Shown here piece after piece: positions 1 to 64,000 of a stretch of 64,000 nucleotides of DNA. A program made the position numbers and the translations under genes. Source of the DNA: Bryoerythrophyllum caledonicum (Eukaryota > Streptophyta > Bryopsida > Pottiales > Pottiaceae); assembly GCA_963971425.1 (NCBI GenBank), contig OZ020523.1:12148867-12212866 (forward strand), read 5' to 3'. How positions within the stretch are numbered: the first letter of the stretch is position 1; each line of letters begins with the position of its first letter. Under the pieces are notes generated by a model, which made no database searches, was not told the DNA's origin, and saw only the letters and a list, made by a program, of their open reading frames with translations.

Positions 1-510
1 AATCTAGAATCTTCGGGGTGAGATAGCATATACATGTGTAGGACTAGCCATGGTTGTAGTGGGTAGTTATTGATTTTGATTTTTTGAAGGTAAGGGGATA
101 TGTGCATTGGGGTGGGGATCTTTTTGATGTTGCCCAGGAAAGCATATTTTATATGTATTAGTGTAAGGAGACCACCGCGTCCCGGTGTGTATGGTCTCCG
201 TTGTTGAATACATCTTGTGAGTGCATGTGTATTGTTGAAAACGAGTTTATAGTTTTGAAATAAGTTTTGTGTATATTTTGTGGATTTTGTGGCGGATAGT
301 TTTGTTTCTTGTATAACTATAATGGCTGGCGGTGTGTTTGTATGTGCGACCAAAGATTGTAAGCTAGGGAGGGCGGTGTTGAGGGAAGAGGCATTCCATG
401 TGATTATATATGTATTTTTTTAATTTGGATTATTGTTTTGGTTTTGTGGGCGTAAGTAAGGGGGTGGGGGGGTGGCTGGGTATATTCTGGTATTTGGACA
501 AGGCATTTTA
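1..510 (-). mobile_element. LINE A, endonuclease part (cut by window edge)
   Basis: This stretch matches, nearly base for base, the reverse-strand region 33061-33567 of LINE 2, which encodes the start of the APE-type endonuclease. The sense strand is minus, so the rest of the element lies to the left of the window. The match stops at 510 and resumes at 9173 (equivalent to 33569 in LINE 2), so LINE A is interrupted there by the 511-9172 insertion. No long reading frame survives, so this is a dead copy. Confidence 0.85.
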
Positions 511-1088
511 AACATTCAAATAAGCAATTTTGCCCTCAATGATTAAAAGTGCACTTGGGTACAACGGCGGCCATTGCGATCAAAAGTGTCAAAATTGCAG
601 AAAAAAAAGGTTTTCAAGGAAAAAAAACTGAGCTCCTGCAAAGAAATTTTGGACAATCATGGTTGTTAATATTGTAAGGGATTTTTTTGGCATTTTGACT
701 ACTTTTTGGTGGCCTCTTGTGAATACTTGATAAATATGTATTTGAAATAGTTGCACAATATTTCAAAGACAAGTTTTAAGGATTGTAGTATACAATTAGA
801 CGTAATCACAATAAAACATACCTTATGCAAAGGTTGGCAATTGATTACAAGATATTTTACATAGTACATATTGCATACAATGATTGAAATTAAATATAGA
901 TGCTTCTACAAATGGTCTTACTGATTTAATTTACCAATAGTAAAAACATCTTTACTCCATATGATTAAAGACATAACTTCTTACTTCACCCTTGCAATAT
1001 ACTACTCTTGCACTACACTACTATATAGCACTTAACAAAAACAATTATACTCTCATAAGGCACACTATCTACTACATAGAATTTAGAG

Positions 1089-1637
1089 CTACTTGCAAAC
1101 GATTGTCGTTGATAGCTTCCGTTTGCATTGCAATATACTGTAATATGTGAGCCTTAGCCGATAGAAGAATTCGAATCTTGCTTTCAACCTGCACTCCAAA
1201 TACATTGCGTTTTCTCCACCTGCTAGCCCCAGGCATGGTTCTTCTGGCGTGTCTAGCCATGAAAAAATACATGCATCTTTCTCTACCCAACTATGGCTCT
1301 CCCCAGATGGCTCCCAAAATGAATCCATGCAATTTGCATACCGTTGTGCAGAAGATCCATGTCCATCAACAACCCCCCTTCGAATGATGGGCCAATACCA
1401 AGAAACCTTCATCTTCTGTCTCCATCGGTTTTTTCCGTCCTCAATCACTTTTCCTACGTAGAATGGTACACCGCCTTCTATTTCTGCTCGATCAACACTC
1501 AACGCTACAAATTGTCCACAACGGATATCAGATTGTGGATTGAATGGTGGAAATGGGTCGTTATTACCTTCATACATTGCTCTTTCTTCGACTTGTTCCT
1601 CAACATAGTTGCGTTCTGTTCGTTGTGCCCTTCGCAC
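1089..1637 (-). CDS. Unknown 182-aa protein in the TIR element
   Basis: An open frame of 182 codons with protein-like composition (many Trp, Gly, acidic and basic residues), unlike the AT-rich noise around it. The middle reads FVALSVDRAEIEGG, then FYVGKVIEDG and KVSWYWP, a pattern like the small SH3/BAH-type folds attached to some transposon proteins. It continues with a W-rich segment ESHSWVEKDACIFSW. The last 40 residues are less convincing and may be intronic. I do not recognise the family. It lies in the left end of the TIR element and points towards that end. It may be one exon of a transposon gene, since the next upstream frame is not continuous. Confidence 0.45.
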   Translation of the reverse strand: MRRAQRTERNYVEEQVEERAMYEGNNDPFPPFNPQSDIRCGQFVALSVDRAEIEGGVPFYVGKVIEDGKNRWRQKMKVSWYWPIIRRGVVDGHGSSAQRYANCMDSFWEPSGESHSWVEKDACIFSWLDTPEEPCLGLAGGENAMYLECRLKARFEFFYRLRLTYYSILQCKRKLSTTIVCK

Positions 1638-1739
1638 CGCTTGGTTAGATGGTCTTTCCCTACGAGGTCCAAAGTATCATTGAGCCTCGGCATTTGGAAA
1701 CATGGCCACTACCTGCTCAATGAAAAAATTTAACATTTG

Positions 1740-2790
1740 TAGAGCATCAACTCCTTGCAAAGTGCCTTCCAATATGCCACACCGCTTCTCCATCCCTAAA
1801 CTTTGGTGTACAAGGAACTAATATCATTCTTGACATGATGGTAATGAATCTAGATCCTGTGTAACGCAAACTTTTGAAACCAAGTAAAATGAAATTCTGA
1901 TAATCGACTCAATTTAGGGAAAAAATGAACCAATGTTGTCTACTATAAAAACTATAAATTTCTAATCTGTGCGGTCAAATTTTATGAAACTTTGTGAGTA
2001 TGTTACTTAACCCCTAAGCCCGTGACAATTTCAGACCAAAACACTTCAAAATTATGGGTTTTAGTGCAATGGGTAAGGAAGGAAATAAAACCTAATATTT
2101 ATCCTTTTGACCGTAGGATCTCCATCAAGAGTTACTAAGTAACATACTTACAAAATTTCAAACACTTTGACTACACGGATTGAAAGATTATAGTGTTTGA
2201 AGGCTAAAAAATGGTTCATTTTGTTCCCTACGTTGAGTCGATCAGCAGACTTTGATTTCACTTGATATTAAATTTTTACACTACAGAAGGTCTAAATCTT
2301 TTACCACTGTGTTAAGCATGATGTTAGTTCTCAAATCACCAATTTTTAGGGTAGAGAAGGAAAGTAGCATATTCAAAACAAGTGTGCAAGGAGTGGATGT
2401 TCAAAAATTGTCATTTCACGATTTTATTTGGTGAAAATTTCATATGTTTTAGAATGATAATCTAAACGGTCAATAAGAAGGTTTATGACACATATCATTG
2501 CTGAAAAAATAAAAAGTGAAAAATATTAAGATCTCTAGGTTTTATGTACAAAACATGAAGTTTTTTCTCCGCTTGCCGAAAATGTGTAAAAATGTTTGAC
2601 TTGAGCTAAAATGTTTTTTTACACTAAAGGCAAGAATTTTTTTTGGACATCTTCAAAGAAGGTAATACTCTCTACATGTATGGAAAATCTCAATGTCAAT
2701 AGAGACTTCTAGCAAAATTTTCGAGCTGCTCGGAGTCTCTATTTTTAACTGTGATTGGTATTACCTTTCAAACCATGAATCCAAAAATAA
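1740..2790. repeat. Imperfect inverted repeat made of repeat family R (R1 minus, R2 plus)
   Basis: About 250 bp at 1745-2010 is the reverse complement of sequence within 2120-2430. Shared landmarks are the segment around TATGTTACTTA and the phrase ATTGAAAGATTATAGTGTTTG. The plus copy R2 runs on to about 2790 and aligns with R3 (5385-6170). The two arms meet around 2015-2120. Confidence 0.7.
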
Positions 2791-2902
2791 TAATAAAAAT
2801 ATCTCCATGGAGCTCTTATTAGGGACAATCTCGTATAAGAGTTTAAAAAAAAAAAGGTTTTTTTTATAAATTTAAGAACCTGCCCAAAATCCAAACCCAA
2901 AT

Positions 2903-2976
2903 CCCAAGTCAATCATTTCCCCACTTGATCACTTGCCTTACAATGCGTGATCAAGTGGGGAAATGATTGACTTGGG
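2903..2976. repeat. Perfect 30-bp stem with 14-nt loop
   Basis: Bases 2903-2932 and 2947-2976 are exact reverse complements (the left arm begins CCCAAGTCAATCATTTCC), separated by a 14-nt loop. A perfect 30-bp stem amid decayed DNA suggests a recent fold-back element, recent duplication, or a small-RNA hairpin. No coding function is visible. Confidence 0.95.
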
Positions 2977-3960
2977 TTAATATAGAAATTTTCAGTACAG
3001 ACAACAAATGTAAATTAAAATTATGAGAAGAAATAATATTACTTGTTATTATTGACACCATCGAAACTTGTTACAACCGCTATTAAAAGAAAGGATTTCT
3101 AATTCCAAATGTAGGTCATTCTACCAACAACACAAAATAGAAGATCGATCGGGAATCAATTTCAAAAATGAATAAAAACTTATAAAGTAATTTCTCACCT
3201 CAAAATACGTTGCACGTATTAGCGGCAAAAACACCGGTATTTGATGCCGCTTAACATGAATTCACCATTCCTCTAGACATGCTCTTCTACTCTTTCCTAC
3301 TTGCGGAACCTGCATAAAATTTATATGGATCTTTGTTGAAACTATGTGATGAAAACTCCCAATTATCTTTATATTATACATAGCACAATAATTTAATATA
3401 ATATGTTAAAAGTTTAAACAATTGGAAAACAAAGTAAAAATTTGAAAGTCCAAAAGTAAAAACTGGACTATTCAACTTGAGGCACAGGGTTTCCACGTGC
3501 ATATAAGGTTTCCGTACAAACCTAAATGGTCACTTTTGCTCCCACTTTCAAAGGTGAGCTCTCCTGGAATTGCAACATCCAAACCAAGTGTGTTCATTAG
3601 TTCATTTGTTAATTTCGGTTAGCATTGTGTGGTGTGTAGATTGGAGGAGGCAAGCGGAGCTTCAAGGCGAATCACGTAAGCTTGGTAAGCTTCTCAAACT
3701 CTGTTTCATAGCACTAGAATCAAAACTAGGAAATTGAAAGTATAGGTCAGTACAATAGAAGGAGGTGAAACAATAGCAATCATAGAGCACACAATAAATA
3801 CACCAACTTCAATATGTTCAGACTTTCAAATTCATTAGAAGTTCAGTATTTACACACGATTGAAGCCATTGACTACTGAGTGCAACCCACAACATAGTAC
3901 TGAAATGTTGGATTCAAAACCACTGAGAACTAAAATGGTGAGGTAGCCCGTAGTGTGACA
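2977..3960. other. AT-rich stretch with no recognised feature
   Basis: I see no gene, tandem array or repeat match here. The base composition is AT-rich and all frames are broken by frequent stops. Confidence 0.5.
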
Positions 3961-3999
3961 CTAACTCTGTGACTGCAACTTTACACACCAATCTAGAAA

Positions 4000-4085
4000 G
4001 CTAAACCCTAGCAGCCATATAGGAAAATCCGCCAACCTAACTCAACCCAAACCCTAGCCGCCGCAACCAACAACCAAAACCCTAG
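4000..4085 (+). promoter_or_regulatory. Telo-box cluster
   Basis: AAACCCTAG occurs three times, near 4003, 4048 and 4076. Telo-boxes of this type are common in plant promoters and 5' leaders. An 86-codon frame starting at 4111 follows but is proline/serine-rich and unconvincing. Further copies lie near 5095 and 5230-5255. The cluster may mark a promoter of the surrounding TIR element, reading right. This is inference from motif alone. Confidence 0.35.
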
Positions 4086-4479
4086 TAGTTGCGTTCCCAT
4101 AGAGTCCAAAATGATCCCGTGGAGTTCGCAAGACGCCTCATGTAGAAACTGTAGACCAGAGGTGAGCGCGCGCACACCCCCCACAACTGCTCTTCCATCC
4201 TTCATCTCTCAATACGTAGATCTGCACAATCACCATTTCTTTACCCCAGAATGTTATATTTTATCCCCAGATCCCACACCTCAAAATCCCCTTCTCAACC
4301 CTATCCCTATATTCCAAACCTCACCTCCTCTTCCCCGGTCTGGTAGCGCTAAAGAGAGCAGCTCGCAGTAGGGCGCTGACTTTCGCAGCCCGCGAAAATT
4401 CTGGGAAATCCATGAAGTGTCGCCGCAGACATCTCGCCAGCGAAATCTTGGTGATCACCAAACTCTGCAATCAACACGA

Positions 4480-5340
4480 AACCGATGCCTGCTGATGTGT
4501 ACGCACGAAGAGGGCTAATCTGTGCCTGCTGATGTGTGTGGCGAAGAAGGCTGATCTATGTGCGTGTTGTCCACCTGCAAGTGGCGACGACACTTGCTGA
4601 CACAGGTGCGATGTCCATATGCAAGTGGTGCGCTCGACACCGATGGATGCACGATGACCGCCACTCCCAATGGCGATGCACTGAACGTACGCAGTGAATC
4701 TGCGCAGTGGCGATCATCAAGGAATGTGCGCTGGACACCGAGGGATGACCGTTGGACATCGATGTGCGCACTGGAATTGTGTCACTGTGGTGCGTTGGAC
4801 ACCGATGAGAGGGTGAACACGATGTCCATCTGCGAGCGGTGCGTTGGACATAGGCGCGGACACGATGTCGAAGTTGACAGTCCTCACGAGCCCCCTTTAC
4901 AGCCACCGCCGTCTCCCTGCGTCCAGCGACCGTCACTCACATGCCCCCTCTACAGCCTTCACAACCCTCCTCCATTTCCCTCCCTTACACCCTCTCCCTC
5001 ACACCCCCTCCATTCCATTCCCTCACAGCTCCTCTCTCCTCGCCCTCCACTCTCACAACCCTTTCGCGCCCACACCTTCATTATTCCCCTCCCAAAACCC
5101 TAGGCTCACACACACCCTCTCTCACACTCACAGCCTCCCTCGCAACTGCCAGGGGTGTGCGCGCGCACTCCCCTCGTAGGACCTTCAAAAGTGCCAAGAT
5201 TGATATCCGTCATTGATACCCTGAATACCAAAACCCTAATCCGAAACCCTAAGTTGATGCCCTTTTAGATACCTTAGTTGATAACCGGATGTTGGTACCG
5301 TGGCCAAAATACCCTTGAGGTGATACCATTGCCATTGATA
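4480..5340. repeat. GC-rich degenerate repeats and a pyrimidine-rich tract
   Basis: From 4480 to 4870 short phrases recur irregularly, for example GTGCGTTGGACACCGATG and its variants near 4630, 4727 and 4795, and GCTGATGTGTG near 4490 and 4530. From 4900 to 5110 the plus strand is almost all C and T (CCCTC, CTCC). From 5213 to 5340 the phrase TTGATACC recurs. Frames open here follow the repeats and I do not call them genes. Confidence 0.5.
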
Positions 5341-5384
5341 CCCTAAGTAACTTAGCCTATAAATGATGTAGAGAATATCTCAAC

Positions 5385-7215
5385 CTAAACACGTTAAAAA
5401 TACTTGTTTTATTGCAATTAGCAAGGAAGAAGAAATAAACTACTTTTGTAGTTATAACCGTAGGATCTCAATTATGACTTATTAAGTAATATTTTCACAA
5501 AATTCCATAAAGTTTGACCGCACGGATTGAAAGATTATAATGTTTGAAGTAGTGGAAAGGGTCATTTTCTTCCCTGCATTTACTGGATCAGCAGACTTTG
5601 ACATCGATTGGTGTCTAATTTTTGCACTATAAAAAATCTCAACTAATTACCATAATGTGTCTAATTTAAGCACGATGTTAGTTCCTTGTTCACCAATTTT
5701 TAGAGGTAGAGAAGGAGTGTCGCATATTCAAAAAACTGTGCAATGAGTGGTGGTTCAGAAATTGTCAATTCACGTTATATGTTTTGGTGAACTTGATATT
5801 GTCTTAAATAAGAATCTGAATGGTCACTTAGAAGGTTTACAACACATAATGTTGTAGAAAAAATCAAAAGTAATTGATACAAAGATCTCAAAGTTTTATG
5901 TGAAAAGGTAGACGCTTGTTTGGTACCTTGGCCGAAAATGTGTGACAACGTGTGAAAATGATTGACTCCAATTAAAATGCTATTTCACTAGAGACGAGGG
6001 ATTTTTTTGTGTAGTATGAAAGGAAATAATATATTTTGCTATTGTTGAAAATCTCACAATTGGTAGAGTATTCTAGCAAAGGTTTATAGAGTTGCCGGAC
6101 GTGCCCGCTCACTCCGTTTGAACTTGAAAACCCTATAACGTTTTAATGAATGTCGGAATCACAAAAAAAAATGGACACACACAAAACTATTGATTGGGTC
6201 CATTCACAATAATTTTAAAAGAGATAATATTATGTATTGACATGGGAGTTTAACCCCTAAAGGACCAAGAGTCCAAACATGACAATTTGAAAGTTTGGTT
6301 ATGCTCCTATAGTGACAATTTATAACATTTTTCTATTAAGAAAATATTGTAGTAAGGCATTACTAATACTTCAATGGGAGAACAAATTTTTCTTGAATCC
6401 AACTTTTCATGAAAAAGTTATAGGGTTTTAAATATTACTTGGCAAGATCGAGCACGTCGGGCACCTCCAAAATATTTTGCTATAACACTCTATTGAATGT
6501 GAGAATTTTAATACTAGCTAGTAATATTGTTTCCTTTCATATTGTACTAAAAATTATTATCTTTAGTGAAAAATAGCATATTAGTCTATGTCAAACAATC
6601 TCACACATTGTAACACATTGTTGGGGAAGCTCCCAAAAAACTTCTACCTTTGCTCATAAAACTTAGAGGTCTTTGTATTATTTTGCCCTTATTTATTCCA
6701 CATTAATATGTGGTGTGAACCTTCCTATTGACCATTTGGATTGTCAATCTAAAACATCTTAAGTTTACCAAAAAATAAAACATTAATTGGAAATTTATGA
6801 ACCTTCACTCCTTGCATAGTTGTTTTGAATATGCTATTGTCCTCTTCTACATCTAAAAATTTGTGTATAAGGAACTAACATGATGCTTAACACGATGGTA
6901 TTGGATTTAGATATCATGTAGTGCAATAATTTGACACCAAGTGAAGTCAAAGTCTGTTGATTTGATAAACGCAGGAAAGAAAATGAACCACACGCTTGAC
7001 TACAAACACTATAATCTTTTGATCGGTGCGGTTAAACTTTATAAAATTTTATCAATCTTTTACTTAAGAAGTTCAAATTAAGATCTTACGGTAAAAAAGA
7101 GATAAAAAGTTTATGTTTCCTTCTCTTTACATTGCACTAGAACCATTTAGTTCAAAAGTGTTTTTGATGTGAAACTATCACGGTACCTTAGGGATTAAGC
7201 ATGACATCTGTTATT
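5385..7215. repeat. Long inverted repeat, arms about 0.75 kb (R3 plus, R4 minus)
   Basis: The left arm, about 5385-6170, is repeated in reverse complement at about 6400-7215, with a centre of about 230 bp. Landmarks shared by both arms are the outer GTAGGATCTC/GAGATC-type end, the phrase CAGCAGACTTTG and its reverse CAAAGTCTGTTG, and near the centre AAAACCCTATAAC and GTTATAGGGTTTT. The arms belong to the same family as R1/R2. The shape fits a fold-back or long-TIR element. Confidence 0.75.
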
Positions 7216-7699
7216 TGTTCTTACATTTATTCAAATACAAGAACTTGGATGTTTAATGGAATAACACTAGTATTGAATGAAAATTTAGGGTTGGAGATGA
7301 AAGTGGAATAATTTTTTAATACTTAGTCTTCAACTTAAATGAACAACTTTCAAGTGTTGATAGACATCTGTTATTTTGTTGCTTTACATTTTGTACTCTC
7401 AAACTATCCATAGTTACATTGATTCTAATTTCTACGTATACGCATTTATTACATGTAGAAAAGTAGTGTAATATATTTAAACAATTGTTCCAAAAATCAA
7501 GGTCTTCCTCTAAAGCAATACACATCTTGTAATCATGTGAAATGATCATCTTCTAATGCAAATGTGTTATCTTTGAGAAAAAAATCTACATAAACAAGAA
7601 GACCATTACTCCATACTAGTACTGATTATTGTTTTGTAATGATATTCAGGTTATTGTGAGTGTAGCGTTATGGCACCCCCAACAATTGACAGAATCTAG

Positions 7700-8563
7700 G
7701 AGAGCCATGGCTGGTGGATCATGGAAGTGGATGACTCGAAGGCATTTCTGTGGGTGACAGATTATCCTTTTGAGCTGGGGAAGCGTACATCGGCGTTGGG
7801 GAAGAGTTTTGGCGAAATCCAGGCAGTCACTGTTCGACGTGAAGATATGGTGTACGTAACCTGGTATGGGGGGAGATTGCCACGTTCAGGTACCACTGAA
7901 GATCCCACATCTTGCAGTAGTTCAAGATTTGGAAGTTCAGACACCGATGAAGATGAAGTGAACCAGTCTCCTCCAAGAATGAGGATTTCATCTACGCAGC
8001 TTTCAGTGGGAGATACTTTAGAAGAGACTTCTACGACACTTGCAGAGAGGATGCAAGATATCAGGGAAGTGGATGTTGGTTTGGCTGCAGTGGCGGGAGG
8101 GGAACGTACGTTTGAGGGTCCTAGGCTTGAGATGGAGGAAGAAGAATTGGACTCAACGGAATTCTTTTCGGTGCAGAGGAGGATTCCACAGCCTTTGATG
8201 CCTTCTCAATCAAAGCGAGTATCGGAGACACCAGAGGGATTTGGAGGTACTTAGAGTGATATTGGACCAATTTTACCTTCTGTTCCCACATCTAGCGTAT
8301 CAGATGACATCATTGCATTTCAGGGGGCTTTATCGTCAGGACGAGAGATGTCATTTAATACGGAGGATGGCTTTTACAACAATGATGATTGCATAAGGCA
8401 TACGTGGGAGGGTGTTTCTGGCAATTATCAATATGTTGAGTGTGCGTCCATTAGTCTTGGAGATACGGAAGATCGTCCAGTGCAGGATCATGAATTGTCT
8501 GCTATGGTAGGTAGCGCTAAAGGACACGTAGAGGGAGTCGTGTCGCTAGATGATGAGCTTTGA
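7700..8563 (+). pseudogene. Unknown acidic protein frame with one in-frame TAG
   Basis: One frame runs from about 7700 to TGA at 8563, broken only by TAG at 8252-8254. An ATG at 7721 could start it. A splice acceptor at TCTAG/GA (7699) would instead let it read ESHGWWIMEVDDSKAFLWV, which loosely resembles ESHSWVEKDACIFSW in the 1089-1637 protein. The first 65 residues are W/Y-rich, then come Ser/Glu-rich low-complexity stretches. The composition is protein-like and the second half keeps sense after the stop, so the TAG looks like a late mutation. The family is not recognised. It lies near the right end of the TIR element and points outwards. Confidence 0.45.
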
Positions 8564-9130
8564 GCTGTATATAGTATAGGACTCAAAGCTATATAATATA
8601 ATAGACCATGCACGTTGTTTAGAAGGCAATTAGGTGAGTATAATGTAGTTCAAGATGTGTCTATCTTTTTAGCCGGTAATGTACAATTATATCTTTGGTG
8701 GTGAATATGATATATTTGATTTTAGTATTATGTGCAGTACCGTTGAATCACTTGATTATGTATGCTTTTGCGTATTAAAAATAGTGGTGTACTTCATACT
8801 TTCTCAAGGAACTAAATTTATATTTGTGTATCTCTTATACATTATATTTGTAGTGCGGTATTCTAAAATCCTATACGAACAAGTACACAAATATAATCTC
8901 TTTTGGTAAGTGATTGTAATTTTCTAGTAGGAATTGCAAATTAGATTAGAAACCATGTATTCTACAAATAATTATAGAAAATGGAATAAATGTATTACTT
9001 ATGTGAACCTGAAGAAATACATTTTTAACTGAACAGAGACCTAAATATTTGACAAAAATTTTATTTAAGAGTTTTTTTTTTTTTGGTTTTTTACAAGTTT
9101 CGACAAAAACTTGCAGATTTAGACCAACAA
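8564..9130. other. AT-rich sub-terminal region of the TIR element
   Basis: No gene is visible. Runs of T occur near 9070. This is probably the non-coding right flank of the 511-9172 element. Confidence 0.4.
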
Positions 9131-9134
9131 TCAG

Positions 9135-9152
9135 TGCACTTGGCCAAGTGCA
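9135..9152. repeat. Perfect 18-bp palindrome next to the right TIR
   Basis: TGCACTTGGCCAAGTGCA is its own reverse complement. It sits about 20 bp inside the right end of the TIR element. The left end has a related half-site, AAGTGCACTTGG, near 548-560. It could be a sub-terminal protein-binding site. Confidence 0.8.
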
Positions 9153-9172
9153 TAATTGCTTAATTGTGTGTT

Positions 9173-10002
9173 TTTAGTGATTCAATAATTAGGTTGTTGG
9201 GGAGGTATGGAAATTTTTGTTTTATAGTTTCTTGTGATGGTGGAGTATGATGATTATGTATAAAATCATATAATTCTTTATGTATTGATGTTTTATGGTT
9301 TATAATATTTTGGGTATTTTCAATGAATGATACAAAAGGATGTGGGGTGTTAATGTGTCTTTCGGGGGGGTTTCATAGGTTAGCAAGGGAGTTTAGTAGT
9401 GCATTAGTCCATTGAGTTATGTTTGGGTTTTGTTGATTTAATAGGAGGTTACATTCGACTATGTGTGGGTGGATTGTAGTTACTATGGCGTATAGAATAT
9501 GTGGTGCGGGGTGTTCGTTTTGTTGTTGTATGTATTGGATAATGTGTGGATGTGTGTTGGTGTGTGATAGGTGTAGTGTATGTGTGGGTTTTAGTATAGG
9601 TGCAAATGATTGGGCAATATGTCTATATTTTGGTTGTAATTTTATTGTGTTTGGTATAAAATATGCTTTGGCATTCTTTTTGTGTTGTGTTGGGTGTCTT
9701 TTTAGTATATTTGGCATAGGTCCTGGATTGGTTTCTATATCTCCTCCAAGTGTTAGTAGTATTTTGTAATGTGGTGGTTTGTTATTATGTTTAATGGTTA
9801 TACGTTTTTTTGGTTTTCTAGGATACTTTTTTGTTTTGTTTTGTATTTTTTCTTTGTATTGAGGGATATGAGTGTTGTGTTTTATTTCATTTGAGTGAGT
9901 TTCCTTTGGTTTGATCTTCTTAGGTTTGTTATTTTGTTTTGGATTATTGTTTTGTATGTTGTTTTTGTTAATTAGTTTGGTGTTTGTTTTAGGGCTTTGG
10001 TT
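9173..10002 (-). mobile_element. LINE A, 2A and ORF2 N-terminal part
   Basis: This minus-strand segment aligns with 33569-34400 of LINE 2. On its right it is cut by the LINE 1 insertion. The sequence continues at 16533 after that insertion and one copy of the target duplication are removed. Confidence 0.9.
9373..10002 (-). CDS. LINE A linker, 2A motif and ORF2 N-terminus
   Basis: About 210 codons are open on the minus strand. The first 85 residues are a basic, Asn/Lys/Thr-rich linker. Then comes PHYKILLTLGGDIETNPGP, whose last nine residues (9718-9744) match the 2A consensus D-(V/I)-E-x-N-P-G-P. In the family 2A makes the ribosome skip the final Gly-Pro bond, which would separate ORF1 from ORF2 products. 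The protein then begins PMPNILKRHPTQHKKNAK and runs as a His/Pro-rich N-terminal region without a recognised fold. A TGA after SLANL ends it early; LINE 2 reads Gln there. Here the 2A motif is intact. Confidence 0.75.
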   Translation of the reverse strand, partial: NQSPKTNTKLINKNNIQNNNPKQNNKPKKIKPKETHSNEIKHNTHIPQYKEKIQNKTKKYPRKPKKRITIKHNNKPPHYKILLTLGGDIETNPGPMPNILKRHPTQHKKNAKAYFIPNTIKLQPKYRHIAQSFAPILKPTHTLHLSHTNTHPHIIQYIQQQNEHPAPHILYAIVTTIHPHIVECNLLLNQQNPNITQWTNALLNSLANL

Positions 10003-10013
10003 TGTGTTAGTCT
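10003..10013. repeat. Target site duplication, left copy (LINE 1)
   Basis: TGTGTTAGTCT, repeated exactly at 16522-16532. Removing 10014-16532 restores the uninterrupted sequence seen in LINE 2 near 34385-34430. Confidence 0.93.
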
Positions 10014-10043
10014 GCCACAAAATCTACAAAATATATACAAAAC

Positions 10044-13000
10044 ATGTTTCAAGACTACAAACTTATTTTCAACAACACACATGCATTAACCAGATGCATC
10101 CAACAACGAAGACCATACACACCAAGCCGAGGTGGACTACTCACATTAATACACAAAAAACATGCCTTCCCAGGCAACATCCAAAAAATCTCTACCCCAA
10201 TGCACATATCCCCATACCTCCAAATAATTAGAATCACTAATCAACCACTACAATCATGGTTAATCCTCCACATGTATATGCCATCGAACCCTGAGGATAC
10301 TAGATTCATCATCGACATACAAAACACTATCACATCTCAAATTAACAATAACCCTAACCACACTTACTTGTTATGCGGAGACTTTAATAGAGACATAGCA
10401 CTAATTGGTCGACAAAATGGAAACCATATCACCCCCCCTCAAACTGCTGATTACCAATGGCGGCAATTCACAGAAAACTTAAACTTCACTTACATAAAAA
10501 CTGACACACAATACTCTAGACAAGGTGGTTATAACTATGGTGACTGGAGCCTAATAGACGGCTTCTACATAAATACAAACAATAATGCACAATATACCTC
10601 TACAACAAACAAGGACGTCATTCTCAACTCAGACCACTTGCCCATACAACTACACATTCCAAATAACATACTAATCAGTCGCACCCCCATAATCACAAAT
10701 AATGACACCATACGTATACTCAACCCCATCCCAAAAGAGAATTTAGAAAAATTCAATACCCAACTCTTTGAAGGAAACTCCATACAAATTGACTCCCTCA
10801 TAAACACCCTCGAAAATAATAACCACCTAACACAAATACAATGGCAAGACACATGCCACACTCTAGACATACTTATTAATAAAATCTCTGATACGCTTGA
10901 ACAAACTTGTAAAGCCCAACCTATACCTCAAATGACAAACCGAACATCTCAACAAGGCGGATATCTTCCCAGAAAACTTTCTAAAACATGGAAACAACAC
11001 ATAACTACATACCATGTAATACGGAAAACTATTAGAACAGTTAGAAATAACCCTCAATGGCGCAACCACCCCATATGTAATGAACTGCTAAACTTACAAA
11101 ACGACCAAATTCCTGCCCCACCTCTCCCGGATCTACCTCATGATTCATGGATAAAAGACATAGCGCTAATCGCAAAGAATACCAACATTCAAGCTCAAAA
11201 AATTACCACAAAATATGCCAAAGACAACATCAAAAAAGCCATCTCAAAATACAGACAACTATATGAAACTAGTCCTAAAAAAATAAACAGAAGAGTGTTT
11301 AAAAATCTTGAATCTCCACCGCTAGATTGTATCACAGACCAACATAATAACATCTTAGCTAGCCCAGAAGACATTGCCAATGAAATATTCACTCAACAAA
11401 CAAAAAATAATAGACCCACAATACCAACATGCCACTACCAACCACATCATTTAACCAAATGTACATGTGCAGTACGCCAATATCCATGGCACGACCTAGA
11501 TGGATTTACCCTAGACACAAGGGGCGAACCAGAAACCCCACTACATACATACTTCAACAGAGCCACATACGACACATGTCTTCGTAACCTAGGCACCAAT
11601 AAAGCTCCAGGCCCTGACCGTATACCGAACTCAATTCTAAAAAATATGCCCCCAAAATTCCATAGACTACTATTCCTCTTTTTCTCCCAATGTTATAAAC
11701 AAAAACAAATACCATCTTCATGGAAAACAAGTGTAACAATTCTACTATACAAAAAAGGAGACCCATCAATTCTACCAAATCATAGACCAATCGCATTAGC
11801 TAACACAATATATAAACTCTTCACTAGTACACTTACCTCTATACTATCCTCATACGGGGAAAAATTCAAAATTCTACATGACAGTCAAGAAGGATTTAGA
11901 GCAGAAAGAAGCACCTCTAGACAAATACAAACCATAATAGCCGCATTAGAAGACGCAAGATTCACAAATCAAGACATATATATTCTATATATTGACTTAA
12001 AAAATGCCTTCGGCTCTATAGATCACGCTCGACTATTAGCAATAATGAACGACCTTGGGTACCCAAAAGACGCAACCACACTAGTTGGAAATATTTACTC
12101 TCAATCGTCTACCCACTATATTGGTGAACACTTTGGAAAGACAAAATCTATTCCCATTCAACGAGGAACAATACAAGGAGATACCCTTAGCCCATACCTA
12201 TTCATTATATTTTTAGAACCTCTACTTAGATGGCTAGAACGGGGTAACAACGGATACACCTTTGGTACATCAAAAACCACCATAAACTTTGCCGCATACG
12301 CAGATGATCTTGCCGTCATAACTAACAAAATTAAATCTATCCAAATACAACTTAACAAAATCCATAGATATTGCAAATGGACCGGAATGGACGTAGGTGT
12401 CCCAAAATGTGTCGCTACGGGATGCCCAAACAAATCCAAATTAAACCCTACCACTTTTAAAGCCCTAATGCAAGCTTCTAATATCAATTACCGCAATCAA
12501 CCGATCCCCATATTACACCAAAATGAACCATACAAATACTTAGGTACAAACCTTGTTCCATCACTAAAATGGAAAATCCAAATCCACGCCACAATGACGA
12601 AACTCATAAAACAATGCAATGAACTAACAACATGCCCGGCCACCATGAAACAAAAAATAAAAATGATTGATACCGTACTACGTCTAGGTGTGGCATACAG
12701 TTTCTACGGAGTACCATACTCTATGCCAGCTATCAAAAAACTTGATAAAAAAATAATAGCCATACAAAAAACCATATGTGGATTACCAAAATGTATGTCA
12801 AACGCAATAATCCAACTACCACATAACCTATTTGGACTTGAAGCTTTCTCCCTCAAAAACGCATACCTCCGATGCATAGGAGAACAACTGCAAAATGCTT
12901 TAAACGATAAAGGAAGACTTGGGAAAATATATAATGGATTAACTCACTATGTCCTTGCCCAATATGGTGGCGCCGAAAACATACCGAGAATTAAAAAAAG

Positions 13001-13247
13001 TGACTGCATAAGATCACCAATAACACGAACATTCTTCTTATTAAAACATATAGCTAAAGCCCACCTCAAAAGTACACTCCCAAACTTCCTCATTAATCCT
13101 ACAACACTAGAAATACTATGGCGCCAAGAAACACTAAATCATATCACACTCAATGCCCAACTCTCCCAAAAACTTCTGCAAAAACTCCTCTCAAAAAATA
13201 TTTTTGAACAGACCAAATTACTTTACCTAACGGCACACACATCATGA
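10044..13247 (+). CDS. LINE 1 ORF2: APE endonuclease (partial) and reverse transcriptase
   Basis: A frame of 1067 codons. Residues 1-210 are the C-terminal two thirds of an APE-like endonuclease: LLCGDFNRD (about residue 110; GAC at 10380), LIDGFY, and NSDHLPI with the catalytic SDH. Missing are the N-terminal WNA and QETK motifs, present in LINE 2 at 33362-33568. Residues about 510-800 are the reverse transcriptase: NKAPGPDRIPN, the palm motif YIDLKNAF, GTIQGDTLSPYLF, and YADD (12297-12308). The protein would nick DNA and prime reverse transcription from the nick. It stops at 13247 because one base is missing near 13215 relative to LINE 2, where the frame runs on. The listed start is simply the first ATG after the truncation. 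Confidence 0.95.
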   Translation: MFQDYKLIFNNTHALTRCIQQRRPYTPSRGGLLTLIHKKHAFPGNIQKISTPMHISPYLQIIRITNQPLQSWLILHMYMPSNPEDTRFIIDIQNTITSQINNNPNHTYLLCGDFNRDIALIGRQNGNHITPPQTADYQWRQFTENLNFTYIKTDTQYSRQGGYNYGDWSLIDGFYINTNNNAQYTSTTNKDVILNSDHLPIQLHIPNNILISRTPIITNNDTIRILNPIPKENLEKFNTQLFEGNSIQIDSLINTLENNNHLTQIQWQDTCHTLDILINKISDTLEQTCKAQPIPQMTNRTSQQGGYLPRKLSKTWKQHITTYHVIRKTIRTVRNNPQWRNHPICNELLNLQNDQIPAPPLPDLPHDSWIKDIALIAKNTNIQAQKITTKYAKDNIKKAISKYRQLYETSPKKINRRVFKNLESPPLDCITDQHNNILASPEDIANEIFTQQTKNNRPTIPTCHYQPHHLTKCTCAVRQYPWHDLDGFTLDTRGEPETPLHTYFNRATYDTCLRNLGTNKAPGPDRIPNSILKNMPPKFHRLLFLFFSQCYKQKQIPSSWKTSVTILLYKKGDPSILPNHRPIALANTIYKLFTSTLTSILSSYGEKFKILHDSQEGFRAERSTSRQIQTIIAALEDARFTNQDIYILYIDLKNAFGSIDHARLLAIMNDLGYPKDATTLVGNIYSQSSTHYIGEHFGKTKSIPIQRGTIQGDTLSPYLFIIFLEPLLRWLERGNNGYTFGTSKTTINFAAYADDLAVITNKIKSIQIQLNKIHRYCKWTGMDVGVPKCVATGCPNKSKLNPTTFKALMQASNINYRNQPIPILHQNEPYKYLGTNLVPSLKWKIQIHATMTKLIKQCNELTTCPATMKQKIKMIDTVLRLGVAYSFYGVPYSMPAIKKLDKKIIAIQKTICGLPKCMSNAIIQLPHNLFGLEAFSLKNAYLRCIGEQLQNALNDKGRLGKIYNGLTHYVLAQYGGAENIPRIKKSDCIRSPITRTFFLLKHIAKAHLKSTLPNFLINPTTLEILWRQETLNHITLNAQLSQKLLQKLLSKNIFEQTKLLYLTAHTS

Positions 13248-13711
13248 ACAATGAGGATTTCAAAACCTACCACTTCACCCCATCCAAACTAATAAAAAGT
13301 GCACTAAATATTGCTAAACAAATATTTTGCCACCCAACATGCCCCACCACATGTCATACTTATTGCAACATACACCCATACTCTCATATACTTAAAGATC
13401 CATTCATCACCATCAACAATAACACCATCCCAAGAAATATCCCCACACCAATCAATCCCCCTAACCCTCCACATACATACCATCCCCGTCCCCCTACATA
13501 CATCCCCAAAAACCCTACCACATATCCCATTAATAACATCATACGCCATAAACACATCCAACACACAGACACAAATAACATACAAACTACCTACACAAAA
13601 TATTTATGCCAATGGCAATACAATGATAATACATACAATAAATGGCTCCCCCAAAGAGACCTTTTTCCACGACACGACACTAATACCTCCACACATAACA
13701 CCGAAAATTAA
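13244..13711 (+). CDS. LINE 1 ORF2 continuation: Cys/Pro-rich and chromodomain-like segment
   Basis: This 155-codon frame overlaps the previous stop (ATGA) but is really the downstream part of the same polyprotein, displaced by a one-base deletion. It has a Cys cluster (CHPTCPTTCHTYC), a Pro-rich stretch, then YTKYLCQWQYNDNTYNKWLP. The pattern Y-L-x-x-W...T-x-x-x-W resembles the core of a chromodomain, which in some retroelements targets chromatin. That reading is tentative. The equivalent in LINE 2 is 29517-30128. Confidence 0.6.
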   Translation: MNNEDFKTYHFTPSKLIKSALNIAKQIFCHPTCPTTCHTYCNIHPYSHILKDPFITINNNTIPRNIPTPINPPNPPHTYHPRPPTYIPKNPTTYPINNIIRHKHIQHTDTNNIQTTYTKYLCQWQYNDNTYNKWLPQRDLFPRHDTNTSTHNTEN

Positions 13712-13818
13712 TACAATACTACCAAGAAATCCAAAAGAAAATATACTCTGATATCATCCTTGCCCACCATCCACAAGAACAACTTTCAGACACAAGATCT
13801 ATATCACCACCCATAATT

Positions 13819-14700
13819 ATGCCACTATTAAACATCTACACAATAGAATGTAACCCCGAAAACGACATCCTTACATCTTCAAATACAATTCAAATAGATA
13901 ACAATCAAGCACATCTATTCGAAGATAACGGCCGACATTTACACACCATTCCTGTTACCCGACTCCAATGGCTATGGAATCAATATAATACAAAATTACA
14001 AACTCCTACAAACATCGAACCAACAACCCAACCCTTTGAAACCGAACTAATATGGCTATATCAAAGATATAAGTACCGAATACCAAAAACAGACCCCCTC
14101 AAAAATGCACAATACACAATACCCAACCCCATTTTAGACTCACTAATCTCATCCTTTAACATCGAGCACTCATACTTTTCCTCCCCGATCACATGCCCTA
14201 CCAAACTAAATAAATTCTACTCACCGTACGAAAGAGACAAAATATTTGGATCCCTAGGCAAGGCCTTTGAACACAAATGGATCGGAAATGGCATAGCTCA
14301 CCCCCACAACAAGAAAGACATGGAACAAGCCATACATTGGGCTAGACTTGCCGCCAAACACGATCCAAATAACACAAAAACAATCATCGTCACACCGAAC
14401 AACAATTGGTACCAAAACAACAACCAACATTCAAACCCATTCCCAGACTCCCACATCATTGCAGTATTCGAAGCAGACACAATACCATACGTAGAACCTA
14501 ATATTCCACCCGAGCTTAAAAAACCCCGAACTGAGCCATCTACATTACAAATACTATGCGTCCATCATCAAAAATCAAACCCTTGGCTCCCTAGAACAAC
14601 TTGCGGAACTTACCTCCATAACAGACAATCTAGACATATAACGACCATACACAAAACCGGCCCAACCAACACCCTTACAAACCCCCGTAATCAAAAGTAA
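13819..14700 (+). CDS. LINE 1 ORF2 continuation: methyltransferase-like segment
   Basis: A 293-codon frame. Residues about 130-230 read LGKAFEHKWIGNGIAHPHN, a helix DMEQAIHWARLAAKHD, a strand TKTIIVTPN, then SHIIAVFEADTIPYVEP. The order (strand, xNPxx-like AHPHN loop, helix, strand, strand) resembles the catalytic half of amino-methyltransferase folds such as PCIF1-like proteins, with AHPHN at the place of their NPPF. The SAM-binding half is not evident and the motif is not exact, so activity is doubtful. The segment is conserved in LINE 2 (about 28836-29126, GIAHPHNLKEMEQTIHWARL). The last 55 residues are out of frame relative to LINE 2, which keeps the alternative frame. Confidence 0.6.
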   Translation: MPLLNIYTIECNPENDILTSSNTIQIDNNQAHLFEDNGRHLHTIPVTRLQWLWNQYNTKLQTPTNIEPTTQPFETELIWLYQRYKYRIPKTDPLKNAQYTIPNPILDSLISSFNIEHSYFSSPITCPTKLNKFYSPYERDKIFGSLGKAFEHKWIGNGIAHPHNKKDMEQAIHWARLAAKHDPNNTKTIIVTPNNNWYQNNNQHSNPFPDSHIIAVFEADTIPYVEPNIPPELKKPRTEPSTLQILCVHHQKSNPWLPRTTCGTYLHNRQSRHITTIHKTGPTNTLTNPRNQK

Positions 14701-14718
14701 AAACTGGTCAAAATTAAA

Positions 14719-16275
14719 CTATATCAACAACACATTAAACTACTCATTACACCTCCCCCTCTCCCAGACTACCCAACTCATACCACACCAAAATTTAACC
14801 CCGCACACAGTTATTACACCGACGGCTCCTTTAAACCACCAGAACAAATTAGCCCGGGCTCTTGGCGCAGAGAAAAAGCTGGCTATGGCATATATAATTC
14901 TACCAAAGAAATTAAACTAGCCAAAAGACTCCATGGACTACAAAATATCCTCAGAGCAGAACTTATGGCCATTCACAAAACACTACAAATCATCACAACA
15001 AAATACAACAACGAACCCGCACATATATTCACTGATTGTATAAATGCACTTTACCTACTAAATACTCAAATAACACATCCTACCCTTCACAATAGTCACC
15101 CCGACCAAACCATATTAACATCAATGGTCCAAATGTTACAAAACCGTACACAAATTACAACCCTTCACAAAGTGAGAGCCCATGCCAACATTGATGGCAA
15201 CAAACAAGCAGACAAACTTGCAAAAAAAGGCCGAGAAAAAACACACAAAAATGCCAAAGACCCACACGAACATGTCCATGCCACCCCATACTACTTTCAA
15301 AAAGAAGATTCGCCTTCCAAAGAAGATACCCCCGACAAAGGCCCAATTAGATTCTTGGGTAAATATCTCAAAAAACAAGACCTCTACAACAACCTTGACA
15401 CAATCTCAGAAAATATTCTTAATATAGAAAAATGGACTAACAATAATGACATAGACAAGGAACTCTCTACAAACTTTTGGAAAAATCCCATCATCTCAGA
15501 CTCACAAATAACATGCCTCATCAAATTCCGTACTGGTCAGTATATGGAAAACGCTCGCAAACAACTCTTCTTTGGAATAGAAAGATTCCCATCCATAACA
15601 TGCCCCATATGCCCCTCAACGGACCCCGACACATGGCTTCATGTTCTACTCAAATGCCAAAACCACCACATACACTCTCTAATTGTTAAAAGGCATAATA
15701 AAGCGGTATGGGAAGTCCGAAAACTAATCACCTCCTACAATAAATCGAGATGTTTTATACTAATGAACGCCGGCACTTTTAATAACAACCCACAAGAAAA
15801 TACGGTCCCCTCTTGGCTACTCCCATGCTCATGTGGGACCCAAAGATGTCATTGCAATGCTAGGCTCAAACCGGACATCCTTTGTGTTAAAGGTTTACCA
15901 TACAATGACCCGCCACCCGACCACATTAACCTAAACTACACCATTCAATTCATTGAATTCACATATTGCAATGATAGATTTTCCCCGGAAACAATCCAAA
16001 ACAAAATTGACAAATATCAACCCCTCATTGACGACATCATTACCATTGGATGGAAGGTGGACCCCCTTATTGTTATCACATCCGGCGCTCGTGCCACTAC
16101 CTTTATCCCATCTATGAGAACGCTTGAAGATACCTTCAAAATACCCATTGAAACAACCAAAAACACCTTTAAAAACATTAACACCATCGCTATTCAATAT
16201 GCCATGTCCATTTTGCTACATAAACGTAAAATTGAAAACAACCAAGCCCACCCCGATATACAAGACCCCCCTTAA
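14719..16275 (+). CDS. LINE 1 ORF2 C-terminus: RNase H, CCHC and RLE endonuclease
   Basis: Open from after TAA at 14716 to TAA at 16275. RNase H residues: YTDGSF (Asp at 14821), RAELMAI (Glu at 14959), FTDCINALY (Asp at 15034) and a last Asp in NKQADKLAK, the usual D-E-D-D set; it degrades RNA in the RNA-DNA hybrid. At 15601-15662 CPICPSTDPDTWLHVLLKC gives a C-x2-C...H...C zinc motif. Then LKPDILCV (15868), IQFIEFTYCND and NKIDKYQPL match the (R/K)PD...(D/E)...K-x-x-KY layout of R2-type restriction-like endonucleases. The sequence ends LLHKRKIENN and a Pro-rich tail. Having both APE and RLE is known from Dualen elements. Confidence 0.88.
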   Translation, partial: LYQQHIKLLITPPPLPDYPTHTTPKFNPAHSYYTDGSFKPPEQISPGSWRREKAGYGIYNSTKEIKLAKRLHGLQNILRAELMAIHKTLQIITTKYNNEPAHIFTDCINALYLLNTQITHPTLHNSHPDQTILTSMVQMLQNRTQITTLHKVRAHANIDGNKQADKLAKKGREKTHKNAKDPHEHVHATPYYFQKEDSPSKEDTPDKGPIRFLGKYLKKQDLYNNLDTISENILNIEKWTNNNDIDKELSTNFWKNPIISDSQITCLIKFRTGQYMENARKQLFFGIERFPSITCPICPSTDPDTWLHVLLKCQNHHIHSLIVKRHNKAVWEVRKLITSYNKSRCFILMNAGTFNNNPQENTVPSWLLPCSCGTQRCHCNARLKPDILCVKGLPYNDPPPDHINLNYTIQFIEFTYCNDRFSPETIQNKIDKYQPLIDDIITIGWKVDPLIVITSGARATTFIPSMRTLEDTFKIPIETTKNTFKNINTIAIQYAMSILLHKRKIENNQAHPDIQDPP

Positions 16276-16521
16276 TTGCTTCTCCGCCCAGACTTATCCT
16301 GACTTGTTGGTTGTGTGGTTTTGGCGACTTGCTTAGTTAGTTGTTACGTTGATTGTTTGTGAGTTTGGTTTGTATTCGGTCACCTGTTACATAGTGTCTA
16401 CCCTCGAGAGGGGGAAGTAGTTCCAGTTTACTAATTCCTTGTCCGGTGGGCATGGTCTTAGTAGTGGAATGAACAGACACTTTATTCACGCCGGCTCCTT
16501 TGGAGACCGGCGTTCTTCTTC
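16276..16521 (+). promoter_or_regulatory. LINE 3' UTR with conserved stem-loops and TTC tail
   Basis: Three foldable segments: CTACCCTCGAGAGGGGGAAG with its closing GTAG; the CCTTGTCCGGTGGGCATGG region; and the terminal hairpin 16488-16513 (ACGCCGGCTCC, loop, GGAGACCGGCGT). It ends TTCTTCTTC. The same order is found in copies 2, C, D, E and F. It is the probable recognition site for the element's reverse transcriptase. Confidence 0.85.
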
Positions 16522-16532
16522 TGTGTTAGTCT
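16522..16532. repeat. Target site duplication, right copy (LINE 1)
   Basis: TGTGTTAGTCT, an exact copy of 10003-10013. Confidence 0.93.
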
Positions 16533-16920
16533 TAATGTGTGGATTTTGGTTTGTATTTTTGCATCTTTTTTCGTATGTGGTGGAATATACTTGTGTGTGT
16601 ATGGTAGGTAGTATTTTTTTTTGTATATGTATATATATTTATATGTATTTTTTGAGGGTTTGTATTTGTATATGTTTTGGTGTTTGTGTTAGTATATGTG
16701 TTTGAGTATGTATATATATATATTCTCTTTTGTATAGGATAGTGTATTTGTATTGGGTATAAGGTTTAGTACAATATTTATATGCTCCATACAGTGTATT
16801 AGTATAGTATCCGTAATTTATACTAGGCTTTGATGTACGGATACGGTATATTGTATAGTCCATGGTAGTTTCCTTGTAGTCTTTGAAGTTTACAAGTTTT
16901 GGCGGCTTGTCTCCAATCAT
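16533..16920 (-). mobile_element. LINE A, ORF1 end and linker
   Basis: Minus strand. It continues LINE A from 10002. A frame from 16920 to 16639 reads MIGDKPPKLVNFKDYKETT and then a Tyr/Ile/Thr-rich linker without a stop. LINE B and LINE 2 lack one A in this stretch and hit TAG. The element's 5' truncation, or its insertion point in LINE B, lies near 16920-16950. Confidence 0.8.
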
Positions 16921-17637
16921 AGGTTTTGTGTGTGTGTTTGTTACGTGTAAGGGTATTGGTTTCTATGTCTCTTTCAAGCTTTAGTATTTTACAATATGGT
17001 GGTTTGTTATTATGTTTTAACGGTTGTATATATTTTTTAGTTTGTCTAATATACTTTTTTATTTTGTTTTTGATTATATCCTTGTATTGGAAAATGTGTA
17101 TGTTTTGTTTTCTTTCTTTTTGAGTGGATTTTCCTTGAATTGATTTTCTTTGGCTTATTGTTTTGTTTTAGTTTTTTGTTAGTTGGTTTGGTGTTTGTTT
17201 GTGTATTATTATTTGTGTTAGCCTTGATGTGTGTATGTTGGATTATATTTTTGCAACTATTTTTGTATGTGGTGGGTGTTGTATTTGTATATGTGTGTGT
17301 ATATGTATTGTATATAGTATTTGTATTTGTATATGTATATGTATTTGTATGTATGTTTTGAGGATTTGTATTTGTATGTATTTTGGTATTTGTATATGAT
17401 TTTGAGTATGTATATATGTATTTCCCTTTGTATAAAATGATGTATTTGTATTGAATATGGAGTCTAATACAATATTTATACAACCCATGTATCGGTGTAT
17501 GTTTGTATCCTACTACATATATTGTATTGGTATAGTATTCGTATTCTATACTAGATTTTAATGTATGTATTCGGTATTTTGTATGGTCAATGGTAGTTAC
17601 CTTGTAGTCTTTGAAGTCTACAAGTTTGGCGGCTTGT

Positions 17638-19182
17638 CTTCAATCATAGGTGTTGCCATGCTTCCCGTGATGGCTTGCATTGAGGCAAGTGCGGCGCTCA
17701 TTGCTTGTTGAATGCTCAACATTTGAGTCTTCAATTCTTCATGTTTTTGATCGGCATACTCTCATGTCTCCTTCCTCATTTTCTTGTTGCTCTCTTCCAT
17801 CACCAACTCGACGATCTCCAAGACATCTTGTTTGGTGACATTGGATGAGGTTTCTTGTATCTTGAAGGTCTCCACCGTGTTGACCATAGCGGCGTTAACG
17901 TCATCAAACCCGAATGCCTTCACTTGTGCTTCGGAAGGGGGTTCTGTTCCTTCTAGACTCCTTCGGTGTGGTGCAAACTCTACAAGGTAGCCTCCCATGG
18001 CAAAGGTTTTGTTTACAAATTGCTTGTAAACAATTGGGTTAGCACAATGTACATTAGCACTTCCGTTGTGTCTAGTTCCACATTCTTTGTGGAACCAAAT
18101 GGATCGAGTGTTAGCATCACCAATAATCTTGCGAATGGCATCACTTGTGTCATACACACTCATGAGGATAGGTAAGGGGGAGAGAGTTAGAGTAAAGGCA
18201 TCCTTCTTTGCCTTAGTTTCATGCGAAACCTTCCCTCCGGTGATGTGTTTAGTTTGTATTACCTCGTGGTGTGTGGTGACTTGATGTAGTTGGATCTTGT
18301 TTGCTTGTTGTGGTGTCGTGGTCATAATGAATGCATGGGTATCGTTGATGTTCTTTTGGACTCCGGTAATCTCAAACTCGTGTCCCCTTCGAAAACTATT
18401 CAAGAGAGCATCCATGAAGAGAGTTGTGGCCGAAATACCCTTCAAATTGTCACTCTTCACTTTAACAGAGAGGTTAGAATGTCTAGCAATATTTTGATAA
18501 CTTTTACAAACTTTTCCAATGATGTTGTGACCATCTAGTTTAAGGATGAAGAGTCTAAGCCCCTTAAGCAACATGATACCATCAATTTCGGGTTTTAGTA
18601 AGTATAGTTTGATTATCCCCGCCCATACCCCCTTCTTTCCCCCATTTTGACACTCAAGCATTGAATTGAAATAGGATCAATGAGATCATTTCCAAGTTTT
18701 ATATCCATTACTTCTAGTCTTTTTGTGATCATTATCTTGATTTCATCATGCATGATTTGGGAGGAAGGGGGTTCAAAGTGGATAGCGATGTGAAAGTCGA
18801 GAGCCAAACCTGTGGAGGTGTTGATGGTGATGTCGAAGGGGAGTTGGGTGATGTTGTAGTGTTGTCCCTCCACTCCGATTCTTGTGCTTGGATAAAGAAG
18901 TTGTGGGATGCGAGGAAATGCGACCTTTGCCCCGCTTGCCTCTTCCGCTTCTTCAGCCTTCAACCCTCTTGTTATCATGTCTTCGGCGGTTTCTCCACTA
19001 TAAAGCTCTTGAAGTCCTTCAATTGCTAGAGCCTCCATGTTAGCATACCCCATCCAAAATTTGAAATTGGTACTTACCGGTTGATTGATGTGCAGTTGAT
19101 TTTCTTCAATCATGGCATTCTTCATCTTCTTGCTTGTGCTATGGGTTTCTTCGGTTTGCCATGGTATCTTCTCAACCACCAT
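17638..19182 (-). pseudogene. LINE B ORF1 (RRM-like, coiled coil), one frameshift
   Basis: Two overlapping minus-strand frames, 19182-18613 and 18661-17762, form one protein of about 510 residues; one base is missing near 18650 compared with LINE 2. ATG at 19182 is chosen because a TGA lies just upstream. The N-terminal part has MEALAIEGLQELYSGETAED. The middle has KVCKSYQNIARHSNL. The C-terminal half has FTLTLSP, a helix, TRSIWFHKECG, GSANVHCANP and GGYLVEFAPHRRSL, an alternation like an RRM fold. The end (SNKKMRKET and EELKTQM) looks like a coiled coil. In LINEs, ORF1 proteins bind the element RNA. The exact family is not recognised. The frame meets TAG after KPPNL at about 17626. Confidence 0.72.
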
Positions 19183-19377
19183 TGTCTCTCATCCACCTTT
19201 TCCTTGAAGTTGAGGAGTCTTTTGATGCTACCCATGTCGATATTAATATAGCGGTGGCCTCTAATGGAGCTGCGGAGGTTGCTGTCAAAAAAGAGGGGGT
19301 CACGAACTATACTAGGAAGGTCATTTTTAAGAAGGTGGGGGTTGTTGATGGGATTGAGAAGGTTTGTGGCTGTGTAG

Positions 19378-19580
19378 GGGGTCGCTGCGGCTGGGTGGGG
19401 GGTCGCTATTACTGTTTTAGGTGTCGCTGAGGTTAAGTGGGGGGTCTCTAAGTCTAAGTGGGAGGTCGCTATGGTCAAGTGGGAGGTCGCTATGGCTAAG
19501 TGGGGGGTCGCAGCGGATGCCAGGGAGGTCGCAGCGATTACAGAGGAGGTCGCAGCGGTTACAAGGGAGGTCTCAATTGT
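19378..19580 (-). repeat. Tandem repeat in the LINE B leader, unit about 21-24 bp
   Basis: The plus strand shows about nine degenerate units centred on GGTCGCT or GGTCGCA, for example AGTGGGAGGTCGCTATGG, spaced 20-25 bp. LINE 2 has related units at about 36480-36680. On the sense strand the array stays open and would encode a Thr/Pro/Ala-rich peptide (to 19478). Confidence 0.75.
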
Positions 19581-20700
19581 ACTAAGGGGGGTAGTAACGA
19601 CGTGCGCTGGGGATAGGTCAGGGTTAGCGGGGGGTTGGGAGTCTGTATGAGAGGGGCAGTGGGCTGGGAGGACGCAGAGAGAGGAGAGGGTCTAGGGAAG
19701 GAGAGTAGTCCAGGGAATGGGAGGGGAAGGGGAGGGGAAGAGTTCAGGGATGAGGAGGGGAGTGTCGTGCTTCACAGGGGGAGGGAGGGTGATTTAGGGA
19801 GGGGAGGGTAGGGTTTCGGAAAGGGACAGTAGGTGATTCCAGGGGTGGGAGGGAGAGGTTTTAGGCGAGGAGGGGGAGAGTGATGAGTTGGGAGTGGGGG
19901 AGGGGTGGGAGGTGGGAGAGAGCTGAGTAGTGTAGACGGGAAGAGTGGAAGTATGTGTAGAGGAGAGAAAAGGTGTTGTGGAGGGCTGTGGAGGAGAGGT
20001 GCATAGGTGTGGTCGTGAGTATCTCACCTTTGAATTCCTGTATGCTGCGCCTTGATGTAGTCTTGACAAAAGTTGTCTTCTTGTTGCGCACGCTCTCTCT
20101 TGTTTTGTTGTATGTGTTGTTTTCTTCTTTTGTGTTGTCCTTGACTGCTCCCCTCGTGTGCACCACCGTGCGTCTATTGCGTGTGTTCTTCTCCTGTACG
20201 TTGTTTCTGTCTCGTTATGTTGTTTCCAACACGTCAGTTTTAAAGCATACTATTGGATCCTGATTCTTGGCTGAGAGGGTGTGCGGGGAGGAGACGATCT
20301 TGCTACGGGGATAGGGGAGGAAGGGATTACGGGTTGGAGGGTGGGGGATCTGTATGTGGAGCATGTCTGTGTAGGGTCTAGCTGCGGGGATCTGTGATGG
20401 GGTTGCGGGCGGGAGGGGTCTGTCTGGACGTGGGCGGGGGGTTACGGGCGGGGAGGGTTTCTCTGCGGGGGAGTGGGTGGGGGTTACGGACTGGGGGTGT
20501 GGTTTTAGGAGGGGAGAGGGGGGGAGGGGTAGGGGCAGGGAGAGGGGGTCGGGAGAGGGGAGGTTGTGAGAGACAGGAAGAGGGGGATTTGTAGAGGCGG
20601 GGTGGGGCCTCGGTAGATCGAGGGGGGGAGGGGTTGCATTTGTGGAGGGGGGGTGTGTTTCGGGCGGGGAATGTGTTTTGGGAGAGGGGTGGGGAGAGGT
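19580..20700 (-). promoter_or_regulatory. C-rich (sense) 5' leader of LINE B
   Basis: The plus strand is G-rich with runs such as GGGGAGGGG, so the sense strand is rich in CCCTCC. This resembles the pyrimidine-rich leaders of some retroelements and could hold the internal promoter. It could form G-quadruplexes. No gene is assigned; open frames follow the base bias. Confidence 0.45.
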
Positions 20701-21868
20701 AGCGATGTTTCTATATATGTTTTCTACCTTGTGTGCTTTCCTTCTGGGTGTTGGTTCTGCCTATTTGATGTTGCTGCCTGATCAGGGTTTTTTCGTGTCT
20801 ATAATTTTGTGGTTTTTCTCCCTTGTGTCTATAGAGAATTTGGCAGCGCTTCCGCGCGTATGGGGTAGATCTGGTCCATGGGTTGTAGCAGGAGGTATGT
20901 GAGTAGGGGGTGGATCTAACTTTTAGGGTTTTGTGTCTATTCAGTATTGTGCGTGAGGGATGGGAGGGGTATTCTAAGCTAGGTTTAAGTGGTGTGTTCT
21001 GTCTAGATGTTGTGGTGCTAGTGTTGTGCCTAACTACTTGATACGCGGTGTTCCATGTGAGATAGGTGAGGGTTCGTAGGCTAGGGATGGTTTTTCTAAT
21101 GCAACTAAAACAAAGAAGAAAATGGGAGTTGGTGAGGAACGTACCTGGATCCAATAGATCTGATCTATTGAGATGTTCGTGTAGGTCTGGTGGTTGGAGC
21201 GCGGCCAGATTCGTGTGAGGTGTGCTCCGCGTCGTTGCTTCTGCTCCTTTGCATTTGCTGTGGGTAGCTCCACTGCTGTTGCTGATCCACTTAATACAAT
21301 ACCTAATTATGTCTACAAAATTGCCTATTGTGTAAGCAACATCCAATATTTAGAGCAAAAAATCACATGAGATAACAAAGAATTGTACGGGAGGGTGAGG
21401 GGGAGCCTGCGATGTTGAGTTGGGGTTGTGTAACAGCAGGATTCGGTGTAGCCTTCTCGCAATCTTTGAAGTTAGGGTTCCTAGATTGGAAAAGGAGGGG
21501 ACTTGATGGAGAGGTTTACAGATCTACTACCAGTACTCCAGATCTGGGATGGATCGTATCTATGTGGACTAAATGTTTACAGATCTGGCTCCAACACTAA
21601 GATCCCCGCTTCAGAACAAACTTGCACGGATTTGCACTTGCCTAGGGCATCATCAAACTCACCATCTCAGATTTGGTGTTTTCAGCCACTCAACACATCA
21701 ACGCATCTCAAACCTCCTCAAACCACCTCTGATCTGCTCACTACGAGGGCTCTCGATAGGGTCAGCCACCTCCTATCGCACGTCGAAGCAACTCACAGGC
21801 TAAGTCCCCTCCTCCCCTCACCAGGAAATACGGAGCTTACTCGCGAGTCATCTTTAACAACCCGCAAA
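20701..21868. other. Unassigned stretch between LINE B and LINE C
   Basis: Mixed composition, some of it possibly still LINE B leader. A phrase CAGATCT recurs near 21520, 21540 and 21580. No domain, TIR or tandem array is recognised. Confidence 0.4.
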
Positions 21869-22665
21869 CCTTATCCATAAATTACTTATATCATCAATCA
21901 AATCCCGTTGCTTCATCCTCATGAATGCCGGAACCTTTAATGACAACCCACAAGAAAATACGGTCCCCCCTTGGCTATTACCATGCATATGTTCCACTCA
22001 AAGATGCCACTGTAATGCAAGATTCAAACCGGACCTACTATGTGTTGAAGGACTTTCATACAAAGACCCCCCACCAAACCACATAGACCCTAGTCTCACT
22101 ATTCAGTTTATTGAATTCACATATTGCAATGATAGATTCTCTTCGGACACTATTGCTAACAAAACAAACAAATACCAACTATTACTTGACGATATTCAAG
22201 CACTAGGATGGAAAGTAGACCCCCTCATTGTCATCACCGCGGGTGCCAGAGCCACCACCTTCATTCCCTCAATGACAACCCTTGAAGAAACATTTAAAAT
22301 CCCCATCACTTCAATCAAAATCACCTTCTCAAATATTAACACTATTGCAATTCAACATGCTATGTCAATACTCCTGCATAAACGGAAACTTGAAAACAAC
22401 CAACCCCTTCCTGACACATCGAACCCCCCTCCATAGACCTGCACTTGTATTTCACCATACACGCCCTCCCTTTCTTAGAGACTTTTGGGACCTTGAATCC
22501 CTTGGTATTGGTCACTTGTTACTGGGTACATAGTGTCCACCCTCGAAAGGGGGAAGTAGTTCCATACTACTAACCCATGCCCGGTGGGCATGGACTTAGT
22601 GGTGGAATAAACGGACACTCTATCCACGCCGGCCCCCCTTCGGAGACCGGCGTTCTTCTTCTTCT
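21869..22665 (+). mobile_element. LINE C: 5'-truncated copy (RLE domain and 3' UTR)
   Basis: The match to LINE D starts at about TATCCATAAATTAC (21872) and ends in (TTC)n at about 22665. It keeps the 3' hairpin at 22626-22653. A target duplication could not be identified with confidence. Confidence 0.88.
21921..22436 (+). CDS. LINE C RLE endonuclease fragment
   Basis: 171 codons, starting at an internal ATG (MNAGTFNDNPQEN). It keeps FKPDLLCV, IQFIEFTYCNDRF and NKTNKYQLL, the presumed RLE active-site layout, and the GWKVDPLIVIT strand, ending in SNPPP and a stop. It is a truncation remnant without a promoter, not an independent gene. Confidence 0.8.
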   Translation: MNAGTFNDNPQENTVPPWLLPCICSTQRCHCNARFKPDLLCVEGLSYKDPPPNHIDPSLTIQFIEFTYCNDRFSSDTIANKTNKYQLLLDDIQALGWKVDPLIVITAGARATTFIPSMTTLEETFKIPITSIKITFSNINTIAIQHAMSILLHKRKLENNQPLPDTSNPPP

Positions 22666-23770
22666 AAGGTATACCCACCCCATGAATGACAGATTAAGCA
22701 ATGTACATATGAGGAGAACCGAAAAATTATACACTTATTTTTCCGTGATAGCCAATAGAATTACACTGTTGTGTCAAGTGATTTCATATTTTTCCAATGA
22801 AAATTGTATTAGTTATGAATTTTCAAAGTGTGCTACCATGTTTAGCCTATTTCTGCCACTAGGTACTCCATTAGCTCCAACCAAAAGTTAGGGTCTTGAC
22901 CAATAGTTAGCCTTAATTTGGAGGTGTCAAAGCGTGAATGGGTGGAAATGGAACGGATATGGGGTAGAATTGGGACCAAATATAGAATGATGGTGATAGG
23001 AAAGTGGCGGTGATGGGTAGGACTACCTTAAACCCTAAATTTTAAGGTGAGCCCCAAACCTTGATCTTTATGTAGAAATAGAATTTCAAGGACAAAGTCT
23101 ATTTTGAAGAGGACAAAACCTTAGTTTGTAGGAGGATCTTACTTTGTTGACCTAATTCAACCCTTAGAATTTGAGCTAACAGGATCTTTGAAACGTTTTA
23201 GCATACAATCTAAACTCTTTATATGTTACAAGTTGGGAGGAGAAAAATCATAACACATATAGTGTCATTCCACTTATAAGACTTGATCTCAATAATTAGT
23301 AACATTAATATTTTCTTCCGTTGGACAAGTTTTCATCCAATGTTTTCATTCATTGTGCTAGTTATCATCCATAATAGTTACCCTGAACCCTAAATTGCAT
23401 TTTAGCCGGCCAATTTTACAACCCCTGCTTCTATTTATTGGCCCACACTTTCTCCGGTTTTACAACTTTAACAATTTTAGAAGTAAAATTGATGAAGTAG
23501 GGAGCGAGACATCATAACACTTAACGCATAACACATATTAGTGTAAATTTTTCACGAGCTTATTCTCCATAACATATATGAAATTCTAACACTTAAAGAG
23601 GTAACATATAAATAGTGTGGATTGTAGCAAACTTCATGCAATCCAAGTATAGAATGAAATATGTGGTCTCAACAAGTAGAAAAAAACAACAAACTTCATG
23701 TGACAAGTTCACACACTGCAAAAGAAGAATTTTTACTAATGAAGGGGAAAACTGGCTCCAACAACAACAG
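22666..23770. other. AT-rich stretch with no recognised feature
   Basis: No gene, tandem repeat or TIR was found between LINE C and the first MITE. Confidence 0.5.
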
Positions 23771-23780
23771 ATGGACTCAC

Positions 23781-24056
23781 GCCAAGGGCAAATTGACCCC
23801 TCATTTGTACTTACCCGAGGTGAGTCCCGTCTTAATAGCATGAGGTCATTTTGCTCGCCCTCTTATTTTGGGGGGTCCAGAGGCTTTTTTGGATTTTTTT
23901 TTTATAAATTTGGGGCCTACAGCCATTGTTTACTCTAGTGGGCCTCCCTTGTTATAAATAGGGCCCCATCCAAAAACAAAATAGGGGCCAGGTTTGGCCC
24001 CACCACCTCGTGGCCCCCTCAAGTAAGTACGAACAAGGGGTCCACTTGCCCTGGGC
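23781..24056. mobile_element. MITE-a, 276 bp, 10-bp target duplication
   Basis: The ends GCCAAGGGCAAATTGACCCC and the reverse complement of the right end (GCCCAGGGCAAGTGGACCCC) are inverted repeats. ATGGACTCAC flanks both sides (23771-23780 and 24057-24066). The interior matches MITE-b (24304-24580) over its length. The 9-11 bp target duplication suggests the Mutator-like superfamily. Confidence 0.85.
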
Positions 24057-24303
24057 ATGGACTCACATGCTGAAAAGAATTGACTGATGGCTTGCAGATT
24101 TACACACAGGAAAGAGAATTTTATTGGCCGTACAATTGATTTTGAGCTACTTTGCGGAATGGATATGATCAGTTTCATGCAATTTACGAGGAGCTTTTCA
24201 TGCACATGAAGGCTGGTACAAGATCAAGAATGGTTAATCTAGTGATGGTAAAATACATGGATATTATGTTTCTATCATGGATAAGGTTGGGCGTTGGATT
24301 GAT

Positions 24304-24580
24304 GCCCAGGGTGAATTGACCCCTCATTGGTACTTACCCAAGGTGGGCCCCATCTTAATTGCATGGGGTCATTTTGATGGCCCTCTTATTTTGGGGAGTC
24401 CAGAGGCTTTTCTTGGATTTTTTTTTAATAAATTTGGGGCCTACACCCATTGGTTACCTTAGCAAACCCTCCCTTGCTATAAGTAGGGCCCCATTCAAAA
24501 ACAAAATAGGAGCCAGGTTTGGCCCCACCACCTCGTGGCTCCCTAGGGTAAGTACCAATGAGGGGTCAATTTGCCCTGGG
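24304..24580. mobile_element. MITE-b, 277 bp, 10-bp target duplication
   Basis: It has a long terminal inverted repeat (left AATTGACCCCTCATTGGTAC; right its reverse complement) ending in CCCAGGG. TTGGATTGAT flanks both sides (24294-24303 and 24581-24590). It is a sister of MITE-a. Confidence 0.9.
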
Positions 24581-24611
24581 TTGGATTGATGATGTGATCT
24601 ATGCTCTTTCC

Positions 24612-24832
24612 AGGGGGTCCTTGATTATGCAACTACAGCATGTCATGGGAGCCATGGAAGAACGTCATTTGTACATGCTGATAAAAATTGGTGGATGGGA
24701 GTGACATGGCTCAGACTTTTTCCAGACGCTACAGTGGTTCCCCATTCAGCTCACATCTTGGAGCTCATGTCTTTAGATTACACTAAAACTCCTACATTAC
24801 TATACCCAAGGGTCTGGTTTCGCTATATGTAA
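24612..24832 (+). pseudogene. Exon-like fragment of unknown protein
   Basis: After a splice-acceptor-like CTTTCCAG (24606-24613) a frame of about 72 codons reads VLDYATTACHGSHGRTSF, then NWWMGVTWLRLFPDATVV and PHSAHILELM, to a TAA near 24832. The composition is protein-like (W, H, D-rich) and unlike the surroundings. The family is not recognised. It could be one exon of a host or transposon gene that has lost its partners. Confidence 0.35.
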
Positions 24833-24992
24833 TCCTTCAATTAGAACTTTGGAAACTTTGGAGATTACTGTCCAAAATAATTTACCTGGTGGAGAGAAAA
24901 TATTAACTCCTGAAGGGGTTTTCGAAACTTACAATGTTGGTAACAGTTAAGTTACCAACAACAAAGTCTCCCACTACTTTTTGTTTCTGAGC

Positions 24993-25166
24993 AGTCTATG
25001 CCCTACTTTGCATGGGATACTATTGTTGCAGCTTCCAAGTAAGACAACTACCATCATTCTATATCATTCATTGAATAAGCAGTACCATGTCCTACTTGCA
25101 TGGGATTCTCTCGTTGCAGCTTCCTAGTAAGATTACTGTCATCATTCTACATCGCTTACTTAATAA
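24993..25166. repeat. Tandem duplication, unit about 86 bp
   Basis: Two adjacent diverged copies share GCATGGGAT, GTTGCAGCTTCC and the ATCATTCTA phrase in the same order. Confidence 0.75.
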
Positions 25167-25169
25167 AGT

Positions 25170-25870
25170 TTGGATGCATTAGTGACGTGGGAGTATAAAC
25201 ATGTGGACCACATCAATTTTGGTTCTGGAACAACATTCATGTGGACACATTTCAACATGTGTCATGCGACTCATTGCCATCTCACTGTTATTCACTACCA
25301 AATATCTTCCACTCCCGGTGGCTCACCACCACATGTCCATCAATCCACAATAATTTTGTATCAGAAATTTTGAAACATTCAACACTATTTTCCAAGGTAC
25401 ATGATTTCATGTGGATTGAAAATTGAGGTGGACCAGTGTAATTTGCTCGTATTGAAATTAGTGCAAGTGTTTTGAATTAGCTTGGACAAGAGTATATTCA
25501 GGGAATGGTGTACCTTATTGTAAAAGCACTATGCTATGATGTCCTTAAACCACCAACTTTGCCCCTTAAGGACCTAGGCATTTTAGAGGATTCTCTACAG
25601 CATTGATTAAAAATTGCAAAGAGGGACTTTTTGAGAATGTAACCACAGGATCTTCTTCTCAACATATATAAGATGATGTGGTAAAAAACTTATGAATTTT
25701 GAATATCAAGATTGAAAAATATTTGCAGTCTATGTGAAAAAAATTATCTTTCAAATGAACACTTGGTCCTCTAGGGGTTAAACATTTCATCTTCAATTTG
25801 CCTAAAATAGACATTGTATTTTCACAACAAGCCAAAAATCAATTGAAATCCAAAAATTCTACACTACAAT
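25170..25870. other. Stretch with no recognised feature
   Basis: Neither strand shows a gene or repeat that I can support. Confidence 0.4.
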
Positions 25871-25879
25871 GCTTTGGGT

Positions 25880-26090
25880 GGGAAAGGATATATCCCTAAA
25901 TTTATTTGACAATTTCACACAAAAAACACTTCCAAATGTTGATTCTAGTGCAATGGCCTTTATATCCAATTCAAATGTACAATCTCAATTAAGATTTATT
26001 AAGTAACATACTCACAAAATTTCATAAACTTTAATTGCACAAATTGATAGATTATAGTGTTTGAAGTTGAAAAATGGTCCATTTTCTATT
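25880..26090 (+). repeat. Family R fragment (R5)
   Basis: It matches R2 and R3 (for example TTATTAAGTAACATACTCAC and GATTATAGTGTTTGAAG). It is cut at about 26090 by the diverged LINE fragment. A weaker relative lies at 56300-56420. Confidence 0.65.
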
Positions 26091-26104
26091 ATAGTAAAAA
26101 ACAA

Positions 26105-26454
26105 CTGAAACTGGTTGAGCCACCCTATAATAAACAACATACAAAACCACACACACAGTGACATACCACAACCTCCAACATATGATATACTTCTAGAATC
26201 ATGGATCACCAAAGTTACAAAAATTGCTAACAAAATTTCCTGCAAAATCACAACAAAATACAATAGAGAATGCATTAAAAAATCCATATCAAAATACAGA
26301 CAACTACATGACAAAAACCCCAAAATAATCAACCAAAAAGTCTTCAAAAACAACAATACCTCTCAAACACTAGACTGCATCCTTGTGGCAATATCCTCAC
26401 CAATCCAAAAGATATTGCCAATAAAATTTATCTACAACAATAACAAATCAACAA
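26105..26454 (+). mobile_element. Diverged LINE fragment (pre-RT region)
   Basis: The plus-strand frame resembles LINE 1 at about 11110-11400: compare CIKKSISKYRQLHDKNPK with NIKKAISKYRQLYETSPK, and the following KVFKN...LDCI. It is more diverged than the other copies, so it is either older or a sister subfamily. LINE 2 abuts it at 26455. Confidence 0.75.
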
Positions 26455-26815
26455 AGAAGAAGAACACCGATCTCCGCAGGAGCCGGCGTGAGTAAAGTGT
26501 TTGTTCGTTCCACCACTAAGACCATGCCCACTGGACAAGGAATTAGTGGTATGGAACTACTTCCCCTTCTCGAGGGTAGACACTATGTAACTAGTAGCAA
26601 GAACACATAAGTAACCTACCGGCAATTGAAAGAGTGGTCAGAGAAGAGAGAGAGGGGGGGGAAGGGAAGCTTCTCAATTATAGGGGTTTTGATGTTTGAA
26701 GGTGTATAAGAGTAGTTCTATGGATGGTCGTGTGTGTGGGGAGAGGTTGGTTGTTTTCAATTTTGCGTTTATGTAGTAAAATGGACATAGCATATTGAAT
26801 AGCGATGGTGTTAAT

Positions 26816-27187
26816 CAGGCCTTTTTTTTTGGCGACTTGGAGCCAAATAGCGAATTTTTATTTATAGAAATAGAATATTCCTGAAAACTGGGAAATCTTA
26901 AGATTTTACATTGCCAAAACTTCATTGATGGCCGTTCCCAATGAAGTCCGTTTGCATATCGCCATATTGCTACTAATGAACAATGGGGACTCCAACTTGT
27001 CGCCAAAGAGGATGTACAAATCTATGTTTATAGAGATGAATTCTCCAAAATGGATATTTACGGAGAAAATTTGGTTTTGTATGGTTTCTAGAGAAACTTT
27101 GTGTCACCAAACTTGCGGTCGTCAAAAAGTTTGTGTCGCCACTGTGGCCAAATCTGGCTAAAACTCTGAAACCAAAAAAAAGGCCTG
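26816..27187. mobile_element. hAT-type MITE, 372 bp, inside LINE 2
   Basis: The ends CAGGCCTTTTTTTT and AAAAAAAAGGCCTG are inverted repeats. GTGTTAAT flanks both sides (26808-26815 and 27188-27195), an 8-bp duplication typical of hAT elements. It interrupts the last codons of the LINE 2 RLE segment, and a minus-strand frame from the LINE runs into it, making a chimeric C-terminus. Confidence 0.93.
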
Positions 27188-27195
27188 GTGTTAAT

Positions 27196-27894
27196 GTTTT
27201 TAAAGGTGGTTTTAATTGTTTCGATGGGAATTTTGAAGGTTTCTTCTAGAGTTTTCATAGATGGAATAAGCGTGGTGGCACGAGCGCCAAATGTGATTAC
27301 TATAAGGGGATCCAAATTCCATCCAAGGGCTATGATGTTGTTTATGAGGGATTGGTATTTATCTATTTTGTTTCGGATTGTTTCCGGGGAAAATCTATCG
27401 TTGCAATATGTGAATTCAATGAATTGAATGGTGTAGTCTTGGTTTATGTGTTCATGTGGTGGATCATTATATGGTAAACCTCTTACACAAAGTATGTCCG
27501 GTTTGAGCCTAGCGTTACAATGACAACTTTCAGTCTCACATGAACATGGAAGTAGCCAAGGGGGGACCGTATTTTCTTGTGGGTTGTTGTTGAAGGTGCC
27601 GGCATTCATTAGGATAAAACATCTCGATTTGTTGTAGGAGGTGATTAGTTTTCGAATTTCCCATACCGCTTTATTATGTCTTTTAACAATTAAGGAGTGT
27701 ATGTGGTGGTTTTGGCATATGAGTAGGACATGAAGCCATGTGTCGCGGTCCGTTGAGGGGCATATGGGGCATGTTATGGATGGGAATCTTTCTAATCCAA
27801 AGAAAAGTTGTTTACGAGCGTTTCCCATATATTGGCCGGTACGGAATTTGATGAGGCATGTTATTTCTGAGTCGGTCATGATGGATTTTTCCAA
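27196..27894 (-). pseudogene. LINE 2 CCHC and RLE segment
   Basis: The minus-strand frame reads TGQYMGNARKQLFFGLERFP, CPICPSTDRDTWLH, then LKPDILCVRGL, IQFIEFTYCNDRF and KIDKYQSL, the same RLE layout as LINE 1. After NINT it runs into the hAT-type MITE and ends with foreign residues. The upstream RNase H frame is offset by one base near 27880. Confidence 0.85.
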
Positions 27895-28640
27895 AAATTT
27901 GTAGAGAGTTCATTGTCTATGTTATTGTTGTTAGTCCATTTTTCAATGCTACGGATATTTTCTGTTATTGTGTCAAGATTGTTGTAGAGGTCTTGTTTTT
28001 GGAGATATTTGTCCAGAAATCTAATTGGTCCTTTATCGGGGGTATCTTCTTTAGAAGGCCAATCTTCTCTTTGGAAGTAGTATGGAGTAGCATAGGCATG
28101 TTCGTGTATATCTTTGGCCTTTTTGTGTGTTTTTTCTCGGCCTTCTTTTGCTAATTTATCTGCTTGTTCATTACCATCAATATTGGCATGGGCTCTAACT
28201 TTGTGGAGGGTTGTAGTGTGCGTTCGGTTTTGTAACATTTAGATCATTGACATTAGTATGGTTTGGTCAAGGTGGCTATTGTGAAGGGTAGGGTGTATTA
28301 TTTGAGTGTTTAGTAGGTAAAGTGCATTTATGCAATCGGTGAATATATGAGCGGGTTCATTATTGTATTTTGTTGTAATGATTTGTAAGTTTTGTGGATG
28401 GCCATAAGTTCTGCTCTAAGAATATTTTGTAATCCATGGAGTCTCTTGGCTAATTTCATTTCTTTGGTAGAATTGTATATGCCTTACCCAACTTTTTCTC
28501 TGCGCCAATTTCGTGGGCTAATTTGTTCTAGTGGTTTAAAAGATCCATCGGTATAATAACTATGTGCGGGGTTAAATTTCGGTGTAGTATGAGTTGAATA
28601 GTTTGGAAGGGGGGGCGGTGTAAAAAGGTAGTTTGATGTA
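27876..28640 (-). pseudogene. LINE 2 RNase H
   Basis: Reading down from 28640: SYYTDGSFKPLEQ, a frameshifted centre with a stop near 28480, and from 28238 the piece RAHANIDGNEQADKLAKEG with the last catalytic Asp. All four acidic positions can be located but no single frame joins them. Confidence 0.8.
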
Positions 28641-28699
28641 TTGTTGATGTAGTTTAGTTTTGACCATTTTTTACTTCAGTTAACGGGGTTTTGTATAGG

Positions 28700-29450
28700 T
28701 GTAGGTGGGACCAGTCTTGTGTATAATCGGTGTATGTTTAAGTTGTGTGTTATGGAGGTGAGTTCGGCAAGTTGTTCTATGGTGCCAAGGGTTTGATTTA
28801 GATGGTGGACACATATTATTTGTAATGTAGATGGTTTAATTCGGGGTTTTTTTTAACTCGGGTGGAATAGTAGGTTCTTTGTATGGTATTGAATCTGCTT
28901 TAAATAATGCAAGAGTATGAGAATCTGGAAATGGGTTTAAGTCTTGGTTACTGTTTTGGTACCAGTTGTGGTCTGGTGCGATGATGATTGTATTTGTGTT
29001 GTTTGGGTCATGTTTGGCGGCAAGTCGAGCCCAGTGTATTGTTTGTTCCATTTCCTTTAAATTGTGGGGGTGGGCTATACCATTATCGATCCATTTATAG
29101 TCAAAGGCTTTTCCCAATGATCTCAATATTTTGTCTCTTTCAAAAGGTGAGTAGAATTTTTTTAGTTTGGTAGAGCATGTGATCAGAGAAGAAAAATATG
29201 ATTGTTCAATGTTAAAGGATGATATTAATGAGTCTAAAATGGGTGTGGGTATCGTGTATGGCGCATTTTTAGAGGGTCATTTTTTGGGATTTGCTATTTA
29301 TATCTTTGGTATAGCCAAATTAGTTCGGTTTCAAAGGGTTGGGTCGATGGTTCTATGTTTGTAGGGGTTTGTAGTTTTGTATTGTATTGATTCCATAACC
29401 ATTGGAGTCGAGTGGTGGGAATAGTGTGCAAATGTCGGCCATTTTCTTCG
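28700..29450 (-). pseudogene. LINE 2 methyltransferase-like segment
   Basis: The frame 29126-28836 reads SLGKAFDYKWIDNGIAHPHN, EQTIHWARLAAKHDPN, TIIIAPDHNW and TLALFKADSIPY, closely matching LINE 1. Upstream codons to about 29450 and downstream codons to about 28700 match LINE 1 in shifted frames. Conservation of AHPHN in two copies supports a real domain in the parent element. Confidence 0.65.
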
Positions 29451-29516
29451 TATAGATGTGCTTGGCTGTTATCTAATTTAATTGTGTTTGAGAATGTAAG
29501 GATATCATTTTCGGGA

Positions 29517-30128
29517 TTACATTCTGTTGTATAAATGTTTAAGAGTGGAATAACTATAGGTGGTGTTACGGATCTTGGGTCTGAGAATTGTTCTTGAGGG
29601 TAGTGGGCTAGGATGATTTCCGAGTAAATTTTGTTTTGAATTTTTTTGGTAGTATTGTTTTAATTTTTCGATGTTATGTGTGGAGGTATTGGTGTCGTGT
29701 TGTGGAAAAAGGTCTCTTTGGGGAAGCCATTTATTGTATGTATTATTATTGTGTTGCCATTGGCATAAATATTTTGTGTAGGTATTTTGTATATTATTTG
29801 TGTCTGTGTGTTGGATATGTTTGTGGTGTATGATGTTGTTAATGGGATATGTGGTAGGGTTTTTGGGGATGTATGTTGGGGGAAGGGGATGGTGTGGGTG
29901 TGGAGGGTTAAGGGGATTGCTTGGTGGAGGGATATTTCTTGGGGTAATGCTATTGTCGATGGTGATGAATGAATCTTTAAGTATATAGGAGTATGAGTGT
30001 ATGTTACAAAAGGTATGACATGTAATAGGGCATGTGGGGTGGCAAAATAGTTGTTTAGCAACATTTAGAGCATTTTTGAATAATTTGGATGGGGTGAAGT
30101 GGTAGTTTTTGAAGTCCACATTGTTCAT
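29517..30128 (-). pseudogene. LINE 2 Cys/Pro-rich and chromodomain-like segment
   Basis: 203 codons: CHPTCPITCHTFC, a Pro/His-rich stretch, then YTKYLCQWQHNNNTYNKWLP. In LINE 2 the frame upstream of ATG (30128) is open with the end of the RT region (FELKQITLPNGTHIMNNVDF), showing this is a continuous polyprotein and not a separate ORF. Confidence 0.65.
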
Positions 30129-30539
30129 GATGTGTGTGCCGTTAGGTAAAGTAATTTGTTTTAGTTCAAAAACATTTTTTGATAGGAGTTTTTGTAGAAG
30201 CTTTTGAGAGAGTTGGGCATTGAGTGTGTTGTGATTTAGTGTTTCTTGGCGCCATATTATTTCTAGTGATGTAGGATCAATGAGGAAATTTGGGAACGTA
30301 CTTTTAAGGTGGACTTTAGCTATGTGTTTTAATAAGAAGAATGTTTGTGTGATTGGTGATCTTGTACAATTACTTTTCTTGATTCTGGGTATGTTTTCGG
30401 CACCACCGTATTGGGCAAGGACATAATGAGTTAATCCATTATATATTTTCCCAAGTCTACCTTTGTCATTTAGGGCATTTTGTAATTGTTCACCTATACA
30501 TCGGAGATATGCGTTTTTGAGGGAGAAGGCTTCAAGCCC

Positions 30540-31930
30540 AAATAGATTATGTGGATGTTGGGATTATCGCATTTGACATACATTTTGGTAGTCCACATAT
30601 AGTTTTTTGTATGGCTATTATCTTTTGGTCAAGTTTTTTGATAGCTGGCATAGAGTATGGTACACTGTAGAAGCTGTATGCTACGCCTGGGCGTATTACG
30701 GTATCAACCATTTTTATTTTCTGTTTCATGGTGGCCGGACATGTTGTTAGTTCTTTGCATTGTTTGATGAGTTTTGTGGTTGTAGTGTGAATTTGGATTT
30801 TCCATTTTAGTGAGGGGACAAGATTTGTACCTAGGTATATGTATGGTTCATTTTGATGTAGTATAGGGATTGGTTGATTGCGGTAATTGATGTTAGAAGC
30901 TTGCATTAGGGCTTTGAAAGTGGTAGGGTTTAATTGGATTTGTTGGGGCATCCAGTAGCGGCACATTTTGGGACACCTACGTCCATACCAGTCCATTTGC
31001 AATATCTATTAATTTTATTGAGTTGTATTTGAATAGATTTAATTTCGCTAGTCATGATGGCGAGGTCATCAGCGTATGCTGCAGAGTTTATGGTGGTTTG
31101 TGATGTGCCAAAAGTGTATCCATTATTTCCTCGTTCAAGCCATCTAAGTAGTGGTTCTAAGAATATAATAATTAGGTATGGGCTAAGGGTATCTCCTTGT
31201 ATAGTTTCTCTTTGAATGGGTATAGGTTTTGTTTTTCCGAAGTGTTCTCCAATATAGTAAGTGGATGATTGGGAGTAGATGTTTCCAACAAGTGTAGTTG
31301 CATCTTTTGGGAAGCCAAGATCCATCATTATTGCTAATAGTCTAGCATGGTCTGTCGAGCAAAAGGCATTTTTGAAGTCAACGTATAATATGTGTATATC
31401 TTGATTTGTAAACCGTGCGTCTTCTAGTGCGGCTATTATAGTTTGTATCTTTCGAGCGGTACTTCTTTCTGCTCTAAAGCCTTCTTGGCTATCATATAGG
31501 ATTTTGAAATTTTCACCGTATGAGGATAGGATGTAGGTGAGTGTACAGGTGAAGAGTTTATATGTTGTGTTGGCTAATGGAATTGGTCTATGGTTGGGTA
31601 GTATAGACGGGTTGCCTTTTTTGTATAGTGAAATTGTTGCGTTTGATTTCTATGAAGTCGATATTTGTTTTTTTTTGTAGCAGTGAGAAAAGAAAAAGAA
31701 TAAGAGTTTGTGAAATCTTGGAGGCATGTTTTTGAGTATTGAATTTGGTATGCGATCTGGGCCTGGGGCTTTGTTGTTGCCCAGGTTTTGAAGACATGTG
31801 TCATATGTGGCTCTGTTGAAGTACGTATGTAGTGGATTTTCTAGTTCGCCTTGTTTGTCTAAGGTAAATCCATCAAGGTCATGCCATGGGTATTGGCGTA
31901 CAACACATGCACATTCAATTGGATGTTGTG
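30540..31930 (-). pseudogene. LINE 2 reverse transcriptase
   Basis: Pieces in different frames: NNKAPGPDRIPNSIL (about 31770), the palm-A region near 31380, GDTLSPYL (about 31190), AAYADDLAIMT (about 31070), then YLGTNLVPSLKWKIQ and the thumb-like PATMKQKIKMVDTV. Frameshifts lie near 31650, 31340 and 30960. The catalytic YADD remains. Confidence 0.88.
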
Positions 31931-33568
31931 GTTGGTAATTACATGTTGGTACTGTGAATCTGTTGTTTTTTGTTTGTTGGTTGAATATTTCATTCGCAAT
32001 GTCTTCGGGGCTAGTTAAAATATTATTATATTGATCTGTGATACAATCTAGTGGTAGGGATTCTAGGTTCTTAAAGACTTTTCTGTTAATTTTCTTAGGG
32101 CTTATTTCATACAATTGTCTATATTTTGAGATGGCTTTCTTAATGTTATCTTTGGTGTATTTTGAGGTTATTTTTCTAACTTGTATGTTGGCATTTTTTG
32201 CAATTAGTGCGATATCTTTTACCCATGTATCATGGGGTATATCCGGGGGCAGTGGGGTGGGAATTTGGGTATGTTGTAGAGTTAGTAGTTCATTGCATAT
32301 GGGGTGGTTACGCCATTGAGAATTATTTTTTACAAGTCTTATAGTTTTTCGTATAACATGGTATGTAGTAAGATGTTGTTTCCAAGTTTTAGAGAGTTTG
32401 CGGGGTAGATAACCTCCTTGTTGAGATGTTCTGTTTGTCATTTGGGGTATTGAGTAGGCTCTACAAGTTTGTTCTAGTGTGTCGGAGATTTTTTTGATGA
32501 GTATATCTAGGGTTTGACATGCTTCTTGCCATTGTACTTGTGATAGTTGATTCTTATTTTCAAGAGTATTTATGAGGGAGTCTATTTGCATGGATTTTTC
32601 TTCAAGGAATTTTGTGTTGAATTTTTCTAAGTTGTCTTTTGGGATGGGGTTGAGTATGCGTATAGTGTCATTGTTTAGGATTGTAGGAGTTCTATTAATT
32701 AATGTGTTATTTGGCATGTGCAAATGTATAGGTGAGTGGTCCGAGTTGAGAATAACATCCTTGTTAGTTGTAGAGGTGTATTGCGTATTGTTGTTGGTAT
32801 TTATATAAAATCCGTCTATTAGACTCCAATCGCTATAGTTATAGCCACCTTGTCTAGAGAATTGTGTATCGGTTTTTATGTAAGTGAAGTTTAAGTTTTC
32901 TGTGAAGTGGCGCCATTGGTGGTCTATGGTTTGAGGAGGGGTGTTATGATTTCCATTTTGGCGTCCAATTAATGCTATGTCTCTATTGAAGTCTCCACAT
33001 AGCATATATGTGTGATTGGGGTTATTATTTATTTGAGATGTGATAGTGTTTTGTAAGTCATTGATAAATCTAGTATCTTTGGGGTGAGATGGCATATACA
33101 TGTGAAGAACTAACCATGGTTGTAGTGGAGAATTAGTAATTTTGATTATTTGAAGGTAAGGAGATATGTGCATCGGGGTGGGGATTTTTTGATGTTGCCC
33201 GGGAAAGCATATTTTGTATGTATTAATGTGAGGAGGCCACCGCGGCCCGGTGTGTATGGTCTCCGTTGTTGAATACATCTTGTAAGTGCATGCGTATTGT
33301 TGAAAATGAGTTTATAGTCTTGGAATATATTTTGTATATATTTTGTGGATTTTGTGGCGGATCATTTTGTTTCTTGTATAACTATAATGGCTGGCGGTGT
33401 GTTTGTATGTGTGACCAAAGTTTGTAAGCTAGGAAGGGTAGTGTTTAGAGAGGAGGCATTCCATGTGATTATATATGTATTTTCTTTATTTGAGCTATTG
33501 TCTTGGTTTTGTGGGAGAAGGTAAGGGGGGGGGGTGGGTGGATATATTCTGGTATTTGGTCGAGACAT
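31930..33568 (-). pseudogene. LINE 2 APE-type endonuclease
   Basis: The frame 33568-33362 begins MSRPNTRIYPP and has YIITWNASSLN and IIVIQETK, the N-terminal Asn and Glu motifs of the fold. After a shift, 33278-31930 has LCGDFNRD, LIDGFY and NSDHSPI. Together all main APE motifs are present, so the parent element had a full APE nuclease in addition to the C-terminal RLE. Confidence 0.9.
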
Positions 33569-33584
33569 TTTAGTGATTCATTAA

Positions 33585-34400
33585 TTAGATTGTTGGGAAG
33601 GTATGGAATTTTTTTTTAATAATATCTTGTGATGGTGGTATACAATGATTGTGTATAAAATCATATAGTTCTTTATGTATTGATGTATTATGTTTTATAA
33701 TATTTTGGTTATTTTCAATGAATGATAAATAAGGGTGTGGAGTGTTAATGTGTCTTTCGGGAGGGTTTTGTAGGTTAGCAAGGGTGTTTAATAGCGTATT
33801 AGTCCATTGAGTTATGTTCGGGCTTTGTGGGTTTAATAAGAGGTTACATTTGTCTAAGGTTGGGTGGATTGTAGTTACTATGGTGTATAGGATATGTGAT
33901 GAGGGGTGTTCATTTTGTTGTTGTTGTATATATTGGATAATGTGTGGATGTGTGTTGGTGTATAATTGGTGTAGTATATGCGTGGGTTTTAGTATAGGTG
34001 CAAATGCTTGGGCAATATGTTTGTATTCCGGTTGTAATTTTATTGTATTTGGTATAAAGTACATTTTGGCATTCTTTTTGTGATGTGTTGGGTGTCTTTT
34101 CATTATTTTTGGCATAGGTCCTAGGTTTGTTTCTATGTCTCCTCCTAGTATTAGTAGTAGTTTAAAATGTGGTGGTTTTTTATTATGTTTAAAGGTTATA
34201 TGTTTTTTTGTTTGTCCAATATTCTTTTTTGTTTTGTTTTTTATTTTATCTTTGTATTGAGAAGTGTGTATGTTGTGTTTTCCTTCTTTTGGGTGAGTTT
34301 CTCTAGAAATGATTTTCTTTGGTTTATTTTGTTTAGGTTTATTGTTATGTATGTTGTTTTTGTTAATTGATTTTGTGTTTGTTTGTGTGTCTTGGTTTGT
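33585..34400 (-). pseudogene. LINE 2 linker end, decayed 2A and ORF2 N-terminus
   Basis: The linker reads KHNKKPPHFKLLLILGG, then DIETNLGP (34116-34139). The Pro of NPGP is Leu here (CTA at 34122-34124), which in the 2A family abolishes skipping. The ORF2 N-terminal region 34115-33585 is otherwise open for 176 codons and ends HTFPTI just before the endonuclease start. Confidence 0.8.
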
Positions 34401-34798
34401 ATTAGTCTTTATGTGTAGATATTGATTTGTATTTTTGCATCTTTTTACGTATGTAGTGGATGTTGTGTTTATGTGTATATGTGTATTGTAGGTAGCATTT
34501 TTATTTGTGTATGTATATGTATTTACTATTTGTATGTATGTTTTTTATATTTGTATGTATTTTGGTAGTTGTATTAATATATGTATTTGGATATGTGTAT
34601 ATGTATTCCTCTTTGTATAGAATGATGTATTTGTATTGAGTGTGAAGTCTAATACATTATTTATACGCCATATATATGGGTGTATGATTGTACACTACTA
34701 CATATAATGTACGAGTATAGTATCCATAGTCCATACTAGGCTTTTTGTATGTATTCCATATAGTGTATGGTCAATGATAGTTACGTGTAGTCTTTGAA

Positions 34799-36400
34799 GT
34801 CTACAAGTTTGGCGGCTTGTCTTCAATCATGGGTGTAACCATACTTCCCGTGATGGCTTGCATTGAAGCAAGTGCGGCACTCATTGCATGTTGGATGCTC
34901 ACCATTTGAGTCTTCAATTCTTCATGTTTTTTATCGGCATACTCTCGTGTCTCCTTCCTCATTTTCTTGTTGCTCTCCTCCATAACCGACTCCACAATCT
35001 CTAACACATCTTGTTTGGTTACATTGGATGAGGGTTCTTATATCTTGAAGGTCTCCACCGTGTTGACCATGGCGGTGTTAACGTTATCAAACCCGAATGT
35101 CTTCACTTGTGCTTTGGAAGGGGGTTTCGTTCCTTCTAGACTCCTCCGGTGTGGTGCAAACTCTATAAGGTATCCTCCTATGGCAAAGGTTTTGTTTACA
35201 AATTGTTTGTAGACAATTGGGTTAGCACAATGTACATTAGCACTTCCGTTGTGCCTAGTTCCACATTCTTTGTGGAACCAAATAGATCTAGTGTTAGCAT
35301 CACCAATGATCTTGCGAATGACATCACTTGTATCACAAACACTCATAAGGATAATAAAAGGGGAGAGAGTTAGAGTAAAGGCATCTTTCTTTGCCTCTTC
35401 TCTTGTGATACCTTCCCTCCGGTGATGTATTTAGTTTGTATTACCTCATGTTGTGTGGTGACTTGATGTAGTTGGATCTTCTTCGCTTGTTGAAGTGTGG
35501 TGGTCATGATGAACGCATGAGTGTCGTCAATGCTCTTCTGGACTCCGGTGTTATCAAACTCTTGCCCCCTTCGAAAACTATTCAAGAGGACATCCTTAAA
35601 AAGAGTGTTGGCCGAGATACCCTTCAAGTTGCCACTCTTCACCTTGATAGAGAGGTTAGAATGCCTAGCAATGTTTTGGTAACTCTTACAAACTTTTCCA
35701 ATGATGTTGTGACCATCTAGCTTAAGGATGAAGGATCTAAGCCCTTTGAGCATCATGATACTATCAATTTTGGGTTTTAGCAAGTGTAGTTTGATTATCC
35801 CCGCCCATACACCCTTCTTTCCCGCGTTTTTTGTACTCAAACATTGGATTGAAATAGGGTTTATGAGATCATTGCCAAGTTTTATACCCATTACTTATAG
35901 TCCTTTTGTAAACATTTTCTTGATTTCATCATGCATGATTTGGGAGGAAGGGGGTTCAAAGTGAATTGTAATGTGATAATCAAGAGCTAAACCTGTGGAG
36001 GTGTTGATGGTGATATCAAAGGGGAGTTGGTTGATGTTGTAGTGTTGTCCCTCCACGCCATTTCTTATGCTTGGATATAGTAGTTGCGGGATGTGAGGAA
36101 ATGCTATCTTGGCCACGCTTGCCTCCTCGGCCTCTTCCACCTTTAATCCTCTTGTTATCATGTCTTCGGTGGTTTCTCCATTGTAAAGCTCTTGAAGTCA
36201 TTCTTCAATTGCAAGAGCCTCCATGGTAGGATATCCCAATAAAAACTTGAAATTCACGCTTACCAGTTGAGTGATGTGCGGCGGGTTTTCTTCTATCATG
36301 ATATTCTTCATCTTCTTGCTTGTGGTAGGGTTTCTTCTGTTTGCCTTGGTATCTTCTCAATCACCATTGTGTCCTCGTCCATCTTCTCATTGAAATTGAG
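34799..36400 (-). pseudogene. LINE 2 ORF1
   Basis: From MDEDTMVIEKIPRQTEE (near 36395) to KPPNL and TAG (34799-34801). It has the same layout as LINE B ORF1: GISANTLF, SVCDTSDVIRKIIGDANT, CANPIVYKQF, LIEFAPHRRSLEG, then the C-terminal coiled coil (EESNKKMRKETREYADKK). At least three one-base indels relative to LINE B (near 36310, 35400 and 35045) and one stop break it. Confidence 0.75.
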
Positions 36401-36469
36401 GAGTCTTTTGATGTTGCCTCGGTATACTTCTACTTTTGAAGAGGTTAGTAACTATTTTGGTTAGTATAC

Positions 36470-37010
36470 TTGTAGTGGAGGGGTGTAGGGGGTCGCTATT
36501 TGAATTAGGGGGGTCACTGTTTAGTAGTGGGAGGTCGCTGCTTGGAATTGGGGGGGTTGCTATGGAGGTTAGAAGGTCGCTACTGGAGTGTGGGTTAATT
36601 GGACGTAGGTTGCAGGGGGGGAAGGTTGTTGGACGTGGGTTGCTATAGGGTAGGTCGTGGAGGAGGAAGGTTGCTACCCGTAGGTAGCAGTTGGGAAGAG
36701 AGGTCGTTGGGCGTGGCAAGCGAGAAGGGAGGCTGTTGGCTGTAGGTCGCAAGTCCCCAGTCCTTCCAGAAGAACTCACAGTTCAAATTCTTGTAGGGAG
36801 GCTCTTAGTTCGGGTACTCACAGGGAGGAACACATTTCAGGCGCGCACAGGGTGACTCACAGTTCGCGCTCGCACATGGACTCACGATTTGCGCGCGTAG
36901 GGAGGTTTTTAGTGTGCTTGCTCGTAGAGAGGCTCTTGGCTTGGGCATGTTCAGGCAGGCTTTGTGTTTGGGTGCTCGCAGGGAGGCTCTCACTTCAGAT
37001 TGAAGATTCT
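36470..37010 (-). repeat. LINE 2 leader: short degenerate repeats
   Basis: Two arrays. At 36480-36680 there are GGTCGCT-type units like those in LINE B. At 36790-36990 there are units around GGGAGGCTCT and GACTCACAGTTCG, spaced about 30-40 bp. On the sense strand a Pro/Ser-rich frame stays open to 36779. Repeated leaders of this sort often act as internal promoters in LINEs; this is inference. Confidence 0.6.
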
Positions 37011-37039
37011 TCAACTAACATCTGACATTGGGAGGTCAT

Positions 37040-37200
37040 TTCAATATCTTAACCTTATCATGCTCAAATACGACACTAAACATGTAGAATACATGACCAT
37101 TTTGCAACTTCTCAAGCATGTAGTAGGTGCAATAATCATCTAAACTAAAATTGTCATGTGTCATTGGATTAGGCTCAACACAAATATAAACTTTTGTAAC
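37040..37200. repeat. Dispersed repeat shared with 44640-44900 and 57290-57380
   Basis: The phrase ATCATGCTCAAATACGACAC and flanking bases recur near 57330 (same strand) and, reversed, near 44855. Its nature is unknown. Confidence 0.5.
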
Positions 37201-37204
37201 TATA

Positions 37205-38686
37205 TAGAAGAAGAAGAAGAATGCCGGTTCCCGAAGGGGGCCGGCATGAGTAAAGTGTCCGTTCATTCCACCACTATCAAAGGCATGGGTTAGTAGTATG
37301 GAACTACTTCCCCCTTTCGAGGGTGGACACTATGTACCCAATAACAAGTGACCAATATCAAAGGACCCTAGGTCCCAAAAAGTCCTAAAAGAGGGAGGGC
37401 AAGTACGGTGAAATGCAAAATGCAAGTGTAGATCTATGGAGGGGGGTTTGAAGCGTCTAGAAGGGGTTGGTTGTTTTCAAGTTTACGTTTATGAAGGAGT
37501 ATCGACATAGCATGTTGAATTGCAATAGTATTAATATTTGAAAAGGTGGTTTTGATTGAAGTGATGGGGATTTTAAATGTTTCTTCAAGGGTTGTCATTG
37601 AGGGGATGAAGGTGGTGGCTCTAGCACCCGCGGTGATGACAATGAGGGGGTCTACTTTCCATCCCAGTGCTTGAATATCGTCAAGTAATGGTTGGTATTT
37701 GTTTGTTTTGTTGGTGATAGTGTCCGGAGAGAATCTATCATTGCAATATGTGAATTCGATAAACTGAATAGTGAGACTAGGGTCTATGTGGTTTGGTGGG
37801 GGGTCTTTGTATGAAAGCCCTCTAACACATAGTAGGTGTGGTTTGAATCTTGCATTACAGTGGCATCTTTGAGTGTGACATGTGCATGGTAATAGCCAAG
37901 GGGGGACCGTATTTTCTTGTGGGTTGTTATTAAAGGTTCCAGCATTCATGAGAATGAAGCAACGGGATTTGGTTGATGATGTAAGTAATTTACGGATAGC
38001 CCATACCGCTTTGTTATGTCTTTTGATAATTAGTGAGTGTATATGGGGGTTTTGGCACTTGAGTAGGACATGTAGCCATGTGTCCGGGTCTGTGGTGTTA
38101 CAAATTGGACATGTTATTGTAGGAAATCTTTCATTTCCAAAGAAGAGTTGTTTACGGGCATTACCCATGTATTGTCCGGTGCGAAATTTGATTAGACATG
38201 TGATTTGTGGGTCCGTAATGGTTGGATTTTTCCAAAAGTTGTTGGACAGTACGTTGTGGATGTTTTGGTTGCCGGTCCATTTTTCAATATTGGGGAAATT
38301 TTCTGTGAGTTTTTCTAGGTTGTTTATAAGATCACGTTTTTTGAGATATTTGTCCAAGAATCGTATGGGGCCTTTGTCGGGAGTTTCGCCCATAGAGGGC
38401 CATTCATATCTATGGTAGTAATATGGGGTGGCATGGGCGTGTTCGTATGGGTGTTCGGCATCCTTGTGGGTTTTTTCTCTTCCTTCCTTTGCTAGTTTGT
38501 CGGCTTGTTCATTGCCGGCGATGTTAGCGTGAGCTCAGACTTTGTGGAGTGTAGTAATTTGTGTGCGACTTTGGAGCATTGTAACCATAGATGTAAGGAT
38601 AGTTTTGTCCGGGTGGCTGTTGTGTAAAGTGGGGTGTTTAATGTGTGTATTTAGAAGATGTAATACATTTACGCAATCTTTAAAAA
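37205..38686 (-). mobile_element. LINE D: 5'-truncated copy with 10-bp target duplication
   Basis: TGTAACTATA flanks both sides (37195-37204 and 38687-38696). The copy is truncated inside RNase H and ends with a 3' hairpin (37221-37247) and (TTC)n. It belongs to a subfamily close to LINE C. Confidence 0.95.
37434..38393 (-). CDS. LINE D: linker, CCHC and RLE endonuclease
   Basis: 319 codons open on the minus strand, starting just after RNase H (MGETPDKGPIRFLDKYLKK). It shows CPICNTTDPDTWLHVLLKC, then FKPHLLCV, IQFIEFTYCNDRF and NKTNKYQPL. The Asp of KPD is His here, so even this long frame probably encodes a dead nuclease. It has no promoter of its own. Confidence 0.85.
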   Translation of the reverse strand: MGETPDKGPIRFLDKYLKKRDLINNLEKLTENFPNIEKWTGNQNIHNVLSNNFWKNPTITDPQITCLIKFRTGQYMGNARKQLFFGNERFPTITCPICNTTDPDTWLHVLLKCQNPHIHSLIIKRHNKAVWAIRKLLTSSTKSRCFILMNAGTFNNNPQENTVPPWLLPCTCHTQRCHCNARFKPHLLCVRGLSYKDPPPNHIDPSLTIQFIEFTYCNDRFSPDTITNKTNKYQPLLDDIQALGWKVDPLIVITAGARATTFIPSMTTLEETFKIPITSIKTTFSNINTIAIQHAMSILLHKRKLENNQPLLDASNPPP

Positions 38687-38984
38687 TGTAACTATACACA
38701 TCAATTCTTACACCTTACATGTCAAATACAAAGGAAATATCATGTTGCAACGCAAATGTGGCTTCTCAAGGCCCGTTTGCACTAGGCAGAAGAACGCATG
38801 TTCACCGCAAGTGCTGCAAGAATCTGCGTCAAAAGGGTAACATGTAAAATAACATTCAGAAAATTAATGAACTAAAATCCAAAAGTGAATAGTACTTGCG
38901 GCCACTTGAACAGTACTTACTAACGCAAATTTATGGCTCATCTTGGCTTGCGTGTGGCAACCGCATGCAACAGGGATCTCCTTA

Positions 38985-39236
38985 TTCACCCTGGTCGAGC
39001 GTGCGTCGGGCGCCAGGCTTGGGTGGGACCATTTTTCTGGCCCTGTCCGATTTAGGGTCCTAAAGACTATTTTTGGTTTTTTTTCAAAATTAGGGCCTGC
39101 GGCCCAAAATTATCCTAGGTGGCCCCCCTTGGATCAAATAGGGCCTCCTTCCAACATAAAAATAGGGGCCGGTTTTGTCCCTATCCTCCTCCACCTTTCC
39201 AAGCCTGAGGCTTGGTGCAACGCTCGACCGGGATAT
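38985..39236. mobile_element. MITE-c, about 250 bp, inverted terminal repeats
   Basis: The left end CCCTGGTCGAGCGTGCGTC and the reverse complement of the right end (CCCGGTCGAGCGTTGCACC) form inverted repeats, followed by nested CCAGGCTTGGG and CCAAGCCTGAGG. The interior (GGGTCC, GGGCCTGCGGCCC, AAATAGGGCC) resembles MITE-a/b, so it may be a distant relative. No clear target duplication was found. Confidence 0.65.
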
Positions 39237-39239
39237 TTA

Positions 39240-39960
39240 GGCAAATCCATGCAACAGTGACTTGAGTTGGTATGAGACAAGAATCTACAATGTTTTTTAA
39301 TAAGAAAATATTTTCTCAAATTACCCTAACGCGGAACGCAAGTCGACCGCAAGTGCTAGTGCGAACCAACCTTCAGACCTTTAACCCTTTAGCGCCCAGG
39401 ATGCCCGAAATGGGACTCCAGAGGTGCTCAAACTCAATTTGCATGAAATCCATGAGGAACTAGGCTTCGAGACACGAGGTTCAGATTTGCACACTCGTTA
39501 CACGAACACTCTCCAACAATCAGATCATGATTTGGGTTTATAGAACTCTTGGAAAAGCTAGGAATACAACACGAAATACACCAAATACGCTAAAATACAG
39601 TGAATACTATGCCACATACTATGTTGTATTTCACACACATGCACATTGATTTTGGTCTTAAATTTTGATTGAACTTGGTCTTTAAGACATTCTTCATTGT
39701 TTTGTGATTGTTGATCTCTCTCCTCACATACAAAACTTCCGTTTTGATTCGTACAAGGTTGGAACATTTTTGTATACAACCAAGTAGAAAAAAGAAAAAA
39801 AATCACCAATAATTGGGTATAAATATTTTCTTCACATATAATATGTCAATGCGAAGCTATCAACCTAGTGCACATGTGAACCGCTCTAATTCAAAGTAAA
39901 AAAATTCTTGCAAGACTCTATTGATATTTAAAGTAGTACACCCTCCAAATTCCACAGTTT
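39240..39960. other. Stretch with no recognised feature
   Basis: No gene or repeat supported. Confidence 0.4.
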
Positions 39961-40605
39961 TCACTACCAATATGCGGCTTTTCTGTGCAGTGAAGTGCAC
40001 AGTGAAGCTCGAAGTGCACTTCACTGCTCCATGTTATTCTCTCTTTAAATTTTTATTTTTTTGCTCGCCTTGACTATTAAACAACTCCTTTCCATCATTT
40101 TGCTTCTCCGTTCTTCATTATTCTGGTTTCCTGTTATTCATCATTTCTGGAAGTTTGTTTCATAGGTTCATCATGATGTTTTATGCAATTTCTTCTGGGT
40201 TTTGTTTAACTTGTTTTAGGTTTTTTCCACGGAAATAGCTCCATAGGGTTGTAGGTTAGAATTTCTTTCTTTATCCTTCTAAACAACCTTTATAGTATGT
40301 TACGATTTCTAATACCTCCTTTCATTCAATGCTATTCCTCAGCGGCTAGCGTACAAAGCACAAACTATTTTGTTCCTCCGCCTCAACAATCGTTGGAAAC
40401 CATATTATATGTACGTTCTTTGCTTCACGTAAACCACTTTCCCCTCACTCTTTCTTAAAATTTTCTTCCTAGAGAATTATTAAGTTTTAGCAAGAAGCAT
40501 ATTCATGTGGTTCAATATTGATTTAGGGTAACTACTATTGGTCCAAATTAAGGTCTAGGATTACTTTTGCACTGTTTTTTTACGTGTCCACATTGTTGAC
40601 GTAGA

Positions 40606-41472
40606 TCCGCCACTATGACTTCTACAAATGCTCCCAAAGCTCCCCGGGGCACCAACTTCACGCCAGAGGAGTGCATGCGACTATGTCGTGCCTGAGTTAC
40701 CACCTCCCAAGATTCCGCAAGAGGTACGAATCAACCTCGGGAATCTTTTTGGGAGAAGATTAAAAAGGCATACGAGAACTTGGAGCCCCGCAATCCTCAG
40801 CTTGCGTCTCGAGGTTCGCAATCTCTTGATACAAAGTGGCAAGAGATTTCCAAGGACGTTTCTAAGTTCACTGGTTTCTACGAGTAGGTGCTGCAGATGA
40901 GGAAGTCCGGCTGGAATGAAGAAGACAAAATTTGAGAGGCAAAGAAATTGTACTTGGACTTTTATGGTGGAGGTGGCGAGAAGAAAAAAGCATTTGAATA
41001 CCTCGAGTGCTGGCAATATCTTCGTGATAAGGAGAAGTTTAAGGCTCGAACCGTAGAAGGAAGAATGAAGATTGGCACGTCTTCTACGTCGCAGGAGCCA
41101 GAGAAGGAGGGATCAGCCATGGTAGCACATGCGAGCGGAGTGGAGCACCCTATGGGTAATAAGAAAGCGAAGGCACTTTTGAAGCTGGACGTGATTGCAA
41201 AGAACCTTGATGAAGACTTTAAGATTGCTACAAAAAACTTTGCAACATCACACAAAGATAGAACGACGGAGATGAAGATTGCAAACATGAGGAGGATCTT
41301 CAAAGAAGACTTGTCAAAACTAGATCCGGACGCCGCTGAATACTTCACCTTACTCCGGCAGAAAGCGCTCACAGAACTAAAGGCATCTATGGTCGCTTCT
41401 TCAAGTGCAGAAGCAGTTGTTCCCACAATTGAACATGCGAATCCCAAGGTACAAATTCTACATTCTATTTGA
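40606..41472 (+). pseudogene. Harbinger-1 ORF1, Myb/trihelix-type
   Basis: One frame reads GTNFTPEECMRLCRA, ESFWEKIKKAYENL, DTKWQEISKDVSKFTGFY and KKAFEYLECWQYLRD, the usual order of the SANT-like ORF1 (NAM-associated) proteins. A Lys/Glu-rich helical tail follows. It is broken by TGA (40693), TAG (40885) and TGA (40933); each is one C-to-T or G-to-A change from the expected Trp, Gln and Arg. No in-frame ATG remains upstream because TAG stands at 40603. ORF1 proteins help the transposase bind DNA and enter the nucleus. Confidence 0.8.
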
Positions 41473-42777
41473 TTATAACTTCCAATGCTAATTATATTAA
41501 CATATCTACCAAAGATATGCCTTCTTAGCGTACTTCTTTTTTGATGTTCAAACTCCTGCAAGCGATTGAGATGATGACTCTCTAGAGGTTACAGGGGTCG
41601 TCCCTCCACCAGCACATGAGGACGGTACTGGTCCCAACGGAAGGTATCTTGAATTTACACACAATTTATTCTCGAAACTTCTTTTGTTATTGTTTGTGAG
41701 AGCATTGTTTCACTTATTGTACTTGTTTATGTCATTCTATAGTTATGTAGGATAAGAATTTATACCCCTTGGTCGCTTCAATTTGATCGCACTTAATGTT
41801 TTTGGTGCAGAGGCGAATCATGATTCTTACCACACTTGATACGAAGCGGTTGGTTCTTCAATTTTTGATTTCACGGACATTTTCTTCTATGGTTTTTTTT
41901 AGGCATGTGTTTCTAAAACATGTTCCTTGCGAACATGTTCATGTTTGGTTCTAGGGTGCACATTTATGTGTTAATGGATTCACCGTCTTTTGTTTGTTTC
42001 CAATTCCTCTTGGGATTCATGATTTCTTGTAATTATATTGTCTACATATTCCTTTCATCGTTTGAACATCCGTCAAAATTGAAATGTATTTCCTTTCTGA
42101 TTCCAAGAGAATTGCCTTGATTCCCATTACACATGGAAAGCTTATGTTCTTCTCAATTGTTCCTATTATATATGGAACTAGAGTGTTACCCGTGTCCTCC
42201 GGACACAACTGTTTTTTGTGTTGAGTCCCCACCTCCCCATCCCCTAGCCCTTTCCCTCCAATCCATCGTCCCCCCGTCCTTGTCCCCTTGTCCCCCATCC
42301 CCCGTCCCCCGTCCTTGCCTCCATCCCCGCCCCGTCCTTTTGTCCAAAACCCTAACTTTTAGCTTTTCATTTTATCCAAAACCCTAACCTTTTGCTTTTC
42401 ATCCTAAACCGTTTTTCATCGACATGTTCATCCATTGACGCATTGTTTTTCATCTATGCGTTCATCCATTCGACCCGTTCTTCATCCTGTATTCTTTTAA
42501 AGATATAGATACATCATTCTTCCATATTATACTTTTTGTTCTTTACTTTAAGGATGTATTTTACTTTTAATTTCACTTTTTGACCATGTCTACATTTAAG
42601 TGTACTTTGAAACTTGGATGTAGACATGGACGTCTCTTTTACTTTTGGGGATGCCGTCATAGCTATAAATATATGATTCTCACACCAATCGCCCTTCTAT
42701 TTGCTTCTCTCTTTATATTTTCAACTATTTCTTTTCTGTGCAATCTAATAGGTTCTATTTAGCTTCTACGGTTTACA
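41473..42777 (+). promoter_or_regulatory. Inter-ORF region of Harbinger-1 with C-rich repeats and telo-boxes
   Basis: The region 42220-42345 is a C-rich degenerate repeat (CCCCCGTCC type). At 42345-42415 a unit of about 32 bp with AAAACCCTAAC and GCTTTTCAT occurs twice, giving telo-boxes in front of the transposase. Several introns of ORF1 may lie in 41473-41900 but I cannot place them. Confidence 0.45.
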
Positions 42778-44138
42778 ATGGATGAAGAGACGGATAGTTC
42801 CGACTACTTGGATGAATTGATTGAAGAGGAAGATGAAGTGGAAGAACTTCTTGAATTGCATATGCTTTATCAAGCATCGCAAACGAGAGTGCAGGCGGAA
42901 CGAGCAGAAATATTAGAGAGATCACATGGTGGATCCAAACCCGGCAAAAAACCAAACATCGACTGAGGTCATGCTCGAGGACATGAACAGATCATGGAGG
43001 ACTACTTTAATGCAAATGCAACATACGCCAATTTGTTCCGAATTCGCTTTCGCATGCGTAAAGAATTATTTCTAAGGATCCATGACGGTGTGGTGCATCA
43101 TGATCCATACTTCCAACAAAAATCATATGCAGTGGGACGAGCGGGATTATCTTCTATGCAGAAGGTATTGGCTGCCTTCCGGATGCTGACTGGTGGTGTA
43201 GCAGCAGATTTTCTTGACGATTATATACGCATTCTGGAGTCAACGACACAAAAGAGTTTTAAAATTTTTGTGAAGGCTGTTGTGGAGGTTTTTGGAGATC
43301 GGTACCTAAGGCAGCCCACAAATGAAGACATCAAGAAACAATTGCGCATTAATGAAGAGCGAGGCTTCCCGGGAATGTTTGCTTCCATCCACTGCACTCA
43401 TTGGGATTGGAAGAATTGTCCGTATGCTTGGCAAGGACAATATCAAGACAAGGATGGCAATCCATCTATAATTATGGAGGCTGTTGCATCAAAAAATCTA
43501 TGGTTCTGGCATATTTTTGTTGGCATGGCCAGTTCTAATAATGACATAAACGTCCTTGATCGGAGCCCGTGGTTAGTGAATAATATAAAAGGTAAAGGAG
43601 AACATGTAAAATTCAATGTGAATAATCGCGAGTACGATAGTTGGTACCTCTTAGCGGACGGGATCTACCGAGATTGGAGTATCTTCATGAAAACGATAGC
43701 CGATCCTCAAGGGGAGATGTTTAGCTTGTATGCGAGGAAGCAAGAAGGTGCAAGGAAATATATTGAACGTGCGTTTGGAGTATTACAACAACGGTGGGAA
43801 TCTTACGAGTTCCCGCAAGACAATGGAAGAAAGAGGAAATGGTTACCATTTGGACGGCTTCTCTGATTCTACACAACATGATAATTGAGGATGAGGAACC
43901 GTTTCCCGAGCTAAATCAAGAGTATATTCTTGATTCCACATACACAACCACATCTACTTCCACTATTACTATTGGGCGCAGAGGACAACAAGATGTACAG
44001 GAACCGTTGTCCATTGCAAGGTACGTAAGTGAAAGGGACAAGATAGTTGATGAGGAGGCACATTTTAAACCAAAGAGGGACTTAATCGAACATCTGTGGT
44101 GGTGGAAGGGCAATCAGCGGAATACACGTGAAACTTAG
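42778..44138 (+). pseudogene. Harbinger-1 transposase (DDE_Tnp_4 type)
   Basis: An acidic N-terminus (MDEETDSSDYLDELIEEE), then a TGA at 42964 where the family has Arg (GHARGHEQIMEDYF follows). The helical DNA-binding region has KVLAAFRMLTGGVAADFLDD. The first catalytic position reads ASIHCTHWDWKNCP, with His where the family has Asp. NNDINVLDRSP keeps the second Asp and YIERAFGVLQQRW keeps Glu. A one-base loss near 43798 shifts the frame, and the end is read from 43794-44138 (LILHNMIIEDEEP). With a stop, a shift and a lost catalytic Asp it cannot be active. Confidence 0.92.
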
Positions 44139-44474
44139 TTGTACATATTTATCTCATGCTGAAATAGAGGATTGTTTACGGTTTAGGGTTAATGTTCTCG
44201 CAATGTTATGCAATACGAATGTACGTTGGATGGATAGTTGTACAAATTTTTGGTTACTTCATCTCTGTAATTCCTAATTGTTGAACTTATGTATAAAAAG
44301 CCTAGAAAAAATATTTTAAAAATAAAATTGGAGTTAATTGGTGGTTTGAGGAATTATTCATAAACCTATTATTTTCAACAATAATAAATAGAAGTGGCTA
44401 GAGACTTTGGGTTGTAACATGATGGTTTTTGAGTAATTCAAGTATAAAGTGTATGATTTCATGTATATCGTATA

Positions 44475-44602
44475 TTGGAAGGCATTGTCCAGTTTGCTAA
44501 TTCCTTGTCCGGTGAGCATGGTCTTAGTAGTGGAACGAACAGACACTTTATTCACGCCGGCTCCTTCGGAGACTGGCGTTCTTCTTTCCTTTGGAAGGCA
44601 TT
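44475..44602 (+). mobile_element. LINE E: 104-bp 3'-end copy with 12-bp target duplication
   Basis: The insertion proper is 44487-44590. TTGGAAGGCATT flanks it exactly (44475-44486 and 44591-44602). It holds only the last part of the 3' UTR with the hairpin 44554-44579 and a TTCTTTC tail. Confidence 0.95.
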
Positions 44603-46137
44603 ATTGTTTATCACCACAATATTAGTTCACTTAGTAAATTTCCTTCGTACTTGGTTAATTGATTTTGAACTGTAAACAACAAAGTACTTGCATCATCCAA
44701 TTCTTTCATATTCAACATAAAAGGTGTTAAAACTGTATGAATGCAATAGTTGCAATTGTCTATGTCAATGTTGGGCAATATTGAAAGGTACATTACATTT
44801 GTAATTTTGATTATTTTGTTAGGAAGTTGAAATGTGGTCATCTATTCTCCACGTCTAATGTCGTATTTGAACATGATGTAGTATTAATATTTAAATATCT
44901 TGAAATCAAAGAAGTGGATTGAATATTTTTGCTTCAAAATTGTGTGATTAAATAATTAAAAAAGGTTGAAAACTATAAACCAAAAAAAAGAAAAAAGAAA
45001 AAAGAAAAAACAGCTAATATACATTACGAAAATTAATAATAATAATAATTAAAAAAAAAAACAAAAAAAAATTAAATCATTGGCCAATGCCGACGCCAGG
45101 CCAGCTGCGGCCAACGGTGGGGCTGGCGGCAACGGTGGCGTTCCCCCGCTCAGGACCGTGAAGGGACGGGTGTGGGGGGGAGAGGGCAACCCCCTTCCCG
45201 TCTTTTAGAACCCATGACATCTCCACCCTTTGCTGTGGGAGTTTTCCCGCAAGGGGTGGAGATGCTCTAAGGGTCAAGGATTAACTTGTCTGTTATGGGG
45301 GAAATTTACTTCACCTCTTTCACTTCAAAAGCAAGGGCGGCAAAGTACTCAAGCAAGCGGCGAGTCCAGCTGCTGAATCAAGTGGGAAGCAATTAAAACC
45401 ACTGCAGCTACAACTCTATTCCATTCCAGACAAGGGTTGGCCTCTCCTACATTTAAACACTCGCAGCACGTTGCATGTAGATAATATATAAAAATGTACC
45501 GTCAATTGTCACGTTCCTCCCGCTCGTCATACACGTGTTTTTTTTCCTTCTTCTTTTTCTTTTTAGCTCCAACCCTTCTAATATACATACGATATGCCAG
45601 ATGCAATCCGGATTCGTCTTTGTTTCATCAAAGAGGTTATTTGGTTGTATTCATTGTATGCCCTAAGCGTTGGTCATTTCCGTACATAATTTAATTCACA
45701 ATGGAGAATGTCCAAAAACATTGGAAATTTCAAGAGGTTTGTCAAGATGATACCCATGTAATGCCTAGCTGAGATCCATGTTATACATAGGTGATACACA
45801 TTGTGATTGGAAAAGTAAATAATTTGACAAGGAGTGTTGAAAATTGACTTATGCATATAATAGAGGGAAAGCTTCAGTAACATGTTACCATGGGAGTCAC
45901 AATGTTCCGGCCCCTAAACCCTAAACCTAAACTTTGTCATATACCTTACCACCTTTACACTGTACGGCACCATAGCGGCTATGTATAGCGTATCCTATCT
46001 TTCCGCCTGGGAAACATCCACAATGTACGCTTCATCACAACGTCAACCACCTCAAGAGCCTGGTCGCACCGTTCCGCTCAGCAGCCCGGTGCATGTCGAT
46101 CAGCTAGGACCTTGAAGCCGCAGCCGGTGCCTTCATC
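44603..46137. other. Spacer upstream of the glyoxal oxidase, with a MITE-like inverted repeat
   Basis: 44640-44900 carries the dispersed repeat also seen at 37040-37200. 44985-45070 is A-rich simple sequence. 45210-45262 forms an inverted repeat (CATCTCCACCC and GGGTGGAGATG) ending GCTCTAAGG, like the ends of many plant PIF/hAT MITEs (GAGCATCTCCA). The rest to 46137 includes the gene's promoter, in which I see no clear TATA box. Confidence 0.45.
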
Positions 46138-48301
46138 ATGGAGTCGCGGAGGTGGAGCGCGCTGGTGATCACGGTGTCGGCGTTGGTGATGTTCCAAGTC
46201 CATGTGGTGGAAGCGGCGCCGGGAGAGTGGAGAGTGATCACCAAGAATGCTGGCATTTCGCCAATGCACGCCGCGGTGACGCCTGGTAAAGGCAGTGTCG
46301 TCTTGTTGGATCACACCAACATAGGTCCCTCCAACATCACATTCCCAGGTTCGTGCATGAATAGATCTGACTCTACTTTCAATTCCCAGTTGTCGTGTGA
46401 TTCAGTGACCAATGTGGCTTAGAGGACGGCAGATCATGCTAGCTGCACACCTTTGACATCCAGGACCAAGGACCAACTTCAACTGTACAGTACTTCTAGA
46501 ATCTGATCCACTGGGCGTGCACTTACGTTTGGTAAATTATGTGTAGTTTGATCACGTGCTCTAGTGATCTGTGATGGACATCATCATACTGTGTGACTCC
46601 TTGTATTGTTGGCTACGCAGGTGGCAGGGTCAGGAACACCACATACGACAAGGTTCTCAAGAGTGACCCGTTTGCGCACTCTGTCATTCTGGACCCCGTC
46701 ACTGGAGTTGTTCGGCCCTTGATGATATTGACCGACCCCTTCTGCTCTGGCGGCCAGTTTTTGGACGACGGCACTCTCTCACAAGCCGGAGGAGACTTTG
46801 AAGGAAAGAAAATAATAAGGTACCAAGTTGAATCTAGACTCCACATCATGATGCAAGGAGATTAAACTGTGTGCATGATTTCAGGTCGTTATCGCCGGAG
46901 TGCTACGAGGTGGAGCCAGTGGACAGGGTGTGTGACTGGGTTGAGTCCCCGCTTAGGTTGAAGACAGAGAGGTGGTACTCCACGAACGTCCTCCTGCCGG
47001 ACGGGCGCCAGATCCTCTTCGGAGGCCGAAACACCTTCACCAACGAGTTCTCACCTCCGACCGGTGCGCCGGCGCGGTACATGCCGTTTCTAAACATGAC
47101 TAGTGACGGCCCCACCTGCGATCTGAGGACAGGCATGTGCGCCAACACCACCCACGGGCCCAACAACTGGTACCCGTTCGCGTTCCTGCTGCCGATCGTC
47201 GACCAGATTTACATCTTCGCGAACCGTGACTCCATCATCTACGATTACTCCAGGAACATCGTCGTCAAGACGTTCCCTCAGCTCCCCGGAAACGCACGCA
47301 ACTACCCGAGCGCCGGCTCGTCGGTGATGCTGCCGCTGCGATCCAAGGACGCCTACAAAAAGGCGGAGGTGGTGGTCTGCGGAGGCGCCACCAACACGAC
47401 CAACATCTACGCGCCCTGCTCCGTGACGTGCGGGAGGATGGAGTTGACAAGCGCGGCTCCGGAGTGGGCGATGGAGGACATGCCCATCAAGAGGTGCATG
47501 GGTGACATGGTCGTGCTCCCCGACCTGAACGTGCTCATCATCAACGGCGCCCAGACCGGTTACCAGGACTTCAGGACGGCCACCACCCCGGCTCTGTCGC
47601 CAGTGCTGTACGAGCCGACCAAGGCTGCTGGTGCAAGATTCTCAGTCATGGCTCCCACCACCACTCCTCGAATGTACCATTCCACAGCCAATCTATTGAC
47701 TGTGAGTGCTCAAAGTCCAGCCTCCACTTGTTTTCCACTATGTGCACTTACTGTAAGTAGTTTGTGACATGGGCGACTGGAGTCTGATTTCTTCACTGTG
47801 CGTGATCAGGATGGGAGCGTGATGGTGGCCGGCAGCAACTCGCATCAGTACTACACCTTTCAACAGGGCAGGCTGAACTCGAAGGTGTATTTTCCGACCG
47901 AGCTGAGCGTGGAGGCGTTCACGCCGCCCTACGCTGGCGGCGAGAGGCCGACCATTGTGTCCGTGAACGCGACCGTTGTCTTGTACAACAGCGTTCTGGA
48001 TCTGAGATTCTACGACACGGGGCCAGTCTCGGCCAGTTTTATGTTCACGATGAACAGCTCGCCGTGGTCCACGCACTCGTATTCGCATGGGCAGCGAGTC
48101 GTGACCGTGAAGGCGAGGGCAATTAGCACCGTGAAGGGCACGGCTCCCAACGGTGATGTTGTGAACGACAGGACTGCTAGTCTTGTCATTCCGGCCTACA
48201 CCAAAATCCTCCCTCCCGCTTACTACATGACGTGGGTTGTGAAGAACGGCAACCCCAGCAAGTCATGCATCTGGATCCGGGTCGTCTGGTCCCTTCCCTG
48301 A
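46138..48301 (+). CDS. GLOX: Glyoxal oxidase / galactose-oxidase-like protein
   Basis: Four exons: 46138-46348, 46621-46819, 46885-47701 and 47810-48301. All introns are GT-AG, giving 572 residues, a normal length. Residues 1-26 are a signal peptide (cut after HVVEA), so the protein is secreted. A seven-bladed propeller (Glyoxal_oxid_N) is followed by a C-terminal DUF1929 domain from about residue 440. The copper-radical site is complete: Cys112 in DPFCSGG and Tyr168 in ERWYSTN (Cys-Tyr cofactor), Tyr401-His402 in PRMYHSTANLL, and His498 in WSTHSYSHG. The enzyme oxidises simple aldehydes, making hydrogen peroxide in the wall; plant relatives act in pollen and stress responses. Exons are GC-rich, unlike the surroundings. 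No stops or shifts were found. Confidence 0.95.
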
Positions 48302-50073
48302 TGGAATGTTGCGTCACCACTTCATATGTAGATTCTTTCACAAGCGAGTTTAGATTCCGTAGTGTCTTTGGACACATGTCCTGGGCAAGATGCATGTCCA
48401 GATCATGGCCGTAACTTGTGTGAATGATTTAGGAATTGAAACAGATACATTCTAATTGCTAGACATCAGATTCATTGCCCTGCAGTAGAAACATTCTTTT
48501 TAGATAGGTCTTTCTAGCGTTGTGCACATTGCGCAACCAAATTATTAGATCTTTTTTAGATCTGGTTGGATCAAAACATTTAAGAAAGTCACCGTATATC
48601 CTATATATGTCGCACTTCAATCTTACTATTTAGTGAATGGCTGGAAATCCAATGGTCCAAACTTGTAGCTGTGCAAATTTCCATGCAAATTATCGAATTT
48701 CTCGGTAAATCAGAGATGTTCGAACTAGTCTGAACATTCACGTACAAGTTCTCCAGAGAAGCCATCATAGACAGAAAAACTGAAGCAGAAAACTGCACTA
48801 TTAGTTTACAGTGGTTCACTATGTACAGGTGCATGAAATTTTCAGAGTGCTTATCTCAAAGCTTAAATCTTGGCTTAGCAACGAGACAGAGAGTTTGCTT
48901 CATGAAAAAGTCCATTCACCTTCTAAAATGCAAGGGTGAAATTGCTTAATTGCGTGTTTTAAATCGTAGAAATTATTGCTTTGGAGTGTGATGATGCTGC
49001 AACCATCAATAGCTTCCCAAAACTTCCTCATAACCAGTCCTGGCAGAGTAAGTGTAGTCCAACAAGTTTTCTCTGCTGCTTTCGTAAATTTGCTTCATGA
49101 AAAAAATAAAACCAACATCCTACATTGAGGTGTAATTTAGATAAATAACTTCAAATCTGACCAAAGTGTATGATAGTGATGACTTCACTGTAAATGTTGT
49201 CCCTCAAAAAGCCCATCAGCTAAACATCAGCACAGCTATAGAGGTCTTGTGTTACTTTATCAATGCAAATCACTCCCTTAAAGTTGTGGGCAGTGCATGC
49301 CTCATATGTTAGGACTTATACGATTGACATCAGACATCTGGCATTAGGGCAGATAGCTGACTTCTTTTGTCAACAAAATTGAATCGCGGAAGCTATCACA
49401 TGGTAGCCACATTATTCACAGCTATGCCGTAGGAGAAAGTCTGCGTTCTGTAGATCACAACTATGGCAATCAAATTCTTGTCTTGAAGTCATCCAAATAC
49501 AACTTCCAGTACTTCCAACTCAGAATGGTACAAGGGTTAGGGAGAGTTTCGTTGACAATTGGAGGAGTGTAAAACAGTACTGTACTGTACACTGCAAACA
49601 ACTTTCAAAACGCTTACTATAGACTGGAACTTGCAATATACAAGGATAGCTGTCTATCCTTGGATCTATGTCGCAATGTCAATACCGTAACCTGCAATTT
49701 TCCGCTGCAGTGAACAACATATCCTTTGACAACCCCTGGAACACTTCGCAAATGGAGGCATTTTCTCTTGAATGAGTCGGTCAAAAGCCCTTGGATTGCA
49801 CTTTGAGAGACAACCAACAACCCAGGTAATTTCAATGAAGTTACATTTCGTTTTACTTTCAAGTAGATTACCATTCATTTCATGTAATTTTGACAGCTTA
49901 AAGAAATCATTTATGAATGTACATAGAATAAATCTTGTTAAGAAAATCCTTAAGTTTGAACACTAATTGGTGCTTTCGGATGTTTACTAATCTTCTTTGC
50001 TCGAATGCCATTTCAATAAATTTGTAGGTGCTTGGCTCTTGCATTGCCACCTTGAAATGCATGTCTTGGAAGG
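48302..50073. other. Downstream spacer of the glyoxal oxidase
   Basis: No gene recognised. At 48938-48963 the sequence GAAATTGCTTAATTGCGTG resembles the right terminus of the 511-9172 element (ATAATTGCTTAATTGTGTG); no partner end was found. Confidence 0.45.
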
Positions 50074-50087
50074 TGAAGACGGAGTAA

Positions 50088-50277
50088 GAAGAAGAACAAC
50101 TCCGGTTCCCTTGAGGGGGTAGAGTGAATAGAGTGTCCATTCTTTCCTCTACTAAACCCATGTCAAGACATGGAAGTCGTAGTATGGAACTACTCCCCCC
50201 TCTCGAGGATAAACACTATGTAACCAATAATCAGTCACCCAATAACCAATGACCAATAACCAGGGACTGAGGGCCAA
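50088..50277 (-). mobile_element. LINE F: 190-bp 3'-end copy with target duplication
   Basis: TGAAGACGGA flanks it (50074-50083 and 50278-50287; the match extends further with one mismatch). It contains the 3' UTR stem-loops (terminal hairpin 50099-50125) and a (TTC)n tail in minus orientation. It is more diverged than other copies. Confidence 0.9.
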
Positions 50278-50287
50278 TGAAGACGGA

Positions 50288-50810
50288 ATAAATGGAATAG
50301 GGGTCAATGAAACATTGATTGTTTTTGTATTGATTATCGTCACTGCATCAAATACAACATGACTCTAGATTGAACAATCCTTAGCTGGAATTTGCATCAA
50401 ACTAATGCCAAAAGCCAAACTAAAAACACAAGAGTGGAAATAAAATGAAAAGTACATCAAACAAGGATACCTCACTCTGAAACATGATGAGAGCCACGCG
50501 TTGCATTGCAATGGTGAAAGCAAACATGATGAAAGTCGCGGGTTGCATTGCAAATGGTGAAAGCAGACACAAATCAAATTGTTTAGTCAATGTACAAAGC
50601 TCAAATATTTAGTGAAAAGTAGGATATCGAAAAGTACACTTGCACAACATTCATTGTGACATGACTTTTTCAACGCAACAAATCCACTACAAGTAAACCG
50701 AGCACACGACTACAAATGTAAGAACCATCTACAATCAATGACATGCACACACCATACGGCCTAAAAAGTACACGAGTCCCACACAAGTCCATTCAAAAGA
50801 GTCCACAATC
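50288..50810. other. Stretch with no recognised gene
   Basis: A short duplication (AACATGATGA, then AAGCC/AAGTC and GCGTTGCATTGCAA-like phrases) lies near 50480-50570. Nothing else is supported. Confidence 0.4.
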
Positions 50811-51285
50811 TATGGGGTGGTTTACACTACAAACCAAGAACTCGTCCAATGCACCTCTAAAATCTGTGATTGGCTCCATCAACTCGTTCTAGGATGACTT
50901 GGGTTTACACTACGAGGAAAAAAGAAAAGTGACCAAAGGAGTTGAGGTCCTGAAAAGGCCTAGAAACAGGCCTAGTGGATAATGTTGAAGGGTCCCCTGG
51001 ATTTTGCGGCGAGAGAGGCAAAAAAGGTTCTCTCATTGCTGAACAAGGAGACCACAGGCCTGAAATGCCGTTTTATTATTTTAATTTTTAATTTTTTTTG
51101 AGGGGGCCCATCGTTACTGTAGATACAATGACGGCCACCCTTTATTACCTCATACCGTTACACTTTGAACTCAAAGTAGAAAAGGTCATCGCCTTCCTTG
51201 TATCATTCCCTCATTCTCTTGTGTGCCCTGATTCTTGTTGTATTTTGTCGTTTCAGCTTGTTTTTTTTCATCGTTTTTTTAAAGC

Positions 51286-52393
51286 ATGGAAGGGTACAGT
51301 CCGGATGAAGACTCCTTTAAAGAGTCGCAAGGACAAGAATGGTCCATAATTCACAATGGATGGAAGAAATTGCAGCTCCAATTTTCAGGACCAATCCTAC
51401 ATTGCTTTATCAAATTCTACATCCTCAATTGCAGCATGGTCCGAATCTTTTGAGCTCTTCTTCTAGTGCATTCCGACCTCCTTCTCTTGTGCCTTCTTCT
51501 ACTGTTGGAGCTGAAATCTTACAAGTGAAGGAAGAGGTGGCTACAATTGCAAAGGGCGTAGGGAATAAGAGGGGGCGTCCATTGAAAGAGAAGGTTGCAC
51601 CTAGAGGGAAGGCGAAGAAAACACCCACCAAAATTGACGTAATTGAGCTTGGAGAGTCGGATTAGGAGGGAGTTGCTTCGATGAAGTGGAGGGATTTTGA
51701 AGTACACCAGTTGATTGCTATTTGAGGAGAGATGGACGATGAATTTGCGCGGACAACAAATAGACAAGGTTCGTTTCAATTCAATTAGTGGGGCAAATGC
51801 TTGTAGATGTGGGCCGTAGAAGGCCTTGGCCTTAGCCGCATGCCCATGCCCCATGCCCCTCTTCCCCCCAAAATGGAGAGATTGCTGCCATGGAGGCATT
51901 TTGATTTTTGGCTATTTCGGGACGATCTTGCGCGTGAGGGGATTTGAACTCCGGTCTCTACCAAGCAAAGAGATTCCTCCGAACACCTCTACCATCCTCC
52001 CAACCTCTTTTGATGTGCACATCTCTTCCCGTTGCCTATTTGAGCGTGAAATTGTCAATTCCTATGTGCTGGAATTATTTTACAATCATCGTTTTTGAGC
52101 CCTTATTGCATCTTTTTCAATGTTTTGATCATCTTTTTGGATGCTTCTTGCAGAGGTCAATATGTGTATCAAATTATGGATCCGTATGCTAGCAGCAATC
52201 AAAGATTTCAACCGTACACGATTGTCATGCAAGAAGAAGTACAAGATGATTATGAAGGAGTAGAAAACGACAAGAAAGCTAATGAGGTTTTTGGGATGGA
52301 TAGGAAACAAGAGTGTAGATGGTTTAACAAAATGGACGAATGGAATAGCAGCAGAGCAAGTATACACAATCAAATTCTAGCAAGTGAAACATA
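51286..52393 (+). pseudogene. Harbinger-2 ORF1, AT-hook and trihelix-type remnant
   Basis: ATG at 51286 begins MEGYSPDEDSFKESQGQEW; a shift leads to 51339-51665, which has KRGRPLKEKVAPRGK, an AT-hook-like basic patch. After a stop at 51663, WRDFEVHQLIAI and GEMDDEFARTTNRQG match the start of a trihelix/SANT domain. Then comes the SINE-like insertion, and a further exon-like frame (52160-52393, NKKANE-type region with KQECRWFNKMDEW). The order fits PIF/Harbinger ORF1 but no frame is intact. Confidence 0.65.
51812..52011 (-). mobile_element. tRNA-derived SINE candidate
   Basis: The minus strand from about 52004 reads GGGAGGATGGTAGAGGTG (A-box-like TGGTAGAGG) and, about 44 nt later, GGAGTTCAAATCC (B-box-like), the spacing of a tRNA-derived pol III promoter. 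GATGTG flanks both sides (51806-51811 and 52012-52017), a short possible target duplication. It splits Harbinger-2 ORF1. No cloverleaf with intact anticodon arm could be drawn with confidence, so it is not called a tRNA gene. Confidence 0.5.
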
Positions 52394-52729
52394 AATAATT
52401 GAAGAACATCTGACTCCGTCTTCACTTACTTCTGCTCAAACAATTTCAACATTAATTCCAGCACCAACAACACAAGAGAAGAAAAAGAAGACTCAAGACA
52501 AGATAGAAGGGCTTTTGGAACGAGTGGTTGGTAATTCCAGCGCCCTTTTTACTACATTTCAGGAATCCACCAATTTCTTGAAAAACATGGATAGGAATTT
52601 TGCAGCATTGCTAGAGAAGTTCTAGCTACTCTTCTAGATGATTTGATCCACTATCACTATCCGTATCAATGATGGTGGACCTAGTGCGTAGTTTATGCTC
52701 CAACAAGCTTTCAACTATTAGTTCATGCA

Positions 52730-53731
52730 TCATTGTAGCTCCATGAAGCAAATCATTTGCCTTCTCATTTTCTTTGAGTAAAAAATTTCAATTTCACCAT
52801 CATTTACCTCGTCCGGATTAGGCACATCTTCCCTAGACGCAATTCGTCTTCTTACTTCAGCAATTCGTGCCCTTTCACCATGTAATTTGCCGCCGTCCCT
52901 AATCTCTCCTTCGGCTATTCTCCTCCTCAATTTTTCCTCGGCTTCAACAATCCAAACATCTTTGATGCCATCACTATTAATAATGCATATGTTGTGTAGA
53001 ATTATACAACTTGCTACAATATCAGACATACTCCTCAAGGGCACTTTCAGAACACGCTATTTGGTCCAACATAAAATTGTTGAATGAAAGGACTTTCTAC
53101 AATAGTAATCTTCACCACCAATGATAGGAGCTAATACAGGAATGTGTGACCCGTCAATTCCTCCAATAGTGTAAGGTATTCCATGTAATTGTTCAAACCA
53201 TAAAGCTAATGCCCTAAATTGCGATTCATTTGGAGTTTAAACAAAAAGTGGCTGAAGATGCTTCCGATTACATTTACAAAACTCTTGTACAACTATTGAA
53301 AGTGTACTCTTGTGAACTCCATACAAATCTCCTATGCTCCGCAATCCATCACCTGTACCCAACCTTTGCAAAGACATTGCAATCCTATCTTATAAAGGCA
53401 CAGTTGGACTAAAACAAGTATCTTATTTCTTCAAATATGGCCCGAATCTCTCAAACAAAAATTTGAAAGTACTGAAATCGACTCGAGTCCGACTCCTAAA
53501 ATCCTTCTCCGTCCATGAACTCAAACGGTCCACAAATCCAAACATCCGGGCTTGACTCCATATGGTCCTCTCTCTTAAACCCAAACTTCCATGAAGCAAG
53601 CTGAATAAAGCAAACTTCTCCCATTTTCCTTGCAAGATAAAGGCTTGCATATTTGCAACATACTTTGCAAGCATGTACAAACACATGTATAATCCTAAAA
53701 CTAAGACAAGACTCCTTCTCCTCTCCTCCAT
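52730..53731 (-). pseudogene. Harbinger-2 transposase with internal deletion
   Basis: From MEERRRSLVLVLG (53731): SRTRVDFSTFKFLFERFGPYL, LQRLGTGDGLRSIGDLYGVH (helix-turn-helix-like), then GGIDGSHIPVLAP with the first catalytic Asp and YYCRKSFHSTIL. The sequence then jumps to RVLKVPLRSMSDIVASCIILHNICI, the C-terminal motif, so the segment with the second Asp and the Glu is deleted near 53050. Stops interrupt the first part (after YLKK, and in two more places). It cannot be active. Confidence 0.88.
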
Positions 53732-54093
53732 TGAAACTATGGTTGCTACAATTTTAGGGGAAGAGAAGAGAAGAAGAAACTCAAGGCTAGAGAAGAGAAG
53801 AGAAAGGAAGGAGGAGAAGGAGAAGAAGGAGAAGAAAGAGAGATGGTAAAACATGACAAAATTTCCCAAAACTGCCCTTTTTAGGCATTCATTAAAAAAT
53901 CATCACGCCCACTTTTAAGTACATGGTCATTCCTCCCGTTCCAAGTTCGGTTTACACTTAGTGAGAGGCCAAAGGGCTTTAAAAATTACATTTCTAAAGT
54001 GTGACCATGGAAGTGTGACCATGAAGTGTGACCATGGAATTAATCCATTTTCCTTGGTCATGGCTCTTGGTCTGTAATATAAACCACCCCTAT

Positions 54094-54565
54094 ATCATCT
54101 ACAAGTCATGGTTGTCATATTGAACAAGTTACTATTCATTTCTTGTCACATTGGACACGTCCAGTTTCTAGGATGTATGACGCAAGTAGATGGAATCAGT
54201 CCAATGGACAAGAAATGAGTAGTAACTTGTCCAATGTGACAACCATGCTACATGTTAGCCACTAAGGTAATTCACCAACATCCTACTTGCTAAACTCTCG
54301 AGCGCCAGCCCACAACACCACCATCTACTATACGGCTACCTTGCCAAGCCTCCAAAGAGCTCTCAAGTACTTCATCTCGATGATTAAAGATCTTGTCAAC
54401 TCCCCACCTACACCCATTCATCAGCCGCCCTTGCCCAGCCAGGTGCCTACATCAATCTTTGCCTCATCTTTCAACGCTTGCGTTTCAGGCGCCTCATGAG
54501 TTTTGACTTCCACTGTCACACAACACAATCCATCACAAACAATTATCTCACAAAATACAAATATC
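54094..54565. other. Stretch with no recognised gene
   Basis: 54120-54245 contains a diverged inverted repeat around GTCACATTGGACA and TGTCCAATGTGACA. Nothing else is supported. Confidence 0.4.
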
Positions 54566-54566
54566 A

Positions 54567-54660
54567 TCTAGAATATACTCCAATCCTAACCCTAATCCTA
54601 ACCCTAATCCTAACCCTAATCCTAACCTTAATCCAAATTCTAATCATAGCCCTATCCTAA
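54567..54660. repeat. Interstitial telomere-like array
   Basis: The plus strand has CCTAAC and CCTAAT hexamers alternating (ATCCTAACCCTAATCC), about eight tidy units that then decay. On the other strand this is TTAGGG/TTAGGA, not the common plant TTTAGGG. Confidence 0.85.
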
Positions 54661-55170
54661 TGGGTAGAAGAACACTAGGCTTACTCACTTTTGGGCAAAA
54701 ACAAAGAATTCAATAAAAATTTGAAAAAAAAGTTTTACATTCTAGTTGGTTGGTGGTAGGAGTTAACTTGATTCTACATGTAGACCTATTTTTTTTGTTA
54801 TTTAATTTCTTCTGCAAGGAATTTCTAAGGAAAGCTAAACTTAAGAGGAGGGACACTGTGATACTAAAAATTCCTAATTTTGAATTTATAGTTAATTAAA
54901 AAATGAACTAATCAAATGAAAATTAGACCTACATGTACAATCTTGTTAATTTAATCTTCCAATCAAAAAAAGTGCAAAAAAATATTTTTGGTTTTTTGTG
55001 GAATTCCTTTTTTTTTATTGATTTTAGTGAATAAAACCAAACATAAATTACAAATTTTTCTTGGACCCTAGGATTCATTAGTAATGTCAGTCATTCCTCC
55101 ATATCCAATAATGTAATTATCTCCATTTATGTACTTTTAAAATTAATAAATAGTATTTTTTCCAATCTTT
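54661..55170. other. AT-rich stretch with no gene
   Basis: Runs of A and T; no frame of note. Confidence 0.4.
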
Positions 55171-55173
55171 TGG

Positions 55174-55200
55174 CACTATGACACCAAAAGTGTCATAGTG
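55174..55200. repeat. Perfect 11-bp hairpin, 5-nt loop
   Basis: CACTATGACAC, loop CAAAA, GTGTCATAGTG. A second copy of the theme, TTTTGACACCACTAGTGT, follows at once. It may be the tip of a small MITE. Confidence 0.8.
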
Positions 55201-57720
55201 TCTTTTGACACCACTAGTGTACTTTTACCCTAATCCTAATTCTAATTACAATAGCAAACCCTACTTCTATCCCAAAAAAAACCCTATATTCTATCACAGT
55301 AAGAGGGAATGAGGAAATAGGCGGCATTGCCGACCTTGCCCCTCATGGTTCACAAACACGCTAACGATGCAACGTCAAGAGGAAGTCCGTGAAGGAAACC
55401 TCGGCTTGCAATGCTTTGAGACTTTGAAAGCATGTTCTTTGTGTCTTCAACCTTAATCTACGCCTATGTGGCCACCCACGTCAACAATGTCAGAGCATTC
55501 GGGAGAGTTGGGGAGTTTTGGGTGCATAAGTAAAATCTTGAGTATAAAGACATAAAATATATTTTTAAATGATGATCAGTTCTTTTAAATATTAAAAAAA
55601 AAATTTAATTTTTCAAATAAAATTAAAGTATTAAAATATAAAACATCTACAAAGGAAAAGATAAAGCTTATTTACTTGAAGTACCTATTATATATCCAAA
55701 TAGCTTAGGTTTTAGAAAGCTTGACCGCACGTACAGGCAAACAAATATAGTCCATTACCTGTCCAGTGAAGTTGAAACTTGGATAAAACCATGTATATGA
55801 TAGACATTTAAAGTAAATAATGAGTTCATAATGGGTACATTTTTTTTTGTATTTACATACATTTACCAAAGTGAATACTATCTCTGTCATATTGGGGACG
55901 ATGGGGATACACTTGTACAACATATTAAGAAGTTTTATCTCAAATTGAAGTACCATAGCACAATATACTTGTGCTTCTTTTATGTCACCTTCGATAATAT
56001 CACAATCATTAGATTCAAAGCATATCTTCAAAATTGTAATATTAAGTTGGTTACAAACATTCCAAATTAAGTTGAAGAATTAGATCTCCATTATAATATT
56101 TTCTCAATAGGACATGTGATCATTATAGTCCTTGATCTTGAGCTATTAATAAAATAACAAATTTAATGTACCATGGTAGTCACCTGTATGACTGATATGT
56201 AAATTGTTCAAAAATCAACTCCTAGAATTCCTTGACTATGTTGTATCCAAACCACTCCAAAACTGTTCCTTTAAGATAAGATATTATGAGATTGTTTATT
56301 TTTTAGTTACTAATCCCAACCATAGGATCTTGAATTTCACCACTACAAGATAACACTCAAAAAAATTCATCAACTTTGACAGTACAAATTGTAACCTACA
56401 TTTTAAAAGTGTTGCATTTATTTTTCTTCCCTGTGCAAACATGGTCATCAAAACTTGGATTCAAAATAATGACATATTTTTCCACTAGACATTGCAAAAA
56501 ATTTAAGTTAGGTCAATGCATGGCAATAATCACAAGGTATGTGAAAAGAAAATAAAAATAAAATAGAATTAAAACATTCTTTGCATAGCAATGTTGTTTA
56601 ATAATCAAGTAAATAATAGTTGGATCTCAAATCCAAATGGTAGATGAAACCATTATGCCTTCATCACATGAGATATTTTGAGACTGATTTAAAGAATTTC
56701 TTGATATTTATAATCATAAAATGTTGAAGTCTACTATTGCAGGAAGATACTCGGAACATCTTGGAAACTTTGCCCTTGCCGATTGTGAATACATGCATTT
56801 TGAGTGGCACAATATAGATTTTTTCTACCCTATGCAAATAGAGTCAAAGTACTTTGACTCAAAATAATGGCTACCTAGTTCAATTTTCTTTTAAATGACT
56901 ATAAACTCGTGTTTTGGGACTTCTAAAGAAAAGCCCCATCTGTTACATTTCTAGTTAATTGGCTATCATTTAATCTATTCGAATAGCAAGGTATTGTAGC
57001 AAAAGAGTAGAGGATCATATATAGCACTTTAAATTGTAAAAAAATTTAAATATAAGTTTACGTAATGGATACACACATGTCAAACTTGAAACTATGAAGT
57101 ACAAACATTTTACGTTTGTACTCATTTTTACAAATTTTGTTTCGTATGCAACTAATATTTTTATTTATGGTCTTGAATATATGCAAGAAATAAGACTGCA
57201 CCTACTATTATTTTCACAAAAATATTTAAAAACTAGCCTAAAATTAAGTTCAATTGTGCACCCTGCCCTAAAATTGTCCCATGAGTGCGAATTCGTACAT
57301 GCGTAGTGTGCGATCACCCTATCATGCTCAAATATGACACCCGTCATGTAGAATACCATGGCCACTAATGTTGTTCATACGTTTAAGGATAAATCCTTCA
57401 AGGCCTATCATTCATTTTCTGAAGCAAGCCCTACAAGCTACCTCCATAGAAACTATGAACAAAGACTTAGTCTAGGCGGAGCAAAATGAGCATTTACCAG
57501 GACCGACACCACCAAAATCGATACATGCATTGACAAACTACAATGATTTCCGTGAAGTGGGATAGTGATGAAATGTATCCTCTGTATAGATGATATTTTG
57601 CATAATCTACTACCCTCGTAGATTCTTCCAGGGCTGGGAAGGAAAGAGCATCCACAACCAGAGTCCAACAGTGGCTAAAGCGCCATCCCCTTCAGAGTGG
57701 CCTAAAATATGTACCAAATC
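55201..57720. other. AT-rich stretch with no gene
   Basis: 56300-56420 is a distant relative of family R (CATAGGATCTTGAATTTCAC, then AATTCATCAACTTTGAC). 57290-57380 carries the dispersed repeat seen at 37040. No gene is supported. Confidence 0.4.
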
Positions 57721-57735
57721 CCACAGTTAGGTTAG

Positions 57736-58090
57736 AAGTGTTAAAGTAACAACCAATTGGATGATCATACCCGGGTGTTGCATGTTAATTAGCAGTCAGA
57801 CCCAATCAACTAAGAAACGATATGTAGTTTCTATATCCGAATTAGGTAAAAGGAGCCTATGTTTCTATATCCGCTCAAAGTAAAGTGAGTTTGTGCTAAC
57901 TCTAACTTAACTCCACCTTCTATGGTGGGAGGAAAGTATAAAAGGCAACTCTCCCACAGAGTTGAACACACTTCTCCATAGCTAAATATATTTCAAATAT
58001 ATTTGTGTTATTTGCTCTCTCTCTCTTATATCTTGGTTTCCCTAGAGTCTGTATCTCTATTTCCTTAGGGTATATAGCTCCATCGCAAAG
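57736..58090 (+). promoter_or_regulatory. Promoter-like segment, possible solo LTR
   Basis: It begins TGTTAAAGTAAC and contains AGTATAAAAGGC (TATA box at 57937) followed by a CT-rich leader (CTCTCTCTCTC near 58015). The size and layout suit a small Ty1/copia LTR, but no partner LTR, primer-binding site or target duplication was found. It could also be an ordinary promoter. Confidence 0.35.
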
Positions 58091-59640
58091 CGCCAGGCCA
58101 TGTGAGGAAGGCTGCCCAGCAATAATGCCCCCACTGCAGCAACATTCACTTCCTCAAGTGTAGAAATAGACACCCCGACTCCAACACCAGCTCAAGTCAT
58201 AACTTGCAGCCATTGACAGAGCTAGTGGAGCTCTACGACAATGGAGTCGCTAGATCGATACCCGCCTCTTACCAGGGTAATACTCGTGTGCACCCTCTCC
58301 ACAAGCACGTGATACTCCGTTGTTACCTGCGAGATAGTGGGGCAGTACTAGAGCGGCCTTGTCGCCGAATGCTTAGGAGAAAAAATTAGATGCCCATCAT
58401 CATAAAGACCAATCTGAAGCGCTATGCACGTGCTACCCGCGGGATACTCGGGAGATACTGAGGCGCTCTTCCTGCAGATTGGTCAGGAATAGTACCCAAC
58501 AAGTGAGGCTGTCTGGACATGCTTTGTGGCTATGTTGCAGTCTCGCTTTGTTCCCAGAGGAGCTTCGGCGTGGCGCTGGCAACATTCGACCGTTGCAGCA
58601 GCATTGTGTTTTACACGCGGGGGGGTGGTAATCGTACTTTCTTCGCTTTCCTAGAATGGACGACGCTAGCTTTTAGTATTATTATCCGTCGGCGTCTCGG
58701 TCAGGTGCGTGACACGCGTAGATTGGATGCGCGGATTGTGTTGGTTGCCGCATTTTCTCATGAGTTTTGTTAGTCGGGTGGCGATGAGCGGCGTGGGATC
58801 AACAGCCAATGGTTAGTTGATAGGAGAGGTTTCTGTTGCATGTGGATCCGGCGTGGCTTTTTGGTGATCGAGGTTTTGGTTTGATTGGGGTTTTGGAGTT
58901 TGGGACGTGGATCCATGTATGAGAGGAGTTTGCCTAAGGATGCTCTTTTCTAGATCGGGTATTTCATTTTTTGCCGGAAAATGCTGAGTTGAGGTATCGA
59001 CATGGATCGGTCGCAGAGTTGGTTGTCGTATAAATTTTGAGCGGATTTTCATATTGAGCTTTTCTGGAATCAGTCCTATGATGAGCTTGCAATCTGGAAG
59101 GAATTGATTTCCACCGTCTTCTTGGGGATTTGAAGACTACCCATGGTTTTAAAGCATGAAGTCAAGCTTAACCATCTGCTAGGAAGTACTGTGGAATATA
59201 TTCTATCGAAATCCATGCCGATGTGAACATGACAGAAAAATAAATTGGTCCTATTTCTCTTCTTGTATCGGCTCTGTAATATAGCAGAAAAAACTCGGCT
59301 GCGGGCGAGCGAGGCCGACGGTTAGGGGAATTGGGTTTGTGATGATGGAGACGACCTTGGCCAAGCTTGTCAGTTGCGCTATCGTCTTTTCCATAGCCGG
59401 ACTTTGTCTGTACACTGTTCATGCTTGGTGTGGATTGGGGGTTCGTCGTTGTCGATGTTGGCGGTTTCTTTTCTCGTACCAGGTTCTGCTCGGAGACATG
59501 GGATCTGGGAAATGAAATATCGCTCTACATTGTGCAACGGGACAACTTCTTGATTACCACGGACGCAGGTCTTGCTCATGCATTATTCTAACTTTTCTTT
59601 ATATGCAATTACAAGACCTATCGTTGCCTGAGTCTCTCTC
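58091..59640. other. Mixed stretch without a clear gene
   Basis: Local GC rises at 58200-58800. Short frames (for example 58519-58773) match nothing I know. The segment 59420-59580 has protein-like runs but with stops in each frame. Confidence 0.35.
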
Positions 59641-59655
59641 TTCATGATTTATTTG

Positions 59656-60056
59656 ATTTATCCAGCCCACGGAGGATTCACCTTTTTCATATGTCTATGT
59701 CTTCCGGGAAGTTGAAGAGGAGTTACTATCTCAATATGAGAACGAAGGGCCAGTGGTGATGGAGCATGTGACGTTGGAGGGTTTACATGAGTTTTTGCGC
59801 ATTTTTTGCACCATCAGTTGTAGAAGTCGTTCTCTCGAATTTTTTGGAGATGAAGAACTCTAGCTTAGGTCAAGAGTACTTCTTACGGGGCGGTCTTTCT
59901 ATGTTAGCGTTGTGGAGGTTTAACAATATCAGCAAAGAATTTGGAAAATTCTATTTTAAACATGTTGCAATTACAGATTTAGAGAGTTTTAGGCACAATA
60001 AAAATCCTTGGAAACGATCTAGTTTGGTGGGCTTGCTTAAGGTTAATTTTGGTTAA
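59656..60056 (+). pseudogene. Unknown coding remnant left of the inverted repeat
   Basis: After an acceptor-like TTTATCCAG (59662) the frame reads FREVEEELLSQYENEGPVVM and EGLHEFLRIFCTISC, then a shift, and from about 59845 EMKNSSLGQEYFLRGGLSML to a stop at 60056. It looks like a broken exon. The family is unknown. It abuts the left arm of the large inverted repeat. Confidence 0.35.
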
Positions 60057-60086
60057 CTTTGAGAATTACAAACCACTAGACTACGA

Positions 60087-60975
60087 CATCCACCTTGGAT
60101 TTGTTGGGGCCCTCATCACGGTATCTTACGTACTTGCTCTCCAAAGCTCGTACAATATTTTCCTCATAGAACCGTACAATCAATTCCATGAGGAAATCCT
60201 TGCACTCCTGAGACAGAATGTCTCAAATCGGGTGCAAATTTGGCGCACCAAAGTCCGCCACCTTCTGTTTCTTCTTGTCCCTTGGCATCTTTGTTTGAAA
60301 TTGAATTCGAGCTTGAAAGTTAAACTCTAGATAGTTTTTTTAAAAACTTTGTAGAGTTCGACGAAATACAAAGTTTTTAAAAAAAACTTTGTAAACTCGA
60401 CAAAAGCTCCCCCCTCCCCAAATAAATCACTTTTCAACTCCCAGAAATGAGGAGCCAATGGATAGATTTTGCCAGCCAAAGCCACTCAACATCCACTCAA
60501 AATAAATGAGGGGGAGAAGAAAAGTGAGGAAAAAGGGGGAGCGGACGGCCTTTTATAGGCGTCGGTTGGCCTCTTGGCTGTCCACCTAATTGGACGGCGG
60601 AGATCAATAGGTTGTCCAATCGGACGGCCGCGTGCCGATCGCACAAGCGGACGGCCGCAAGCCTCCCGGCTTCCTGATCAGAAAGCCGCTAGTCGTTTGC
60701 CACATCGGACAGCCATGTGCCGTCCGCCGATCGATCGGCCGCGTGTCCCTTGATCGCCCAATCGGACGGACGTGCAAGCTTCCAATCTATACGATCGGAC
60801 TTGATTGATCTATTCTAATTTACTATTATTTTTTTACACCCTCGTTTTCATTGTATGTCCGCTGTAAACGTTTATTACCGCCAGACGTTCCGTCTAACCG
60901 GACGTCCGGACGTTGTCGTTTGCCAATCGTCGTTTTGGACGCTCCGACCTACAGGACGTCGGATTGGTAACTCAG
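60087..60975 (-). repeat. Left arm of a large inverted repeat (promoter and gene start, minus)
   Basis: It is the reverse complement of about 62147-62940. It contains, on the minus strand, a GC-rich array of CGGACGGCC-type motifs (60540-60790), a TATA box (60557-60549), a leader and ATG at 60288-60286 (MPRDKKKQKVADF). The coding part then continues ECKDFLMELIVRFYEENIV to the arm's end. A TGA after HPI is shared by both arms, or lies in a small intron. Confidence 0.85.
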
Positions 60976-62146
60976 ATCTTGACTCACCATTTTTTGATTC
61001 TAAGGTATTTACAAAAGTTCCTTAGTCTATTGGTCAGTAGCCGGATGCAATTCTGAGCCCCGTCGTTAATCGCTGCTAAGTCCAAGTGACCAAGAATTCC
61101 TAAGACTAGTTCTATTATAACTAGGGTGTGTTCTGAACACCCTTATTCCTAGTGCTTCTACGCGTAGGGGACTCTTCCATTAATCCTTTCCCTGCGTCTG
61201 TCTTCTCCAAAGTTGATTCCGGTTCCTTGCCCTTGCTTTCGGAAGCTTGTGCCGGAAGATCTTCTATTAGTGGCACCACCTTCGCGGTCTTCTCTGATGA
61301 TCCGGTCTGCTTTCTCAGGAAGTTCCAGAAACTAGAAGTCTCCTCCGGACGCACAAGGACAATAACGTTTCCATCCTAAGCCAGCTCATCAAAAACCAGG
61401 TTATTCAAATCCTTGTTTGCTCAGGTCACAATCACCTTTGCAATGTCTCAACGTCTTCACTTTATGCATCTGAAACTGAAACATCCACCCAATTCCACAT
61501 CACAATCTTCACAGAGTACACATTGCTCGATAAACGTCACAAGCAGGCACCTCACTCTACTGCCACTCAGAAACCGTGAAGCGCCCAACAACACATGCTT
61601 CACATCGACATCTCTCAAGAGATGAAATCATAGACAATGCGACCCTAAAACGTACCTAGCTGGCGCTTCTCCATGTAAATTGTGGAGGCCGTCGATGCAA
61701 TCCATTCTCGAGCTCGGTCCGTACAACACACAATTTGGGTAGGTGCAAGCCCATCACTTCGTAAAATACTCACACTTCCATCACTAGCAAGCAAACAAGA
61801 AGGGCCAATGACAAAATCATAAGAATGGTCCGGAAATTGTTGCACAACCAAATTGTTGTAGCAAAATTCATTCCACTCTACATTAGCTTGTTCAAACCAT
61901 TTAACTTGAAATGGGTCAATGCATCCTGGAACAGCTGTCTCGCCATGTAACACAAGCACAGGGACAATAAACACCAAAACCGAAATGAAATCTGTGGTGT
62001 CTCTTCATGGATGTTGGTGGAGAGGGTGCTCAAACGCTTGTCGAACTGAATCTGTCAAGTAAAAGGCTCATGTGATGGAAAATTCATTTAGTACAACTGT
62101 GGGTCGAATTCCATGTTTCTGAAATGAAGACCATAAGCCTGAATTA
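60976..62146 (-). pseudogene. Centre of the inverted repeat: minus-strand coding remnants
   Basis: Two minus-strand frames look protein-like: 61977-61645 (CIDPFQVKWFEQANVEWNEF, VQQFPDHSYDFVIGPSCLL, then IVCCTDRAREWI) and 61354-61121 (Ser/Glu/Lys-rich, ending RRSTRNKGVQ). They may be exons of one gene read leftwards, placed before the left-arm promoter. I do not recognise the family. Confidence 0.4.
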
Positions 62147-62940
62147 CCAATCCGACGTCCTGTAGGTCAGAGCGTCCAAAAAGACGTCCGACAAACGACA
62201 ACGTCCGGACGTTCGGTTGGACGGAACCTTTGGCGGTAATAAACATTTTCAGTGGACATACAGTGAAAACGAGGGTGAAAAAAAAATGATGGTAAATTAG
62301 ATTGATTCAATCACGGCCGTCCATTTAGGGAGAAAGCCTGCACGACCGTCCAATCAAGCGATCAAGGAGCACGCGGCCGACCGATCAGCGGATGGCCCGA
62401 GGCCGTCCGCTCATGCAGTCGGCACGCGGCCATCCAATCGGGCGGACATTTAAGAGGCCGACTGACGCCTATAAAAGGCTTTTTGCTCTCCCTTTTTCCT
62501 CACTTTTCTTCTCCTCCTCATATATTTTGAGTGGATGTTGAGTGGCTTTGGCTGGAAAAATCCATCCATTGGCTCCTCATTTCTGGGAGTTGAAAAATGA
62601 TTTATTGGGGGGGAGATTTCGTCAAATTTTACAAAGTTTTTTTTAAAACTTTGTATTTCGTCAAACTCTTGAAAGTTTTTCTTAAAACTATTTAGAGTTT
62701 AACTTTCACGCTCGAATTCAATTCCAAACAAAGATGCCAGGGGACAAAAAGAAATAGAAGGTGGCGGACTTTTATGCGCCGAATTTGCACCCGATTTGAA
62801 ACATTCCATTTCAGGAGTGCAAGGATTTCCTCATGGAATTGATCCTACGGTTCTATGAGGAAACTATCGTACGATCTTTGGAGAGCAAGTACGTGAGATA
62901 TCGTGACTAGGGCCCCAACAAATTCAAGGTGGAGATGATC
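62147..62940 (+). repeat. Right arm of the large inverted repeat (promoter and gene start, plus)
   Basis: It contains CGGACG/CGGCC motif clusters (62190-62450), a TATA box CTATAAAAGG (62469-62478) and ATG at 62734, mirroring the left arm with about 85% identity by eye. The two promoters diverge from the 1.2 kb centre. Confidence 0.85.
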
Positions 62941-63985
62941 CAATACATGATGGTTGCGATACATGCTCTGGAGCGGTTTGCGAAGACGAAGAAGCGAAGG
63001 TATTTGAAGTTCTTGGAGAGCAAGGTGCACGATGCATTATGGAATTCAAAGAACCTGCTTGCAAAATATAGAGAGATTGTCGAGGAAGTGACGAAGGTTT
63101 AAATGGGGTGGTTTTGAAGGCGGATTTGTTTGTCGCTCCAATGAAGCCGTTTGCAAAAATCGGAACCGATGTGGATCTATGGGCTGGTGGAACTTTGAGG
63201 AGGGAAGACGGGAGGAACAAGATCAAATGGCGCATCTGATTGTAATTCCTACAACGGCGATAGTGATTGCAGTGGATGACGCGATCAAGAGAGGTGGATA
63301 TGCTACGATTCAAAAAATTCGGATTAAAGGAGTTTCTAGCATTGAACCATTTTGGAAGTTTGCTACAAAACTATCCAGCCAAGCGCAAACGAGGCTGGAC
63401 CAAGCCAAAATGGAACACCATAACGAATCAATGGCAGTGAGAATTCCACACCCGCGTGTCATACAATTTGCAGCCATTCATGCCTCCAAATACGAAGGGT
63501 ATGCGTATTAGTGGAATGGGGAGACAATACGAGAGATGTTTAATTGTGACTACCAGTACGATGATGTCGTGAATATTCATCTATTGTATAGGAATTACCT
63601 TGAAGACGAGATTATTCATACTCATCAATCCGTACGATTTTCCAAGATACGGATTGAGCTTGCATGGGCATTGTTGCACATCATGAACAAAGTACACAAA
63701 ATCGACCACCTTCACAACGACTTATCTCCAAACAATATTCTCCTCCATTTTTCAGACGATGAATCGCAAGTGTACATCGGAATATGTGATTGGGGCATGA
63801 CAACCGTGTCAAGCGAATTGATGCAGTAACTGTACACGTTCACCGATGCGGAGGCAATGGCTGAGGCTCTACAGAGAAGGTGGTGGGTGGATCCTAGAGT
63901 TGCACATTTACACAGACGCGGTGCTGATGTTCAAATGATTCCGAATTACTCAAAGGCTTTGGAGCAGTATGCAACGCACAAATAG
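62734..63985 (+). pseudogene. Kinase-like protein pseudogene
   Basis: Starts MPGDKKK then TAG; a helical N-terminal domain follows (ECKDFLMELILRFYEETIV, ERFAKTKKRRYLKFLESKVH), then after shifts a kinase-like domain: glycine loop KRGGYATIQKIRI, Lys in WKFATKL, catalytic-loop equivalent HLHNDLSPNNILL and ICDWG in place of DFG. Stops at 63509 (TAG, Trp expected) and 63827 (TAA) break it; the end reads AEALQRRWWVDPRV to TAG at 63985. The family resembles kinase-like proteins that are numerous in some plants. The Asp residues of the active site remain, so the parent was probably an active kinase or a recent pseudokinase. Confidence 0.7.
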
Positions 63986-64000
63986 CTCAACGGATCAATG

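Follow-up and report, generated by a model that had tools for sequence, protein, structure and literature searches.

Dualen, on which Kojima and Fujiwara reportedly wrote in 2005, is said in its original description to carry a cysteine protease. The Dualen/RandI group is further marked by an RT that branches between those of RLE and APE elements. According to excerpts of published accounts, two types of endonuclease, APE and RLE, are encoded by the same element in the Dualen/RandI group of LINEs (PMC4640811, PMC3636483), Dualen has RNase H (PMC4640811), and RandI has 3' repeats other than poly(A) (PMC3747384). The earlier note on this DNA held that dual nucleases are known only from this group, described from Chlamydomonas. 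This is too narrow, since LINE/Dualen is reported, in an excerpt of another paper, in all cryptophytes examined but one (PMC12747079). The LINE family described here, from the moss Bryoerythrophyllum caledonicum, shares with Dualen/RandI the combination of APE and RLE in one element, RNase H and non-poly(A) 3' repeats, and judged by domain content its architecture is Dualen/RandI-like. The host is a land plant, whereas Dualen belongs to green algae and is reported also in cryptophytes. A land-plant host fits the presence of plastid rbcL together with accD and of 15 dirigent matches on large contigs, 14 of them over the cut-off; dirigents are not known outside land plants. A search for DELLA gave no match, and neither did its control. 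The moss family further adds a CAPAM-like domain, a chromo-like domain and a 2A motif, none of which is seen in the excerpts of the Dualen descriptions found. Unlike Dualen, its ORF2 has no cysteine protease among the Pfam matches at E<=1, a search in which a diverged one could be missed.

R2 elements are not known to have APE or RNase H, and they insert into rDNA. The C-terminal order of the moss protein, CCHC and then RHN - KPD - D/E - KxxKY - GAR, is that of the R2 group (R2Bm, R2Tg), and its RT scores up to 108 bits against this group. In contrast to R2, the moss family has APE and RNase H, and its insertion flanks look unrelated. Plant L1 elements are not known to carry an RLE or a CAPAM-like domain. 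Those with RNase H resemble the moss family in APE, RT, RNase H and host kingdom, whereas the moss family carries RLE-like and CAPAM-like domains and ends in (CTT)n. Excerpts of the literature report RNase H in plant L1 (PMC4640811) and (A)n ends in 224 of 233 flowering-plant L1 families (PMC3747384).

According to an excerpt of PMC5890265, SymbioLINE-Dnmt and other methyltransferase retrotransposons likewise combine a LINE with a captured methyltransferase-type domain under selection. In the dinoflagellate LINEs, the domain is a cytosine DNMT, encoded by an ORF that precedes RT, whereas the CAPAM-type domain of the moss family lies inside ORF2 and its catalytic motif is altered. Non-LTR retrotransposons with 2A are reported from trypanosomes and sea urchin (PMC4981915, excerpt); the moss family shares 2A with them and differs by its land-plant host and its dual nuclease. 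No prior description of the present architecture was found among the excerpts listed as matches in the open-licence literature searched. The family offers a way to ask what purpose two DNA-cutting domains serve in a single element.

Unbroken ORF2 frames in the genome

The window, which is the whole 64-kb stretch of DNA analysed, contains nested and decayed copies, all of one LINE family (Table 1). The longest ORF2 piece in the window has 1,067 codons, and none of the copies there has an unbroken ORF2. Genome-wide searches were performed with three queries, and 150 places were scored in each case, from 8,182 first-look candidates with the RLE query, 2,614 with the PCIF1_WW query and 3,673 with the 2A-region query. 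According to a manual tally of the listed places, ORF2 frames of 2,808-3,686 codons are present in 29 of the 150 for RLE, and frames of exactly 3,087 codons in 33 of the 150 for PCIF1_WW. Identity over the 2A region is 100% in 17 listed places, 14 of which have 2,809 codons. The domain content was read in two unbroken frames, L071 (2,809 codons) and L070+L069 (3,087 codons). Each contains all the domains in the order low-complexity leader, 2A/StopGo, APE, RT, chromo-like, CAPAM/PCIF1-like, RNase H, CCHC and RLE. Because these two frames carry all domains, both nucleases sit in one protein, with the RLE assigned by motif order. Thus, an APE-type and a putative RLE-type endonuclease with RNase H in one LINE, as claimed earlier, are borne out by the unbroken ORF2 frames.

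As the window is truly nested, with copy A lying within copy B between 11-bp target-site duplications (TSDs), the two nucleases might come from different nested elements and only seem to be combined. Both are held, however, by the frames of 2,809 and 3,087 codons, and many copies share these lengths; the probability of such a mixture is close to nil. Chance or a nesting artefact is excluded by the two unbroken frames with all domains in order.

The dN/dS values of two copy pairs were 0.078 and 0.056 for EN, 0.064 and 0.080 for RT, 0.017 and 0.034 for the chromo core, 0.139 and 0.140 for CAPAM, 0.102 and 0.065 for RNase H, and 0.086 and 0.052 for CCHC+RLE. Purifying selection acts on the enzyme domains (dN/dS 0.05-0.14) and maintains APE and the RLE-like domain alike. 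Probably, this is an abundant and recently amplifying LINE family with a Dualen-like dual-endonuclease architecture, a single ORF2 polyprotein and a land-plant host. With many near-identical copies with unbroken frames in a land plant, the question of which nuclease makes which nick becomes testable. The Pfam scan of the ORF1 protein gave no match above E 0.01. Scans of viral contigs gave no relatives, whether the query was the C-terminal protein or its alignment, the RT alignment or the CAPAM-like domain, and the scan of genome contigs outside this genome gave two records with RT 27-28% identical, one of them largely N.

The APE and RLE-like domains

In separate domain scans with Pfam, Exo_endo_phos was detected over its cut-off in three of three copies (8.2e-7 to 2.2e-6). 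The scan of the entire ORF2 did not detect APE, and copy A by itself is under the Exo_endo_phos_2 cut-off. The N-terminus can be aligned to structures of the AP-endonuclease type (E 0.077), and WNA, QE, GDFN and SDH motifs are present with the Exo_endo_phos domain. The motifs WNA, QETK, GDFN and SDH, which the earlier note had placed in one of the LINEs, were found on the minus strand of copy D; the four lie in two frames because copy D is frameshifted.

The RLE motifs CCHC, RHN, KPD, D/E and KxxKY follow in the same order as in the R2 chains. In fetched genomic pieces, KPD is kept in 38 of 46 (the exceptions being KPN, KPH, MPN, KRD and others), an acidic residue occupies the E site in 45 of 46, and K-x-x-KY and RH are found in at least 45 and in 44 of 47, respectively. 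The pattern KPD..E..K-x-x-KY had been claimed for four copies in the window. It was located at 15868 (+), 22026 (+) and 27504 (-), whereas the fourth copy (37434-38393, -) reads KPH and keeps E and K-x-x-KY. Similarly, CCHC precedes the RLE motifs in three of the four C-terminal copies, whereas the copy at 21872-22665 starts downstream of CCHC. Local alignment of copy A gave z 5.8 against the R2 chain 8gh6 (0 of 500 shuffles as high) and was not significant against the other two of the three R2 chains (215 and 60 of 500 shuffles as high). One ordered-motif pattern matches 7 of 10 rows, and a close variant (first Cys dropped, KPD fixed) matches two of three R2 chains and none of 200,000 shuffled sequences of copy A; the two patterns were composed with the family rows and R2 chains already in view. 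The Pfam and PDB searches with the C-terminal domain gave no significant match, and neither did hhalign with R2 RLE (probability 1.2%; 5 of 200 column shuffles equal the score). The motif order shared with R2, together with these patchy statistics, partly supports the assignment of the C-terminal domain as a putative RLE-type nuclease.

Many LINEs function with APE alone. Here too APE may be the sole cutter, and the C-terminal domain may be a conserved non-cleaving module, of RLE fold or not, which binds DNA or RNA. The patchy likeness to R2 fits this reading, as do the unrelated insertion flanks, in contrast to most RLE elements. However, the putative catalytic residues are largely kept, as counted above, at dN/dS of 0.05-0.09, and a pure binding domain need not retain the entire catalytic pattern. 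We regard APE as sole cutter as rather unlikely. Alternatively, RLE cuts the priming nick, and APE serves second-strand or end processing. The RLE is placed after RT and CCHC in the fashion of R2, and RT scores 105.6-108.1 bits against three R2 chains and 79-81.8 bits against L1 chains, yet only 45.1 and 49.2 bits against two further R2Bm-type chains. Against priming by RLE, no target specificity is seen in 29 flanks, and APE is conserved as strongly as RLE; this order of the cuts seems unlikely to us. In the scheme that we prefer, APE would most likely cut the priming nick, and RLE together with CCHC would bind DNA and nick the second strand. The earlier note had suggested a division in which one nuclease may choose the target and the other may cut the second strand.

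Further domains of ORF2

The core of 2A/StopGo is (D/G/C/N)(V/I)ExNPGP, according to an excerpt of PMC12846837. It is present in 17 of 20 sampled copies, which were picked from the 2A-region matches. In the window, the motif is intact at 9744 (-) and decayed at 34142 (-), and it is missing from the earlier note. If its activity follows the motif, the StopGo site would free the leader during translation, and the enzyme part would therefore begin at the last proline of NPGP. The motif would then be a naturally occurring case of StopGo in a land plant; a 2026 survey, in the excerpt available, reports almost no 2A/StopGo in plant viruses (PMC12846837).

Pfam detects the RNase H claimed earlier for the family, both in copy A, where the ORF is partial (5.3e-6), and in an unbroken copy (PF00075, 8.3e-14). 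Two other domains, both missing from the earlier note, lie between RT and RNase H. One is chromo-like, at 12.9-16.2 bits against the Pfam cut-off of 25.1 and thus under the cut-off in each copy scanned, and at E 0.54 against CDY1 in PDB; its identity is tentative. The other is CAPAM/PCIF1-like, with PCIF1_WW at 45.3 and 39.1 bits against the cut-off of 31.1, and E 0.0073 against PCIF1 in PDB. NPPF is the catalytic motif of CAPAM/PCIF1, and a domain that has lost the catalytic Asn is usually unable to carry out N6-adenine methylation. In the alignment with PCIF1, the element has HPHN opposite the NPPF position. The canonical NPPF is absent from the 32 copies compared; AHPH replaces it in 30, while L046 reads APPH and L045 reads ADPH, and the AHPH codons show synonymous variation. 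As NPPF is lost while AHPH is kept, the role of the domain is more likely to be in binding capped 5' ends of RNA, or another partner, than in methylating adenosine. Conserved with an altered motif, it is a surprising addition to a LINE. Its conservation at dN/dS of 0.14 would also suit a methyltransferase that works with an unusual AHPH and modifies the element RNA or cDNA, a role like that of methyltransferases elsewhere in retrotransposons; elements that carry a cytosine or a Dam-like methyltransferase have been described (PMC5890265, excerpt). The alignment of HPHN to the NPPF position, with the catalytic Asn lost, makes such activity doubtful.

Insertions in the window and proposed integration

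Copy A is 85.6% identical to copy D across 6.2 kb, and its 5' truncation point falls within the APE domain. Copy D contains an insert at about 26816-27185. The fragment 1-518 is possibly a continuation of copy B.

Table 1. Features of the LINE copies located in the window.
Feature	Position	Strand	Remarks
APE N-terminal fragment	1..518	-	WNA 398, QETK 311
Copy B, start of ORF2 core	9172..10013	-	intact 2A (GDIETNPGP, 9744)
Copy A left TSD TGTGTTAGTCT	10003..10013	.	11 bp; 5/300 shuffles reach 11 bp
Copy A, 5'-truncated LINE	10014..16521	+	part of APE, RT, chromo-like, CAPAM-like, RNase H, CCHC, RLE, 3' hairpin, TTC tail
Copy A ORF, APE C-terminal part and reverse transcriptase	10044..13247	+	GDFN 10377, SDH 10629, YADD 12297; RVT_1 7.6e-31
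Copy A chromo-like domain (tentative)	13535..13666	+	Pfam Chromo E 0.019, under curated cut-off
Copy A CAPAM/PCIF1-like domain	13819..14571	+	AHPH in NPPF position; PCIF1_WW 9.3e-12, over cut-off
Copy A RNase H domain	14809..15232	+	borders by eye; Pfam 5.3e-6 in partial ORF
Copy A CCHC knuckle	15601..15657	+	CPIC..H..C
Copy A RLE-like nuclease domain	15673..16149	+	RHN - KPD (15868) - E - KxxKY - GARA
Copy A 3' terminal hairpin	16489..16512	+	CGCCGGC..CCGGCG, then (TTC)n
Copy A right TSD	16522..16532	.	
Copy B 5' part, interrupted by copy A	16533..19227	-	ORF1 (17762-18661, 18613-19182), local duplication
Copy C, RLE fragment and 3' end	21872..22665	+	
Copy D, near full-length, decayed	26450..36413	-	ORF1, 2A, APE, RT, chromo-like, CAPAM-like, RNase H, CCHC, RLE
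Copy D APE domain, frameshifted	32730..33472	-	WNA 33463, QETK 33376, GDFN 32996, SDH 32744; borders by eye
Copy D 2A motif, decayed	34116..34142	-	GDIETNLGP
Copy F, C-terminal fragment	37209..38678	-	CCHC, RLE (KPH), 3' end; 10-bp TSD candidate, 6/300 shuffles
Copy G, 3' fragment of about 100 bp	44487..44590	+	12-bp TSD TTGGAAGGCATT on both sides, 0/300 shuffles
Copy H, 3' fragment	50087..50249	-	10-bp TSD candidate, 1/300 shuffles

The search for TSDs took in copies A, C, F, G and H. Four of these five copies have a TSD or a candidate for one (12 bp in G, 11 bp in A, and 10-bp candidates in F and H); none was found in copy C, and the 519-9171 gap inside copy B showed no clear TSD. The 3' ends of the family consist of a hairpin and a (CTT)n tail, and the hairpins show paired changes in both arms. 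The 29 insertion flanks compared look unrelated.

In its own RNA, the element protein would recognize the 3' hairpin together with the CTT repeats. Insertion would proceed by target-primed reverse transcription and would reach a large number of unrelated sites, a view that draws on the 10-12 bp TSDs or candidates and on the 5' truncation, and RNase H would degrade the RNA. A fuller and rather improbable reading adds roles for all parts of this land-plant dual-endonuclease LINE: the nicks are split between APE and RLE, a captured cap-adenosine methyltransferase has turned into a non-catalytic cap reader that picks full-length capped RNA of the element itself, the chromo-like domain reads the insertion site, and StopGo frees the enzyme.

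Copy A is inserted into the older minus-strand copy B. A twin-priming inversion, which would make 9172-10013 (-) the 5' part of copy A in reversed orientation, was rejected because TGTGTTAGTCT flanks 10014-16521 and the minus-strand copy is continuous. Coupled translation at the stop/start overlap ATGA at 13244 was also rejected; this ATGA is an indel, since the frame runs on uninterrupted at this point in copy D and in both unbroken copies.

Both nuclease-type domains in one ORF2

The window copies of the family (designated A–D and F–H) are listed in the table; copies A and D show 85.6% identity across 6.2 kb in the window self-comparison, and belong to one family. The four APE motifs that the earlier note had claimed for its second LINE were all located in copy D on the minus strand (WNA 33463, QETK 33376, GDFN 32996 and SDH 32744). 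The C-terminal pattern KPD..E..KxxKY, claimed for four copies, was found in three, at 15868 (+), 22026 (+) and 27504 (−), and the fourth, at 37434–38393 (−), reads KPH.

Features of the window, with LINE copies and neighbouring elements
Feature	Position	Strand	Basis
LINE-family fragment	1–518	−	self-comparison
Imperfect palindrome with related inverted repeats	5387–7163 and 1733–2732		
Copy B pieces	9172–10013 and 16533–19227	−	self-comparison
Copy A	10014–16521	+	self-comparison
Local direct duplication in copy B	16522–17655		
Copy C	21872–22665	+	self-comparison
Copy D	26450–36413	−	
Copy F	37209–38678	−	self-comparison
NAM-associated ORF	40948–41472	+	
PIF/Harbinger-type transposase	42994–43866	+	Plant_tran 1.4e-66
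Copy G	44487–44590	+	self-comparison
Glyoxal oxidase gene	46871–48301	+	Glyoxal_oxid_N
Copy H	50087–50249	−	self-comparison
Inverted repeat pair	60089–60975 / 62139–62933		

As all the window copies are broken, unbroken copies elsewhere in the same assembly (437 Mb, 894 contigs) are the key control. Searches with the RLE region (C-terminal 195 residues of copy A), PCIF1_WW and the 2A region gave 8,182, 2,614 and 3,673 first-look candidates, respectively, which are not confirmed copy numbers. All 150 places scored with the RLE region match, 29 of them in unbroken frames of 2,808–3,686 codons. All 150 scored with PCIF1_WW exceed the cut-off, 33 with a 3,087-codon frame, and at least 17 places are 100% identical in the 2A region, 14 of these 17 with a 2,809-codon frame. 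Two copies were read through, and their ORF2 is unbroken over 2,809 codons (locus L071) and 3,087 codons (L070 with L069), with ORF1 present besides. Both domains lie within these frames; therefore, the APE-type and RLE-type nucleases share a single protein in the two copies. The eight top genome matches to RVT_1 that were fetched are Ty3/gypsy-type LTR elements by eye, and one of them (L005) additionally contains a copy of the 3' part of the LINE family.

The order in ORF2 is a leader, 2A/StopGo, APE, RT, chromo-like, CAPAM/PCIF1-like, RNase H, CCHC and RLE. The leader is of low complexity, and its synonymous change is saturated between the two unbroken copies. The 2A core is GDIETNPGP; the defined core (D/G/C/N)(V/I)ExNPGP (PMC12846837) is kept in 17 of 20 places hand-picked from the 2A search list, and the other three read NPRP. 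A degenerate second 2A-like string, GGDINTRPN, is located at ORF2 codons ~640–648 of L070 with L069 and precedes the canonical core by ~98 residues. The APE domain exceeded the Exo_endo_phos cut-off in all three separate domain scans (8.2e-7, 2.0e-6 and 2.2e-6); the Pfam scan of the entire ORF2 did not report it, and copy A alone was under the Exo_endo_phos_2 cut-off. The RT matches RVT_1 (7.6e-31), and among solved proteins three R2 chains are closest (105.6–108.1 bits), compared with 79–81.8 bits for L1 chains, 49.2 bits for 8gh6 and 45.1 bits for 8ibw. The chromo-like domain is beneath the Pfam cut-off in every scan (PDB E 0.54). RNase H, also claimed previously, was detected by Pfam in an unbroken copy (8.3e-14).

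The CAPAM-like domain matches PCIF1_WW, described as a CAPAM-like methyltransferase family (PMC7641849), over the cut-off. In the PDB alignment, its AHPHN stands opposite the ANPPF site. Among the 32 copies compared (two from the window, the others being 30 loci), 30 carry AHPH and the exceptions are APPH (L046) and ADPH (L045); the AHPH codons show synonymous variation in an 18-row family alignment.

Assignment of the RLE and selection

The C-terminal domain is probably an RLE, judging from its motifs. An R2-type string, used as query, found true R2 chains, and the order H-x-L-x-x-C, RHN, KPD, D/E, K-x-x-KY is common to the R2 chains and the plant domain; the GAR segment of the latter is also present in two of the three R2 chains. 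Among the family pieces fetched, KPD is kept in 38/46, the E position is acidic in 45/46, KxxKY is present in at least 45/47, and RH and GAR are present in 44/47 each. One motif pattern occurs in seven of ten family rows, and a close variant in two of three R2 chains and none of 200,000 copy A shuffles, both patterns having been composed after the family and R2 sequences were viewed. In local alignment with the 8gh6 chain, copy A gave z 5.8, equalled by none of 500 shuffles, and L077 and L072 were equalled by 4 and 3 of 500. Against the other two R2 chains, the scores were equalled by 215 and 60 (copy A), 322 and 194 (L077), and 16 and 47 (L072) of 500 shuffles. Profile searches of the region in Pfam and PDB gave no significant match, and hhalign against the R2 RLE gave a probability of 1.2%, with a score reached by 5/200 column shuffles.

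dN/dS in three copies (a small sample), with L080 the more diverged
Domain	L071/L069	L071/L080
EN	0.078	0.056
RT	0.064	0.080
Chromo core	0.017	0.034
CAPAM-like	0.139	0.140
RNase H	0.102	0.065
CCHC+RLE	0.086	0.052 (94 codons only)

The dN/dS ratios are low, and lowest in the chromo-like domain; thus both nucleases and the CAPAM-like domain were retained as the subfamilies diverged. The L080 ratios are rough, since dS is ~1 or higher in several regions (2.6 in the chromo core), and its CCHC+RLE comparison is limited because the L080 frame stops within that region.

Dualen/RandI elements are defined by carrying both APE and RLE (PMC4640811, PMC3636483), and are reported from green algae, from relatives of Chlamydomonas and from cryptophytes (PMC12747079). 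The moss family fits this definition and also has RNase H, but differs from Dualen, as described, in its host and its CAPAM-like, chromo-like and 2A parts. As the comparison is by published description, algal Dualen elements may also have some of these parts. Pfam found no cysteine protease in the family ORF2. The nearest precedent that we found for a methyltransferase-type domain captured by a LINE is SymbioLINE-Dnmt (PMC5890265).

Insertion sites, host and neighbouring elements

A readable 3' end with a CCGGCG-type arm and CTT repeats was found in 29 of 30 C-terminal loci (L009–L038), and the 29 downstream flanks are mutually unrelated by eye. The arm is diverged in L016, and the sequence preceding the arm is diverged as well in L034. 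In the hairpin variants both arms change together, for example GGCTCC..GGAGACC and GGTTCCC..GGGAACC. An older copy on the minus strand is interrupted by copy A, which is flanked by the 11-bp duplication TGTGTTAGTCT, resembling a target-site duplication (TSD); its length is reached by 5/300 shuffles. Copy G has a 12-bp TSD-like repeat (0/300). The 10-bp repeats of copies F (6/300) and H (1/300) are only candidates, because they lie 8 and 28 bases off the assumed 5' ends. For copy C the search gave no repeat.

The host is best read as a land plant. The rbcL gene was found at three loci on plastid-type contigs, with accD, named by eye from translations, downstream in the two loci with an open downstream frame; dirigent gave 15 matches on large contigs, 14 over the cut-off. 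The rbcL of L081 (contig C821) is clearly unlike those of L082 and L083 (C590, C894) in the same assembly, which suggests that the sample was mixed or contaminated, or that the plant is a hybrid.

Non-LINE ORFs near the LINE copies match Plant_tran, NAM-associated and Glyoxal_oxid_N, in line with a plant host. The NAM-associated ORF is located ~1.5 kb upstream of the transposase ORF, and the two perhaps form one element. The glyoxal oxidase gene is apparently in two pieces, with the Pfam match within 46871–47767 and a second ORF at 47798–48301. The large palindrome (~1.8 kb, 71% self-complementary) falls within 519–9171, a stretch that may interrupt copy B, and the local duplication (~430 bp) lies between ORF1 and ORF2 of that copy. 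The inverted repeat pair consists of ~0.5-kb and ~0.3-kb pieces with 88% and 82% identity.
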